Positions 1-64,000 of a stretch of DNA of 64,000 bases are shown piece by piece. Every line of letters starts with the position of its first letter. The first letter of the stretch is position 1. Below the pieces are notes generated by a model. It saw only the letters and a list, made by a program, of their open reading frames with translations. It was not told where the DNA came from and did not search any database. Source of the DNA: Limosilactobacillus reuteri (GTDB lineage Bacteria; Bacillota; Bacilli; Lactobacillales; Lactobacillaceae); the NCBI RefSeq assembly GCF_034259105.1, contig NZ_CP139478.1, positions 1,415,001-1,479,000 of the forward strand, given 5' to 3'. The translations under genes and the position numbers were made by a program.

Positions 1-333
<333 letters not shown>

Positions 334-492
334 TAAACAATCAAAGATTGTCTGATTAATTGAGTTAGCGATTATAATTCGTTAATTAAAACTCAAATAA
401 CGCGGTGTTCTCGGTTTATTGTTTTGTTAATAAAGAAATTAGATAGTATTTAGTTTTCAAAGTACAAACTCTATCAACCTTCCGGTTGATAA

Positions 493-565
493 TGGAGAAT
501 AACGGAATCGAACCGATGACCTCCTGCTTGCAAAGCAGGTGCTCTCCCAGCTGAGCTAATTCCCC
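493..565 (-). tRNA. tRNA-Ala (anticodon TGC)
   Basis: The reverse complement begins GGGGAATTAGCTCAGCTGGG and folds as a full cloverleaf. The anticodon loop is CTTTGCAAG with TGC in the middle, the T-arm reads GGTTCGATTCC and the discriminator base is A. No CCA is encoded. It sits in the 16S-23S spacer three bases after tRNA-Ile, a usual arrangement in lactobacilli. Confidence 0.97.
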
Positions 566-568
566 ATA

Positions 569-643
<75 letters not shown>

Positions 644-729
644 AAATAAGCGTCTTATAGGTTAAAGTTTTAAGAGGTAAACCTCTCAAAACTAAACAAA
701 GTTTCTTCGATGTGTAGGTTCCGTTTTAT

Positions 730-2311
<1,582 letters not shown>

Positions 2312-2489
2312 AAACATATAAGAACTTGAATAGCTCTCAATTATCTTTGTTATTAAGCGAATTGACTTCGCAAATGTTTTGCTTCAAATCACATCATGAT
2401 TGAAGACCCTACACATTTGATTCGTCGAAACTTTGTTCAGTTTTCAAAGGTCTACCTGTTGGTTAATTGAACAGCCGACCAACATATTA

Positions 2490-2519
2490 ATTATAGCATA
2501 CATCAAATTAGCTTGTCAA
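2490..2519 (-). promoter_or_regulatory. rrn promoter P2 (proximal)
   Basis: On the minus strand there is a perfect TTGACA (2514-2519), an 18-base spacer and a perfect extended -10, TGCTATAAT (hexamer 2490-2495). It lies about 180 bases upstream of the 16S 5' end, as expected for a strong rRNA promoter. Confidence 0.85.
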
Positions 2520-2579
2520 GAAGAAATTTTAATTAATTTTGAATTTCTTTTGATTGATAACTCAATCAGCAACTTTATT

Positions 2580-2608
2580 AATATATCATGTCATCAAGTC
2601 GATGTCAA
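2580..2608 (-). promoter_or_regulatory. rrn promoter P1 (distal)
   Basis: On the minus strand TTGACA (2603-2608) is followed after 17 bases by TATATT (2580-2585). It lies about 90 bases upstream of P2, giving the tandem promoter arrangement typical of Firmicutes rrn operons. The rest of the 2312-2721 gap shows no gene. Confidence 0.7.
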
Positions 2609-2721
2609 CAATTATTTTTAACTTTTTTTGTCAAACCATCTCAACAGCGCTTAACTGTTTTGACAACGATAATTACTATACATGGGTTTTTATTCCCCGT
2701 CAACTGTTTTTTCTAAAAAAA

Positions 2722-2970
2722 TTAAAAAGTATTCTCAAGGTCATACAAACAGTTAAAAACTTCAATAGCAACTAGGTCAATATCATCAAAGCGAAAACGT
2801 TCATAAGGGCGATATCGAACGAAGATAAATTCTTCCCTACTATGGATATAAGTTACATCACATAATGGAATACCAAATTTTTCAAATGTCCGTTTCTGCC
2901 GATCTCTTGAATCATCGTTTTGCATCGCAATCAAACGTCTAATAATCACTAATAATTCTGATTCTTTCAC
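2722..2970 (-). CDS. ykuJ: YkuJ-like (DUF1797) small protein
   Basis: An 82-residue protein. The C-terminal half follows the pattern of B. subtilis YkuJ: an FEKFG...CDVTYI strand, a central F-V-R-Y strand and FDDIDLVAIEVF near residues 60-71. The molecular function of the family is not established. It starts with GTG; GGAGG lies nine bases upstream, which supports this start. It is the last gene of the glycolipid operon, separated from the UPF0104 gene by a hairpin at 2996-3023, so it may be expressed at a lower level. Length matches the family (about 79 residues). Recognition is by remembered similarity, not by search. Confidence 0.75.
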   Translation of the reverse strand: MKESELLVIIRRLIAMQNDDSRDRQKRTFEKFGIPLCDVTYIHSREEFIFVRYRPYERFRFDDIDLVAIEVFNCLYDLENTF

Positions 2971-2995
2971 AATGTTAATCCTCCTTCATACAAAT

Positions 2996-3023
2996 AAAGG
3001 ATCGTGCTAGCACACAATCCTTT
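2996..3023. terminator. Hairpin between UPF0104 gene and ykuJ-like gene
   Basis: AAAGGATCGTG and CACAATCCTTT form an 11-bp stem (one G-U pair) with a 6-base loop. The better T-run is on the plus strand; on the minus strand it is followed only by TTTATTTG. It is probably an attenuator or weak terminator for the minus-strand operon. Confidence 0.6.
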
Positions 3024-3026
3024 TTT

Positions 3027-4040
3027 CTATCTTTTTACTTTATCAGGCTTTATAAATACAGCTACAATTCCGGCGAACATTCCGAAGTAATATGTGAGTA
3101 GTCGCCATAAGATCATTGCTAAAACCAATTTTGTATTTGAGTGAATAAAACTTGCAAAGAGAACGGAAAAACTATACTCGGCTCCCCCCGCCCCTCCTGG
3201 AATTGGAAAAAGCGAAATAATCATAAAAATTAACACGTGCAAGCTGAGCACCATCACAAAATTAATGTGGTCAATTCCAAGCGCAAGCATAATAAAGTAT
3301 GGGATTGCATAGTAAAAGAATAATTGAAAAATAGTTACTACGTAAACCTTAAGCAGCTTCTTATAATCTTGCTTCATTCGGAGACTCTCTTGGTAAAAAG
3401 TATCCACTTTTTCATTTAAGACAACTTTCATGTGCTCATATCGGTTAGCTTTCATAAAAATGGCAGCTGGTTTGATAACGAGGTTCATTAGTTTCTTGGT
3501 AAAACTGTACCAATACATCACCATCAGCAATCCGACAATTACCGCTAAGTGAATCAAAAAGCCAAATATTACTAGTAATGAAAGAGCATGGAGTTTCTCC
3601 GCAATAAAATGAAAGCCAATTAACAAACTAATCAAGAAGTTAACAACAATCATTGCCTGGAATACAACAAACTTCATTAAAAGAACTGAACTTGCTAATC
3701 CCCCATCAACACCTGATTGAATCATTGCAACTAATTGCGCTGGCTGTCCCCCTGTTGAGAATGGAGTAATACCATTAAATAGTTGTTCAATTAATGGTAA
3801 TCGTAATGCATCCTTCCAGGTAAAGCCATCGTGACGATCATTCATAAATATCTTTACGACAACCGCTTCTAAGCCTAAATATAAACAAATACAGCCAAGT
3901 GCAACGAGCATCCATCCCCAATTAATGGCAGAAACATCCTGTAACAATAGGTGGATGTTTGAGTTACGTAATGAATAGCCGAGGATTCCAACTCCAATAA
4001 TTAGCATTATGCTTAATACTAACCAATTTCGCCAGCTCAC
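3027..4040 (-). CDS. UPF0104 / LPG-synthase-like integral membrane protein (flippase-like)
   Basis: A 337-residue membrane protein with about eight hydrophobic segments, starting near residues 5-25 and ending with one near 310-330. It shows the family signature TPFSTGGQPAQLV (near 96-108) and FPIPGGAGGAEYSF (near 280-293), typical of the lysylphosphatidylglycerol-synthase transmembrane region (UPF0104/AglD). There is no soluble aminoacyl-transfer domain, so it is not a full MprF. Members are thought to move lipid-linked compounds across membranes. The start is GTG, overlapping the stop of the upstream glycosyltransferase by one base (TAGTG), so translation is probably coupled. The neighbours make glycolipids, which suggests a role in glycolipid or lipoteichoic-acid handling; that is inference. 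Confidence 0.8.
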   Translation of the reverse strand: MSWRNWLVLSIMLIIGVGILGYSLRNSNIHLLLQDVSAINWGWMLVALGCICLYLGLEAVVVKIFMNDRHDGFTWKDALRLPLIEQLFNGITPFSTGGQPAQLVAMIQSGVDGGLASSVLLMKFVVFQAMIVVNFLISLLIGFHFIAEKLHALSLLVIFGFLIHLAVIVGLLMVMYWYSFTKKLMNLVIKPAAIFMKANRYEHMKVVLNEKVDTFYQESLRMKQDYKKLLKVYVVTIFQLFFYYAIPYFIMLALGIDHINFVMVLSLHVLIFMIISLFPIPGGAGGAEYSFSVLFASFIHSNTKLVLAMILWRLLTYYFGMFAGIVAVFIKPDKVKR

Positions 4041-5071
4041 TAAGCATCCCCCTTTTGCGCTTGTTCCTGATAAAACTTAGTCCAAACATCTGCCAAATGT
4101 TCTTTTGAGTACTCCTTAGCAGCTCGTTGGGCCTGATTTTGCCAATGTGCCAGTCGTGCAGGATCATTGCGTAATAACGTCAACTTCATTTGCATCTCAT
4201 TGACATCTTTAGCAGGTTCATAATCCCCTTCAATAATAGAATGATAAAGGTCAAGATCGCGCAACATTACTGGTGTCCCACAGCTAAAAGCTTCCAAGAC
4301 AGACATCGGAAATAGTTCATTATATGAAGGTAAAAGAAATAGGTCGGCAAGATTATTCAGTTCAGCAATCTTATCCCGTGAAACGATTCCCGTAAAATGT
4401 AAATTAGCTGGTGGATTATCTACCACCTTTTTTAATTCACTATAGCCATCTGTTAAACGGCCAAAAGAAAATCCGCCAGCCCAAAAAAACTCAACGTCCG
4501 GATTTTGGCGAGCAAGACGAATAAAGTCTGGAACCCCTTTTCGTTCTTGAACCTGGCCGCTTCCTAATACCACAAATTTATCGGCAGCAATCCCATATTT
4601 TTTTTGGAGAGCAGTTCGCTTAACAGCCGAATATGGATGGAAACGATCATTATCAACAAAGTTAGGAATATAGGTAATCTTTTTTTCAGGAATCCCATAT
4701 GCTACTAACTGCTTGATAAAAGATGGATTTACAACTACTAACTGATCCATTCGTTTATAAAAGGCAATAATATAATGATAAAAAAGCCCGCGAAACGGTT
4801 GCGGGATTGTCAGGCTTCCTTCTAGCGTCTCAGGAAGAAAATGCACATAGCCAATCTTTCGGCCCCGCTTTTTTGAAAAAGTTGACAGGTAAAAAAGAGG
4901 GTCGATTGTGTGATAATGACTGATCTGACTCTTCCCATAACGGTTGATTTCAATTTCAAATTTGTCACTGCACTGGTTGCGCAACAAGTTAATTAATTCA
5001 AGATAGGCGCTTCCTACTCCTTGTCCCGCAACCTTATCTGCAGATGAAAACATTGTTATTTTAATCATCAT
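4040..5071 (-). CDS. GT4 glycosyltransferase, CpoA/BgsA-like (second sugar of glycolipid anchor)
   Basis: A 343-residue cytoplasmic or membrane-associated GT-B enzyme. The N-terminal domain has a glycine-rich GQGVGSAYLEL motif, the linker has YIPNFVDNDRF, and the C-terminal donor domain has GSGQVQERKG, the retaining GT4 pattern LPSYNELFPMSVLEAFSCG (E-x7-E type), and a final helix. Length and sequence style match streptococcal CpoA and enterococcal BgsA, which add a second hexose to monoglucosyl-diacylglycerol. The stop of the upstream GT overlaps its ATG by one base (TAATG). Exact sugar specificity cannot be read from sequence. Confidence 0.78.
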   Translation of the reverse strand: MMIKITMFSSADKVAGQGVGSAYLELINLLRNQCSDKFEIEINRYGKSQISHYHTIDPLFYLSTFSKKRGRKIGYVHFLPETLEGSLTIPQPFRGLFYHYIIAFYKRMDQLVVVNPSFIKQLVAYGIPEKKITYIPNFVDNDRFHPYSAVKRTALQKKYGIAADKFVVLGSGQVQERKGVPDFIRLARQNPDVEFFWAGGFSFGRLTDGYSELKKVVDNPPANLHFTGIVSRDKIAELNNLADLFLLPSYNELFPMSVLEAFSCGTPVMLRDLDLYHSIIEGDYEPAKDVNEMQMKLTLLRNDPARLAHWQNQAQRAAKEYSKEHLADVWTKFYQEQAQKGDA

Positions 5072-6288
5072 TAGCTCCTTGGGCGGTGAAAAAGACGATG
5101 CGATTTTTTAGCTTGATTAAGTTCATCATGGACAGCCATATCTTTTTGACAATCCTGGTAGAACTGAACAACCTTTTCAACAAAGACTTCTGCTGAGATT
5201 TCATGTAGCTTTTGCTGCCGTCTCAACCTTGATTCTGAGTTTTTTGGTTGGTTAAGGTAAAACAAGACACCCTTAACCAAGTCGACCCGCTTTTGAAAGC
5301 TAATGCCAATCGCTGGATCATCAATCAATTGGTCAGTATATTCACTACGCATAACCACAATTGGCAAATCCGAGGCAAGGGCTTCATCATAAGTCAGTCC
5401 TTGTGATTCAGAATCGGAGGCTGAAACAAAAACATCTGCCATCTGGTAATAATGGTAAACTTCATCATTTGAAATCTCACCAGCGAAACTAACATTGTCA
5501 TTAAGCTGCATTTCACGAACTTGACGCTCCAGAGTATGTCTTGCGGGACCATCCCCAACAATCAGCAGCTGTGCATCAGGCTTGTGAGCAAGAATATCCG
5601 GCATTGCTTCTATCAGTGAGTGGATATTCTTTTCATACGCTAAACGACTAAGTGAAAGTAAAACTGGGGTCTCTTCACCATAGCCTAACTTTGCCCTTAA
5701 ATTAGCTATTTCTTCTGCTGAATCGCGTTTACTATATACCCGTAAATTAATCCCAGTCGGAATAACACGAATTGGTGATTCTACATGATAACTGGTTAAC
5801 GTATCCAAAACACGATCACTTGGAGCAATAATCCCAGAAATATTTTTTAAATAAAGATGAGCAAGCCGGGCAACATCATTCGGCTTAAGAATATGGCCAT
5901 TCGCAATATAGTGGAGATAATCCTGATACATCGTATGGTAAGTATGGAGACAAGGAATATGCAAATACTTGGCAACCGTCTTTCCCATAACTCCAAGCGC
6001 AAATTCAGTTTGATTATGAACTATATCTAATTGGAACTTTTTAGCAAGCTTGATAGCCCGAAATACGCCGCGCACCGCAATGCGACGATCAGAAAACGAA
6101 ACAAAGGGAATGCTTGCAAAGCGGTATATCCCATTTTCAACGTCATCATGTTTCGCCTTAGGATCAGTTGTCGTAAAAATATATACATGATGTCCCTGAG
6201 CAATCAATTCATCACGAAGCGTCTTAATCGAAGTCGCCACGCCACTCACCTGAGGGAAATATGTATCTGTAAAAATACCAATATTCAA
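5071..6288 (-). CDS. GT4 glycosyltransferase, diacylglycerol glucosyltransferase-like
   Basis: A 405-residue GT-B enzyme. It begins MNIGIFTDTYFPQVSGV, the signature of 1,2-diacylglycerol 3-glucosyltransferases and their relatives, with HNQTEFALG and LHTYHTMYQDY in the acceptor domain. The donor domain has SRLAYEKN, IVGDGPARHTLE and SASDSESQGLTYDEALASDLP with the two catalytic-type glutamates. It likely makes the first glycolipid (glucosyl-diacylglycerol) used as a lipoteichoic-acid anchor. The start is TTG, with AGGAGC six bases upstream; no better start lies nearby. It is the first gene of the operon 6288 to 2722. Confidence 0.8.
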   Translation of the reverse strand: MNIGIFTDTYFPQVSGVATSIKTLRDELIAQGHHVYIFTTTDPKAKHDDVENGIYRFASIPFVSFSDRRIAVRGVFRAIKLAKKFQLDIVHNQTEFALGVMGKTVAKYLHIPCLHTYHTMYQDYLHYIANGHILKPNDVARLAHLYLKNISGIIAPSDRVLDTLTSYHVESPIRVIPTGINLRVYSKRDSAEEIANLRAKLGYGEETPVLLSLSRLAYEKNIHSLIEAMPDILAHKPDAQLLIVGDGPARHTLERQVREMQLNDNVSFAGEISNDEVYHYYQMADVFVSASDSESQGLTYDEALASDLPIVVMRSEYTDQLIDDPAIGISFQKRVDLVKGVLFYLNQPKNSESRLRRQQKLHEISAEVFVEKVVQFYQDCQKDMAVHDELNQAKKSHRLFHRPRS

Positions 6289-6344
6289 CCTAACTGCTCC
6301 TTTTTCATCATAAGTTTTCTAGATAATAATTAGTCATAACTGCT

Positions 6345-6373
6345 ATTATACTAAAGCATTCACTGAACCGCAA
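6345..6373 (-). promoter_or_regulatory. Probable promoter of the glycolipid operon
   Basis: On the minus strand a perfect TATAAT (6345-6350) has TTGCGG 17 bases upstream (6368-6373). The -35 is weak. The remaining sequence up to the IS at 6522 holds no gene that I can see. Confidence 0.45.
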
Positions 6374-6521
6374 AACAGATTTAGGTTATTTTAAATCTTC
6401 CTTCTAATAGCGACAAGACTCAGAAAGGCTGATTAAAATTTCTTTACAAAATCTTTTAATAGCGAGAATAAAAAATAACCCTCTTGACGTAGTAAATAAT
6501 CAAGAAAGTTATATTCATTTC

Positions 6522-7598
6522 CTGAAATGTCAATTTAAATTAGAAAAAAGGTGAAAGTTGTTCTTCTGTGACATGACTCAAGAATACTTCTAATGGTGTA
6601 CGATAATTAAGAAATTTTCGTGGGATATTGTTGCGACGATGCATTAGCTGAGTGACTAGTTCGTCTGGTAAATCGCGAAAATCTAGCTTTTTACTAAGAC
6701 CATCACGACGCAAGAGGCCGTTATTATTTTCGTTTAGCCCTCGTTGATTGGGAGCACCGACTTCCGCAAAATAGGTGTGAAGATCATACTTATTGGCTAT
6801 TTCTCGCCATCCAGCAAATTCTTTCCCGTTATCAAAAGTAATTGATTTAACAAAGTGACGTGGCAGTTTAGCGAGCCATTGATCAAGCTGGCAATTCACT
6901 GCTTCGTCTGTTTTATGATGAATATTAAGGACAATCATTACTTTGGATTGTCGCTCTACTAGCGTCATTACCGCTCCGCGGTGAGCTTTACCTTGAACTG
7001 TATCAGCTTCAAAGTGCCCAAATTCATGTTGGTAATGCGGAAAATCACGATATCGTTGATAGATACTGCATCCTAATTGGCCAGCTTTACCACGATGTTC
7101 CACATAGCCATTGGGATGGCGTTTTCCTTTCATCGGTAGCTGTTTAACGGAAAAGCCATACTGATTGCGGGCAAACATGCGATAAAGGGTGCGCATACTG
7201 CAGCTAATTGGGTGTTCATGACGACCAATAATAGTATCAGGAGTCCAACCTGCCTTGATTTGCGCATGGATATAGTTAACTTCGATAGTTGGCAGTTGGG
7301 TCTGCTTCCGACCACAACGACGCTTATGTCGCTGATAAGTCTGAAGATATTGGTCGATGGTTTTACCGTCGTTGAGGAAACGATAAACACGATAGATGGT
7401 TTCTTGACTACGCTGAAGTAATTTAGCAGCCCGATAAGCTTTAGTACCTTGATACCAAAAATCAGCTATGAGAGTTAATTCACGTGTGGTAAGATGTTTA
7501 TAGGTCATTTGTGATTGCCTTTCTTTTGATTAGGGATATTCAAAAGAAAGGCAATCACAAATGGCTTTTTACTTTTTCTAACTTAATTTTACAAACGA
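6522..7598 (-). mobile_element. IS30-family element IS30-B, copy 1
   Basis: Same element type as at 33211-34280 and 52381-53449. The left end (GAAATGTCAATTTAAATTAG) and the right end (read inward CGTTTGTAAAATTAAGTTAG) are imperfect inverted repeats just outside the transposase ORF. It differs from the other full copies by several percent at protein level, so it is an older or separate arrival. I cannot see a convincing target duplication. Confidence 0.85.
6540..7508 (-). CDS. IS30-family transposase (IS30-B copy 1)
   Basis: A 322-residue transposase. N-terminal helix-turn-helix around residues 5-45, then the DDE catalytic core with FEADTVQG (D near 171), TFDNGKEF (D near 225) and RGLNENNNGLLRR (E near 264), the hallmark order of IS30 transposases. 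The ORF looks full length and undamaged, so this copy may be active. The 3' end lies within the left terminal repeat. It separates the glycolipid operon from ptsI, whose stop is about 100 bases away on the same strand. Confidence 0.95.
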   Translation of the reverse strand: MTYKHLTTRELTLIADFWYQGTKAYRAAKLLQRSQETIYRVYRFLNDGKTIDQYLQTYQRHKRRCGRKQTQLPTIEVNYIHAQIKAGWTPDTIIGRHEHPISCSMRTLYRMFARNQYGFSVKQLPMKGKRHPNGYVEHRGKAGQLGCSIYQRYRDFPHYQHEFGHFEADTVQGKAHRGAVMTLVERQSKVMIVLNIHHKTDEAVNCQLDQWLAKLPRHFVKSITFDNGKEFAGWREIANKYDLHTYFAEVGAPNQRGLNENNNGLLRRDGLSKKLDFRDLPDELVTQLMHRRNNIPRKFLNYRTPLEVFLSHVTEEQLSPFF

Positions 7599-7604
7599 CG
7601 TTTA

Positions 7605-9335
7605 TTAAAGTTTTACCTGCGGAACATACTTTTCCACTAATTTTTGGACCGCCGTGGCAGTTTCAGCATGAATCGCCCGATGAACTAATGGTTGTAATTT
7701 GCGCGTATTCAACTGGTTAATTAAAGAGCGAACACGTAAAATCTGACTACTGCTCATTGAAAATTCATCAAGCCCCATTGCCATTAATAGAGGAACCGCA
7801 TAAGGATTATTAGCCATCTCTCCACACATTCCGACCCACTTGCCTTCAGCATGCGCAGCTTCAAACACTTGCCGCACCATCCGTAAAACTGCTGGGTGAA
7901 GTTCTTGATATAGGTATGCTACTTGCTGATTTCCGCGATCAACAGCGAATAGGTACTGAATAAGGTCATTACTGCCAATGCTAAAAAAATCAACATACTT
8001 TGCAAAATGTTCAGCCATAACCGCAACTGCCGGAATCTCTAACATCATGCCGACTTCAATATTTTTAGCAACTTGAATACCTGCTTGCTCAAGCTTTTCT
8101 TTTTCATCGTCAAGAATTGCGCGCGCTGCTTGGAACTCTTCAATCGTTGCAATCATCGGAAACATAATGGCCAACCGTCCATAAACTGATGCACGAAGGA
8201 GGGCCCGCAATTGGGGACGCAATATTTCTGGGCGTGCTAACCCGATCCTAATGGCACGAAAACCTAGGTAAGGATTATCCTCATGAGGGAGAGCAACCAT
8301 CCCCAGTTTTTTATCCCCACCAATATCAAGTGTTCGTGCGACTACCCGCTGTTCACTCATCGCCGAAACAAACCTTTTGTAAGCATTAAATTGTTGCTCT
8401 TCTGTTGGCAATTCATCCTTACTCATATAGAGGAATTCTGTTCTTAAAAGGCCAATCCCCTCGGCGCCATCTTCTTGAGCATCAATAACGTCAGCAAATG
8501 TTCCGACATTAGCTCCCACTTCAAATCGGCGCCCATCAGCACTCACGGTTTGCTTATCTTTTAACGCACCCCACTTTTGCTGCTCCTGGATAAATTTACC
8601 AGCTAACAAACGATAATGCTCAACCTCTTCATTCGTTGGATTGACAATCACTTTGCCATGAATCCCATCAACAATCAGCAAGTTGCCATCATGAATGATC
8701 GTAGTAGCATTCTTGACGCCAACGACAGCTGGTAACGAAAGGGTCTTACTCATAATCGTAAAATGAGAAGTCCGCCCTCCATTAGTTGTAACAATCCCCG
8801 CAACATATCGCTTATCAAACTGAGCAGTATCAGTAGGTGTAATATTATTAGCAACAAAGATCGCACGGTGGTCTAAAATTCCTGGGTCTGGTAAGGAAAC
8901 ATTCAATAGGTGACTCAAGACTCGTTTGGTCACATCACGCAAGGCGGTTGCCCGCGCATATAAATACTCATTATCGTTCTTGCGTTCAAAAACACTTAAA
9001 TAATAATCTTCAACGCGTTTAACAGCCCACTCCGCAGTATCATGATGGCTATTAATACGGTCAATAATCTTCTTTTGTAAAGTCGGATCGTCTAAAATCG
9101 CAATCTGGGTATCAATAATCGTCACTGCCCGTTGACCTAGCAACTCATGGGCATGCTTAGATAAATGCTGAAGTTCGGTCTTGCTTAACGCAAAAGAATC
9201 ATGAAGCCGGGCGACCTCATGATTCTCATCAGCTGTATGCTGTTTTTTTATAGATAGATCTGACTCTACTAACAGGTGTGCCGGAGCAATCGTAATACCA
9301 CTACTAGCGGCAAGTCCGGTTAGTAGTATAGACAT
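7605..9335 (-). CDS. ptsI: Phosphoenolpyruvate-protein phosphotransferase (PTS enzyme I)
   Basis: A 576-residue cytoplasmic enzyme that passes phosphate from PEP to HPr. Visible landmarks: the phospho-histidine site GGRTSHFTIMSKTLSLPAVVG (His near 190), the PEP-binding segment EGIGLLRTEFLYM (near 290-302), the FPMIATIEEF and GMMLEIPA strands, and the signature DFFSIGSNDLIQY near 450. Length is normal for the family (about 575). Its ATG overlaps the stop of ptsH (TAATG), so the two are translationally coupled. No separate terminator is obvious before the IS at 7598: the IS-derived end lies only a few bases after the stop codon, so the original 3' region may have been replaced. Confidence 0.98.
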   Translation of the reverse strand: MSILLTGLAASSGITIAPAHLLVESDLSIKKQHTADENHEVARLHDSFALSKTELQHLSKHAHELLGQRAVTIIDTQIAILDDPTLQKKIIDRINSHHDTAEWAVKRVEDYYLSVFERKNDNEYLYARATALRDVTKRVLSHLLNVSLPDPGILDHRAIFVANNITPTDTAQFDKRYVAGIVTTNGGRTSHFTIMSKTLSLPAVVGVKNATTIIHDGNLLIVDGIHGKVIVNPTNEEVEHYRLLAGKFIQEQQKWGALKDKQTVSADGRRFEVGANVGTFADVIDAQEDGAEGIGLLRTEFLYMSKDELPTEEQQFNAYKRFVSAMSEQRVVARTLDIGGDKKLGMVALPHEDNPYLGFRAIRIGLARPEILRPQLRALLRASVYGRLAIMFPMIATIEEFQAARAILDDEKEKLEQAGIQVAKNIEVGMMLEIPAVAVMAEHFAKYVDFFSIGSNDLIQYLFAVDRGNQQVAYLYQELHPAVLRMVRQVFEAAHAEGKWVGMCGEMANNPYAVPLLMAMGLDEFSMSSSQILRVRSLINQLNTRKLQPLVHRAIHAETATAVQKLVEKYVPQVKL

Positions 9336-9601
9336 TAGTCAGTCAATCCTTCCTTCTTCATAGTTTCAGCAACGGTGTCCAAAGCTTCTTTTTCGTCGTC
9401 ACCATTAGCAGTAATAGTAACCTTAGCATTTTGACCAACACCAAGGGACATTACACCCATGATTGACTTCAAGTTTACACTCTTACCTTCGTATGAAAGA
9501 GTAATGTCAGATGAAAACTTTGAAGCAGCTTGTACCAAAATAGTAGCTGGACGAGCATGAATACCAGTTTCAGAAGTAATTGTAAATTCACGTTTTTCCA
9601 T
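9335..9601 (-). CDS. ptsH: Phosphocarrier protein HPr
   Basis: An 88-residue protein. His15 is in TGIHARPAT (phosphorylated by enzyme I) and Ser46 is in [12 protein letters not shown] (the site of HPr kinase), so both sugar uptake and CcpA-dependent catabolite control functions are retained. A GGAG Shine-Dalgarno precedes the ATG. First gene of ptsHI; the leader contains a small hairpin (about 9641-9663, TATCAGT pairing with ACTGATA). Confidence 0.99.
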
Positions 9602-9677
9602 ATTAATCAGTCTCCTTCGAGCAGATATAATTAATTTATTATCAGTAGCTTTACCACTGATACACCTCGATAATTAC

Positions 9678-9706
9678 ATTTTAGCAATTGTAAGCGTTAA
9701 ATACAA
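9678..9706 (-). promoter_or_regulatory. ptsHI promoter with cre-like site in the spacer
   Basis: On the minus strand -35 TTGTAT (9701-9706), a 17-base spacer and -10 TAAAAT (9678-9683). A cre-like sequence TGTAAGCGTTAAAT (9689-9702, plus-strand reading) lies between them; it matches TGWAANCGNTNWCA except at the last two bases. This would place ptsHI under CcpA control. Promoter fit is good; the cre assignment is moderate. Confidence 0.6.
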
Positions 9707-9722
9707 GGCTACATCTTGCGAT

Positions 9723-9908
9723 TTATCGCTCTCTTAATTGATAAATAATTTTACCGCCTCGCTGCGCTTCGCCTTCAATTTGCGAACGGTATGCATATGA
9801 GTGAAAAATCGGTTGGAATTGCTGAAAATTCTCGGGGGTAATTACAAAATGATCAATCTTTTTATTTCGTAAATCATCCAACAATTGTTCAAAATTTTCT
9901 TCTGCCAT
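9723..9908 (-). CDS. Small conserved-looking hypothetical protein (61 aa)
   Basis: A 61-residue acidic-then-basic soluble protein, with no signal peptide or membrane segment. I do not recognise a family with certainty. A good Shine-Dalgarno (GAGGTGA) stands seven bases before the ATG, and a perfect TATAAT lies at 9941-9946 on the minus strand, so it is likely to be a real gene. It sits between the ptsHI promoter and a CIRCE-like operator at 9973-9999, which is just upstream of its own promoter; it may therefore respond to heat stress. Function unknown. Confidence 0.65.
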   Translation of the reverse strand: MAEENFEQLLDDLRNKKIDHFVITPENFQQFQPIFHSYAYRSQIEGEAQRGGKIIYQLRER

Positions 9909-9972
9909 TCAATCACCTCAACATAAAATTCTACCTTCTTATTATACACGAAATTACGATTACCCTTCTATT

Positions 9973-9999
9973 TTAGCATTCATGGCTAAAGAGTGCTAA
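9973..9999. promoter_or_regulatory. CIRCE-like HrcA operator
   Basis: TTAGCATTC, nine bases, GAGTGCTAA: the CIRCE consensus TTAGCACTC-N9-GAGTGCTAA with one mismatch in the left arm and exact spacing. It lies in the divergent region between the 61-residue gene (minus) and clpE (plus), about 114 bases upstream of the clpE -10. Confidence 0.8.
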
Positions 10000-10090
10000 A
10001 ATCAAAGTGAGCTGTTTTCGGTATTCCTAAGTAACCTAGCTATACGGGAAAGATCGCTCTTTATTTAAGAAAATATTTAAGTTTTATAGC

Positions 10091-10145
10091 TTGCTTTGCG
10101 ATAAAAAGTAAGTATAATATTAATCAATGGTCAAGAAAGGTCAAA
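10091..10145 (+). promoter_or_regulatory. clpE promoter and CtsR operator
   Basis: -35 TTGCTT (10091-10096), 16-base spacer, -10 TATAAT (10113-10118). Immediately downstream, at 10129-10145, is GGTCAAGAAAGGTCAAA, matching the CtsR heptad direct repeat (A/GGTCAAA-NAN-A/GGTCAAA) with one change. The position overlapping the transcription start fits repression of clpE by CtsR. Confidence 0.88.
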
Positions 10146-10184
10146 AAATTCTTGATGAAACTATTTAGGAGGTATTAGATTCAG

Positions 10185-12389
10185 ATGCAATGTCAATACT
10201 GTCATCAAAATCCAGCCACGATTCATCTTCAAATGAATTTTAATGGACAACGGATTCAAATAGACCTCTGCCAAAATTGTTATCAAAAATTACAAAATCT
10301 ACAAACAGATATGATGAATGGAGGTAACGGAATGAATAATTTCGGTTTTGGAAGCCTCGAAGACTTCATGAACGCAATGAACAATATGCAAAGTCAAGCG
10401 GCCGGTGCTAATGGTCAAAACATGAACGGCCAATCCCAACGACAAGGTGGCGGCCGAAATGGAAAAGGCATCCTTGGTCAATATGGGATCAACCTTACTG
10501 ATCTCGCTCGCCAAGGTAAAATTGACCCAGTCATCGGGCGCGACAATGAAATTAAACGAGTTATTGAAATTTTAAATCGTCGAACCAAGAATAACCCAGT
10601 CTTGATTGGTGAAGCTGGGGTTGGTAAGACCGCAGTTGTTGAAGGCTTAGCTCAAGCAATCGTTAGCGGCCAAGTTCCCGAAAAGCTTGCTAACAAGGAA
10701 ATTATCCGGCTCGATGTTGTTTCCTTAGTTCAAGGTACAGGAATTCGGGGCCAATTTGAAAAGCGGATGCAACAATTAATGGAAGAAGTTCGTAAGAATA
10801 AGAACATTATCCTCTTTATTGACGAAATTCACGAAATCATGGGCGCGGGAAATGCTGAAGGCGGGATGGACGCTGGAAATGTCCTTAAACCCGCCCTCGC
10901 CCGTGGTGACTTCCAATTAGTTGGTGCTACTACCCTTAATGAATACCGGAAGATCGAAAAGGATGCAGCCCTTGCACGGCGGTTCCAACCAGTTGAAGTT
11001 GATGAACCATCCGTTGAAGAAACAATCCGCATTTTAAACGGAATTAAAAATCGTTATCAAGATTACCATCATGTTAAATACACAGATGACGCAATTGTTG
11101 CAGCTGCTAAACTTTCTGACCGCTACATTCAAGATCGTTACTTGCCCGACAAAGCTATCGACCTACTTGATGAAGCGGGATCAAAGAAGAACTTAACGCT
11201 TAAAAATGTGGATCCAAACGCAATCGAAAATGAAATCCACACAGCTGAAGCACACAAGCAACAAGCAGCTGATAACCAAGACTATGAAAAAGCAGCTTTC
11301 TACCGCGATCAAGTTGCTAAGCTTGAAAGGGCAAAGAAGGAAGCCGAAGAAAACCATACTGAAGATTCTGCAACTGTTACCGTTAAGGATATGCAGAGAA
11401 TCGTTGAAGAACGGACAAATATTCCAGTTGGTGACCTGCAAAAGCAAGAAGAAAATCAACTTCGCGACCTTGATAAGAAGCTTGATGAACATGTTATTGG
11501 TCAAACCCAAGCAGTGGATAAGGTTGCCCGTGCCATTCGTCGTAACCGGATTGGTTTGAACAAGTCTGGCCGTCCAATTGGTAGTTTCCTCTTTGTTGGT
11601 CCTACGGGGGTTGGTAAGACTGAAACCGCTAAGCAACTTGCCCTCCAATTATTTGGTTCTAAGGATGCCATGATTCGGTTCGATATGTCTGAATACATGG
11701 ACAAGACCTCTACTTCTAAATTAATCGGGGCTGCTCCTGGTTATGTTGGTTACGAAGAAGCTGGTCAGTTGACTGAACAAGTACGGCGGCACCCTTATAG
11801 CTTAATCTTACTTGATGAAGTTGAAAAGGCGCATCCAGATGTTATGCACATGTTCTTACAAATTCTTGATGATGGTCGTCTAACTGATTCTCAAGGACGC
11901 ACTGTTAGCTTCAAGGATACAATCATTATCATGACATCTAATGCCGGAACTGGGGATTCAGAAGCAAGTGTTGGTTTTGGTGCTGAGTCTAATGGTAGTA
12001 CTCATTCCATCATTGATAAGTTGACAAACTACTTCAAGCCAGAATTCTTAAACCGGTTTGATGACATTGTTCAATTCAATGCTCTTTCTAAAGATGACTT
12101 GATGAAGATTGTTAGCCTAATGATTGACGATGTTAACAACATGCTTGCCGATAAAAACTTACACATCGAAGGCACTAACAATGTTGAAGAAAAATTAGTT
12201 GACATGGGATTTGATCCAAAGATGGGTGCTCGTCCTCTTCGTCGAGTAATCCAAGAACAAATCGAAGACCGGATTGCTGATTACGTTCTTGGTCACAGTG
12301 ACGTTCATAAGTTAGTTGCTAAACTTAATGATAATGGTGACATCGTTGTCGAAGAAACTGAAGAAGTACCAACAATTGCTAAAAAATAA
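10185..12389 (+). CDS. clpE: ATP-dependent Clp protease ATP-binding subunit ClpE
   Basis: A 734-residue AAA+ unfoldase of the Clp family. The N-terminal zinc finger has two CxxC pairs (residues 3-6 and 29-32), the mark of ClpE. It is followed by a Gln/Asn/Gly-rich linker (about 45-95). The first AAA module has Walker A GEAGVGKT and Walker [14 protein letters not shown]; a UVR-like coiled-coil middle region lies near 350-400; the second AAA module has [12 protein letters not shown] and [12 protein letters not shown]. An AGGAGGT ribosome-binding site precedes the ATG. It partners with ClpP in heat-stress proteolysis. Controlled by the CtsR box and perhaps the distant CIRCE-like repeat. Monocistronic, ending in a strong terminator. 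Confidence 0.98.
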
Positions 12390-12397
12390 TTGAGTAT

Positions 12398-12434
12398 AAA
12401 AAACGAGGCTGAAAAATTCAGCCTCGTTTTTTAT
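12398..12434. terminator. Bidirectional terminator between clpE and ECF S component gene
   Basis: Stem CGAGGCTGAA / TTCAGCCTCG with a 3-base loop, A-run on the left and T-run on the right, so it works on both strands for the two convergent genes. Confidence 0.92.
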
Positions 12435-12441
12435 ACTGCGC

Positions 12442-13050
12442 TCAATTTACTTCCAAGCGACGGCGGACCTCCAATACCGGAAGAGCAACCATTGGGACAA
12501 TAATAATCGCCAATATCAATTCTGCGAGCCCATTAGTCGCCATGACTGTTTCTAAAGCAATTAATAAATGATTAACATTTACCCCATAAGTTTGCGCAAC
12601 TGCTGGAGTACGATAAAATAGATAAATAAAGCCTAATACCAAGCCAGTATTAGTAAGGGTTCCTACTATTGCAGCACTTACCGCGGCGATATATTTTGCT
12701 TTGACCAAACGACACATAAGAATAAAAGTATATCCTGCTAAAATCCCAATCATAATGCGCGGGACAACGGAAACAAGCGGGTTAACAAAAACTAAGGGAG
12801 CCAGCGGACTACTTGGTGCCACAAATGCCCGCACCCAAGTCAGGAGCCCCCAAATACCACCAATAATTGCGCCATCAACGGGACCCAACACAATTGCCGC
12901 AATAATGACTGTTACATGAAGGGTCGTAATACCAAGCGGCCCCAGCGGAATGTTGCCAAAAAATGGGACAAAATCTTGTAAGAGAATAATTGCGATAAAG
13001 ATTGCTAATGTCGTATTGTGCCTAATTTGTTGGTGCCGAGTTTTTGCCAT
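12442..13050 (-). CDS. ECF transporter substrate-binding (S) component, possibly pantothenate (PanT)
   Basis: A 202-residue membrane protein with about six hydrophobic segments. Near the N-terminus is a segment LLQDFVPFFGNIPLGPLGIT followed by a helix with LGPVDGAIIGGIWGLLTW, the layout of the ECF_trnsprt (PF12822) S-component family. The general AxxxA interface expected of S components is hard to place by eye. Its closest remembered relatives are annotated as pantothenate S components (PanT), but the substrate is not proven by sequence. The shared EcfAA'T module is not in the window. A short inverted repeat lies in its leader (13073-13107). Confidence 0.7.
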   Translation of the reverse strand: MAKTRHQQIRHNTTLAIFIAIILLQDFVPFFGNIPLGPLGITTLHVTVIIAAIVLGPVDGAIIGGIWGLLTWVRAFVAPSSPLAPLVFVNPLVSVVPRIMIGILAGYTFILMCRLVKAKYIAAVSAAIVGTLTNTGLVLGFIYLFYRTPAVAQTYGVNVNHLLIALETVMATNGLAELILAIIIVPMVALPVLEVRRRLEVN

Positions 13051-13072
13051 TTTTCTTCTCCTAAATAAATTT

Positions 13073-13107
13073 GAATAGGCTTATTGTAATAAAAAAATCA
13101 CCTATTC
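13073..13107. repeat. Inverted repeat in the leader of the ECF S gene
   Basis: GAATAGG (13073-13079) and CCTATTC (13101-13107) are perfect 7-bp arms separated by 21 bases. It could be a leader hairpin or a repressor site. No known riboswitch is recognised here. Confidence 0.4.
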
Positions 13108-13199
13108 GCAATTCTCAAGAGAAATATGGTCGTTCTTTATCGTGTCAGCTACTAAAAAGCGCTATAATAATAGAGAATTAAGGTTACGGAGTGTTAATA

Positions 13200-13925
13200 A
13201 TGATTGACAAGTTTAAAACAGGAAATCCTATCTGGGTTTACTATAATGATATTGATTCAGGAGCAAACCTTACCGTCCCGCAATTATTACGCGGATTCAT
13301 CGGTCAAGAATACCAAATTGAACAAAAGCAATTTCCTAATTACCGATATGTAAAAACTGAAGGTGAAACTAAGGGAACATTTGATATGCGGCAACGAATT
13401 GTACACCTTTTTTATCGGAAACAGAATTGGGGAGAGGTCCAATCGATTGAAATGTACCTCCACCTCGATGCTCCTACACAGGTATTTGATACAGCTGGTG
13501 GAATGCCAGTCGGTGCCCCTCTCCCTGCTGATATTACAGTTAAATCCTTCCACCGGGTTGCGACTAAGAATGGTCAGTTTTGGTACGAAATTGGCGCTGA
13601 CCAATGGATTAAGTATGATCAAATGCACGTTGTTGACAATCCATTCAACCAGGATATCCGGAAAGAAAAATCAAAACTCATTAATAATTTAACGGTAATT
13701 CCCTTGAAGAATGTGCAGGCCAAAGTTGATTATCTCCATAATAAGTCAATCAATGTTTACGATGCGCCTTATGGAAATAAAGTGGCAGAGATTCCAAATG
13801 GGGAAACAATTACCCTAATTGGAAAATTAAACGATAATGATGAGATTACCTGGTACCAAGTGGGTCGCAAGAAATATATTACTAGCAACTACATTCAAAT
13901 TGAATATCCAGAAGATGATGAATAA
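13200..13925 (+). CDS. Cytoplasmic or surface protein with SH3-like and MucBP-like segments
   Basis: A 241-residue protein from the ATG at 13200. The Shine-Dalgarno GGAG (13188-13191) overlaps an earlier in-frame GTG at 13191, so the ATG is the better start. No signal peptide or membrane segment. The N-terminal part (about 10-85) resembles a MucBP-type fold (YYNDIDSGANLTVPQLLRG...). The middle (about 90-150) and C-terminus (about 175-235) each look like a bacterial SH3-type repeat ending in WYEIGADQWIKYDQM and WYQVGRKKYITSNYIQI. Such repeats often bind peptidoglycan, but the lack of a signal peptide makes the role unclear. Monocistronic, with TATAAT at 13163-13168 and a strong terminator. Confidence 0.7.
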   Translation: MIDKFKTGNPIWVYYNDIDSGANLTVPQLLRGFIGQEYQIEQKQFPNYRYVKTEGETKGTFDMRQRIVHLFYRKQNWGEVQSIEMYLHLDAPTQVFDTAGGMPVGAPLPADITVKSFHRVATKNGQFWYEIGADQWIKYDQMHVVDNPFNQDIRKEKSKLINNLTVIPLKNVQAKVDYLHNKSINVYDAPYGNKVAEIPNGETITLIGKLNDNDEITWYQVGRKKYITSNYIQIEYPEDDE

Positions 13926-13930
13926 AAAAG

Positions 13931-13980
13931 CGAGAGGTTGAGAAAAAGCAAAAAGTTTTTTCTCAACCTCTCCTATTTTT
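13931..13980 (+). terminator. Terminator of the SH3-like protein gene
   Basis: A long stem GAGAGGTTGAGAAAAA / TTTTTTCTCAACCTCTC with a short loop, followed by a T-run (TATTTTT). Confidence 0.92.
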
Positions 13981-14055
13981 ACAACCAATAGCAAGATAAT
14001 GTGGAACTAGCTTCGCATCACCACAAAGCTCAAGGCTAATTCTTACTCACTTTTA

Positions 14056-14742
14056 TTAATCCCGCCGTAATTGAATTTTATTATTAAAGAATCGTGCTAA
14101 AGCATAGACGATGATTAAGTAAATAACTAAGATTACCCAACCGGTAACGTTTGAGATTATGATTGATTTAAAGACGCCACTAGCAGAAAGCGCTGGGATT
14201 AAGCCAACCAGTGAATAGGCTAACATCATCAATAATACTAAGCACGCCATGGGAAGCCCAATTCCTACAATCCATTTCCACCGACGATTTAATAAGGCAA
14301 AACCATTACCAATTGCCATCATCGTTAAAGAAAGACCGAAATACCATAAAAGACTATGCCAAGCAGAAGCAAGATCAAATGGCGTATTCATTAAGCCCAC
14401 CAGTTGGGCAATAAACCAAACTACTAATGTCATTAGGAAAAGAGATAAAATCCGCCCTTGCCATAGTGTTTTACGAGAAATACCGTTTTGAATTGCCCAT
14501 TTAAAGTCAGTATAAGGAGTTACAAGGAAAATCGCCATTAAAAGCACGCTTAAGATTGATGAAGCAATACCTGGAAGGGCTTGGAGACTAACCAAGAAAG
14601 ATTCAAGGTTGTGTGAAATAATTAATCCAAATAGGTAAGTTATCAATGCTATTCCCAACCCCCAACCTAAGGCAATCCCAGTAGCATCGCCAGCTTGTTG
14701 AAACATGGTTGAAATAACGAGGCTTCTCTTTTGATTTTTCAT
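14056..14742 (-). CDS. ABC transporter permease
   Basis: A 228-residue membrane protein with six predicted transmembrane segments (about 22-42, 55-77, 95-115, 127-148, 157-180 and 195-220). The sequence gives no substrate. It is the last gene of a three-gene operon after a YtrA-type GntR regulator and an ATPase; its ATG overlaps the ATPase stop by one base. Such modules usually export peptides or antibiotics or respond to envelope stress; that is an inference from context. Confidence 0.8.
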   Translation of the reverse strand: MKNQKRSLVISTMFQQAGDATGIALGWGLGIALITYLFGLIISHNLESFLVSLQALPGIASSILSVLLMAIFLVTPYTDFKWAIQNGISRKTLWQGRILSLFLMTLVVWFIAQLVGLMNTPFDLASAWHSLLWYFGLSLTMMAIGNGFALLNRRWKWIVGIGLPMACLVLLMMLAYSLVGLIPALSASGVFKSIIISNVTGWVILVIYLIIVYALARFFNNKIQLRRD

Positions 14743-15614
14743 TAGTATTCTCCCCCATTCGTTAAGTAAATGAATAAATGCTGCAAATCATAATGGCCAA
14801 TCTTAACTTGATCAGGAATCACACGCTGTTCATCTAAGCGATCAAGTAAGTAGGCCGTCTTAATATTACCCATCATCTCTGTTTTAAGAATTTTTAAGCC
14901 TGCAGTATACTCATCAACCATTTTTTCCGGACCACTAATTGCATAAGCCTTGGCTAATAAACTTTCTGTATCTTCATTAATAATGATGTGGTGTTGGTCC
15001 ATGATTAGAACATGTTCGACTAATTGTTGAATTTCTTCAATTAAGTGGGTTGATAAGACAAAAGTTCGTGGTCGTTCTTGATAAGTCTTAACTAATTCTT
15101 TATAGAAGCTATCACGGTGATTAGCATCTAAACCTAAAATCGGTTCATCTAATAGGACATAATCGGCATTGACTGCTAAGGCGACGATTAGCTTGGAGGC
15201 CGTCCGTTGCCCCGTCGATAAGTTAGTAATCTTCATCCGGTCATTCAAGCCGAATACCTTGAGGAGACGGTTGGCTAAGTCATAGTCAAAGTTATTATAA
15301 GCGGCATCGGCCAAGTCAAAGGTTTGACTTATCTTCATGTGACGCGGATAAAGATTAACTTCACTCATCAAAAAGATCTTGCTGAGGAGGTCATCATTGT
15401 TATTAACGTCTTCATTGCCAATTTGCACTTCCCCACTCGTTGGAAAAATCCGGTTGCTCATAATATTAAGAAGAGTCGTCTTCCCAGCCCCATTCCGGCC
15501 AAGAAGACCATAAATTTTAGCAGGTTCTAGGGTAAATGAAATATTATCCAATACTGTTTGGCGACGATACTTTTTAACAATGTTTTTAACTATTAATTGA
15601 TCCATCATTTTCAC
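14742..15614 (-). CDS. ABC transporter ATP-binding protein
   Basis: A 290-residue ATPase. Walker A is GLLGRNGAGKTTL (near 36-48), the ABC signature appears as LSTGQRTASKL in place of LSGGQ, Walker B is YVLLDEPILGLD and the switch histidine is in LSTHLIEE. It energises the permease encoded next to it. The start lies within the 3' end of the regulator gene; several ATGs occur close together (15614, 15608, 15605), so the exact start is uncertain. Confidence 0.92.
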   Translation of the reverse strand: MKMMDQLIVKNIVKKYRRQTVLDNISFTLEPAKIYGLLGRNGAGKTTLLNIMSNRIFPTSGEVQIGNEDVNNNDDLLSKIFLMSEVNLYPRHMKISQTFDLADAAYNNFDYDLANRLLKVFGLNDRMKITNLSTGQRTASKLIVALAVNADYVLLDEPILGLDANHRDSFYKELVKTYQERPRTFVLSTHLIEEIQQLVEHVLIMDQHHIIINEDTESLLAKAYAISGPEKMVDEYTAGLKILKTEMMGNIKTAYLLDRLDEQRVIPDQVKIGHYDLQHLFIYLTNGGEY

Positions 15615-15969
15615 CTCGTTCGATTAAGTCTAATAAATGCTGCTTGGTAATCCCGAGCTTACCCGCTTCAACTAGCAAACTCTTTACATAGTCGTTATAA
15701 AAACTTTCTTTACGTTGTTCCATAATTTTTTGTTGTGCACCTTTTTTTACAAACATCCCTAGTCCACGTCGCTTTTCTAAGAGGTCTTTATTAACTAAAA
15801 TATTCATCCCCTTAAGGACTGTCGCAGGATTGATATGCAATTGCTGAGAAAGCTGGGTCGTTGATGGTACCTGCGAACCTTCATCAAAGCCTCTAGAGAA
15901 AATCATCTCTTCAAGCTGGTCGGCAATTTGCTGATAAAGCGGCGTCGAATCATTAAAGTCGAAATTCAT
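15586..15969 (-). CDS. GntR-family transcriptional regulator, YtrA type
   Basis: A 127-residue protein. The N-terminal winged helix (about 8-72) begins STPLYQQIADQLEEMI and continues with PSTTQLSQQLHINPATVLKG, the GntR DNA-binding pattern. The short C-terminal tail, without a large effector domain, is typical of the YtrA subgroup, which controls adjacent ABC transporter genes. A GGAGGTGC ribosome-binding site precedes the ATG. Its own promoter overlaps a palindrome, suggesting autoregulation. Confidence 0.92.
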   Translation of the reverse strand: MNFDFNDSTPLYQQIADQLEEMIFSRGFDEGSQVPSTTQLSQQLHINPATVLKGMNILVNKDLLEKRRGLGMFVKKGAQQKIMEQRKESFYNDYVKSLLVEAGKLGITKQHLLDLIERGENDGSINS

Positions 15970-16000
15970 AAGTGCACCTCCTTTTCGTTTAACACTTCAT

Positions 16001-16043
16001 TACTTATGTAACTAAGTATATATGAAAACGAGAGATTTGGCAA
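16001..16043 (-). promoter_or_regulatory. Promoter and palindromic operator of the GntR/ABC operon
   Basis: On the minus strand -35 TTGCCA (16038-16043), 17-base spacer, -10 TATACT (16015-16020). An imperfect palindrome TACTTA-N6-TAAGTA (16001-16018) overlaps the -10, a likely operator for the YtrA-type regulator. Confidence 0.75.
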
Positions 16044-16054
16044 GAGGGTAAAAG

Positions 16055-16090
16055 AAAAAACTTCCTGCTCGGCTGAGGAGGAAGTTTTTT
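16055..16090. terminator. Terminator after the M23 peptidase gene
   Basis: AAAAAACTTCCT and AGGAAGTTTTTT form a symmetric hairpin with A- and T-runs. It ends minus-strand transcripts of the M23 gene. Confidence 0.85.
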
Positions 16091-16127
16091 GAAAGTTATT
16101 AAAACTACATGACCAGATAAAAATGTT

Positions 16128-18842
16128 TTAAATACGATTCCTAATCGCCCATTCTGGATCAATCCATTCACCATGACCCGTTGCTTTGCTTGAATCAGAC
16201 CAACTTGGTACAAATGAATTTTTAAGGTCAACACCATAATTTGGACTAGTATTGATTCCCAAATGAAGATGATCCTTGTCACGGTAGCCAATTACTTGAC
16301 CCGCGTAAATAATATCGTTTGGTTTTACAGTAATCTTATTCCGGTTACTAAATGCTTCTTGGTAGACATAAAGGAAGCGACCATCCCAAATTGTTGTAAA
16401 CCACCACATTGTTTGTCCATTATTATCACGAACAGTATTAACATCTAATACGCGACCACCATGAACAGCATGAACAGCTGAACCAGGGTGATCCTGGGTC
16501 CCAAAGTCTAAGCCATCATGGTAGCCATTCTTGCGAATATTGCTGGTATAGTCAAATTTTTGTCCCTGATAATGCCAACCTTCGCCAGACTGTGGGAACG
16601 GCCAACTCCATCCATCGTTTTGTGGAAGCGCACGGGCAATTCCATCATTTCCAAAGTTATAGCAATGACCATCGACCCAGTTTATTCCGGTATACATTCG
16701 CCCATGCAATTGATCATTGTATCCCCATAAATCATCTGGATCTGGTTGGCATTCATAGCCATCAGAGAAATAATAACGGTTCCCATTAATTGTTCGCCAC
16801 CCAGTTGCTAATTGACCATTTACTGGATCATAATAAACGGTCCCACCATTAAGACTCTGGAAACCATCATTAATGTCAATTTGTGAAGACCAGAAATCTA
16901 GATAATTACCATTGCCATTTGCATCATCTGTATAACGATGAATAACTTTAATTCCCCGATGATTCATTGCCGCGCTAACAGGTAAAGTTGCAGCAAAAGC
17001 CGACTTATTGTTATTAAGCCATGACGTATTCGAACTATTTAGGTTTGAGTTTGTATTATCTAATTTAACACGATAGAATTCATGACCATCAAGGCCGACA
17101 ACAATTAAATATTGATAAGGTCGGCTATTTTCACCGATTGCTTCATGCCATCCCTTAATATTAATATTATTGCCGTTTAAGCTAATATTAGCATTTCCCA
17201 TATTTGTGGAGTAGTTACTACTGAGTTGATCAGTTACTCCTTGATTAGGATATGGATTGCCATCAGTAACTGTTGAAAAACGTAATAAGATTTGAAGATT
17301 ACCGTTAACTAGTTTATTGAGTTGATCTGTACTTAACTTAATATCCGTACTGAAACCACTCTTTGCGCTACCGTACATCGGGGTATACTCGTCCAACATC
17401 GGGACGACCAGTTAAGGATAACTTTTGACGGGTAATTTCTTTTCCATTAAATAAAACAATAAGGTAAGGATTCTGCTGAACTAAACTATTATCGCTTGCA
17501 TCCATCCCTGAACATGCAATCCTTGATCAGTCATCTTTACTTGATCAACGTAAGATGCTGTTTGGTTTAAAGTAACTGGTGATGACCAAAAATCAATATG
17601 TTGACCATCATTACCGTTACCATTTGGATCTGCTGAGTATCGACTAACGACTGAATATTGATGACCTGGTTGGAGTGAATTCAAATTAAAGGTTACATTA
17701 AAACCTGCATTTTCGGCATTTAAGACGTAAGGGTAGGCTTTAGCAACATCTGGGCGAGCAATCCCATTAATTTTCATTGAGGCTACTTGCCGATTAGCTG
17801 TTCGATCAAAAATGATAATAAATCGGTTGCTGGTAACGTTAGATAAATCACTAGCATGCCAACCTGCAACGGTTAATTGACCAGGTTCACTAATATTAAA
17901 ACTGTCAAGCCAGCCCTCATTTACTCGGTTAGCTGGTGCAATTCTTTGTGGTGCAAACCATTCAGTAACATAAGATCCTTCTCCATTAGCAGCATTACTA
18001 TACCGGCTTAAAATCTGATATTGATGGTTAGGATCAAGATTTGCAACATTAAAGACAGCTTTAAAGCCAGAATTATCTGCATTCATTATGTCTGGATAAA
18101 CACGGACAACATCTGGACGCGCTACTTTCTTAACTTCTTGGCGACTAATTTCATGGCCAGCAGTTTGATCAAACAAAATTAAGAAGTGATGATCACGATT
18201 AATTGAACCATTAGTGGCGTGCCAGCCTGTGACAAATAACTGACCATTTTGAACTTGAAATTGGTCTAAACTACCATAGTTACTTTTATCAATTGCAATT
18301 GGTTGTGACCACCAGTCTGTGTGTTGTCCCTCACCAGTTTGCGTATTGCTATAACGGCTAACAACTTGGATAGAATCATTTTCATCCTGCATATTTTTAG
18401 TATTTAACTTAATATTTGAATTGTAACCAGAGTTAGCAGCATTGTACACATTGTGGACCTTTGCAACATCTGGACGAGTAACGTTATTTATTACTTTGCT
18501 TCGTCCTAATTCTTTATTTGTTGTACTATCGTAAGCAATTACAAATCGATTCTGTTCATCAAGGGACTGGTTAGTTGCTTGCCAACCAGTTACTTGAAGT
18601 TGGTCATCATTAAAGTTAGCTTGATCAAGATAACCATAATTCCCCTTATCTTGATGGTCATAAGTTTGATCATTAGTAGGGTTATTAATTTTTTGAACTT
18701 GGCCAGTTGATTGCGGCTGTTGAGTATCAGCAAGCACATTCTCACTAAATACTATGCCAGTTGAAATCGCAATTGTAGTTATTGTCGCAACAATCCATTT
18801 TTTACCACTTTTATATAACTTAAAATGTTTTTTATTTTCCAC
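16128..18842 (-). pseudogene. RDV-repeat M23 peptidoglycan endopeptidase, broken by two frameshifts and an IS at its start codon
   Basis: Two reading blocks in the same frame (17481-18842 and 16128-17399) are joined by about 125 bases read in another frame. Lesion 1 near 17499: WMAS became WMQA through loss of one G (ATGGCAAGC to ATGCAAGC). Lesion 2 near 17374 restores the frame. Restored order: KxYKxGKxW signal peptide (KLYKSGKKW, residues 8-16), five RDV modules of about 115 residues (SGWHA/RPDV/SGF/RYS), one glucan- or choline-binding-like repeat (VYYDPVNGQLATGWRTINGN), then an M23 domain with HDGLDFG and HLHLG zinc motifs. IS30-A copy 1 lies exactly at codon 1: the last base of the IS turns ATG into GTG, but the Shine-Dalgarno is now 1.3 kb away at 20141-20145. 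Probably not expressed. Confidence 0.88.
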
Positions 18843-20120
18843 CTAAATTTCAAGAATAAGTTAGCCACTGGACTCAAATAAATAATACTGACCAATTGAT
18901 TATTGGTTGATGGAGCTGTGATATCTCTTGGTAGAAGGCCTTACGATAGATATCCATTGACGAATGTCCATTAAACATAGCTCGTGGATAGTGATTCATC
19001 CAATCATTAGTCGCTATGATCTGAGCACTACTATAGTTATTTATAGCTTCACCTTTGGTAATCTCCTTGCGGAGAAACCGGTTATTGATCTCATTGGATC
19101 CACGTTCCCAAGGGGAATACGGATCAGCATAGAAAACATGATCGTGAACTTGTGTTAACTCACTAAATTCTGAACCGTTGTCAGAGGTTATTGTCTTAAA
19201 GATGCGATAGTAAGCATCTGTGCCCATTTTCTGGCGTAAATTTATAAAGAACTGATTTACTGCATGCGCAGTTTTACCAGCAATTTTACTCGTGATATTA
19301 ACTCGTGAAAGGCGATCAGTCATTACTAGTACAACACTGTCATTACCGTTTTTCTGTCCCTGAACTGTATCTAGTTCCCAATGGCCAATTTCGGACCGTT
19401 GGTCCGCAGTTTGAGGTCGTTGAGCAATATTAGGCCCTAAGCACCTTTTAGCTTGCGGATGAGTTCGATGATGCTTACGTTTAGGTTTTTCAAAGAGGTC
19501 TAAATTGGACGTACGAAGCACACCCTCATTAATCCATTGATATAAAGTTACAACCGACTTTGGGATCAGGGTGCCATCATTCATTAAATCTCGAGCCTTA
19601 TAAATAACCGCTTGTGGGGAGTAATGGTGGTCGTCAAACTCACCAAGCATTAGCTGATCAGCTAATCGTAAAAATTGCTTTGAAGAATAATATAAGCGAC
19701 GACGACCAGAATGGCGGTGATGTTCAAGATATGTGGCCTGACCAGCTTCATAACTATAGATGTAGTAAGAATATTCGTAAATCTTACCATTAGATTTTTG
19801 ACGACGAAGTTGGCGGACCGTACCACGGTTGAGCTCGTTATTAATTGTTTGATGATTAACTCCTAATTGGCGACCAATTGCGCGATTGGAAAGTCCTTGC
19901 GACTTTAAAGTCGCAATCATCACACGTTCTTCTTTAGTAAGATGAGCATTCTTTTTATGAGTAGTCAATAAACTAGTAGACATGGTATCATTTAAGTGCG
20001 TCATTTGACGGACATCCTTTCATATAGGTTTGGTTCACTTAATATGATACCTGATGTCACGCCGAATGGCGTTTTTTATTTACCACCAACTGGGTGGCTA
20101 ACTTCATTCTATAATCCACC
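18842..20120 (-). mobile_element. IS30-family element IS30-A, copy 1
   Basis: A 1279-bp element. Ends read CCTAAATTTCAAG... and ...TATAATCCACC; inverted repeats share AAGTTAGCCAC about 15 bases in. It is flanked by a perfect 13-bp direct repeat TTTTTATTTTCCA (18829-18841 and 20121-20133). The insertion splits the M23 gene between its ribosome-binding site and the coding sequence. A short terminator-like hairpin ACGCC-GAAT-GGCGT with a T-run lies inside the right end, as in every copy. Confidence 0.95.
18874..20004 (-). CDS. IS30-family transposase (IS30-A copy 1)
   Basis: A 376-residue transposase. N-terminal helix-turn-helix with LSNRAIGRQLGVNHQTINNEL (near 35-55), then DDE motifs WELDTVQG, TSDNGSEF and RGSNEINNRFLRK. 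Identical in protein sequence to copies 2 and 4. Start chosen at the first ATG; a second in-frame ATG follows at codon 8. Confidence 0.95.
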   Translation of the reverse strand: MTHLNDTMSTSLLTTHKKNAHLTKEERVMIATLKSQGLSNRAIGRQLGVNHQTINNELNRGTVRQLRRQKSNGKIYEYSYYIYSYEAGQATYLEHHRHSGRRRLYYSSKQFLRLADQLMLGEFDDHHYSPQAVIYKARDLMNDGTLIPKSVVTLYQWINEGVLRTSNLDLFEKPKRKHHRTHPQAKRCLGPNIAQRPQTADQRSEIGHWELDTVQGQKNGNDSVVLVMTDRLSRVNITSKIAGKTAHAVNQFFINLRQKMGTDAYYRIFKTITSDNGSEFSELTQVHDHVFYADPYSPWERGSNEINNRFLRKEITKGEAINNYSSAQIIATNDWMNHYPRAMFNGHSSMDIYRKAFYQEISQLHQPIINWSVLFI

Positions 20121-20134
20121 TTTTTATTTTCCAT
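20121..20134 (-). other. Stranded 5' end of the M23 peptidase gene
   Basis: The original ATG (20132-20134) and the next few codons remain on the far side of the IS, as part of the target duplication. Its Shine-Dalgarno GGGAG sits at 20141-20145. This shows where the M23 gene began before insertion. Confidence 0.85.
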
Positions 20135-20162
20135 TTTAATCTCCCAATTTATTATTAAACAA

Positions 20163-20203
20163 TAAAAGGGTTAAAAATGTTCCCCAACACTTTAACCCTT
20201 TTT
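20163..20203 (-). terminator. Terminator of the NlpC/P60 gene
   Basis: AAAAGGGTTAAA and TTTAACCCTTTTT form a strong stem with flanking A/T runs. It separates the NlpC/P60 gene from the start region of the M23 gene. Confidence 0.88.
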
Positions 20204-20208
20204 AAATC

Positions 20209-23018
20209 TTAAGCAAACACCCGTCTGATACCTGCAATTACATTACGTTGACCATTAACAATTGGTTGAACCATTACTCTTGGTGGCCAGCTTTCAATTA
20301 CCTGGTTATTACCGAGATAAATCGCAACGTGCCAAATAGTATGGGTTCCTGGTTGATAGTAGAAGACAAGGTCCCCGCGTTGCCAATCATTATATGAAAC
20401 ATTCATAAAGTGCGGATCAGCAAAGAGGTTTCGAGAATTCCATTCATTGCCAGGGAAGCCATGATAGATGGAACTGCATGAAGTTGGATTAATTCCACCA
20501 GCATATAGAGCTTGCATTACTAACCCAGAACAATCAACGCCGTAAGCTGGAGATGAAGAACATCCTGCAAGCCATGGTTTACCCATGTATTGATATGCCT
20601 GACGAATCATTGCTTCAATATGATCTTGACGTGAAGCACCAGCACCTGCTCCAAGTGGGGCTATGTAGCTATCAATACTTGTCCACTGATCAGCAGGCAA
20701 GCCTAATGCAACCCAGGTGTTATAGTCAACCCAACCAGTTGCTGGTAAGCCATGAGCCCGTTGAACACTCATTACCCGGTAAGCATCAGCGGTAGTGTAA
20801 GTGTTATGTTGATAACCAGTCCCAATTCGATCCTTAACTAGTTGCGTCTTAATTCCTTCATAACCAGGGCCGATGTTATGACCAACGGGACCACTTGGTT
20901 GGATTTGACTATAGTTAATTTGGTACATCCATGAAGGATTTTGGTAAAGATTTAAATATTGATTAGTAAGCCATACTTGCGAATAGTTTCCTTCACCATT
21001 ATCTGTGTTACTATAACGACTGACTAATTGCATAGCATCGTGAGCATATTGACCATCAATATTAAAGTCAACTGTAAATCGAGCGTTATTTGCGCCTAAG
21101 ATATTACCATAAACGTTATTAATATCTGGACTGGCAACATTAGTTACTTCTTTTCGAGCGATTTCACGACCCTTACTTAAATCCCATAAGATTATAAAGT
21201 GATGAGAGTCAATCATCGATACATCATCAGCGTGCCAACCAGAAGCAGAAATAGTTGTACCATTTTGAGTAAAGTGATCTAACCATGCTTGATTATTATT
21301 TAAGTTCACATTATTGTTATACCAATAATCAATATGGTTCCCTTCCCCATTCTTGGCATCATCAGTATATCGACTGACAAGAACAAATTGGTGACCAACC
21401 ATTGCTGGAGTGATATCAAACGTTGTATTGTAGCGCGATTGACCAGCATTTTGAATGTTACCATATCCATTTTGGGCAACATCAGCACTAGCAGTTACTT
21501 TCACATTTTCACGAGCAACTTCACGATTTGCAGTCTTGTCAAATAGAATAAGATAATGGTTCTTTAAGAGGGCGGAAGCATCAGCCGCATGCCAGCCACT
21601 TACTACTACTTGTTTATTTGCACCATTAACGTGGAATTGGTCAAGGTAACCAGCTTGATTTGTATATACGTCTACTGCTTGATTATACCAATAGTCGGAA
21701 TGATTTCCTTCACCATGAGTTGCATCATCAGTGTAGCGGCTAACAAGAACAAATTGATGACCGACCATTGCTGGAGTGATATCAAAGGAAGCTGTAAACC
21801 GTGCTTAATCAGCATTATTAACATCAGCAAAGCCATTTTGGGCAACATCCGCACTTGCCAGTGTCTTAACAGCTTGGCGAGCAACTTCATGATTTGCCGT
21901 CTTATCAAACAAGATTAGGTAATGATTAGTTAATACAGTAGATTGATCATTAGCATTCCAACCACTAACAATCACTTTGTTAGACTTATTATCAATTCTA
22001 AATTGATCGAGATAACCAGCATTTTTGTCTTTACCTAATTTAAGAGAATTATTAAACCAGTAATCTGAACGATTTCCTTCACCATTCTTGGCATCAGAGC
22101 TGTAACGACTAACAATCGTTAATTCGTCGCCTAACATTGCTGGGATGATGGTAAAGTTAGCACTGAAACGGGAATGATCCGCATTAACAATTTCACTATA
22201 GCCATTTCGTGCTACATCAGAACTTGTCAAAGTCTTAACAGCTTGACGTGTAATTTCCTTGTTCTTAGTCTTATCAAAAAGAATCAAGAAATGGTTTGGC
22301 TTGTTGACAGATTGGTCATCTGCATGCCAGCCAGAAACTTCAATATTGTTACCATTAACTTTGAAATTATCTAAATAGCCAACCTTAGTTTGAATAGTAG
22401 GATACCAAAAATCGGCACCACTGTTTATTTCACCGTTGGCATCATTAGTATAACGTGAAACGAAGCGGACTGAAGAAGCATTATTTAGACGATCTACTGG
22501 AATCGAAGCTTTAAAACCACCATTTTCAGAAATAGGAGCTTTAGGGTAAACCTTTTGAACATCTGGACGACTAACTGTTTCTACTTTTCCACGATATAAT
22601 TCCTGATTATTATCCCCATTTAAAGCAATTAAGTAATGGTCCATTCCTGTCTTATACTGATTTGTAGCATGCCAACCGCTAACATCAATTGTGTTAGCAT
22701 TGTCAGTATCAGCAGTTACTGAATCAATATATCCAGCATTAACTGGTGTCTTATAATCAGCATTGGTCTGTTGGTTGTTTTTTCAGATGAATTATCTTTC
22801 ACCTGATCGCCAGAATTACTATTGTTATTCCTAGCATTAACTTGTCCATTTTGTGGTGAAGATGTCAAAGTAGTAGTTGGAGCTGTTTGTGTTGCAACAT
22901 CAGCGTGAACATTTGTACTAGCTAATGAAACTCCAGTAGCAACTGCTACAAGCGTAATCATCATCGTACACCAGTTTTTACCAGCTTTAAAAAGCTTATA
23001 GTGGCTTTTTCTTTGCAT
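20209..23018 (-). pseudogene. RDV-repeat NlpC/P60 endopeptidase with a frameshift and an in-frame stop
   Basis: Three blocks: 22716-23018, 21805-22644 and 20209-21768. Lesion 1: an A-tract at 22778-22783 has six A on the coding strand where seven restore the frame. Lesion 2: TAA at 21805-21807 interrupts an otherwise continuous frame between NNAD and ARFTASFD. Restored order: KxYKxGKxW-type signal (KLFKAGKNW), five modules of about 115 residues in which RPDV has drifted to SSDV/SADV/SPDI (modules 3 and 4 nearly identical), a peptidoglycan-binding-like domain (VMSVQRAHGLPATGWVDYNT), then NlpC/P60 with catalytic DCSGLV (Cys) and WHVAIYLG (His). The C-terminal catalytic block is intact but lacks a signal peptide when read alone. 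Confidence 0.88.
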
Positions 23019-23130
23019 AATATTACCTGACTTTCTACAAATAAATTACTTTCACTTAAACACGTTAATTAAATCATAGGTTTAATAATTTTTAAATAGT
23101 TTTTCATTTTTTCTTCACAATTTTCAGACA

Positions 23131-23175
23131 AAAAATAAAGCACTTATGAAGAAAAAACTTCATAACCACTTTATT
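23131..23175 (-). terminator. Terminator of prfC
   Basis: AATAAAGCACTTATGAAG and CTTCATAACCACTTTATT form a long, slightly imperfect hairpin just after the prfC stop. The segment 23019-23130 is the A/T-rich leader of the NlpC gene without a clear consensus promoter. Confidence 0.85.
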
Positions 23176-23180
23176 AACTA

Positions 23181-24758
23181 TTATAACTTTGCCGTTAACT
23201 TCACATCTGGATACTTTTGCTTAAACCAATTTTCGGCGAATTGATTTTCAAATAAGAATAGTGGCTGATCATGGATATCCTTGACTAAGATGTTTCGTGA
23301 TGACGACATCTTTTCATCTAATTGGTCTGGATCAATCCACCGGGCAGTCTTAGTTCCCATTGGTTCCATCACAACTTCTGAATTATATTCATTTTGCATC
23401 CGGAACTTGAACACTTCAAATTGAAGCTGACCAACTGCACCGAGAATATAATCACCAGTAGAATAACTCCGGTAAAGCTGGACGGCCCCTTCTTGAACTA
23501 ATTGATTGATTCCCTTGTGGAAGGACTTCTGTTTCATCACATTCTTGGCAGAAACACGGACAAACAGTTCTGGTGTAAATTGTGGCAACTTTTCAAATTG
23601 AATATCTTTTTTACCATTGTAAATAGAATCACCAATTTGGAAGTTTCCGGTATCGTATAAACCGATAATATCACCGGCAACAGCTGTCTCAACATTTTCA
23701 CGGGTATCGGCCATAAATTCAGTTACATTTGATAACCGCATTGGTTTCTTAGTCCGTGATAATGTAACATCCATCCCCCGATCAAATTCACCGGAACAAA
23801 TCCGCACAAAGGCAATTCGATCACGGTGACGAGGATTCATGTTAGCCTGGATCTTAAAGACAAAACCAGAAAATTCGGGATCAAGGGGCTTAACAACATC
23901 CCCGTCCTCAGTTTTGTGGTCACTTGGTGCAGGCGCAAACTGTAAGTAGGTCTCCAAGAAAGTCTGAACCCCAAAATTAGTTAAAGCAGATCCAAAGAAG
24001 ACCGGTGTTTGGTCCCCTCTGGCAATCTTTTCTTGATCGAGTTCATTACCGGCAACTTCGACCAGTTCCATGCCGTCCATTGCATCTTGCCATTCACCAT
24101 CACCAGCTAATGGGTTATCGCCCTTAACATTACCGTCTTCATCTAATGGTAAGTAAGGATTATTTTCATCAGCTGGGTGTGTCAAGGCAACACGATGGTT
24201 AAAGCGGTCATAGATCCCCTTAAACTGGTGACCAGAACCGATCGGCCAGTTGATTGGGTAAGTTTCAATTCCTAATACATCTTCAACTTCATTTAAAAGG
24301 TCAAGTGGTTCACGGGCATCCCGATCAAATTTATTCATAAAGGTAAAAATCGGAATTCCCCGCATCTTACAAATTTGGAATAACTTCTTAGTCTGCGGCT
24401 CGATCCCCTTCGCACTATCAATAACCATCACAGCGGAGTCCACCGCCATTAATGTCCGATAAGTATCTTCAGAGAAATCTTCGTGCCCTGGAGTATCCAA
24501 AATATTGATCCGCTTACCTTGGAAATCAAATTGCATAACAGATGAGGTAACAGAGATTCCCCGCTTCTTTTCAATCTCCATCCAGTCTGACTTTGCAAAA
24601 TTACCGGTTTTCCGTGCTTTAACGGTCCCGGCTTCACGAACTACTCCCCCAAAAAGCAAGAGTTGTTCAGTAATCGTTGTTTTCCCGGCATCCGGGTGAG
24701 AAATAATGGCAAACGTACGCCGTTTATTAACTGCTTCAGCAAGTTCTTTTGGTGACAT
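23181..24758 (-). CDS. prfC: Peptide chain release factor 3
   Basis: A 525-residue translational GTPase that recycles RF1/RF2 from the ribosome. G1 is SHPDAGKTT (near 21-29), the switch region reads [15 protein letters not shown]3 is [14 protein letters not shown] and G4 is [10 protein letters not shown]. Domains II and III follow; there is no tetracycline-resistance-type extension. Length matches E. coli RF3 (529). The gene is intact with its own terminator. It stands alone between the RDV hydrolase gene and a divergent LCP-family gene. Confidence 0.96.
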
Positions 24759-24874
24759 TAATTTTTTCCTTTCCTTATTTTATTCTCGTAAAATATCTCT
24801 ACTATATTATTACAATTTTTTAGGAAAGTCTATTCTTAAAAAAGTTACAGAAAGTTTAAAGTATTGAGATATAT

Positions 24875-24904
24875 TTGAACTTAGGATTAATTTTCTGCTA
24901 TATT
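24875..24904 (+). promoter_or_regulatory. Promoter of the LCP-family gene
   Basis: TTGAAC (24875-24880), 18-base spacer, extended -10 TGCTATATT (hexamer 24899-24904), 40 bases before the ATG. Confidence 0.7.
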
Positions 24905-24943
24905 AATAAAGTTAGAACTTATTTTTATTGAGGTACTTAGTAT

Positions 24944-26413
24944 ATGGATAATAACAATAACAACGAATCGCGGGAACATTACCGTAAACGGATGGAAGAA
25001 CGTATCCAACGTGACGTTAATGAACGCAAGCGTCGAGAACGCGAGGAAGCACACAACAGACGTGAAAATCGTTTGCGACAAGAAGAAGAACAATCGTCAC
25101 CCGATTATCAACCACCAAAAAAGCATCACTATCGAACGCCAAATTGGGTGCGCGCGTTAATTGGATTATTAATTTGTCTAGTAGTGGCCGGCGGATTTTA
25201 CGAATATCATAAAGTTCACTCAGTTGCCAAAGGGGTGTTTGGCGCTGGCGATGGAAAAATTAGTAAAAAGTTACAAAAAGGTGAACCAGTTTCCGTCCTG
25301 GCCATGGGAACAGATGTCGGGGCTTTAGATCGTGGTAACAAGGGTGGTAATACCGACTCTTTGGAACTGTTTACTATTAATCCAAAAAAGAAAACAATTA
25401 CTATGACTAGTATTCCTCGTGATATCCTAGTACGTGTTGAGACTAGTGATGGTCCTGATTATGTTAAAATCAACGCTGCTTATTCAATCAATGGACCAAA
25501 GCAAACCGTAAAGCAAGTATCAGAATTACTTGATGTGCCGATTGATTACTATGCGGTTATTAACATGGGGGTTCTCGAAAAAGTTGTTAATTCCGTTGGC
25601 GGGGTCGAGGTTGATAACCCATTTGCCTTTGACTACGAAGGCCACCACTTCAAGAAAGGTAAACAATACCTTAATGGCGCAAATGCGTTGAAGTATTCCC
25701 GGATGCGGTATGATGATCCAAATAATGATTATGGTCGTCAAAAACGACAACAACAAATTCTAAAGAGCGTTATTAATAAGTTCAAGGCTTCAGGCTCAAT
25801 TGGTGCAGCTAACAAGATTTTAGATGCTGTTGGGGATGGTGTTAAGACCAATATTCCAATTGATGATATTGCGACCTTGTATGGTAACTACCATGGCGCA
25901 ATGAACAATGTTAAGACCTACCATTTCCAAGGACAAAACGCAACGATCGAAGGAGTCTCTTTCCAAATTGCTAGTCCTAAAGAAATTAACCGGGTATCAA
26001 AACTGGTACGAGCTCAACTTGGCTTAAAAGCTAAGAACGTTGTTAACCACGAAACTAAGATGTACAAGTCACAACCACACTACAATGGTTACAATGAGAC
26101 TGACTTTATCCTTCCTGGGGGTGCCAGTTACAATGATCCTGGTAGTGGTAATGGGAGTGATGAAGTTACAGGAAGCTCTCATTCCTCACGACAGAGTGAA
26201 AATGAGACTGAATTATCTTCAACCTACACAGCGGGTAACAATGAAAGCTATAGTGAATCTCGAGCAGTTCCGACAACTGAAAATCAAACCCAGACTGCTC
26301 CTATCCAGCATCATTATTCTACCCCTCAACCCCACACTTATAATAGTTATCACTCAACTTATACTCACCCAACATATGGTAACCATTATGGATATACACA
26401 TCGGTATTATTAA
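24944..26413 (+). CDS. LytR-CpsA-Psr (LCP) family glycopolymer transferase
   Basis: A 489-residue type II membrane protein. It begins with a highly charged Arg/Glu-rich cytoplasmic tail (about 1-65), then one membrane helix (about 68-88). The LCP domain (about 110-355) carries AMGTDVGALDRGNKGGNTDS and TSIPRDILVRV, the pyrophosphate-binding arginine motifs, and YSRMRYDDPNNDYGRQKRQQ. The C-terminal 130 residues are low-complexity Ser/Thr/Tyr/His-rich and probably lie in the wall. LCP enzymes attach teichoic acids or capsular polymers to peptidoglycan, so it may anchor the polysaccharide made by the cluster at 43-61 kb; that link is inference. Confidence 0.92.
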   Translation: MDNNNNNESREHYRKRMEERIQRDVNERKRREREEAHNRRENRLRQEEEQSSPDYQPPKKHHYRTPNWVRALIGLLICLVVAGGFYEYHKVHSVAKGVFGAGDGKISKKLQKGEPVSVLAMGTDVGALDRGNKGGNTDSLELFTINPKKKTITMTSIPRDILVRVETSDGPDYVKINAAYSINGPKQTVKQVSELLDVPIDYYAVINMGVLEKVVNSVGGVEVDNPFAFDYEGHHFKKGKQYLNGANALKYSRMRYDDPNNDYGRQKRQQQILKSVINKFKASGSIGAANKILDAVGDGVKTNIPIDDIATLYGNYHGAMNNVKTYHFQGQNATIEGVSFQIASPKEINRVSKLVRAQLGLKAKNVVNHETKMYKSQPHYNGYNETDFILPGGASYNDPGSGNGSDEVTGSSHSSRQSENETELSSTYTAGNNESYSESRAVPTTENQTQTAPIQHHYSTPQPHTYNSYHSTYTHPTYGNHYGYTHRYY

Positions 26414-26457
26414 TAAAAAAAGCATTTTCGCGAGTTTGGACGAAAATGCTTTTTTAT
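26414..26457. terminator. Bidirectional terminator between the LCP gene and the AI-2E-family gene
   Basis: AAAAAAAGCATTTTCG and CGAAAATGCTTTTTT form a perfect stem with A- and T-runs on both sides, between convergent genes. Confidence 0.93.
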
Positions 26458-27575
26458 TATTCAGTTTTAGTTTTATCAACAGGATGTTCAATTCGATAAA
26501 TATCAAAGAAGTATTCACAAACAGTCTTGATAACGGCATAGAACGGAATACATAAGATCATTCCTCCGATTCCAGCAATATGCCCCGCAGCAAGTAATAA
26601 CATAATGATTGTTAATGGGTGAATCTGAAGCGTCTTTCCGATGATATTAGGGTAAACAATATTTCCATCAACTTGTTGAACAACGATCACCACCACAATT
26701 ACCCAAATGATCTTATTTGGTGCCATCGTTAAAGCAACAAATAATGCTGGTGCAATCCCAATATAAGGTCCAATATATGGAATAATATTAGTTAAACCAG
26801 CAACAATGCCGAGAACAATTGCCAGCGGCTGGCCAATAATAACGTAACCAATTGAGGTAAACACACCGACAAATAAACATTCAATCATTTGTCCAGAAAT
26901 ATAGGAAGATAAAGTTGAATTCATTTTACCAAGCAAGTCATTTACTTCTTTTGCATGGTGGGGAGAAAGCCATTTTTGAATACTTGGGATAAGTTTAGAA
27001 CCATCCTTAAGCATATAAAATAGCATTACCGGAACAGTAATTGTTACCACTGTCACGTTCGTCAGCATACCAATGATATCCCCGACCCGCGTTGATAGGC
27101 CTTGCAAAACCTTTTGCGCATATCCAGCTAGTTGGTGATCAAACTGCCGGTAATATGCATTTAGATCCACGTTTCGCAAGAATGAATGCTCAATTGTATC
27201 ATTAATAAGGTGTTGAATTCCTGTGACCGTCTGTGGCATGTTACGTACTAATGTTGAAATTTCTTTTACAACTGGTGGAATTAACATGGCAATTCCACCA
27301 ATAACAATCACAATCAATAAAAGCACGATTAATAAGCTAGCGATTCCACGGTTCATATGAAAGCGCCCAATTTTAATCTTCATAAAAAGCTTTAAGACTG
27401 GGTTTAGCATATAATATAGGAATCCAGAGATAATCAATGGAACAAAAACTACTGAGATAAAGGTTAAAAACGGCTGAAAAATAAACTGAATTTTTGTACA
27501 CATCCAGATTAGAGTTGCTACTGTTAGTAATAGCAACGGCCAAAATAGCCAATGATAAAATTTTTGCTTAGACAT
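26457..27575 (-). CDS. AI-2E family transporter (PerM/YdbI-like)
   Basis: A 372-residue membrane protein with about eight transmembrane segments. It has the family pattern: two N-terminal helices, a hydrophilic stretch (about 105-150), then the C-terminal block with GYVIIGQPLAIVLGIVAGLTNIIPYIGPYIG, preceding VDGNIVYPNIIGKTLQIHPL and GIGGMILCIPFYAVIK. Members were named for autoinducer-2 export, but many are cation/proton antiporters, so the substrate is open. Gene intact, monocistronic; it shares the terminator on its 3' side with the LCP gene. Confidence 0.9.
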   Translation of the reverse strand: MSKQKFYHWLFWPLLLLTVATLIWMCTKIQFIFQPFLTFISVVFVPLIISGFLYYMLNPVLKLFMKIKIGRFHMNRGIASLLIVLLLIVIVIGGIAMLIPPVVKEISTLVRNMPQTVTGIQHLINDTIEHSFLRNVDLNAYYRQFDHQLAGYAQKVLQGLSTRVGDIIGMLTNVTVVTITVPVMLFYMLKDGSKLIPSIQKWLSPHHAKEVNDLLGKMNSTLSSYISGQMIECLFVGVFTSIGYVIIGQPLAIVLGIVAGLTNIIPYIGPYIGIAPALFVALTMAPNKIIWVIVVVIVVQQVDGNIVYPNIIGKTLQIHPLTIIMLLLAAGHIAGIGGMILCIPFYAVIKTVCEYFFDIYRIEHPVDKTKTE

Positions 27576-27589
27576 AGTTACTCCTTAAT

Positions 27590-27629
27590 AAAAACCTTCT
27601 AAAATTGTACCTCAATTCTAGAAGGTTTT
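27590..27629 (-). terminator. Terminator of the RDV amidase gene
   Basis: AAAACCTTCTA and TAGAAGGTTTT form an inverted repeat with A- and T-runs, 17 bases after the amidase stop and upstream of the AI-2E-family gene. Confidence 0.88.
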
Positions 27630-27645
27630 GTTTAAAGATTTGAAA

Positions 27646-29373
27646 TTAAAGATGGGAATATTCGTATTTAACTAGTTCAAAGAAATCCTTCATTGTATAT
27701 GAAGTACCAAAGTAACGAGATGCTCGATTAGCCCAATAGCCATCTGGATCAGTGTGATCAGTCTTTCCATTAGCAATGTATTGAGTAACATTGTGGTGAG
27801 ACCATAAAGTTCCAGTTCCGTTTGCTTGAGCTAGGCTAGGTGCCATTCCATATTCATTCATCTTATATGCAGTGTAGTAAGCTGCGTTTACAAGTTCTCG
27901 GGCAAAGTTATTAGCACCATAAACTTCAACTTGTTCAAACTGATCTGCTCGTCCATTAGCTGGATATGCAGCACCCCAAGCTTCATGATCTGTAGGAGAA
28001 ATTTCAATAATTTGATCTCCATCTACAAATGCGTGAACAAAGGCATTATTGTAATGTGCTTTTTCATAGTTAATCTCGCCCCAAATACTATCATTAGGGT
28101 TAGCAGTTTCATGGACAACAACCATGTTTGGTTTCCCATCTTCTGTTTCACTATATACATCAGTAGTATCAGATGGAATTACATGATTTACAGTAATAGT
28201 CGCATGGTTAATGTGATTATTTAAAATGTAACGATTAATTCCATTTGCATTTAAATTGTATTGCAAATTTACTAGAACAGGATTTGATGATAAATCAATA
28301 AAATTACCATTTCCATCTTTATCATCAGTTAATCGATGAACAAAACGAACTAAGTGCCCTTGCATTTTAGTTGGAATGTTCATTGTTACTTGGAAACCTG
28401 ACTTATTTGCTCCTTCAATATAAGGATAAACATTTTGGACATCATTCCGTCCAAGGCCCTTATCCGTAATCTCTTGGCGGTAAAGTTCTTGACCATTATT
28501 ATCAAGAACAATCAACCATTCATATGGTTTATTACCCGCTTGCGTACTTGCATGCCAGCCACTTAAACTAACCTGACTAGCTGTTACGTGAATATTATCA
28601 AAATTACCAGCATTCGTTGGATAATCTTGACTATACTGATCGCTGTAATTTTGGTTAGCATCATCACCAGCAAACCGCATAATTACTTTAAGGGTGCCGT
28701 TTGCCTTAGCTGGATCCACCTTAAATTCACCGTTAAAGCCACCCTTTTGCGAGTTGTAAATGCTTGGGTAAACTTTAGCTACGTCGGGACGGTCAGTCAG
28801 TTCGACCTTCGTTCTAGCAATTTCTTGACCATCATTCAATAAAATAAGGTAAGCATTAGGCTTGTTAATTGATTGGTCACTAGCCATCCATCCTTTAACA
28901 TTGTAGCCATTATCAGTCTTGGTAAAGCTATCAACATAAGAAGCTTGTTGATCTAACGTTACAGGATTAAACCAATAATCGGTAGTCTTACTTTGACCAT
29001 TATCCCCATTACCACCATCTAACGTTGAGTAACGACTAACAAGACTATAGCTATGGCCTGGGGTAAGATTTACTGTACCAAAATTAGCATTAAAGCCGGA
29101 TTGCCCAGCTGTTGCTACTGTAGGATAAGCCTTTGCCACATCGGGACGAGCAACATTAGTGACCTTAATGGACTTAACTTGCGTCTTATTTGTATTATCA
29201 AATAAGATCAAGTAGTGATTATTTTCAACTTGAGAATAGTCAGTTGCGTGCCAGCCACTAACGATTAATTGACCATTACTAAGATTAAAGGAGTCAAGAT
29301 TTCCTTGGTTACTGGTATTACCTGACATAAATTTTTTAGGTGCAAACCAATAGTCAACCCGGTTGCCTTCACC
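27646..29373 (-). pseudogene. RDV-repeat N-acetylmuramoyl-L-alanine amidase, 3' part (cut by ISLre2-type element)
   Basis: C-terminal portion of a gene whose 5' part is at 32237-33139. It reads GEGNRVDYWFAPKKF at the break, finishes RDV module 2, then modules 3-5 (RPDVAKAYP, RPDVAKVYP, RNDVQNVYP), then an Amidase_2 domain over the last 190 residues. Zinc ligand motifs are VVHETANP, WSHHNV and HTDPDGYW. Removing the insertion plus one 9-bp duplicate (2872 bases) restores one continuous frame encoding about 873 residues. The first ATG in this fragment is at 29328; there is no signal peptide, so the fragment cannot be exported. Confidence 0.9.
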
Positions 29374-29415
29374 GTATCTGTCAAGTTTTCATAGGTAGCC
29401 TTTAAATATACAGTT

Positions 29416-30835
29416 TTAGTGGGTTAGTGCCTTAAAAAGTTGTCCCATTGGTCTACTTGTGGCCGTGTTAATCGGAATTATTCCTTGTACTGCTCCAATT
29501 GACGGCTTTGTCGGTGCTTTTCTTAGAAACTCTCCAGTTCGAATATGCATTTCCTGTAATAGGCTGGTTTGAGCCACTCGAGGAAGAACTGTTAATTGTT
29601 CTAGGATCGTATTTAAACTAGCTTGCAGTTCACCATTCATTCGGGCTTCAATTAAACCAATCATGGCCTTAGCCCCCTGCTCAGTCCACGACTTGCCCTG
29701 TTTCTTCATCCGGTAAGTAAAAGCCCGGTGAGAACTTTCGACTGAACCGATTAAATGAATATCCTTAAATCCACGCATTTGTGGCGAGAGGATATACCGC
29801 CAATTTCGCTGTAGATATTTTCTTAAACGCATTAGGTCGTCTGCTTGTTTTTCTGTTAAGTTTTGTGATTCATAAGTATCTAAAATTATCGTTAGCTCTG
29901 CTTGATCATGATGGCGAACCGCTTTAATTGCTCGCATAGCTAATTCGTTGTGATGACCTAAAGTATGTTCAATTTTCTGTAAGCAATGATAGCGGTCGAG
30001 AAAGTATTCACCATGTTGCACCTTGAGGAACTAGACTTAATAGCTTAGCTGGTTCGTAACCTGGGCCAGCGTCACTGGCCAAAAAGATCGTTTGACCGGC
30101 AAGCTTATAATGGCGGTCTAAATAATCACTTAGTCGTGCTTCAAGCCGTCCTTGGTGCCCAACACTGAGAAAGTCATGCCGATTAATGATTTGATTAGCT
30201 ACTCGCTCATAAACCCGATAATGGTGCACAAGAGTCAGCTGACCTGCTTCTTTTTTGCCTTTAATCATAAAGGCATCACCCTCAATAGTTAAATTTTTAG
30301 GCATATGGCGAGGAGTAGCTTGGTGTTCTTTTGCTTGAGTTTGTTTAGCTACCTGATTTCCTAACTCATGCACGGCGTGCATTACCGAATCGGCAGTAAT
30401 TCCGCTGTCAAATACAAGGTTCAAAATGTCGGCAGTATTGCGCATTGTAGTTGTTTGGGCAATCTTAGCCATCATCATTAAGTAGTGTGGCGATAAACGA
30501 CGACGTGGTTTAATTTTTAATTGTTGGTCTAAGTAAAATTCACGTTTCTTTGTCCCAACCTGATAATACCGTCGTTGAAAAGTCACCGGGCCAAAGATAA
30601 AGTTAAGCGTCCGTGGCTGTTTATTGATTACTTGATAGTTCGCTGGAGCTTGGGACTTTAAGCTTCGATCTAAGCTTTCCAAAAAGTTTTGCATGATTAC
30701 TTGTCCTAACTCCAATACCCCTTTTAAAATAATCTGTTCAGCTTCAAATAAACTGCCTGATTTCACCAAATTCTGCTCGATTTCTGTTAAAATATCCATG
30801 AGGAAAGACCTGCCTTTGCTTAGTATTCGACACAC
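29416..30835 (-). pseudogene. ISLre2-family (UPF0236) transposase, frameshifted
   Basis: The N-terminal 275 residues (30008-30835) and C-terminal 201 residues (29416-30021) are in different frames and overlap by 14 bases. The first block ends VPQGATW and the second begins MQHGEYFLDRYHC; one missing base near 30015 would join them as one protein of about 470 residues. A good start is the ATG of MDILTEIEQN (codon 13 of the first block, near 30799). Family features seen: FIFGPVTFQRRYY, DGITADSV-type helix and FLASDAGPGYEPAK. Programmed frameshifting is not known to me in this family, so decay is more likely. Confidence 0.82.
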
Positions 30836-30894
30836 TAAAGGCTACTGGTCTTTTCTTTTTTTGTAAATAAGTAAATTGGTCTACAAAAAAGATT

Positions 30895-32173
30895 CCTAAA
30901 TTTCAAGAATAAGTTAGCCACTGGACTCAAATAAATAATACTGACCAATTGATTATTGGTTGATGGAGCTGTGATATCTCTTGGTAGAAGGCCTTACGAT
31001 AGATATCCATTGACGAATGTCCATTAAACATAGCTCGTGGATAGTGATTCATCCAATCATTAGTCGCTATGATCTGAGCACTACTATAGTTATTTATAGC
31101 TTCACCTTTGGTAATCTCCTTGCGGAGAAACCGGTTATTGATCTCATTGGATCCACGTTCCCAAGGGGAATACGGATCAGCATAGAAAACATGATCGTGA
31201 ACTTGTGTTAACTCACTAAATTCTGAACCGTTGTCAGAGGTTATTGTCTTAAAGATGCGATAGTAAGCATCTGTGCCCATTTTCTGGCGTAAATTTATAA
31301 AGAACTGATTTACTGCATGCGCAGTTTTACCAGCAATTTTACTCGTGATATTAACTCGTGAAAGGCGATCAGTCATTACTAGTACAACACTGTCATTACC
31401 GTTTTTCTGTCCCTGAACTGTATCTAGTTCCCAATGGCCAATTTCGGACCGTTGGTCCGCAGTTTGAGGTCGTTGAGCAATATTAGGCCCTAAGCACCTT
31501 TTAGCTTGCGGATGAGTTCGATGATGCTTACGTTTAGGTTTTTCAAAGAGGTCTAAATTGGACGTACGAAGCACACCCTCATTAATCCATTGATATAAAG
31601 TTACAACCGACTTTGGGATCAGGGTGCCATCATTCATTAAATCTCGAGCCTTATAAATAACCGCTTGTGGGGAGTAATGGTGGTCGTCAAACTCACCAAG
31701 CATTAGCTGATCAGCTAATCGTAAAAATTGCTTTGAAGAATAATATAAGCGACGACGACCAGAATGGCGGTGATGTTCAAGATATGTGGCCTGACCAGCT
31801 TCATAACTATAGATGTAGTAAGAATATTCGTAAATCTTACCATTAGATTTTTGACGACGAAGTTGGCGGACCGTACCACGGTTGAGCTCGTTATTAATTG
31901 TTTGATGATTAACTCCTAATTGGCGACCAATTGCGCGATTGGAAAGTCCTTGCGACTTTAAAGTCGCAATCATCACACGTTCTTCTTTAGTAAGATGAGC
32001 ATTCTTTTTATGAGTAGTCAATAAACTAGTAGACATGGTATCATTTAAGTGCGTCATTTGACGGACATCCTTTCATATAGGTTTGGTTCACTTAATATGA
32101 TACCTGATGTCACGCCGAATGGCGTTTTTTATTTACCACCAACTGGGTGGCTAACTTCATTCTATAATCCACC
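30895..32173 (-). mobile_element. IS30-A, copy 2 (nested in the ISLre2-type element)
   Basis: 1279 bp, same ends as copy 1, flanked by the 13-bp duplication TACAAAAAAGATT (30882-30894 and 32174-32186). Confidence 0.95.
30927..32057 (-). CDS. IS30-family transposase (IS30-A copy 2)
   Basis: 376 residues, identical to copies 1 and 4 in protein sequence, with WELDTVQG, TSDNGSEF and RGSNEINNRFLRK catalytic motifs. Intact. Confidence 0.95.
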   Translation of the reverse strand: MTHLNDTMSTSLLTTHKKNAHLTKEERVMIATLKSQGLSNRAIGRQLGVNHQTINNELNRGTVRQLRRQKSNGKIYEYSYYIYSYEAGQATYLEHHRHSGRRRLYYSSKQFLRLADQLMLGEFDDHHYSPQAVIYKARDLMNDGTLIPKSVVTLYQWINEGVLRTSNLDLFEKPKRKHHRTHPQAKRCLGPNIAQRPQTADQRSEIGHWELDTVQGQKNGNDSVVLVMTDRLSRVNITSKIAGKTAHAVNQFFINLRQKMGTDAYYRIFKTITSDNGSEFSELTQVHDHVFYADPYSPWERGSNEINNRFLRKEITKGEAINNYSSAQIIATNDWMNHYPRAMFNGHSSMDIYRKAFYQEISQLHQPIINWSVLFI

Positions 32174-32236
32174 TACAAAAAAGATTTCCACGACCAGATG
32201 AATTATTCATCCAACCTATGAAAATCTTACACTAAC

Positions 32237-33139
32237 GCCTTCACCATTAGCAGCATTACTATAACGACTTATTACTTGTAATTCGTGATTAAAGTCAATC
32301 CCAGCTAACGAGAAAGCTGTATTAAACCCTGAAGCTTTAGCATTAATAACCTGTGGATACACTTTAGCAACATCAGGACGTTCTGTAGCTTCAATTTTAT
32401 TCCGGGCAATTTCGCGTCCCGTTGTTCGATCAAATAAGATGACATAATGATTAGTTTTACCTAAAGCCTGATTTGTCGCATTCCAACCAGAGACTTGAAG
32501 CTGATTATTGGCAACACTAAAATTATCGAGATAAGCATAATTTCCCTTATCAAGATTAATTGGTTGCGACCAATTATCAACATGGTTCCCTTCACCATTA
32601 GCGGCATCACTATAGCGACTAACAATGTGAATCTGGTCATCAACGCTCTTAACCTTACTCCAGTCCAGATTATTCATCGTTGCTTGGTAACCAGAATCCT
32701 TGGCGTTGACCACATCCGGATAAGCCTTGGCAACATCAGGACGCGCCACATTTTCGGTTACCGATGTACGACCTAATTCAGTATTAGTAGTACTATCATA
32801 AGCCACTAAATAACGATTATCCTTGCCAGCGGCTTGATTGGTTGCTTGCCAGCCACTAACATGCAAGTCATTATTATTAACAACTTGAGCAGCATCAAGG
32901 TAGCCATAGTTTCCGTTATCCTTTGCTTGAGCAGACTTTTCTTGACTAGCAAGCTCTGCATTGACATCCCCAGTAGTAGGATTAGTAGTTTTAACTACCG
33001 GTACATTATCAGCCGACGTATCAGCTTTTACATTCGTATTTCCCAATACTAATCCCGCTGAAACTGCCGCAACAGCTAACGCCATTGCGCACCAATTTTT
33101 ACCATCTTTATATAATTTATAGTGTTTCTTTATTTCCAT
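32237..33139 (-). pseudogene. RDV-repeat amidase gene, 5' part
   Basis: Starts at the ATG 33137-33139, preceded by GGGAGAT; longer upstream in-frame starts ignore this ribosome-binding site. It encodes a KxYKxGKxW signal (KLYKDGKNW, residues 7-15), a membrane-spanning signal helix, a short linker, RDV module 1 and most of module 2, up to SNAANGEG where the ISLre2-type element begins. Translation would run a few codons into the IS (stop at 32216). KxYKxGKxW signals are commonly linked with SecA2 export. An IS30-B copy sits 72 bases upstream of the start and may have displaced its control region. Confidence 0.9.
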
Positions 33140-33210
33140 TGTTATCTCCCTATAAGTTAGAAATATCACTATTAAAGATACCACAAAAATGATTACAAAT
33201 TTATTAAGAC

Positions 33211-34280
33211 CCGAAATGTCAATTTAAGTTAGAAAGAAAATAGTTGCTCATCAGTGACGTAAGACATGAATACTTCATATGGAGTTCGATAGCCTAGTGA
33301 TTTACGGGGCAGGTTATTTCGCTTACTCATCAGTTGGGTTACCAATTCATCAGGAAGATTGCGGAAATCTAGCTGTTTCGTTAAGCCATCCCGGCGTAAA
33401 AGACCGTTGTTGTTTTCGTTCAGCCCTCGTTGATTGGGAGCACCAACCTCGGCAAAGTAAGTGTGAAGGTCAAATTGATTGGCAATCTCGCGCCAGCCGG
33501 CGAATTCTTTTCCGTTGTCAAAGGTAATCGATTTGAAGAAGTGCCGCGGGAATTTCCGAAGCCACTGACTTAAGTGTTGGTTAATCGCATCAGCCGTCTT
33601 TTCGTGCACATTGAGTACAATTTCGACCTTCGATTGGCGTTCGGTCAGGGTCATTACCGCCCCTTGGTGCTTTTTGCCTTGGACGGTATCAGCTTCAAGG
33701 TGCCCAAATTCAGTGGCATAGTGCGGAAAGTCCTTGGCACGCTCGTGAATACTTCGCCCCAATTGGCCAGCCTTCCCACGGCGCTCGACATAGCCATTCG
33801 GGTGCCGCTTACCTCGCATCGGCAAGGAACGGACATCGAAGCCGAACTGGCCACGTTCAAACATCCGGTAAAGAGTTCGCCGGTTACAACTAATTGGGCG
33901 CTCAGCGCGCCCAATAATGGTATCAGGCGTCCACCCCTGGGCAATTTTGTCGTTGATATAAGTGAGTTCAGCCAGTGACAACTGAGTACGTTTTCGGCCA
34001 CAACGTTGCTTATTGCGCATATAGTGATCTTGATAATCAGCAATTGAGGCACCGATTTCCAGGTAACAATAAACGCGATAAACGGTTTCGGCGCAACGTT
34101 TGATCATTTGGGCCACTCGGTACGCTTTAAGCTTTTGCACGAAAGAATGGGCGATGATTGTCAGCTCGTTTGTGGTAAGATGGGTGTAAGTCATTTGTGG
34201 TTTCCTTTCTTTTGTTTAGGGGTATTCAAAAGTCTACCACAAATGGCTTTTCTATTTTTCTAACTTAATTTTACAAACGG
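33211..34280 (-). mobile_element. IS30-B, copy 2
   Basis: 1070 bp. Ends CCGAAATGTCAATTTAAGTT and (read inward) CCGTTTGTAAAATTAAGTT. It is nearly identical to the copy at 52381-53449. No clear target duplication seen. Confidence 0.9.
33229..34194 (-). CDS. IS30-family transposase (IS30-B copy 2)
   Basis: A 321-residue DDE transposase with LEADTVQG, TFDNGKEF and GLNENNNGLLRR. Intact; about 80 percent like copy 1 by eye. Its DNA is visibly richer in G and C than the neighbouring genes, suggesting recent arrival from another background. Confidence 0.95.
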   Translation of the reverse strand: MTYTHLTTNELTIIAHSFVQKLKAYRVAQMIKRCAETVYRVYCYLEIGASIADYQDHYMRNKQRCGRKRTQLSLAELTYINDKIAQGWTPDTIIGRAERPISCNRRTLYRMFERGQFGFDVRSLPMRGKRHPNGYVERRGKAGQLGRSIHERAKDFPHYATEFGHLEADTVQGKKHQGAVMTLTERQSKVEIVLNVHEKTADAINQHLSQWLRKFPRHFFKSITFDNGKEFAGWREIANQFDLHTYFAEVGAPNQRGLNENNNGLLRRDGLTKQLDFRNLPDELVTQLMSKRNNLPRKSLGYRTPYEVFMSYVTDEQLFSF

Positions 34281-34286
34281 CGAGAT

Positions 34287-35126
34287 TTAAATTATATTCA
34301 TAAATTTATTAAGGGCCGTTTGCCAATCTATAATCTCAAATCCAGTATCCTCGGCCTTCTTCAAGCTCATAACTGAATGACGAGGGCGGTAAGCTTTGGC
34401 CGGATATGCTGAAGAATCAACGGGAGCGACTTCAACATCTTTATCCTTTAAGATCTCGGTAGCGAATTCGTACCAGGAACAACTATTTTCATTAGATAGC
34501 TGGTAGGTACCGAATGGCTGATCATGATTGACTAAGTAAGTCATAAATTCTGCTAGGGTTCTAGTCCACGTTGGGCGGCCAAATTGATCGTTAACGACGG
34601 TGAGCTGATCATGGTCTTTGGCCAGACGAAGCATCGTGTAGACAAAATTCTTGCCATATTTACCAAAGACCCAGGATGTCCGAATGATGTAGTAATCAGT
34701 TAAGATTTCTTGGATTGCTTTTTCACCGGCAAGTTTAGCTTTACCATATTCATTTCGTGGATTAGTGAGCGCATCAACTTCATACTCGCCTTCATTGGTC
34801 CCATCAAAGACATAATCGGTACTGATGTAAACCACCTTAGCGCCAACTCTTTTAGCGGCCTTGGCAACATTGCGCGTACCATCTGCGTTTACTTGCCAAT
34901 TGAGGTCTTTGGCAACATCTTCTGCGTTATCAACGGCAGTATAAGCGGCACAATGATAGATCACTCCTGGCTTAAGGGCACTAATTTTCTCATTTACAAC
35001 GGCTTGATCAGTTATATCCATTTGTTTAGAATCAAAGGCGTCATATGCAACCCCGCGTTCATCCAATAAATTACGTAATTCGGAGCCAAGTTGACCATTA
35101 GCACCAGTAATTAAAATTTTTGTCAT
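34287..35126 (-). CDS. rfbD: dTDP-4-dehydrorhamnose reductase
   Basis: A 279-residue short-chain dehydrogenase that makes dTDP-L-rhamnose from the 4-keto intermediate. N-terminal NAD(P) motif TGANGQLGSEL (near 7-17), HCAAYTAVDNAE, catalytic Tyr-Lys in STDYVFDGTNEGEYEVDALTNP...YGKAKLAGE, and RTSWVFGKYGKNFV, all typical of RmlD. A GGAGAAAA ribosome-binding site precedes it. A terminator-like hairpin (35223-35269) separates it from rfbB, so it probably has its own promoter; TTGAGA-17-TATATC lies on the minus strand near 35160-35190. IS30-B copy 2 starts six bases after its stop. Confidence 0.95.
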   Translation of the reverse strand: MTKILITGANGQLGSELRNLLDERGVAYDAFDSKQMDITDQAVVNEKISALKPGVIYHCAAYTAVDNAEDVAKDLNWQVNADGTRNVAKAAKRVGAKVVYISTDYVFDGTNEGEYEVDALTNPRNEYGKAKLAGEKAIQEILTDYYIIRTSWVFGKYGKNFVYTMLRLAKDHDQLTVVNDQFGRPTWTRTLAEFMTYLVNHDQPFGTYQLSNENSCSWYEFATEILKDKDVEVAPVDSSAYPAKAYRPRHSVMSLKKAEDTGFEIIDWQTALNKFMNII

Positions 35127-35222
35127 TCGTTTTCTCCTTAATTAAAGCTAATTAATGATATAATCAGTTTGACAACAGCTCTCAATATTCTTTCCATGTC
35201 ATCTATCTGTTGTCCTTAAAAT

Positions 35223-35266
35223 AAAAGTCGTGCATTCCTTAAACTTTGGGAATAGCACGACTCTTT

Positions 35267-35269
<3 letters not shown>
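35223..35269 (-). terminator. Terminator after rfbB
   Basis: AAAGTCGTGC-ATTCC and GGAAT-AGCACGACT form a stem with T-runs. It overlaps the end of rfbB and sits between rfbB and rfbD. Confidence 0.8.
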
Positions 35270-36900
<1,631 letters not shown>

Positions 36901-36913
36901 TATCTGTTCACTC

Positions 36914-37783
36914 CTAGTCATGTTGTGCTAACCGTAATAAGTATTGACCATAGTCATTTTTCTTTAACGGTTGGGCCAGTTCTACTAATTGGTCCTTATT
37001 AATGTAACCCATCCGATAAGCAATTTCTTCTAAGGAAGCCACTTTTAAGTTTTGGCGTTTTTCAATCGTGGCGATGAAGTTAGCTGCTTCAAGCATGGAA
37101 TCATGGGTACCGGTATCTAACCAGGCATAGCCACGCCCCATTAACTTGACATCGAGTTTGCCTTGACGCAAATATTCCTTATTGACGTCTGTAATCTCAA
37201 GTTCGCCCCGCGCTGATGGCTGGATGTTTTTAGCAATATCAACTACTTGATTATCATAGAAGTAAAGACCAGTTACCGCATAATTACTCTTGGGATGAGC
37301 CGGCTTTTCTTCAATCGATAAGGCATGCATCTGGTCATCAAAGTCGACCACGCCAAAACGCTCTGGATCATTGACATGGTAGCCAAAGACCGTGGCGCCA
37401 TCAGTTTTTTGTGCTGCCGATTGAACTAAGTCGGACAAACCAGCCCCATAATAAATGTTGTCCCCTAAAATCAAACAAACACTATCGTCACCAATAAAAT
37501 CTTCACCGAGAATAAAGGCTTCGGCGAGTCCATTGGGCTTTTCTTGAACTTTATAAGAGAAGTTTAGTCCTAAATTGGTCCCATCCCCTAAAAGTTCTTG
37601 AAAAAGGGGCATGTATTCGGGGGTAGAAATCACCAAAATATCCCTAATGCCGGCTAGCATCAAAGTCGATAGCGGATAGTAAATCATCGGTTTATCATAA
37701 ACCGGAATCAATTGTTTTGAAATACCACGCGTAATTGGATAAAGGCGGGTTCCTGACCCACCAGCTAAAATTATTCCTTTCAT
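36914..37783 (-). CDS. rfbA: Glucose-1-phosphate thymidylyltransferase
   Basis: A 289-residue nucleotidyltransferase, first step of dTDP-rhamnose synthesis. It begins [20 protein letters not shown], the nucleotide-binding signature, with [29 protein letters not shown] and [26 protein letters not shown] precedes the ATG. First gene of rfbACB; the surrounding promoter region is A/T-rich, without a convincing -35. Confidence 0.98.
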
Positions 37784-37884
37784 AGTGGCCTCCTCATGAT
37801 TAACAAAAATCCTTTCTTATTTTAACACAAGTAATTGAACAATGTTTTTATATTAAAAATTCGCTCTAAGTTTCTATATAAAAT

Positions 37885-39399
37885 GGCTCTACAATATCTG
37901 GTGTTGATATAGAAATATCACTTTCTATACCAATACTAGATTTTTTGTTTTTAAACTAAAAAAGAGGCATGCCCTCTGATACAATGAAATCGCCAAATCA
38001 CATAGTAAAGAAGGTAACCTCCATGGATAATGATACAAGGACTCTCCTCAATTTAACAGACCCTCATTTAAATTTTCCTCATCATTGGCTTAAATATAAA
38101 TCAATTAAAAACGTTCGGGTGGCACAAATATCCTGTACCCTTTCTTATATCCCGCGTGCTTGTCCAAATTGTGGCGTTATTAATCGTGGACAAATCTTAA
38201 AATATGGTTTTTATCAAGCTAAATACAAATATGGACAATTTAGGGCTCAACCATTAATGTTGCTTGTTAATACTCAACGTTTTCAATGTCCTGACTGCCA
38301 TACAACATTTAATGCGACTAGTTATCTTTTTGAAAAGCAACGAACAATTAGTCGTGATTTAAGGCGTGAAATTATTCTTCGGTTAACGCGAATTCAAACA
38401 ATTAAAGATATTGCCCATGATTTGTTTATCAGTGAAGCTTCGGTCCAGCGGGTCCTTTTGGACCTCGCTGATCAATACAAGCCGAATTTAAACTATCTAC
38501 CGGAAACACTATGTATTGATGAATTTAAATCAATGCGGAGCGCTAAAGGTAAGATGAGTTTCATCGCTGTTGATGGTGATCGGAGTTGCTTATTTGAACT
38601 CCTTGAAGATCGGCGATTACGTAGTTTATTTAAGCATTATCAACAGTTTACACGTGCTGCCCGTTGCCGGGTGAAATATCTGGTAATGGATATGAACGCT
38701 GCTTATGATCAACTAGTTAAAACCGTTTTTCCTTGTGCTCAAATCATCTATGATCGCTTTCATATTGCCAAACACCTTAATGATACGATGAATCATGTGC
38801 GAATTCATGTCTTCAATCGTTTGCGAAAAGGTGATTCTGCGGAGCAGAAACAAGCTCGGCGCCTTAAACGTTATTGGCGGCTATTTCTTCAAGATCGGGA
38901 AAATTTAAGTACAAAAGTTTATTACGAAGGACGTTATTTTAATCGCGTTGTTAATTCCATTATGATCTTAGACTTAATGTTAGCGTATGACCAAGAGTTA
39001 AGAGCTACCTATAATTTTATTCAATCCTTGAAGCGTGCTTACAATCAACGTGATTTTACAACTTTCTTTCAATTACTTAAACTCCGGCCAGACAGTGTCA
39101 GCCATTATACAATCCACCGTTGTCAAGTTTTAGCGCGCTATAAAGAGGGAATTAAGCGTGGCTTTGAGACGAAGTTCTCAAATGGTCGAACCGAAGGGAT
39201 TAATAATCGAATTAAAACTATCAAACGAGTTGCCTGTGGTTATCGTTACTTTACGGCATTTAAAACGCGGATTTATTTAATTATTGGCCACCAAATTCAA
39301 ACTAACTAAAAAGAACCGCCACGAATGACGATTCTAACTAGACCAATTTAATTGGCGAAAATTCATATTTGCGTATCAACACTACTTGACGTAGAGCCT
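37885..39399 (+). mobile_element. ISL3-family element
   Basis: 1515 bp with terminal inverted repeats GGCTCTACAATATCTGGTGT and (read inward) GGCTCTACGTCAAGTAGTGT. It is flanked by an 8-bp duplication TATAAAAT (37877-37884 and 39400-39407), as expected for ISL3. It lies between the rfb operon and the terminator of the GH73 gene. Confidence 0.93.
38023..39309 (+). CDS. ISL3-family transposase
   Basis: A 428-residue transposase from the ATG at 38023; an upstream in-frame ATG (37969) would add 18 residues of unlikely sequence. N-terminal zinc-finger pairs CPNCG and CPDCH, a helix-turn-helix near 135-160, then the DDE core with CIDEFKSMR, LVMDMNAAYD and a late RTEGINNRIK. Appears intact. Confidence 0.93.
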   Translation: MDNDTRTLLNLTDPHLNFPHHWLKYKSIKNVRVAQISCTLSYIPRACPNCGVINRGQILKYGFYQAKYKYGQFRAQPLMLLVNTQRFQCPDCHTTFNATSYLFEKQRTISRDLRREIILRLTRIQTIKDIAHDLFISEASVQRVLLDLADQYKPNLNYLPETLCIDEFKSMRSAKGKMSFIAVDGDRSCLFELLEDRRLRSLFKHYQQFTRAARCRVKYLVMDMNAAYDQLVKTVFPCAQIIYDRFHIAKHLNDTMNHVRIHVFNRLRKGDSAEQKQARRLKRYWRLFLQDRENLSTKVYYEGRYFNRVVNSIMILDLMLAYDQELRATYNFIQSLKRAYNQRDFTTFFQLLKLRPDSVSHYTIHRCQVLARYKEGIKRGFETKFSNGRTEGINNRIKTIKRVACGYRYFTAFKTRIYLIIGHQIQTN

Positions 39400-39440
39400 A
39401 TAAAATAAGCAGCACCTACATTTAAAGTACTGCTTAGCTA
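39400..39440 (-). terminator. Terminator of the GH73 gene
   Basis: AAGCAG and CTGCTT arms with an A/T-rich loop, and ATTTTATA following on the minus strand. The ISL3 element inserted right at the end of its T-run. Confidence 0.6.
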
Positions 39441-39451
39441 TAAACGATAAA

Positions 39452-41773
39452 TTAATATAGATTTTGTGGTAACTTGATAGCATCAAACCAGAAATCAGTA
39501 CGATTGCCCTCACCATTGTTTGCATCACTATAGCGAGAAACTACTTGGATCTCATGTCCAATTAAACTACTATCTAATTTAAATGCTGCTTTGAAACCAG
39601 ATTTAGCAGAGTTATAGATTGACGGATATGCTTTTTGAACATCAGGTCGATCTAAGTTAGTTACTTGTTGACGTGCAATTTCACGGTGAGTTGTAGCATC
39701 ATAAAGGATAACAAAGTGATTCTTTTGGTTATAACTTTGATCAGCGGCTTGCCATCCAGTTACCATTACTTCACCATTTTTTACAACAAAGCTGTCAAGA
39801 AATCCTTGATTGTTGCTTGGGACAGTGGTAGGAGCAAACCATGCATCAGTACGGTTACCTTCACCGTTATTTGCATCACTATAACGGGAAATCACTTGTA
39901 ACTGATGTCCCGCGTAAGCTGCTCTATTAAAGTCAAAGGTAACATCAAAGCCAGACTTGCCAGCATTAGCAATGTTTGGATATGCTCGTTGAACGTCAGG
40001 GCGACTGACATTACTTACTTGTTTACGAGCGATTTCGCGATGAATAGTAGCATCGTAAAGAATTACGAAATGATTTTGCTGTTTAACACTAGCATCAGCA
40101 GCTTGCCAACCGCTAACATGAACTTGGTTATTTGAAATCTCAACCTTATCTAAATATGATTGGTTCGCATTAAACGTTTTTGGTGCAAACCAATAATCAA
40201 CATAATTGCCTTCACCGTTAGCAGCATTACTGTAACGAGAGATTACTTGAATATTGTCACCAATCAACGCCGGACTAATGTTTACTTGAAGGTTAAATCC
40301 AGATTTACCAGCATTGTAAACATTGTAGACCTTGGCAACATCATTACGAATTGCGGAATTAACTTCATATCGACCTAACTCCCGGTTTTTAGTGGCATCA
40401 TAAAGGATAATAAAATGATGATCTTTGCCCGCGGATTGATCGGTTGCATGCCAACCACTAATATTAAGAGTATTAGTAGCAGCATCAATATTGAAATTAT
40501 CAAGATAACCAGCATTGGTATTAAGATTTACCGAATTAAACCATAAATCGTCTCCACCATTTGGTTCCCCATTAGTATTCTTAGTATAACGAGAAACAAC
40601 TTGAATTGCCTTGCCTGCAAAATTAGCAGAGTCCGGAACCGTTAAGCTAAAACCACCCCAACCAGAAATCTTGGTATTTGGATAAACATTTTGGACATCT
40701 TGACGGTAAGTACCAGGAACTTCTTGACGATATAATTCTTGCTTAGTATTACCATCAAGAAGGATGATAAAGTGATGCATACTTTGATCATAATTATTAG
40801 TAGCATGCCAGCCTTCCACTTTAAGGTTGTTTCCTTGAACAGAGACATTATCAATATGACCAGTATTGATGTTGTTATTAAAGGCTTCTTGGTCCCAAGC
40901 AGTCAAATTATATTGACGGATTACACGATTAAGCGTATTTGTATATTGTGGATCAGTAGCGTATCCGTCTTGTCGAATTAAGCGAGTAACAGTTTGATAA
41001 TCTTTTTGACCAATCAAATTACTGTAGCGACTATTTTCTTTTAAGAAACGGCCGTGATCAACAATACTTTCATAATTTGACGGATATGCGCGGAAAGCAT
41101 CATTAATTTGAACATACCGACCACCATAATACTCATAAGTCGGCATTGTAACTGATTGTCCATTGTAAGAACCCTTGATTCCAAACAAGTTATGACCTTG
41201 AGTAGTTAAAGCAGATTGACCCCAACCACTTTCAATAATAGCTTGAGCACCAGTCAATGATGGCAAAACTCCAAATTGCTTCCAGCCATCAACGGCTCCT
41301 TGGTGAATACTTTCTAAAAATTGTACATTACGAGCAGAAAGCCCATTAGTGTTAATGTTACCAGTCCCGCTAACAGTCGTTGAAGCAGTTCCATTTTCTG
41401 GATCAGCTTGGGTATTACTTATTTGGTCGGTCGATACATTAGGCTGGGTGTCAACTGCTGGTGCATTAGCAATATTTTGTGCATTCTCGGCGCTAATATC
41501 AACAGCTCCTTTATTAGGATCTGTATTAGCAGTCTGCTCAGCGGCACGAGTCTGAACAGCTTGGGCAGTCATCAAAGCAACATTAGCATTTTGATAATTA
41601 CTACTTTGTTGATTGTCACTGGTTTGTGTAGTAGTGATCGCTGTATTAGCAGTGGCATTGGTATCATCAGCTTGAGCATTTCCCTGGAAGAAAACTAATG
41701 ATGCTCCAAACGTAAAGATTACTGGTAATACAACACGAAACTGATTGTTTTTTGAGTTACTATCACTTGCCAT
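39452..41773 (-). CDS. RDV-repeat GH73 N-acetylglucosaminidase (autolysin), intact
   Basis: A 773-residue secreted protein. Ordinary signal peptide (about 1-35, cleavage after AQA) rather than KxYKxGKxW. Then a Gln/Asn/Thr/Ala-rich linker to about 145 and a GH73 domain (about 150-300) with AQAIIESGWGQSAL (catalytic Glu), GHNLFGIKGSYNG and YEYYGGRYVQINDAFRAYPS. Four RDV modules of about 115 residues make up the C-terminal half: RQDV, RNDV, RPDV, RPDV with SGF and RYS. Domain order is thus catalytic first, unlike the broken hydrolases. No LPXTG motif; the modules probably hold it on the envelope. The only intact RDV hydrolase here, preceded by a WalR-like box. Confidence 0.93.
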   Translation of the reverse strand: MASDSNSKNNQFRVVLPVIFTFGASLVFFQGNAQADDTNATANTAITTTQTSDNQQSSNYQNANVALMTAQAVQTRAAEQTANTDPNKGAVDISAENAQNIANAPAVDTQPNVSTDQISNTQADPENGTASTTVSGTGNINTNGLSARNVQFLESIHQGAVDGWKQFGVLPSLTGAQAIIESGWGQSALTTQGHNLFGIKGSYNGQSVTMPTYEYYGGRYVQINDAFRAYPSNYESIVDHGRFLKENSRYSNLIGQKDYQTVTRLIRQDGYATDPQYTNTLNRVIRQYNLTAWDQEAFNNNINTGHIDNVSVQGNNLKVEGWHATNNYDQSMHHFIILLDGNTKQELYRQEVPGTYRQDVQNVYPNTKISGWGGFSLTVPDSANFAGKAIQVVSRYTKNTNGEPNGGDDLWFNSVNLNTNAGYLDNFNIDAATNTLNISGWHATDQSAGKDHHFIILYDATKNRELGRYEVNSAIRNDVAKVYNVYNAGKSGFNLQVNISPALIGDNIQVISRYSNAANGEGNYVDYWFAPKTFNANQSYLDKVEISNNQVHVSGWQAADASVKQQNHFVILYDATIHREIARKQVSNVSRPDVQRAYPNIANAGKSGFDVTFDFNRAAYAGHQLQVISRYSDANNGEGNRTDAWFAPTTVPSNNQGFLDSFVVKNGEVMVTGWQAADQSYNQKNHFVILYDATTHREIARQQVTNLDRPDVQKAYPSIYNSAKSGFKAAFKLDSSLIGHEIQVVSRYSDANNGEGNRTDFWFDAIKLPQNLY

Positions 41774-41829
41774 AATTTAAGATATACCTTTCCCTTTTAA
41801 TTAATCGTTTCTTAGTTTACCACTCTTAA

Positions 41830-41846
41830 ATTACAAAAAGATTACA
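41830..41846 (-). promoter_or_regulatory. WalR-like box upstream of the GH73 autolysin
   Basis: On the minus strand TGTAAT-CTTTT-TGTAAT: two perfect hexamers with 5-base spacing, as in the WalR consensus TGTWAH-N5-TGTWAH. It is about 57-73 bases upstream of the ATG. WalRK controls autolysin genes in Firmicutes. Confidence 0.7.
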
Positions 41847-41873
41847 AGTAAGTTTTAAGTGGGTTACTTGTAA
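41842..41873. repeat. 10-bp perfect inverted repeat next to the WalR-like box
   Basis: TTACAAGTAA (41842-41851) and TTACTTGTAA (41864-41873), 12 bases apart; one arm overlaps the WalR-like box. It could be a second operator or a leader hairpin. The rest of 41874-42024 is A/T-rich with nothing recognised. Confidence 0.55.
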
Positions 41874-42037
41874 CCTTTTGCCATAATATATAAATTATCT
41901 CTAAAATTAGCCTATAATTATAAAATATATCAAAATCAATTATTAGATAATTTTAGCTTTCGGATCGGTTTTGCTTATTTAAAGGTTGTTTTTTATTAAT
42001 TTTTTAATATGATTTGCTTTTTGTAATATTTTTATAT

Positions 42038-43316
42038 CCTAAATTTCAAGAATAAGTTAGCCACTGGACTCAAATAAATAATACTGACCAATTGATTATT
42101 GGTTGATGGAGCTGTGATATCTCTTGGTAGAAGGCCTTACGATAGATATCCATTGACGAATGTCCATTAAACATAGCTCGTGGATAGTGATTCATCCAAT
42201 CATTAGTCGCTATGATCTGAGCACTACTATAGTTATTTATAGCTTCACCTTTGGTAATCTCCTTGCGGAGAAACCGGTTATTGATCTCATTGGATCCACG
42301 TTCCCAAGGGGAATACGGATCAGCATAGAAAACATGATCGTGAACTTGTGTTAACTCACTAAATTCTGAACCGTTGTCAGAGGTTATTGTCTTAAAGATG
42401 TGATAGTAAGCATCTGTGCCCATTTTCTGGCGTAAATTTATAAAGAACTGATTTACTGCATGCGCAGTTTTACCAGCAATTTTACTCGTGATATTAACTC
42501 GTGAAAGGCGATCAGTCATTACTAGTACAACACTGTCATTACCGTTTTTCTGTCCCTGAACTGTATCTAGTTCCCAATGGCCAATTTCGGACCGTTGGTC
42601 CGCAGTTTGAGGTCGTTGAGCAATATTAGGCCCTAAGCACCTTTTAGCTTGCGGATGAGTTCGATGATGCTTACGTTTAGGTTTTTCAAAGAGGTCTAAA
42701 TTGGACGTACGAAGCACACCCTCATTAATCCATTGATATAAAGTTACAACCGACTTTGGGATCAGGGTGCCATCATTCATTAAATCTCGAGCCTTATAAA
42801 TAACCGCTTGTGGGGAGTAATGGTGGTCGTCAAACTCACCAAGCATTAGCTGATCAGCTAATCGTAAAAATTGCTTTGAAGAATAATATAAGCGACAACG
42901 ACCAGAATGGCGGTGATGTTCAAGATATGTGGCCTGACCAGCTTCATAACTATAGATGTAGTAAGAATATTCGTAAATCTTACCATTAGATTTTTGACGA
43001 CGAAGTTGGCGGACCGTACCACGGTTGAGCTCGTTATTAATTGTTTGATGATTAACTCCTAATTGGCGACCAATTGCGCGATTGGAAAGTCCTTGCGACT
43101 TTAAAGTCGCAATCATCACACGTTCTTCTTTAGTAAGATGAGCATTCTTTTTATGAGTAGTCAATAAACTAGTAGACATGGTATCATTTAAGTGCGTCAT
43201 TTGACGGACATCCTTTCATATAGGTTTGGTTCACTTAATATGATACCTGATGTCACGCCGAATGGCGTTTTTTATTTACCACCAACTGGGTGGCTAACTT
43301 CATTCTATAATCCACC
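42038..43316 (-). mobile_element. IS30-A, copy 3
   Basis: 1279 bp with the 13-bp duplication AATATTTTTATAT (42025-42037 and 43317-43329). Landed in A/T-rich intergenic DNA between the GH73 gene and a small membrane-protein gene. Confidence 0.95.
42070..43200 (-). CDS. IS30-family transposase (IS30-A copy 3)
   Basis: 376 residues; differs from the other three copies by two substitutions (an Arg-to-Cys near residue 101 and an Arg-to-His in DAYYHIF). All DDE motifs kept, so activity is possible. Confidence 0.94.
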   Translation of the reverse strand: MTHLNDTMSTSLLTTHKKNAHLTKEERVMIATLKSQGLSNRAIGRQLGVNHQTINNELNRGTVRQLRRQKSNGKIYEYSYYIYSYEAGQATYLEHHRHSGRCRLYYSSKQFLRLADQLMLGEFDDHHYSPQAVIYKARDLMNDGTLIPKSVVTLYQWINEGVLRTSNLDLFEKPKRKHHRTHPQAKRCLGPNIAQRPQTADQRSEIGHWELDTVQGQKNGNDSVVLVMTDRLSRVNITSKIAGKTAHAVNQFFINLRQKMGTDAYYHIFKTITSDNGSEFSELTQVHDHVFYADPYSPWERGSNEINNRFLRKEITKGEAINNYSSAQIIATNDWMNHYPRAMFNGHSSMDIYRKAFYQEISQLHQPIINWSVLFI

Positions 43317-43346
43317 AATATTTTTATATTATCTATTTCCCCTAAA

Positions 43347-44119
43347 TTAGAATAATTTTTTCCCTTTATAACTATAAAAGCGTTTATAATTAGCAGACAG
43401 TAAATATTTACTACTAATTATCACGAAAGTTTTAATAGACTGCTTGCGTACACCATTACGAACATCCAAATAGCTTGTCTTCGATATCATAAATTTGTCT
43501 TGCTTTTCAGATTCTTTTTTTATGTAACTTTCTGCTTGCAAGATTACTGCAAATATTTCTACTTTCATTGTCTTATCCACAATAACAAAATAGAATACAA
43601 AAATTTCCTTTTTGCTGTCACTAGACAAAGATGGTATTTTAACTTGAATATTACTTAAAGTAATAGACTTTCCATCATTATTAATTACCCCATCGTTATT
43701 AATAACATTATTGAATTCCGGTTCCTTTTTACCTTTTTTGTAAACAGCAATATATACACTATCGATCATACCATGCTCAATAGTTAGACCTCCAGCTATT
43801 TCAAAGTTAAATTGATAATATTCCTTTGAGTTCTGATCCACAGGCAGTTCGTCTTTACTCTTATTTTTTATACTGAATATAGAGAAATCATTAATTGTTA
43901 CTATTAAGGGAGCAGTTAATTCACTGATGTTATTAGCAATCTCACTTATCTTTTTAGACTTCTTAGCAAGATTATTAGCCTCACCACTTATCTCATTGCT
44001 TTTTTAGAAAGAGTATAGCTAGAAAAGCCAAAAATTATTGTAAAAAAGCCAAAGATAATTGTCGAAGCTATATTTATAATATCCTTATATTTCAAGAGAT
44101 CATCCAAAAAGCTTACCAA
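43347..44119 (-). pseudogene. Membrane-anchored protein of unknown function, frameshifted in an A-tract
   Basis: The 164-residue frame at 43347-43841 continues upstream without a start to about 43990, where a second frame encodes a membrane helix (TTG at 44117-44119, AGGAG ten bases before it). Adding one A to the A6 tract (TCTAAAAAAGC near 44000) joins them: a short cytoplasmic end, helix IINIASTIIFGFFTIIFGFS, a helical region with repeated EISGEANNLAKKSKKISEI, then a beta-rich C-terminal domain, about 257 residues. I do not recognise the family. It ends the polysaccharide cluster; terminators not seen. Confidence 0.65.
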
Positions 44120-44191
44120 ATATCTTCTCTCCTTATACTTGATATATATTCTAATACAGAATATTAATTAATGTTATTTTCTTTTATTACG

Positions 44192-45048
44192 CCGTTTGTA
44201 AAATTAAGCTAGAAAAGGAACAAGCCATTTGTGATAGACTTTTGAATAACCACAAATGACCTATAAACATCTCACCACACGTGAATTAACCCTCATAGCT
44301 GATTTTGGAAACCAGAGAACGAAGACTAATCAAGTTGCTAAATTTCTTAAGCAAAGCCAAGAAATTATTTATCGCTTCCTCAAAGCGGTAAGACAGTTGA
44401 ACAGTATCTCCAATCTTACCAACGTAATAAACGGCGTTGTGGATGTAGAAAAACTCAACTTCCTAAAGCCGAGATTAGCTACATCAACGAACAAATTAAA
44501 GCTGGTCACCTCAGTCTCAGTATCTATCAATGATATAGTAATTTCCCTCATTACCAGTACGAGTTTGGTCACTTTGAAGCTGATACTGTTCAAGGGAAAA
44601 GCCATCGTGGTGCGGTGATGATCCTCGTGAAACGCCAGTCCATTATCCTTAACGTTCACCGTAAAACTGATAAAGCTGTCAACCATCGCCTAGATAAGTG
44701 GCTTTCTAAAATGCCTCGCCATTTTGTTAAGCCAATCACTTTTGATAATGGGAAGGAATTTGCTAGATGGTGTGATATCGCTAATAAGCATGATACCCAC
44801 ACTTACTTTGCGAAGATTGGTGCACCGAACCAACGAGGCTTGAATGAAAACAACAATGGTCTTTTATGTCATGACGGTCTCAGTAAACGCTTTGACTTCC
44901 GATATCTACCTGTGATGCATTGTTAATACTTCGCAGAAATAATATTCCACAAAAGTCGCTTAATTACCGCACACTACTCGAAGTATTTCTAAGTCATGTC
45001 ACAGATGAACAATTTTCAAGTTTTTTCTAATTTAAATTGACATTTCGG
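44192..45048 (+). mobile_element. IS30-B remnant with internal deletion
   Basis: Both ends are kept (CCGTTTGTAAAATTAAGC and ACATTTCGG on the right) but the element is only 857 bp. The transposase is in pieces: 44256-44618 (N-terminus, then out of frame) and 44615-44926 (with TFDNGKEF and GLNENNNGLL), then another frame to the end. It is closest to copy 1 (MTYKHLTTRELTLIADF start). Dead. Confidence 0.88.
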
Positions 45049-45075
45049 TTTTCTAAAGCTCTAGATAAGCTTATT

Positions 45076-46800
45076 TTAGAATTTTGTTTTTTTGAGAGAC
45101 CCCAACCACTTTTTATTCCTGACAAAGGAAATGACACCGATAATCCAAGTTAACATACTAGTTACTACAGAAAATTTATCTAAATTTGACATTTGATATT
45201 TGACTTTAATTAAATTACTATTATTAGTTTTCCTTACAACAATTTGTCTGTAACTATTAACTTTATACAACAATTCCTGGTCATTTTTATTATAGACTTT
45301 CAAATTTCTATAGGCGAAAATTGGTAGCGTTATATTCCTAGAATTTTTAAATTTACTATTATTAAATTCGATTTCATTGGGTTTAACAATAGTCTTTTTT
45401 AAAGTAAACTTTTCCCCGTTAATACTAGCATTCTTTGATATTATTTCAGGAAGTTTTTTAGTACCATCTATAGGAGCATAGTCCCCTAAGTGATATAAAG
45501 CTGGTTCTACTTTTTTTCCAGAATCAGTATAATTAACTCCTCTTGGGGTAAATGTAGCCAAAGCAAATTTTTCATTATTATTTACTGGATTTTTAAAATT
45601 GGTTATTCCAGCATACCATGGCGCTATAGTTATTATAGATAGTACAAGTATGACAATTATTCTTTTATAGTACGAAGTAGCAATGATACTTATTAAAATA
45701 TAACATTCATGTCCTGCAACTAGGCTTAATAAGTACGATGATATCGTTAAAAATCTCCAAGGAAATTGGATAATGCTCAATGGCGTTTTTTCAATCAAGT
45801 TCCAAGGTAATAGTGACGTCGATACAAGCAAGAATACTATCCCCAACAAATAAATTATTTTATAATTTTTATTCCAATCTTTATACTGTTCAATTCCTAT
45901 AATTATTGCTAAAAATAAAATTATACCAATATTATAAGTATTACCTGCATCACCACGAGTTAAATTATTATTTAGCGATTCAATAATAACCTTACTTGGC
46001 AAAAGCGCTTGTGCAACCATATCCATTTTATCGGGTTGTGATATTTTTTGATATGTCTCTTGTTCTAAGAAAGGAATCCAAAAAATTGCTGAACTTAAAA
46101 TAGAAATTAATATAGCCTTCCCAAGATCTATAACACGGTTTCTTCTTTTTATTTTTTTATAAGTTATGAAAATAATAAAAAGAAGAAACAAAAAAATAGC
46201 ATAAAGTACTACACTAAGAAGATGTGATAGAAGAACAAATGACATACCAAATCCAAGAAACGGCCAATCTTTACTATTTCCTAATACAATTGCATACAAC
46301 CCATACACACATAATGGCAAAAATGTTAATGCTATAAACTCCCCTAATGCAAACCTGGCATAAATATCTATTGTTCTGTAAGAGCAAAACGTATAGATTA
46401 TTGCAGTCATAAAGGATTGTAAATTATTATTTGAAAACTTCTTTGTTGTCCAGTAAGTAAATGTCAACGTTAAAAATGTATAGAATGCTATTCCAATATA
46501 TATTGCAATAACACTATTTTTTACAAGCAAACCAAAAAATATAAATGGTAATAACGTTACCCAAGGATAAAACAAATTTAAAGGGTAACCAATACTATGG
46601 AAAGTATAAGTGTATATACCAATAAATAGATTTCCATTTTTAAAATTAGTTACCATCTCCAAAATTCTATGAAGTTGAAATATTAAATCATCACCATAAA
46701 ATATTATATTTGTTTTAACTAATGGTAAGACAAATATCACTGACAAAAAGCAAAATAATATTAATAATATGAATTTCTTAACGATTATATTATTTTTCAC
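45076..46800 (-). CDS. Large GT-C-like membrane protein (PTPS-related/YfhO-like), paralogue 1
   Basis: A 574-residue protein with about twelve membrane helices and a C-terminal beta-rich extracellular part (about 400-540). An early acidic pair in the first external loop (FYGDDLIFQLHR) and a later loop LIEKTPLSIIQFPWRF fit the GT-C lipid-linked sugar transferase layout and the PF10131-type membrane domain. Its paralogue at 48503-50203 shares TPLSIIQFP. Likely transfers a sugar from a lipid carrier to a surface glycan; donor unknown. A GGAGG ribosome-binding site precedes the ATG. Confidence 0.7.
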   Translation of the reverse strand: MKNNIIVKKFILLILFCFLSVIFVLPLVKTNIIFYGDDLIFQLHRILEMVTNFKNGNLFIGIYTYTFHSIGYPLNLFYPWVTLLPFIFFGLLVKNSVIAIYIGIAFYTFLTLTFTYWTTKKFSNNNLQSFMTAIIYTFCSYRTIDIYARFALGEFIALTFLPLCVYGLYAIVLGNSKDWPFLGFGMSFVLLSHLLSVVLYAIFLFLLFIIFITYKKIKRRNRVIDLGKAILISILSSAIFWIPFLEQETYQKISQPDKMDMVAQALLPSKVIIESLNNNLTRGDAGNTYNIGIILFLAIIIGIEQYKDWNKNYKIIYLLGIVFLLVSTSLLPWNLIEKTPLSIIQFPWRFLTISSYLLSLVAGHECYILISIIATSYYKRIIVILVLSIITIAPWYAGITNFKNPVNNNEKFALATFTPRGVNYTDSGKKVEPALYHLGDYAPIDGTKKLPEIISKNASINGEKFTLKKTIVKPNEIEFNNSKFKNSRNITLPIFAYRNLKVYNKNDQELLYKVNSYRQIVVRKTNNSNLIKVKYQMSNLDKFSVVTSMLTWIIGVISFVRNKKWLGSLKKTKF

Positions 46801-46916
46801 TGTATTCCTCCTAAGCTACACTCTAATTTGTTTACTACTAACTTTCAAAGCTAATAATTTAATTCCAATCCAAAAAAATGTCTAATAATACATAACTGAA
46901 AGTATAAAGGTACCCA

Positions 46917-47128
46917 TTAATATGAGTATCCCAGACCCACAAAAAATCTATAGTATTTATATACAAATAGCGGTATTGTTTCTCTTCCAAAAAATGCTAG
47001 GTAATTGCCCAATTTTATACTGCTTATACCTTCTGAGAAATAAATTATGCAATAAGAAGCAGAAATTATAAAAATCATAGAGAAAATAAAATTAGGAAAT
47101 ACTCTCATTGCCATATCTATATAAATCT
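46917..47128 (-). pseudogene. Fragment of a membrane acyltransferase (acyltransferase-3 type), cut by IS30-A copy 4
   Basis: About 70 codons remain, entering from the IS end. The pattern NYLAFFGRETIPLFVYKYY, following a hydrophobic helix, resembles the last helices of fucose-4-O-acetylase-like acyltransferases (YLSFIGKNTLPIFVFH style). The 5' part of the gene is not on the other side of the IS, so it was lost. It suggests that the polysaccharide was once O-acetylated. Confidence 0.55.
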
Positions 47129-48407
47129 GGTGGATTATAGAATGAAGTTAGCCACCCAGTTGGTGGTAAATAAAAAACGCCATTCGGCGTGACATCAGGT
47201 ATCATATTAAGTGAACCAAACCTATATGAAAGGATGTCCGTCAAATGACGCACTTAAATGATACCATGTCTACTAGTTTATTGACTACTCATAAAAAGAA
47301 TGCTCATCTTACTAAAGAAGAACGTGTGATGATTGCGACTTTAAAGTCGCAAGGACTTTCCAATCGCGCAATTGGTCGCCAATTAGGAGTTAATCATCAA
47401 ACAATTAATAACGAGCTCAACCGTGGTACGGTCCGCCAACTTCGTCGTCAAAAATCTAATGGTAAAATTTACGAATATTCTTACTACATCTATAGTTATG
47501 AAGCTGGTCAGGCCACATATCTTGAACATCACCGCCATTCTGGTCGTCGTCGCTTATATTATTCTTCAAAGCAATTTTTACGATTAGCTGATCAGCTAAT
47601 GCTTGGTGAGTTTGACGACCACCATTACTCCCCACAAGCGGTTATTTATAAGGCTCGAGATTTAATGAATGATGGCACCCTGATCCCAAAGTCGGTTGTA
47701 ACTTTATATCAATGGATTAATGAGGGTGTGCTTCGTACGTCCAATTTAGACCTCTTTGAAAAACCTAAACGTAAGCATCATCGAACTCATCCGCAAGCTA
47801 AAAGGTGCTTAGGGCCTAATATTGCTCAACGACCTCAAACTGCGGACCAACGGTCCGAAATTGGCCATTGGGAACTAGATACAGTTCAGGGACAGAAAAA
47901 CGGTAATGACAGTGTTGTACTAGTAATGACTGATCGCCTTTCACGAGTTAATATCACGAGTAAAATTGCTGGTAAAACTGCGCATGCAGTAAATCAGTTC
48001 TTTATAAATTTACGCCAGAAAATGGGCACAGATGCTTACTATCGCATCTTTAAGACAATAACCTCTGACAACGGTTCAGAATTTAGTGAGTTAACACAAG
48101 TTCACGATCATGTTTTCTATGCTGATCCGTATTCCCCTTGGGAACGTGGATCCAATGAGATCAATAACCGGTTTCTCCGCAAGGAGATTACCAAAGGTGA
48201 AGCTATAAATAACTATAGTAGTGCTCAGATCATAGCGACTAATGATTGGATGAATCACTATCCACGAGCTATGTTTAATGGACATTCGTCAATGGATATC
48301 TATCGTAAGGCCTTCTACCAAGAGATATCACAGCTCCATCAACCAATAATCAATTGGTCAGTATTATTTATTTGAGTCCAGTGGCTAACTTATTCTTGAA
48401 ATTTAGG
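47129..48407 (+). mobile_element. IS30-A, copy 4, inverted, without target duplication
   Basis: 1279 bp, same sequence as the other copies but in opposite orientation. Flanking 13-mers TCTATATAAATCT (left) and CCTTTTAAATTTT (right) do not match, unlike the three other copies. This points to recombination or deletion at this copy. Confidence 0.93.
47245..48375 (+). CDS. IS30-family transposase (IS30-A copy 4)
   Basis: 376 residues, identical to copies 1 and 2, with all DDE motifs. Intact. Confidence 0.95.
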   Translation: MTHLNDTMSTSLLTTHKKNAHLTKEERVMIATLKSQGLSNRAIGRQLGVNHQTINNELNRGTVRQLRRQKSNGKIYEYSYYIYSYEAGQATYLEHHRHSGRRRLYYSSKQFLRLADQLMLGEFDDHHYSPQAVIYKARDLMNDGTLIPKSVVTLYQWINEGVLRTSNLDLFEKPKRKHHRTHPQAKRCLGPNIAQRPQTADQRSEIGHWELDTVQGQKNGNDSVVLVMTDRLSRVNITSKIAGKTAHAVNQFFINLRQKMGTDAYYRIFKTITSDNGSEFSELTQVHDHVFYADPYSPWERGSNEINNRFLRKEITKGEAINNYSSAQIIATNDWMNHYPRAMFNGHSSMDIYRKAFYQEISQLHQPIINWSVLFI

Positions 48408-48502
48408 CCTTTTAAATTTTTATACCTATGCTATAAAAATAGTAACATTTACATAGCATTATCTTTATAAGGTGAATTAATACTATGTATAGCAATTCAC
48501 AC

Positions 48503-50203
48503 CTAAATTCTTTTCTTTACATAATGAAGTAGATACACTAATATAATCCCAGCCCATCCGATAAATGCTATTAATTTAAAAATTGACAGTAAAATAATTG
48601 GTTTATATGAAACTATAATCTTATAACTGCCCTTGTTAAGTTTTAGTAAAACAGTGCCTCGATCTGACACTTTATAATTACTGACTTTATTATTAAGCTT
48701 TACATTTGTATGTTTATAAGCCAAAACGGGTAAATCTACTTTACTATTTTCTTTCAAGCTTATATTGTATATAAGTTTGTTAGCACTGCTTTTTTGAATC
48801 ACTTTCGTCTCTTTGTTATTAATAAATGTAACTCTATTAAATATTGACTTCCAATTTTTAAATGCAGCTACTGGCATATAATCAGTTTCCCCATATAATG
48901 CACCATATGAAAATTGTCTATTATATGAAGTGTTTGTAAGAATAATCGGTGTATCAGTCGAGTCTCTCAAGGTTTTATATTTTCCATGACGACTATTTGC
49001 TAGTACTGCCACGCTATTGTCAGTGTTTTTATTTCTCGCAATATCTGAATAAATACTACCCGCATATAACAAAATAAAAAACAATAAAATAACACTAGTA
49101 ATAACATTAGTGCTAATAGTAGAATAGTTAAGCTTTAAAAGTGCTTTTGATAATACAATTGCTAAAAAAGCAATCGCATAGCTAGTATAACGATATGGGA
49201 ATTGAATAATGGATAGTGGAGTCTTAGCAAAGTATTGCCAAGGAAAAGCCGTTGTGATCATTAAGGTGATAACCACACCTATAATATAAGCCCATATATA
49301 CTTTGAATTTTTATCTATAAATATCCATCCAAATACCAAAGCTATCAAAAGTAGAAGACCGATTCCTCCGCGATTAAGCGCATCATTAGAAATAGCCGAT
49401 ACAATGAAATCTCCTGCTGACTGCATCAGCATAAATCCAGAGGATGGTCTCATTAAATTACTATGCAGGTAATCAGTAAACAATGGAATAAATTGCCATG
49501 CAGAAAGCAAAATAAAAAGTATTACTACTTTTATTAAATTAATAAGTTTACGCCATTCCACTTTTTGTTTTTGAATGACATAGCAAATTAACATAATAAA
49601 GCAAACCTCAACTGAAATGAAAACACTAACATAATGACTATAAGCCATTAATGTCATTCCAACAGCTAACGTTATCCATTTATTACGATAAAGTACATTC
49701 CACATACCAAGTAATATTAACGGAATAAATGTATATGCTTGCGCTTCTCCTAACACATAATTGCTTAAAGTAAGATAAAGATGATACGGAGCTATTACGT
49801 AGATAATTGCGAAAAAGAGAGATTGCCGAATATCTCCATTGGTAAAAGACCTCATGCAATAAAAAGCGATTAACCCTGTAGCTAAGAATAAAAGCCACAC
49901 ATATACCAAATATGCTGTAACAGGAGCAAAAATAAATTTTAATAACGCCCATGGATATAAAAAGACAGATGGATAAAACAAAAAATTAGCATTCCCCACT
50001 TTACTAAAAGTATCTGTTGCAAGATACGTGAATAAGTGTCCGCTTTGTAAGTTTAAATAAATTTGTTGAACCCTTGCCGAATGAAAACTCCAGTCAGAAT
50101 GAACGCCTATTTGTCCTACCCATAAAAAGGGTAGGATCATTAATACTGTAAAAGTAACTATCGTAATAATCGCTATAATATTTTTTAACCTTTTATTTTT
50201 CAT
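48503..50203 (-). CDS. Large GT-C-like membrane protein (PTPS-related/YfhO-like), paralogue 2
   Basis: A 566-residue protein from the ATG at 50203 (AAGGATT upstream; an earlier in-frame ATG at 50236 overlaps the preceding gene). About twelve membrane helices, then a soluble C-terminal portion and one final helix. The first external loop has GVHSDWSFHSARVQ; a later one has YFAKTPLSIIQFPYRYT, shared with paralogue 1. Probably a polyprenyl-linked sugar transferase decorating the wall polysaccharide. A hairpin (ATGCTAT/ATAGCAT, 48428-48459) after the stop may end its transcript. Confidence 0.72.
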   Translation of the reverse strand: MKNKRLKNIIAIITIVTFTVLMILPFLWVGQIGVHSDWSFHSARVQQIYLNLQSGHLFTYLATDTFSKVGNANFLFYPSVFLYPWALLKFIFAPVTAYLVYVWLLFLATGLIAFYCMRSFTNGDIRQSLFFAIIYVIAPYHLYLTLSNYVLGEAQAYTFIPLILLGMWNVLYRNKWITLAVGMTLMAYSHYVSVFISVEVCFIMLICYVIQKQKVEWRKLINLIKVVILFILLSAWQFIPLFTDYLHSNLMRPSSGFMLMQSAGDFIVSAISNDALNRGGIGLLLLIALVFGWIFIDKNSKYIWAYIIGVVITLMITTAFPWQYFAKTPLSIIQFPYRYTSYAIAFLAIVLSKALLKLNYSTISTNVITSVILLFFILLYAGSIYSDIARNKNTDNSVAVLANSRHGKYKTLRDSTDTPIILTNTSYNRQFSYGALYGETDYMPVAAFKNWKSIFNRVTFINNKETKVIQKSSANKLIYNISLKENSKVDLPVLAYKHTNVKLNNKVSNYKVSDRGTVLLKLNKGSYKIIVSYKPIILLSIFKLIAFIGWAGIILVYLLHYVKKRI

Positions 50204-50217
50204 AATAATCCTTTTTA

Positions 50218-51576
50218 CTACCAGATATTTGTCCACAATGGCAAATACTTCTGTAATTCTATGCCCTTAATCTGCAAAATAAAAATTGACATATTAACAA
50301 TTGCAAATATTGATAATACAAATAATATTTTTCTATTCTTGCTTAATATCTTTTTTATTAAAGGAATGCACATTATTAAAAATGCGAAGCCTAACACTGC
50401 AAAAGTTCTTGTTGCGGAAACGTAACTTGTAGGAGAAAATCCAAGTGCTACTCGCGCTAAAAATGCCCCTCCTAATAGAACTATCATTTCAATATATATA
50501 AAGCTATTTTGCCCATAATAATATGTAAAGACAAGCAAGATAATATAGCAACAATATAACAGAAACTGAACAATTGAAGTAATGGTCATATGGTTAAGTA
50601 ATCCCAATTTAGGGAAGGTAAACAAAACTCGAAAATGTCCTGTTAAAATAAACATATCAAACAAAATATTAACAGTAACTAAAAGAATTAAATTAATTCC
50701 AGATGCCAGCATATATTTTTTTGATGTAATTAAAATATGTGTCCAAAATATTAATAAGGTTAACAGCATCACTAATAATGAATTACTAAATAAAATATGT
50801 TCTCCTGTTGTCATAAAGCCAATATCCAACTTATTAATCATATTTAGTTTAGAAAATTCTGGAAACCATTTTGCGGTTTCTAATTGACTCCGCACTCTAT
50901 TTCCTGGGCATAAAATAAAGTATATAAAGTTAAATAATATAAATATTAATTGTAAACAATTATACTTATAATGGGGGTTAATACTATGTTTTATCGCTCG
51001 TATCATAATATTAGTAATATAAATAATGAGCAAAACAATCATAATTTGCTCATTATTAGCGGCATATATAACTGCTAAACTCGCTAATATATATTGATAT
51101 CCCTTCATCCGCTGATCCACAAATAAAGGTGTAACTGCATAAATTGCTGCTATTATTGGCCACAAGTAAGTTGTTGTAGTAGCAATCCACCCTGCTGTAC
51201 TAAAATATGGAAATGGAATAAGCAATATCAATAAGCATAAACAAATATCTATATATATGCTCTTCTCATTATTAAAAATTTTAGACAAACTTCCTAATAA
51301 GACATAAAATAGCAAGGCAGTAATAAATGAAAAATATATTATATTATGAGTCGAGAAAAGATACATAAAGAAGTTAATAATTGTTCGAGAAGACCAATTA
51401 CCATATTGACCTACTACATAATCAAAACTTTTCTGAACCGTATTAAACATTTCTCGATGTTGAAGGTTATAAACATCATCACCAATAAGTGGTACTTTAT
51501 AGAAAAGAAGAAACATTAAAGCAGACACTATTACAAAAAAGAGTGTCCTATATTTGAAATAATTTTTACTTACCAT
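50218..51576 (-). CDS. DUF6056-like polytopic membrane protein
   Basis: A 452-residue protein with about eleven membrane helices. The first external loop contains PLIGDDVYNLQHR and later GQYGNWSSRTIINFFMYLF, a pattern of the DUF6056/GtrG-like family of putative lipid-linked sugar transferases. It is surrounded by glycosyltransferase genes and is 14 bases upstream of paralogue 2. Exact function unknown. Confidence 0.65.
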   Translation of the reverse strand: MVSKNYFKYRTLFFVIVSALMFLLFYKVPLIGDDVYNLQHREMFNTVQKSFDYVVGQYGNWSSRTIINFFMYLFSTHNIIYFSFITALLFYVLLGSLSKIFNNEKSIYIDICLCLLILLIPFPYFSTAGWIATTTTYLWPIIAAIYAVTPLFVDQRMKGYQYILASLAVIYAANNEQIMIVLLIIYITNIMIRAIKHSINPHYKYNCLQLIFILFNFIYFILCPGNRVRSQLETAKWFPEFSKLNMINKLDIGFMTTGEHILFSNSLLVMLLTLLIFWTHILITSKKYMLASGINLILLVTVNILFDMFILTGHFRVLFTFPKLGLLNHMTITSIVQFLLYCCYIILLVFTYYYGQNSFIYIEMIVLLGGAFLARVALGFSPTSYVSATRTFAVLGFAFLIMCIPLIKKILSKNRKILFVLSIFAIVNMSIFILQIKGIELQKYLPLWTNIW

Positions 51577-51597
51577 AATTTTTCCTTAATCAATAGC

Positions 51598-52359
51598 TTA
51601 TTTATGTCCATCTAAATATCGATGTACTTGTCGTTTAGCATAACGATACCATGGAGTTGTATATTTTGTTATTCCTTTAGTATCCCATTTCGTTACGGTA
51701 GTATTTATATACGGAAAATAATTCCCATATTCTTTTACCATTTGTTTTCCAATCCGTACATAATTTCTATCTTCTGAGCCACCTGTTGATTTGTGCCAAA
51801 TCCTTGCTGGAACAACATAATTTTTCTTTCCATCAATGATTGCACGTAAACACTGTTCAACAGCATAGAAATGCCAGCCTGGACAATCAGTAAAAGGAAT
51901 ATGCTCCCAATAAGTTTTTTTCATTACAAAAAAGCTTTCATCTACAGTTTGAACTTCTGTAGTTTTACTAATACTTGTACCTACAGATTCTTTATTTTCA
52001 CCTTGAACAATTGCAGTAACAATAAAGCTCCTATTTCTATATAACTTCCATGGACTTCCTGCTATTCCCGCTACTCCAAAGTCACCTATATCTTTAATTT
52101 TGTTTAAAGTATCCCGTAATGAATATTCATCAAGAAAGCGGATATCTGGATGAAGAAAAACTAAATACTTGCCAGTTGCTTTAGCTGCAGCTTCATTATA
52201 TGCCGTACGAGCTGAATTAAATTGATTCTGATCATTATTTATTTTTATTAATTCATAATCAACATTCTTTTGTTGTAATAATCCCTTCCTAAACTCCTGA
52301 TATACATCTTCATGGTTAGAAATCGTTATCAAAGAATATTCATAGTTATAATTACCCAT
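51598..52359 (-). CDS. GT2-like glycosyltransferase
   Basis: A 253-residue soluble protein. The N-terminal beta strand LITISNHEDVYQEF, NDQNQFNSARTAYNEAAAKATGKY and FLHPDIRF (an xDxR variant of the DxD site) match glyco_trans_2-like proteins (PF13712). VDESFFVMKKTYW and YAVEQCLRA follow. No membrane helix. Probably adds a sugar to the lipid-linked repeat unit. The IS30-B element lies 21 bases upstream of its start, so its promoter is probably disturbed. Confidence 0.75.
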   Translation of the reverse strand: MGNYNYEYSLITISNHEDVYQEFRKGLLQQKNVDYELIKINNDQNQFNSARTAYNEAAAKATGKYLVFLHPDIRFLDEYSLRDTLNKIKDIGDFGVAGIAGSPWKLYRNRSFIVTAIVQGENKESVGTSISKTTEVQTVDESFFVMKKTYWEHIPFTDCPGWHFYAVEQCLRAIIDGKKNYVVPARIWHKSTGGSEDRNYVRIGKQMVKEYGNYFPYINTTVTKWDTKGITKYTTPWYRYAKRQVHRYLDGHK

Positions 52360-52380
52360 TAGGATTATCCTTTCTTTACG

Positions 52381-53449
52381 CCGTTTGTAAAATTAAGTTA
52401 GAAAAATAGAAAAGCCATTTGTGGTAGACTTTTAAATACCCCTAAACAAAAGAAAGAAAACCACAAATGACTTCACCCATCTTACCACAAACGAGCTGAC
52501 AATCATCGCCCATTCTTTCGTGCAAAAGCTTAAAGCGTACCGAGTGGCCCAAATGATCAACCGTTGCGCCGAAACCGTTTATCGCGTTTATCGTTACCTG
52601 GAAACCGGTGCCTCAATTGCTGATTATCAAGATCACTATATGCGCAATAAGCAACGTTGTGGCCGAAAACGTACTCAGTTGTCACTGGCTGAACTCACTT
52701 ATATCAACGACAAAATTGCCCAGGGGTGGACGCCTGATACCATTATTGGGCGCGCTGAGCGCCCAATTAGTTGTAACCGGCGAACTCTTTACCGGATGTT
52801 TGAACGTGGCCAGTTCGGCTTCGATGTCCGTTCCTTGCCGATGCGAGGTAAGCGGCACCCGAATGGCTATGTCGAGCGCCGTGGGAAGGCTGGCCAATTG
52901 GGGCGAAGTATTCACGAGCGTGCCAAGGACTTTCCGCACTATGCCACTGAATTTGGGCACCTTGAAGCTGATACCGTCCAAGGCAAAAAGCACCAAGGGG
53001 CGGTAATGACCCTGACCGAACGCCAATCGAAGGTCGAAATTGTACTCAATGTGCACGAAAAGACGGCTAATGCGATTAACCAACACTTAAGTCAGTGGCT
53101 TCGGAAATTCCCGCGGCACTTCTTCAAATCGATTACCTTTGACAACGGAAAAGAATTCGCCGGCTGGCGCGAGATTGCCAATCAATTTGACCTTCACACT
53201 TACTTTGCCGAGGTTGGTGCTCCCAATCAACGAGGGCTGAACGAAAACAACAACGGTCTTTTACGCCGGGATGGCTTAACGAAACAGCTAGATTTCCGCA
53301 ATCTTCCTGATGAATTGGTAACCCAACTGATGAGTAAGCGAAATAACCTGCCCCGTAAATCACTAGGCTATCGAACTCCATATGAAGTATTCATGTCTTA
53401 CGTCACTGATGAGCAACTATTTTCTTTCTAACTTAAATTGACATTTCGG
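52381..53449 (+). mobile_element. IS30-B, copy 3
   Basis: 1069 bp, one base shorter than copy 2 (33211-34280). Ends match copy 2. It is inserted at the 3' end of the DUF4422 gene. Confidence 0.92.
52469..53431 (+). pseudogene. IS30-family transposase with early frameshift (IS30-B copy 3)
   Basis: Compared with copy 2, one base is missing at codon 3 (ACTTACACC became ACTTCACC), so the normal ATG at 52469 runs out of frame. The rest is open from 52520 (GTG) and nearly identical to copy 2, with all DDE motifs but without the first residues of the helix-turn-helix region. Probably inactive unless started internally. Confidence 0.85.
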
Positions 53450-54225
53450 GTTATAAGATTATGTTTTAACAGCCTTGCTGCATCAATACGCGCCATTGAA
53501 TCAGAATTATATTCAACTAATTGTTTAATCTTGGGTTGACGATGATCTAGCCAAACATTAAGTAACCGTTCTCCCAAAAATCCATATAATCTTTGTTGGT
53601 ATTGATCATAAGAAGATATATCAACTTGTTTCTCTGCTTGAAATAAAATTTCAAATAACCATTCACAATATTTATCCATTTCTTCTCTTCTCGTATAGAA
53701 CATATTATAGAATGAGGCTTGATTATTATGTTTCATAACCTTATCAAACGAGCTAATATATTCTGGAAAAGTCTCTTTTATTATATTACGTGTTATTTCT
53801 AAATCCTTAATATGGTGAAAGTGATCGAATTGCTCCCATAGACTTCCTACTCCCCCAATTTGAGGAGTAGCAACTATCCAATCAGTCCCATCCTTAAGCC
53901 AAGTATCTAGTTGACTAACAGAAACAGGTTGAGAATGTCCTTTTATAATAGTTGTTAAATATAAAATATTAAAAGAAGTATATTTAGAAAAATAACGCCG
54001 GTAATGTGCTAATCCAATGTTCTTATCTTTAGTGTTTTTCCACATCCAATATAAACCGGTTAATTCACAAAAACTATAATTTTTATTTGAAATATTGTCA
54101 CCAGTGTTATCTGTAATAAAACTGTCAGGATTTTGATTTTTATTTGCTCCTACTAGTAGTGGGGTATATCCAATTGGCAAACTTTGGTAATTAAAATGCT
54201 TATGAGTTATTACATAAAATGTCAT
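53428..54225 (-). CDS. DUF4422 family glycosyltransferase-like protein, C-terminus replaced by IS sequence
   Basis: A 265-residue soluble protein. It begins MTFYVITHKHF, then CELTGLYWMWKN, IGLAHYRRYFS and later RLYGFLGERLLNVWL, the DUF4422 signature found in capsule and exopolysaccharide clusters. The last seven residues (TRNVNLS) and stop come from the end of IS30-B copy 3; the native stop has been lost. Length remains near the family's norm, so it may still work. The AGGAG ribosome-binding site is good. A terminator at 54271-54300 separates it from the wzz-like gene. Confidence 0.8.
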   Translation of the reverse strand: MTFYVITHKHFNYQSLPIGYTPLLVGANKNQNPDSFITDNTGDNISNKNYSFCELTGLYWMWKNTKDKNIGLAHYRRYFSKYTSFNILYLTTIIKGHSQPVSVSQLDTWLKDGTDWIVATPQIGGVGSLWEQFDHFHHIKDLEITRNIIKETFPEYISSFDKVMKHNNQASFYNMFYTRREEMDKYCEWLFEILFQAEKQVDISSYDQYQQRLYGFLGERLLNVWLDHRQPKIKQLVEYNSDSMARIDAARLLKHNLITRNVNLS

Positions 54226-54270
54226 TTATTGCTCCTTTAATTCTATAAACCTTTCACCTAATTCTTAAAT

Positions 54271-54300
54271 AAAAAAGGATACTATATAGTATCCTTTTTT
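54271..54300. terminator. Terminator after the wzz-like gene
   Basis: A perfect 30-base palindrome: AAAAAAGGATACTAT and ATAGTATCCTTTTTT. It overlaps the wzz-like stop codon and ends the glf-to-wzz transcript. Confidence 0.93.
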
Positions 54301-54934
54301 ATTTAAGATACCTCTTCCATGTTACAACAGTAAAAGAAACAACAAGTCCCACTAATGCTCCTAAAGCTAGTCCCACAGTTATATACTTCTTTTTATTTGG
54401 AGTAGTATTTACTTCTACATCATCAGAAGTAGCGCGTGAAAGCAATCGAACATTTCCTGCTCCGGGTTGTACTTTCGGGAGTTCTTTTTGAAAACCTCTA
54501 GCGACTGCATTTGCTATTGCAACTGAATCACTCGCATCACCAGTTCGAACTTTAATCTTCATTACTAATGATTGAGGATGCGTAATTGCGTTAACATCTT
54601 CTTTAATCATATCTGCAGAATATTTGTGCTGTAACTTTTTTGGCAAGTATTTTCGAGCACTGATAGCAACTTGCTTATCTTGAGCAACATCACTATAAGT
54701 ATCCATCATATTTAAATCAGTAATAACAATTGGCTGTTGATTATTCCCTTGGTTTAACTCATTCTCACTAATTCGATGTGATATCACTACTGATCTTTCA
54801 GCAGTATAAGAAGTACTTTGCTTATATTTTGCTAGCACCCCCATTCCAATTCCACCAATTATTGCTAAAACTATTGTTATGATTAATCCTTTCCAAAAAC
54901 TAGGACCTAACTCTTTTAATTTATATTCTTTCAA
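54299..54934 (-). CDS. Wzz-like chain length / polysaccharide co-polymerase
   Basis: A 211-residue protein with two membrane helices (about 14-35 and 184-204) enclosing an extracytoplasmic helical domain, with the C-terminal segment ending in WKRYLK. This is the Wzz/CpsC layout. There is no attached or neighbouring tyrosine kinase, phosphatase or LCP gene in the cluster. Controls polymer length together with the Wzy-like protein encoded just upstream. Confidence 0.8.
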   Translation of the reverse strand: MKEYKLKELGPSFWKGLIITIVLAIIGGIGMGVLAKYKQSTSYTAERSVVISHRISENELNQGNNQQPIVITDLNMMDTYSDVAQDKQVAISARKYLPKKLQHKYSADMIKEDVNAITHPQSLVMKIKVRTGDASDSVAIANAVARGFQKELPKVQPGAGNVRLLSRATSDDVEVNTTPNKKKYITVGLALGALVGLVVSFTVVTWKRYLK

Positions 54935-54936
54935 AA

Positions 54937-56112
54937 TTAATCCTCCAATTTATGATAATAAGCATTACTTGCTAATAATGCTATTAGAAATGGATTATAG
55001 GATATATCCAAAATATGCTGTTCAATAATAAAACTAACAGTTAATAATAGCATTATTCCTGCCAAGCAATATCCTTGTATGCTTACGGATCTCATCCCAA
55101 TCAAAGTCATTACAATAATAACAAACAATAACATTATGAGTCCATATATTATTGCTAATCTAATAAATGAAGAATCAATATAAAAATATCCCCCACTCAT
55201 TCCACTTTGATAAAATTGCTTGAAACCTTGAGCGCCACCAAATCCATGTTCAATTACGCGTTTACCAAATAATGATATACTATATTTTTCAAAAGCTAAA
55301 TGTGAAATCTCTAATCGTTTAGAAACTACATTATTAACAATTTGAAATAATCGATTATTAGCAGAATAAAAAATTGCAGAGATTACAGTAATGTATGATA
55401 AGATGGGCGCAACAATCCAATAAAATGATGCTATATCTCGACTAATACCTCTAGCTTCATAAGCTTTTTTTGCAATTGCCATAACTGGGATTGTTAATAA
55501 ACTAACAATAACGTCCAATCTCGCCTGTGTTAAAGAGTACATAATCATACTTATAATAATAATGCCAATATATGATCGCCATGTAATCTTTTTAAAATAT
55601 AGATAAAAATATGCAAGAATTAACGAAAATATATGTGCAGCAAAATCAGTGGGGTAGTTTATTCCCATAGAATGACGTAAAAACTTTTCCCGTACATAAA
55701 CTGAATCTTTTATAATTCCTAACTGGGAATAAATAACAGTTAGAAATAACATAATTAATCCAGTTTTAAAAAAATAATTAATGATAATATGAAAATTAAT
55801 TCCTTTAGCTCCTAATATAAATAATGTATAAATTAAAATATCTACTGCTTGCGAGTTACGCCAACTAAGAAACGCTAAAAATATTATTAACAAATATCCT
55901 AGCTTCTTTTTTAAACTAAGACCATCCAAGATATAGATTTTTAAAAGCAACAAAATTATCGCTAAGTAAGATAACCTATTTAACAAATTTATGGAAATTG
56001 TTGGTGTAAATGTTGTGAAGCGAAGAAAAGAAATTACATAATAATACAAAAAAGTAAAATAATAAATTCTCTTTCCTGAAATTGTCATATTTTCTAGCTT
56101 TTTTATCGCCAT
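54937..56112 (-). CDS. Wzy-like polysaccharide polymerase
   Basis: A 391-residue polytopic protein with about ten hydrophobic helices, and a large external loop around 265-310 containing HGFGGAQGFKQFYQSGMSGG. Such proteins diverge strongly and are recognised by layout and context. Its position between GT2 genes and wzz supports Wzy. Stop and wzz start are two bases apart. Confidence 0.75.
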   Translation of the reverse strand: MAIKKLENMTISGKRIYYFTFLYYYVISFLRFTTFTPTISINLLNRLSYLAIILLLLKIYILDGLSLKKKLGYLLIIFLAFLSWRNSQAVDILIYTLFILGAKGINFHIIINYFFKTGLIMLFLTVIYSQLGIIKDSVYVREKFLRHSMGINYPTDFAAHIFSLILAYFYLYFKKITWRSYIGIIIISMIMYSLTQARLDVIVSLLTIPVMAIAKKAYEARGISRDIASFYWIVAPILSYITVISAIFYSANNRLFQIVNNVVSKRLEISHLAFEKYSISLFGKRVIEHGFGGAQGFKQFYQSGMSGGYFYIDSSFIRLAIIYGLIMLLFVIIVMTLIGMRSVSIQGYCLAGIMLLLTVSFIIEQHILDISYNPFLIALLASNAYYHKLED

Positions 56113-56125
56113 ACTTTACATTCCT

Positions 56126-57055
56126 TTACTTTTTTAAATAGATTAGGTACCAATCACCTAAATATTGTCGCAAGCGCGGATAGCAGTTAAGATACGTTAA
56201 TAAACTTATTCCATTAAAAACATTACTAGTTTCATAAAATTGTTGTCTCTTTGCTAACCATTGACTATTTTTATTAATGATTTCCTGCTGGTAGGCTGTA
56301 TCTCCCACAACATCACTATCTATAAATTTACGCATTGATTCATTATTAAATTTGCTAGAAACTTTTATCCAATTTTTTTTCGCTGCAACTGATTTAAGTT
56401 TCTTACTTTCTTTAGCAAACGCACTTTTCTTATGGTTGCGCCAGCGGATTAAATCATCAGTGTAAGCATATACACTTCCATCCATTAATCCCATTCGCCA
56501 GAGTAAGGCATCATGAGGATAATCTGGTTGCCAATACTTTTTACTAAGAGTCAATAGTTCTTTCCGAATACAGTATGTGCATCCTGGTGAATTTACCAAT
56601 AGATAATTATCTTTAAGTGGAACCTGTTTTAATTTGTTATCGTTTTTCCACGGATCGATTCTTTGTTTACCATTCTCAAAGAATTCACAATAATTAGAAG
56701 TTAGTAACATAATTTGTGGATTTGCAGTCATTAATCGTACCATTATCTCAATTTTATCTGTACGCCAAATATCATCTTGGTCACATGGAAAAATTAAATC
56801 TCCTGTTGCATTCCACATCGTTTCCATAAAGTTTCTTCGCCAGCCTTTGTTATAATCATTAACAATAACTTGCCAGCTGTTTAACTTATTTTGATTAATA
56901 TACTGCTTTACTATATCAACAGTATGATCGCTAGAACAATCATCTGCAATAATCACCTCATCCGCTGGTCTTGATTGCTTGCGTAAAGAATCTAATTGTT
57001 CAATTATATATTTTTCGCCATTATATGTTGATATTACTACTGATGTCTTCATCAA
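56126..57055 (-). CDS. GT2 glycosyltransferase (rhamnosyltransferase-like)
   Basis: A 309-residue GT-A enzyme. SVVISTYNGEKYIIEQLDSL and IIADDCSSDHTVDIV at the N-terminus, metal-binding FPCDQDDIW near 92-100, and RWRNHKKSAF near 208. The style fits rhamnosyltransferases, consistent with the rfb genes in the window; the acceptor is unknown. Its ATG overlaps the stop of the preceding GT2 by four bases. Confidence 0.85.
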   Translation of the reverse strand: MMKTSVVISTYNGEKYIIEQLDSLRKQSRPADEVIIADDCSSDHTVDIVKQYINQNKLNSWQVIVNDYNKGWRRNFMETMWNATGDLIFPCDQDDIWRTDKIEIMVRLMTANPQIMLLTSNYCEFFENGKQRIDPWKNDNKLKQVPLKDNYLLVNSPGCTYCIRKELLTLSKKYWQPDYPHDALLWRMGLMDGSVYAYTDDLIRWRNHKKSAFAKESKKLKSVAAKKNWIKVSSKFNNESMRKFIDSDVVGDTAYQQEIINKNSQWLAKRQQFYETSNVFNGISLLTYLNCYPRLRQYLGDWYLIYLKK

Positions 57056-58050
57056 CTTTCTCCTTTATGTTGCTCATATCTCGACCATGCATACCGATAA
57101 AATGGCAGGCCTAAGCATAATAAATAATAAGCAAGCCTATCCCGTTTTGGCGCTTTTCTATTTAATATAGCCTTTTTATTAGTTTTAATATATTTAATCA
57201 ATTTAAGTTGAGTATCTTTTACATTTTTAGTATTAAGAGTTTGATTTAAGGTACTGAATCGAGCATAAACTTGCCGTCTTAGAACAGCATTTTTTAAATC
57301 AGGATGTGCAGCAACTACACTTTGTGCCATTTGATCTGTCATTTCTAAAAGATCTAATTTTTTATTACTAAATTTAGCAGTAACAATTGAGTTTGGTCGA
57401 ATAACGTAATAATACTTCCCAATAAAGCCACATGCTACTTTATCACATTGTAATAACAATTTATATGTAGACCCAATATCTTCAAATAGTTTACCTTTAG
57501 GGAAGAAATCATTAGAATATAGTTCTTTTTTTCCTAATTTTGCATATGCACATGTGTCAACCAAATTATGGTAACACATCATCTCAATGCATTTTTTTCC
57601 AGATAGAACTTTTTCTGTTTGATTTCCATTATCTTTTTGGCGGCCATAATTGCCGTATACGTTAATAAGTGAACAGATGGCTAATGGAGCAGTAAAATTT
57701 GTTTGTTTTAGTAAATTGAACATAAAAGAAACATAATCTTCAGTTACATAATCATCCGAATCGATAAAAGTTACATATTCTCCGGTCATAATTTTTAGCC
57801 CGTAATTACGGGCATCCGAAAGACCGCCATTTTCTTTATGAACTACCTTAATACGATTATCTTTAGCAGCATATTCATCCGCAATTTTACCAGATAAGTC
57901 TGTTGATCCATCATCAATTAAAAGAATTTCAAGTTTTTTGTATTGCTGATTAATTATCGAATTTAAGCATTTTTTTAGATAATTTTCCACATTATAAATT
58001 GGAACGATAACTGTAATTAACGGCGTACTTGCCACTGCCATTTTGTTCAC
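57052..58050 (-). CDS. GT2 glycosyltransferase (EpsJ/WcaA-like)
   Basis: A 332-residue GT-A enzyme. LITVIVPIYNVENYLKKCL, LLIDDGSTDLSGKIAD, ENGGLSDARNYG and TFIDSDDYV (DxD site) are seen. A basic C-terminal tail (about 295-332) may bind the membrane. Preceded in the operon by another GT2 at 58059-59018, 8 bases away. Specificity not readable. Confidence 0.87.
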   Translation of the reverse strand: MNKMAVASTPLITVIVPIYNVENYLKKCLNSIINQQYKKLEILLIDDGSTDLSGKIADEYAAKDNRIKVVHKENGGLSDARNYGLKIMTGEYVTFIDSDDYVTEDYVSFMFNLLKQTNFTAPLAICSLINVYGNYGRQKDNGNQTEKVLSGKKCIEMMCYHNLVDTCAYAKLGKKELYSNDFFPKGKLFEDIGSTYKLLLQCDKVACGFIGKYYYVIRPNSIVTAKFSNKKLDLLEMTDQMAQSVVAAHPDLKNAVLRRQVYARFSTLNQTLNTKNVKDTQLKLIKYIKTNKKAILNRKAPKRDRLAYYLLCLGLPFYRYAWSRYEQHKGES

Positions 58051-58058
58051 CTATCTTT

Positions 58059-59018
58059 TTATTTAGTATAAAGGAATTTACTAGGATAACGTATCATTAA
58101 ATAGTCTAACAATAACTGTCCTCGCAGATGAGAACGCACTGGTGGCAACTTTAGCGCCAGCTTCAAATTATTGGTAAAGCTACTATCCTTACTTAAGTTT
58201 GCATATGCTTTGAGATACTCAGCATTCTTTCCAGTTATTTCACCATTGTACAGTCGCTGAAATTCACTCGCCATTTTAGTCATTAATAAAAAACCATCAA
58301 GTTCTCCTGAGAGGTTGAAAAACCTGCGAATCAATTGCTGAGGAGCTTGACTATCACTTCCTCCCACAACATTGTCAATATGTTGACGATACAGTATTGT
58401 TGGAGTTGAATCATAAATTACTTTACCAAAAGCAGCCGCAATTTCAGCAAACCACCAATCGTGCATTGCTACTTTATCCCAATTCACGGAATTGATCCGT
58501 AATTTTTCTTTAAGCTTCTGGTTAATCATTACCGTACACCCGGTAACACAATTTCCAAATAAAAAATGTTGAAAATCAGACCAGACACGTCCTCGTTTCA
58601 TTAATTCAATTATCTCTAAATTATTATTGACAATTTGCAGTTCCGTATGTAAACAGATCGGTATTTCAAGGTATTTTTCTTTTTTTATTAAAGTTAGTGC
58701 ACGTTGAATTTTGTCTTTTTTCCAAACATCATCTTGGTCAGAAAACATATAGAAATCAGCGTCAATATTTGCTAAAAGATTCATAAAAGATTTTACTACA
58801 CCTAAATTACAAATATGTTCTCTATTAAAAAAAGTAATTCGTTTATCATATTTAGCGAAGTCACTAAGAATGATTGGAGTTTTGTCAGTAGAGCCATCAT
58901 CTCGAATATACAAATGCCAATTATTATTAGTCTGCCTTTGTATTGATTCTATTTGCTCTGTCAGATATTTCTCACCATTATAGGTTGACATTAAAATTGC
59001 AACTTTTTCCTGTGTCAT
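58059..59018 (-). CDS. GT2 glycosyltransferase
   Basis: A 319-residue GT-A enzyme. VAILMSTYNGEKYLTEQIES, IRDDGSTDKTPIIL and MFSDQDDVWKKDKI near 92-105 are close to those of the GT2 at 56126-57055, so the two are probably paralogues working on the same repeat unit. A GNCVTGCTVMIN strand lies near 151-162 and HDWWFAEIAA near 183. Follows wzx by about 15 bases in the operon. Confidence 0.86.
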   Translation of the reverse strand: MTQEKVAILMSTYNGEKYLTEQIESIQRQTNNNWHLYIRDDGSTDKTPIILSDFAKYDKRITFFNREHICNLGVVKSFMNLLANIDADFYMFSDQDDVWKKDKIQRALTLIKKEKYLEIPICLHTELQIVNNNLEIIELMKRGRVWSDFQHFLFGNCVTGCTVMINQKLKEKLRINSVNWDKVAMHDWWFAEIAAAFGKVIYDSTPTILYRQHIDNVVGGSDSQAPQQLIRRFFNLSGELDGFLLMTKMASEFQRLYNGEITGKNAEYLKAYANLSKDSSFTNNLKLALKLPPVRSHLRGQLLLDYLMIRYPSKFLYTK

Positions 59019-59032
59019 CGTTTATGCTACCA

Positions 59033-60469
59033 TCACTCTCTTTTTGCTTTTCGTGAATTGATTAATGCTATTGCTTGATTAATAACTGGAGCTCGTAATA
59101 TAAATATTCCTATTATATAAATGACAGCTCCTATTATAACTTCAATTGCTAAATTAGGAATTGTCATATTCATAATCATTGCCAACCGATAAGTAATAAT
59201 GAACATAATTCCCCCACTTAATAAATACTTCCACATTTGACCAAAAAGTTTTCTTCTACTGATTGTTTGTCGAATATAAACTAACTGTACTGCTGCCACT
59301 GCAAATTCAGAAATATCAGTAGCTAGAGTTGCCCCACGTGCTCCCCATAATGCAATCAAAAATAAGTTTGCAATAACATTAATAACTGCACCGACCGTGA
59401 CAGAAACTGTATACTCTTTAGTCCGATTAATTGGCATTAAATACTGTGTTCCTGTAACATTACTCCAACCAATAAACAAAATCACCGGTGCTTCAATCAT
59501 CATTAGGATCCCAGCATCATTAAACTGCTTTCCTAAGAACCATGGTGCAAATTGCTTGGCGATTGCCATGATTCCAAACATCATTGGAATCGCTATCGCC
59601 GTAATAAAATCAAAAGAATTATAAAGGCTATCACGAATTCCTTTAACATCACCCTTAGAAAATTTATTAGCAATATGCGGCAACATTACTTGGCCTGAAG
59701 CAGTTACAACAGCTAAAATAACTTTAATAATTTGATCTGTATATTGAAATTGACCTAATTGACTTTGCGTTGACATTCGCCCCAACATTAATCGGTTAAC
59801 AACCAGATATACTTGAGTAGTAATTGTTGGAACAAATAATAATAAAGCTGGATAAAAATGACGAAAAGGATGCCATGTACTAATTGGAACCCATTTAATT
59901 TCATCTTTTAAATATGGCCATAAGGTCAGATTACCTACTAAATTTGATAAACCAAGCAATGCGATATATTTACCTAAATCATTATTACCTTTAACTACTA
60001 AAAAGATTAAAGCAACTGAAGCCAACTTAACAAGCATATTACGGAAAACAATCCGCTGAAAATTTTCAACGCCCATAAAATACCATGATACATCTACACC
60101 AGCGGCAATAATCCAAAAAGATTGAAGTAAAAAATATTCTTTAAAAGTTGTACTGAAGAGTAATACAGCTCCTAGATAAGCTATTAAGGCACAAGTGATA
60201 GTTATCACTTGCAACAATTCGATTCCCCAAAAGATTTTTGAACGTTCAATAGGATTTTCACGATGATAGGCAACTTCACGATTACCATAAAGCGCAATTC
60301 CCATTTGCCCAACAAGCATAAAGAAGGTCATCCAACTGTTTGTATAAGAATTGATACCTACAAGTTCTGGTCCTAGTACACGTGAAATATAAGGAACAGT
60401 GATTAATGGTACTAACAGTAATAATATTTGATAGACAACATTATACAAATAATTCTTAATAACCTTCAT
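59033..60469 (-). CDS. Wzx-like polysaccharide flippase
   Basis: A 478-residue protein with about fourteen membrane helices and the polysaccharide transporter (PST, MOP superfamily) start: NYLYNVVYQILLLLVPLITV, PYISRVLGPELVGINSY. It moves the lipid-linked repeat unit to the outer face of the membrane. Starts nine bases after the glf stop. Confidence 0.92.
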   Translation of the reverse strand: MKVIKNYLYNVVYQILLLLVPLITVPYISRVLGPELVGINSYTNSWMTFFMLVGQMGIALYGNREVAYHRENPIERSKIFWGIELLQVITITCALIAYLGAVLLFSTTFKEYFLLQSFWIIAAGVDVSWYFMGVENFQRIVFRNMLVKLASVALIFLVVKGNNDLGKYIALLGLSNLVGNLTLWPYLKDEIKWVPISTWHPFRHFYPALLLFVPTITTQVYLVVNRLMLGRMSTQSQLGQFQYTDQIIKVILAVVTASGQVMLPHIANKFSKGDVKGIRDSLYNSFDFITAIAIPMMFGIMAIAKQFAPWFLGKQFNDAGILMMIEAPVILFIGWSNVTGTQYLMPINRTKEYTVSVTVGAVINVIANLFLIALWGARGATLATDISEFAVAAVQLVYIRQTISRRKLFGQMWKYLLSGGIMFIITYRLAMIMNMTIPNLAIEVIIGAVIYIIGIFILRAPVINQAIALINSRKAKRE

Positions 60470-60478
60470 GGCTACTAA

Positions 60479-61594
60479 TCAAACTCCTTGGTTAACAGCT
60501 GTCAATGCTGCGTGTAATACTTGATCCATATTGTAGTAACGATATTGACCTAAACGACCACCGAAGATCACATTATTAGCCTCTTCGTTCGCTAACTTTG
60601 CATATTGCTTATAAAGTTCGTTATTCCGTTGATTATTAATTGGATAATATGGTTCATCACCACGATGCCAATCAGCCGGATATTCACGGGTAATCACCGT
60701 CTTATCCTTATCACCCTTACCGAATTCAAAGTGCTTATGTTCAATAATCCGGGTATATGGTGTTTCTGCATCAGTATAGTTAATTACCGCGTTACCTTGG
60801 TAGTTGCCAATATTCTTTTCTTCAGTTTCAAAACGAAGACTACGGTATTGTAGTTCACCTAACTGGTAATCAAAGAATTGATCAATCATTCCGGTAAAGA
60901 CAATCTTTGGATAATCTTTAAAGTATTCATCCTTCTTATCAAAGAAGTCTACTCCAGTTTCAACATCAATCAAATCACTGTCTAACATTTTTTCAACAAT
61001 CTGGGTGTAACCACCAACCGGAATTCCTTGATAGGTGTCATTAAAGTAGTTGTTATCGTAAACTAATCGCACTGGCAAACGCCGAATGATAAAGGCTGGC
61101 AATTCAGTTGCCTTTTGTCCCCACTGCTTTTCAGTATAACCTTTGATGAGCTTTTCATAGATATCCCGACCAATTAAGGAAATAGCTTGCTCTTCCAAAT
61201 TCTGTGGTTCTTTACCTGCCATCTCTTGGCGTTGTTCATCGATCTTTGCCATTGCTTCTGCTGGTGTCCGCACGCCCCACATTTGACTGAAAGTATTCAT
61301 ATTAAATGGGAGGTTGTACATTTCGCCCTTGTAGTTAGCTACTGGGCTATTCGTATACCGATTGAATTCTGCAAACTGGTTTACATAATCCCACACTTCC
61401 TTATTAGACGTATGGAAAATATGGGCACCATATTGATGAACCTGAATACCATCTACTTCTTTAGTGTAGATGTTACCAGCAATGTGGTCTCGTTTTTCAA
61501 TTACTTTTACACGCTTACCACGTTTAGCAGCTTCATAGGCAAAGGTCGCACCAAAAAGGCCCGCACCTACTACTAGATAGTCATATTTTTTCAT
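60479..61594 (-). CDS. glf: UDP-galactopyranose mutase
   Basis: A 371-residue flavoenzyme converting UDP-galactopyranose to UDP-galactofuranose. N-terminal FAD motif YLVVGAGLFGATFAYEA, then EKRDHIAGNIYT, QYGAHIFHTSNKEVWDYV, GYTEKQWG, RLPVRLVYDNNYFNDTYQG and GRLGQYRYYNMDQ at the end, all hallmark sites. Start at 61594 is preferred, because GGAGAG lies just before it and includes the earlier in-frame ATG at 61606. First gene of the polysaccharide operon; shows that the polymer contains galactofuranose. Confidence 0.97.
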   Translation of the reverse strand: MKKYDYLVVGAGLFGATFAYEAAKRGKRVKVIEKRDHIAGNIYTKEVDGIQVHQYGAHIFHTSNKEVWDYVNQFAEFNRYTNSPVANYKGEMYNLPFNMNTFSQMWGVRTPAEAMAKIDEQRQEMAGKEPQNLEEQAISLIGRDIYEKLIKGYTEKQWGQKATELPAFIIRRLPVRLVYDNNYFNDTYQGIPVGGYTQIVEKMLDSDLIDVETGVDFFDKKDEYFKDYPKIVFTGMIDQFFDYQLGELQYRSLRFETEEKNIGNYQGNAVINYTDAETPYTRIIEHKHFEFGKGDKDKTVITREYPADWHRGDEPYYPINNQRNNELYKQYAKLANEEANNVIFGGRLGQYRYYNMDQVLHAALTAVNQGV

Positions 61595-61631
61595 TGTTCT
61601 CTCCATATCATAACTTTTAACATACTTTTGT

Positions 61632-61661
61632 ATAATACTACATTACTACAGTGTTTGTGAA
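61632..61661 (-). promoter_or_regulatory. Probable promoter of the polysaccharide operon
   Basis: On the minus strand TTCACA (61656-61661), 18-base spacer, TATTAT (61632-61637), 38 bases upstream of the glf start. Confidence 0.55.
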
Positions 61662-61732
61662 GGTTTGAAATATTTATCATAATTTAAGACTATTTAAGTA
61701 ATTCTGTAATCTTTTAGTAAAATTTCTGTAAT

Positions 61733-61775
61733 AAAAAAAGCAGTTCTAAGATTTTTTCTTTGAACCACTTTTTCT
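61733..61775 (-). terminator. Terminator after the GH53 gene
   Basis: AAAAAAAGCAGTTC and GAACCACTTTTT pair (with mismatches in the middle) around an A/T-rich loop, followed by T/A runs. Confidence 0.75.
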
Positions 61776-61783
61776 CTAATCAA

Positions 61784-64000
61784 TTATTTATTTGATGGAT
61801 CAATCCATTTTAATGAGGCTGAATACGTAAGATTAATTGGATCCCCATATTTAGCGCCTTGGTTAGCAGCTTGTAAACTGGCAGTCGTTAACCAATATTC
61901 ATAATGATATTGATTACCATCTTTTAATCTGTAAATTTTTTGTCCAGAAAGCGCCCCAGTTGTCCCATATATTCTTGGCAGTACTTTTGCAAGATTGTTA
62001 AATGACTGTGCGTTTATTACTGTGCCTTTCTCACCAGTTAGAGCAGCAGCAACGGTTTTCTGAAGAGCCGATAAATCCTCTGCCGGCAATGAATCGCCTG
62101 TTTTAAGGGGATGATCAATTGATACTCCATCAATTCCCCATACTTCAGAAACAGTTGCATTTACTGGGGATGTAGCTGTTTCAACCTATCTGTCAGCAAC
62201 AAGAGTCGCATTATAATTAACTGTTAATGGAACACCATATTTAGCATTTTGATTAGCTTTAAGAAAATTACTAAGTTTTTCCGCAGTATTGTTACCATCT
62301 AGCCAAAATTCATAATGATACTTATTACCAGCTTCACCAACATAATTCTCACTCTTAAAGCCATCTTGAAGATCATTGAAAATAGCCTTTAAGGATGATT
62401 CACTAACACTAGTATTCTGAGTCCCATTTAATAACTGTTGGCCTTCTTGATTTAATACATTATTTAAATCTAAAGTATCACCAATCTTTAATGGATTTGT
62501 TAAATTAACCCCATCTGCTTTATATACGGCATTAATCTTAGCGTTGAGGGAACTTGTAACATTTGCAGGAGAAACATAACCATTTAAAAATCCTTTATAC
62601 ATCATTAATGATTGAAGTGGGTAACCATGATCATCAAAGAGAGTATTATTATCCCAAGAAGTTCCACCTGAAGCTGGTTTTCCTTCATACATGATCTTTG
62701 AATCAGGGTAATAGCCACGCGCATTAATTGATGCCCAGCCAGTGCCTTGGACATCCCCCATTAACTTATTATATTCCCAGTTATTCCAACCAGCTTTTAC
62801 TGGAATCCAGGCTGGTTCCCAGTAAAATGCTCCTAGACCATTATCGTTGCTTAAATGCTTTATACATTGCGCCAATTTCATCAACTTGACCTTGAGGACT
62901 TACAGCATAATGACCAGGATCCCAGCTAACATTATTAGGAGTTCCATCAGCATTTTCCAAGGTAAATGGCCAACCGCTTTCCGCAATCATAAACTTTTTG
63001 CCATACTTGTCTTTAACCATTTTCTCTACATTAGCAATATTATCAGGATTATTGCCACCCCATCCCCAAAATGGATAGTAAGAAGACCCAAGGACATCAT
63101 AATCAACATTATGTGTTTGCAAGGCATTCATGATCATATCATAATTGTGCATGTCCGGTGTCTCAATATGAATTGCTAATTGAGTATCTGGACTGCTTTC
63201 TCGGAATGCCCGAGAAGCAGAACTAATGTAACTTGTCATCCGACTAACTTGTGGTTCTGTTTGCCAAACCTTGACATCTTCGGCTTCATTGCGAACACCG
63301 AGAATTCCCTTTGTAATTTCATTACCAAGTTGGGCCATGTCAATATTAACCCCAGCCTTTGTAAAATCATTTACTAATTTTTTAGTATAGAGGTATATTT
63401 CATCATTAAGATCTTTATCATCAAGGTTTTTCCATTGCTTTGGAACTAATTGTGTAGCGGGATCGGCCCAGAAATCAGAATAATGTAATCCTAAAAGTAC
63501 TTTCATTCCATACTTTTTAGCATTTTCTGCAATCTGTAAAACAGTTGCTTCGTCATCAATTCCACCACCATACGATTCCCCAGCAGCATTATATGGGTCC
63601 ACCCACATCCGAATTCGAATATAGTTAACGCCTGCATCAGCAAGAACCTTCATTAAGTCAGCTGGTTGTCCATCAAAATCATAGAATTGAACCCCATTTT
63701 TAACTAAAGCTAGGTAGCTTGAAACGTCTACTCCACGAATCGTATCTTGTTTCATGTTTGGGATTGGATCCACTTTAATTGTTTCATAACGTGCACCAGT
63801 CTCTGTTCCATTTTGATAAGCCAATGCAACCTCTTCAGCAGTTTTTTTACTCGTTGGTGTCATATTAACATTTTCTGTCTGCAAACCAGTTTCAGAACCA
63901 TAGACAAGCGTAGCAGTATACGCAATTTTTAATTGATCACCATATTTGGCATTCTTATTGAGTGCTAAGAAATTGTTGAGTTTATCATCAGTAGTTTAAC
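61784..64000 (-). pseudogene. GH53 endo-beta-1,4-galactanase with surface repeats, decayed and cut by the window edge
   Basis: Secreted galactanase-type gene with three lesions: in-frame TAA at 63996-63998, a frameshift near 62875 (YKAFKQR against the SNDNGLGAFYWEPAW frame), and in-frame TAG at 62186-62188. The GH53 domain begins IRGVDVSSYLALVKNGVQFYD and has RIRMWVDPYN, LLGLHYSDFWADP, QLGNEITKG (acid/base Glu) and MIAESGWPF (nucleophile Glu). Repeats with YHYEFWL...NQNAKYGVPLTVNYNATLV style occur before and twice after the catalytic domain, each about 100-130 residues; they are unlike RDV modules. The N-terminus lies beyond the window. It would have released galacto-oligosaccharides from plant galactan. 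Confidence 0.88.

Follow-up and report, generated by a model that had tools for sequence, protein, structure and literature searches.

An RDV-type module of Limosilactobacillus reuteri wall hydrolases, found also on surface and phage proteins, is linked to rhamnose genes and has a probable wall-polysaccharide ligand

The window, meaning the whole stretch of DNA analysed here (64,000 nt of Limosilactobacillus reuteri, GCF_034259105.1, NZ_CP139478.1, 1,415,001-1,479,000, forward strand), holds four cell-wall hydrolase genes with different catalytic domains, as the original prediction had proposed: Pfam recovers Glucosaminidase (GH73; E 8.8e-37), NLPC_P60 (E 4e-11) and Amidase_2 (E 7.6e-9), as well as Peptidase_M23 under its cut-off (E 3.9e-5; 24.2 bits against 28.7). 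Also as predicted, these enzymes for different bonds have a module of 110-120 residues in common, which an iterated profile finds five times in the M23 gene (the fourth frame-shifted), five times in the NlpC/P60 gene (with a stop inside the third), five times in the Amidase_2 gene (an insertion cutting the second) and four times in the GH73 gene. Three of the four genes (M23, NlpC/P60 and Amidase_2) are broken here, with the M23 gene in two open frames around a frame-shifted stretch in module 4, the NlpC/P60 gene in three frames and the Amidase_2 gene interrupted by about 2.8 kb containing insertion sequences, and the GH73 gene is the sole intact single frame. The prediction had missed these breaks, as well as the phage proteins and adhesin-like proteins described below.

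16128..17399, minus strand: M23 gene, downstream piece (end of module 4, module 5 at 16866-17189, choline-binding-like repeat)
about 16254-16523, minus strand: M23 peptidase domain (Pfam, below cut-off)
17199-17526, minus strand: frame-shifted stretch of the M23 gene, after the upstream piece
17481..18842, minus strand: M23 gene, upstream piece (KxYKxGKxW signal, modules 1-3, start of module 4)
18279-18635, 17937-18275 and 17556-17915, minus strand: M23 modules 1-3 (profile)
20209..21768, minus strand: NlpC/P60 gene, downstream piece (rest of module 3, modules 4-5 at 21289-21651 and 20944-21288), with a PG_binding_1-like segment below cut-off
about 20269-20580, minus strand: NlpC/P60 domain (Pfam)
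21670-22017, minus strand: NlpC/P60 module 3, stop within
21805..22644 (stop-to-stop frame 21808-22782), minus strand: NlpC/P60 gene, middle piece (modules 1-2, start of module 3)
22384-22734 and 22039-22380, minus strand: NlpC/P60 modules 1-2 (profile)
22716..23018, minus strand: NlpC/P60 gene, signal-peptide piece (KxYKxGKxW) in a different frame
27646..29328, minus strand: Amidase_2 gene, downstream piece (modules 3-5 at 28942-29304, 28606-28941 and 28261-28608)
about 27745-28137, minus strand: Amidase_2 domain (Pfam)
29416..32057, minus strand: insertion sequences within Amidase_2 module 2
30927-32057, minus strand: IS30 transposase (model match)
29416-30021 and 30008-30835, minus strand: second transposase-like gene, frame-broken (kind read by eye)
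32216..33184, minus strand: Amidase_2 gene, upstream piece (KxYKxGKxW signal, module 1 at 32540-32905, cut module 2 at 32222-32536)
39452..41773, minus strand: GH73 glucosaminidase gene, intact (catalytic domain about 40904-41296)
40514-40861, 40160-40510, 39809-40159 and 39461-39805, minus strand: the four C-terminal GH73 modules

The module is about 117 residues long, and the iterated profile gives 33 copies of more than 70 residues, 17 of them inside the window and the rest in two further stretches of the genome, with E-values of 7e-33 to 1.5e-48 that exclude chance as their source. A profile search of the whole genome returns 46 matches, and the module proteins examined here carry one to seven copies. 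Neither Pfam nor NCBIfam yielded a model of the module in our searches, and no fn3 model from these collections passes its cut-off in the module proteins (the sole match being Fn3_Dep-1_1st, E 0.0017, 18.8 bits, cut-off 26). Structure prediction, which had been proposed as a check, returns an FNIII/Ig-like beta-sandwich, and the predicted fold thereby has the FNIII resemblance that is a feature of GH70-type RDV repeats. RDV repeats first became known from GH70 enzymes, with a published consensus (R-x-DV ... S/AGF/Y ... R(Y/F)S with upstream D and GW; PMC11299179) that the module follows, the values here being 49 and 36 in the comparison with the published description; the R is missing in three of four NlpC/P60 modules compared. 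Both GH70 frames of one relative (G262) match the module profile, GH70 frames with the module occur in four genus genomes, and judged by its sequence this is, as predicted, the RDV-type module known from Lactobacillus GH70 enzymes. The refuting outcome named with the prediction, absence of the modules from glucansucrases, is thus not what we see. Across 216 non-identical modules from Lactobacillaceae and their phages, conservation is highest at G17 and R91 (1.00 each), followed by W18 (0.99), D55 (0.98), D4 (0.95), G70 (0.94), R53 and F71 (0.93 each), and it is comparable in 17 modules mainly of Enterococcus phages and family f3.

The module family continues past the window. L009 has a C39-type peptidase, a second M23 protein and, ahead of a GH53 frame on its upstream side, a broken gene; the genome's two smaller contigs carry DUF285/MucBP (BspA/MucBP) surface proteins (L023 and L024), and L010 has a prophage GH25 endolysin, indicating that the module is not confined to wall hydrolases. 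The view that the modules serve peptidoglycan enzymes thus holds for the four genes in the window but is too narrow for the family, with a single strain carrying the module on GH73, M23, C39, prophage GH25 endolysin and DUF285/MucBP proteins. Module arrays end the GH73 protein and both surface proteins with 0-1 residues left (1 residue in L023 and L024), and the Pfam matches of the two surface proteins include no covalent LPXTG-type anchor domain.

The prophage endolysin (L010 1956-3392) adjoins a PHROG holin and ends in two modules, which alone match 61 phage records, all 61 from Enterococcus, at about 25-34% identity; among the phage matches listed, 52 of 60 are annotated as endolysin, lysin or amidase. 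The EfAmi1 C-terminal domain (chain 8c4d) is matched by our A1 profile (23 rows, 2 of them prophage modules) at E 2.4e-14 and by single window proteins at 2.3e-7 and 4.7e-7, and the endolysin of Enterococcus phage Zip is the only viral model matching the predicted module fold at E <= 0.001 (E 1.5e-7, TMq 0.75). The module is therefore a homologue of C-terminal endolysin domains, among them those of EfAmi1 and probably of some enterococcal Amidase_2 endolysins with an "unknown CWB", an arrangement that makes up 56 of 171 cassettes in a survey naming phage dArtagnan (PMC10630273), which is among the module's phage matches. In their accessible text, the accounts of EfAmi1 and of the enterococcal CWB (PMC10167349, PMC10630273) draw no link to RDV repeats or lactobacilli. 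We also observe the module inside the Dit tail protein of a prophage, between tape measure and Tal-like protein, and at the same place in like-length frames of five IMG/VR loci, one checked as Dit and one identical to the prophage Dit locus. This is the protein context of evolved-Dit carbohydrate-binding modules, for which Dit is a known insertion site; PMC7291167 describes those modules as often of BppA fold, whereas the insert here is an RDV module. An Amidase_5/tail-lysozyme protein (tail lysin) of another family gives a partial module match.

Polysaccharide genes stand beside and between the module genes of the window.

24944..26413, plus strand: LCP family (LytR-CpsA-Psr) glycopolymer transferase (TIGR00350 over cut-off), between module genes
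34287..37783, minus strand: dTDP-L-rhamnose genes, between the GH73 and Amidase_2 module genes
34287-35126, 35267-36307, 36319-36921 and 36914-37783, minus strand: rmlD, rmlB, rmlC and rmlA (all pass NCBIfam equivalog cut-offs)
48503..61606, minus strand: polysaccharide genes, in a stretch that also includes ORFs of other or unknown kind
51598, 56126 and 57052, minus strand: glycosyltransferases
54299, minus strand: Wzz-like (below cut-off)
59033, minus strand: flippase-type Polysacc_synt
60479, minus strand: UDP-galactopyranose mutase glf

The module is patchily distributed, with matches in 25 of the 397 family genomes, and it co-occurs with rmlC, called by a PF00908 match and taken as a sign of rhamnose supply, not of polymer structure. 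rmlC is found in 21/25 module genomes versus 115/372 others (P = 1.8e-7) and, in a genus sample of 50, in 21/24 with modules versus 8/26 without (P = 5.5e-5), Fisher values that overstate independence since the genomes are related; it is present in 17 of the 18 genus genomes having 13 or more modules. Where both lie on one contig, the nearest module among the matches listed is <=12 kb from rmlC in 14/15 family genomes and <=12.5 kb in 16/18 genus genomes (23/25 at <=12.5 kb in the union of the two sets, which share eight). Module-bearing GH73 copies are 2.5-23 kb from rmlC (n = 9) and module-free ones 11-950 kb (n = 25; P = 1.8e-5), the module-bearing copy is the nearer in 7/7 genomes with both kinds, and the order GH73 array, rmlA, rmlC, rmlB, rmlD is kept in 5/8 named loci tested.

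Counter-cases exist on both sides, including the eight genus genomes with rmlC and no module. The linkage can also reflect a shared surface island instead of a match of ligand and reader, as five module-free GH73 copies at 11-24 kb from rmlC illustrate. In the family sample, four of the genomes with modules have no PF00908 match: G104 and G064 (the latter a genome 65% complete) have one partial module each, the only module of G042 is the prophage Dit, and G298, with six modules, is a genuine exception if rmlC is not simply missing from its draft. The same absence is seen in the genus genomes G646 (27 modules) and G648, and among the positives G083 scores less strongly (PF00908 about 1e-36) and G644 has a partial match (7e-22). 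In the one-contig genomes G045 and G659, 2-3 modules lie 703 and 835 kb from rmlC.

From the computed evidence, which spans homology, the predicted fold, the domain partners, the terminal position of the arrays, gene linkage and co-occurrence, we consider it likely that this is a non-covalent wall-binding module whose arrays read a secondary wall polysaccharide, most likely an rml-linked rhamnose polymer. Wall binding by the module is well supported, and we infer the rml-linked polysaccharide as ligand from the linkage and co-occurrence, which favour the nearby polysaccharide. One surface ligand, as originally suggested, is thus the best reading; of the two candidates then named, the nearby polysaccharide is favoured and alpha-glucan disfavoured. 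The arrays would hold secreted proteins on the wall without a covalent bond, docking to a rhamnose polysaccharide whose synthesis would fall to the rml and glycosyltransferase genes around the module genes; the rml genes are the likely source of its sugar, and the LCP protein is a candidate for fixing it to peptidoglycan. The host would in this way place many hydrolases of different bond specificity, along with adhesin-like proteins of its surface and the glucansucrases of some relatives, with avidity from four to five copies presumably mattering, and phages with the module in endolysins, tail lysin and Dit would recognise a wall of the same kind. A wider version, which we advance tentatively and at slightly under an even chance, is a one-glycan surface display in Limosilactobacillus and relatives. 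Hydrolases, adhesin-like proteins and glucansucrases would there dock to the rml polysaccharide through dozens of modules per genome (as many as 91 matches in G651); the modules would travel in cassettes of five, come and go together with the polymer, and be copied by phages whose target is a polymer of the same kind.

That the module instead binds peptidoglycan itself, for example a cross-bridge common to enterococci and limosilactobacilli, with the rml linkage incidental, seems to us unlikely. Its partners are mostly peptidoglycan enzymes, and PMC10167349 reports that EfAmi1 lyses several species, acting on many though more weakly, its authors suggesting that the homologous domain recognises peptidoglycan. 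Five of the 25 module-free GH73 copies, all in other genera (G035, G025, G069, G143, G181), also lie 11-24 kb from rmlC, which suits this account and that of a spacer. However, peptidoglycan is general, and a variable wall polymer fits the patchy distribution better; the linkage to rml and the presence in Dit, whose inserts PMC7291167 describes as carbohydrate-binding, argue the same way.

A ligand-free FNIII-like spacer or stalk is very improbable. The predicted beta-sandwich and the tandem arrays would suit it, the module-rml linkage then being hitch-hiking on an island. Against this, endolysins bear just one or two copies, at a free C-terminus, and Dit a single insert, positions in which the module spaces nothing, and D4, GW17-18, R53xD55, G70, R91 and G98 are kept across families, the corresponding residues being reported as clustered at the surface (PMC11299179), though salt bridges among them may be structural.

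A product-binding repeat for alpha-glucan carried over from glucansucrases has its root in the first description and in the GH70 frames above, and it is the faintest prospect of all given that this genome has no GH70, that the expected co-occurrence with glucansucrases is absent from both samples (GH70 in 1/25 module genomes versus 80/372 others in the family; 4/24 versus 6/26 in the genus, P = 0.73, with six GH70 genomes managing without modules) and that glucan binding would be of no evident use to phage endolysins.

The preferred reading, a wall-polysaccharide binder, would make the module in GH70 enzymes an anchor, not a binder of product, and the module probably is a general wall-adhering tag and not a dextran binder. 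RDV repeats have been described in 16 GH70 enzymes, always in five copies and N-terminal, with cell-wall interaction considered by the authors (PMC11299179); here, in contrast, the same consensus and predicted fold belong to a general domain of wall hydrolases, surface and phage proteins in one to seven copies. One explanation would then cover three unnamed things, the glucansucrase RDV repeats, the enterococcal endolysin binding domain and a large surface-protein family of L. reuteri type, with the gene neighbourhood predicting a ligand for the module. It would also tell how these gut bacteria, without using sortase, keep hydrolases and surface proteins attached to their walls, and which wall part some of their phages recognise.

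In pneumococcal choline-binding proteins, a single non-covalent wall module is common to host hydrolases, surface proteins and phage lysins. The system proposed here would be analogous in that respect, but the module fold differs and the ligand presumably does too. Choline_bind-type repeats, mostly below Pfam cut-offs, occur separately from the module in both M23 proteins.

All four catalytic domains that the original prediction had placed beside one RDV-type module (M23, NlpC/P60, Amidase_2, and GH73) were recovered in the window by Pfam, with M23 below cut-off, and no Pfam or NCBIfam model matched over cut-off inside the window's module stretches. In relatives, a small number of weak Pfam matches (THSD1_N, NAGLU_N, DUF2963, and others) did exceed the cut-off within module stretches; they look unrelated, an effect that repeats can produce. 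With a profile seeded with one module and iterated, in all six reading frames, over the window and two more stretches of the genome, we observe 33 module copies longer than 70 residues, 17 of them in the window. A search of the whole genome (2.27 Mb, three contigs; window at C3:1415001-1479000) with alignment A1 of 23 modules gave 46 matches, fragments counted in, located in the window, directly past it at 1.479-1.489 Mb, at 1.368 Mb, and on both smaller contigs.

The window's M23, NlpC/P60, and Amidase_2 genes are disrupted by frame changes, a stop within a module, and mobile-element insertion, unlike the GH73 gene, which is unbroken; the GH73 protein is 98% identical to a protein of Limosilactobacillus reuteri WF-AA1-C, which places the genome probably near L. 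reuteri. Examples of longer open frames in relatives, and the window's IS30 transposase genes, are as follows.

L057 (locus of a relative), 305-3844: longer M23-type open frame, M23 below cut-off
L060 (locus of a relative), 4195-7782: longer NlpC/P60-type open frame
Window, 18874-20004 (-): IS30 transposase gene
Window, 30927-32057 (-): IS30 transposase gene
Window, 42070-43200 (-): IS30 transposase gene
Window, 47245-48375 (+): IS30 transposase gene

The four IS30 genes lie within 30 kb and are near-identical (0-3 differences; family assigned on one copy). One IS30 copy, along with other elements, lies inside or beside module genes, so this strain's module locus looks to be decaying.

Further partners of the module are found within the same genome.

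L009: C39-type peptidase with five modules
L009, 12567-15308: M23 protein with five modules
L010: GH25 prophage endolysin with two modules
L023, 4192-7575: DUF285 (BspA-type) repeats, MucBP domains, and four modules; contig of ~98 or ~99 kb
L024, 483-4406: DUF285 (BspA-type) repeats, MucBP domains, and four modules; contig of ~98 or ~99 kb
Window, 62841-63884, and L009, 3841-7915: GH53 frame directly behind a module gene that has a signal and is split over at least two frames

The four modules form the protein end in both DUF285/MucBP proteins, which lie one on each smaller contig near transposase genes and are perhaps mobile adhesins. The broken module gene and the GH53 frame were possibly once a single protein, in which case GH53, an endo-galactanase family, would be a module partner beyond wall hydrolysis. 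Both M23 proteins (window 16128-17399; L009 12567-15308) carry a choline/glucan-binding-type repeat, mostly below cut-off, between modules and peptidase. A domain scan of 20 proteins of relatives revealed, over cut-off, GH25 (seven), Amidase_2 and GH73 (two each), and NlpC/P60, M23, C39, and a Sipho_tail protein (one each), with one more M23 below cut-off and no catalytic match in four. Among database relatives (the best 120 of 616 and the best 120 of 1094 proteins), PF03734 (YkuD), Amidase_5, and PF13354 are also partners, the last in one protein named serine hydrolase.

Comparing the 23 modules of five arrays of this genome (M23, Amidase_2, C39, the other M23, and the one preceding GH53), we observed that the closest match is the same-position module of another protein in 23 of 23 cases, with a mean identity of 52% at the same position across proteins versus 34% inside one protein. 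Five-module cassettes thus seem to have been passed whole between catalytic domains.

The module also extends to phage proteins. The prophage GH25 endolysin is matched end to end by PHROG 35916 ("unknown function"). Its two modules by themselves matched 61 phage records, every one from Enterococcus, with low identity (25-34%); coverage reached ≥80% in 31. Of the 60 records listed, 52 carry an annotation as endolysin, lysin, or amidase. With a profile of 17 window modules (Z = 10,000), gp175 of phage EfV12-phi1 shows two modules (1.5e-15 and 2e-14). The A1 profile, in which 2 of 23 rows are the prophage modules, matches the C-terminal domain of EfAmi1 (chain 8c4d; E 2.4e-14), and nine IMG/VR loci carry endolysin modules of the L. 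reuteri type. In one sampled genome (G042), a module lies inside an 844-aa protein that matches PHROG 202, "distal tail protein Dit," and is flanked by tape-measure and Tal-like proteins. In five IMG/VR loci a module occupies the corresponding position of a frame similar in length (one ends with its contig), one module being identical to that of G042 and four 45% identical, with the Dit assignment checked by Pfam and PHROG on one of these four. Insertion of carbohydrate-binding modules into evolved Dits has been described (PMC7291167).

Across the order-wide sample, modules occur in 19 of 295 genomes, 14 of them in family f3, probably Enterococcaceae, where phage lysozyme, Amidase_2, Amidase_3, and one Amidase_5/tail-lysozyme protein are among the module frames. 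The f3 loci L082 and L083 encode Amidase_3 proteins that combine a DUF5648 domain with one to three modules, adding another type of wall amidase to the module's partners. A 166-residue open frame in family f8 (L088, 1486-1983), secreted-looking by eye, holds hardly more than one module.

In endolysins the module sits at the C terminus, in Dit it is an insert, in surface proteins lacking a sortase anchor it closes the protein, and it is attached to enzymes cleaving different bonds; from this we infer putative wall binding as the need common to these proteins. The endolysin of the LysEFm5 phage is among the module matches (E 1e-3); LysEFm5 is reported to act on no species but E. faecium (PMC12406537), which fits a specific wall reader. 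EfAmi1, strongest on E. faecium with lower activity on other species (PMC10167349), fits less well.

With respect to the ligand, the original prediction had suggested one shared surface ligand, perhaps alpha-glucan or the polysaccharide encoded nearby; the second is favoured here by the linkage and co-occurrence of modules with rmlC of the dTDP-rhamnose (rml) genes. Of 397 family genomes, 136 have a match to PF00908 (rmlC family): 21 of the 25 module genomes (modules counted from at most 11 scored candidates per genome) versus 115 of the 372 others, with some matches in both groups weaker (E ~1e-36; G083 among the 21) and perhaps not rmlC proper. Across all 50 genus genomes, rmlC is present in 21 of the 24 module genomes (in G644 as a partial match) versus 8 of the 26 others, and in 17 of 18 with at least 13 modules.

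Where module and rmlC share a contig, the nearest listed module lies 1.0-12.2 kb from rmlC in 16 of 18 genus genomes (1.0-2.8 kb in 15) and 4.5-10.8 kb in all seven genomes from other genera, distances that short contigs bias towards nearness. The two distant exceptions in the genus, one-contig G045 and G659, have only two to three modules each; nearness is also seen in the few-contig genomes G000, G077, G208, and G658. As a control, we used GH73 copies without modules sharing a contig with rmlC: GH73-rmlC distances are 2.5-23 kb with modules (n = 9) versus 11-950 kb without (n = 25; P = 1.8e-5), and the module-bearing copy is closer in seven of seven genomes with both kinds. Against a clean linkage, 5 of the 25 copies without modules, all in other genera, lie <25 kb from rmlC.

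The order GH73 array-rmlA-rmlC-rmlB-rmlD recurs in five of eight named loci tested (L055, L056, L060, L061, and L063, the last with GH73 represented by its module end alone). L057 and L058 end shortly past GH73, L059 (L. coleohominis) has no rml in the 2.8 kb behind GH73, and the ninth locus fetched, L062, ends within GH73 and stands outside the eight. The rmlB genes of L060, L061, and L063 are only 47% identical to that of the window. The window keeps this order; an ISL3 element separates GH73 from rmlA and, by eye, another transposase gene separates rmlD from the amidase gene. The window also carries LCP glycopolymer transferase, glf, glycosyltransferase, and flippase-type genes. Together with the patchy distribution of the module, the linkage to rml points to the linked polysaccharide as the likely, still putative, ligand.

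The alpha-glucan half of the proposal is disfavoured. GH70 was not found in this genome, and among the 397 family genomes modules occur in 25 and GH70 in 81, with both in one, against an expectation of about five (difference, P = 0.038); within the genus, GH70 occurs in 4 of 24 module genomes versus 6 of 26 others. Glucansucrases do carry the module, as had been assumed: modules lie in both GH70 frames of G262 by profile match, and in G651, G657, and G658 module and GH70 positions share a contig and frame length, placing modules in GH70 frames. The module is thus carried by glucansucrases without tracking them. Extreme expansion is seen in G651, G077, and G378, whose genomes of ~1.7-2.0 Mb contain 91, 83, and 80 module matches.
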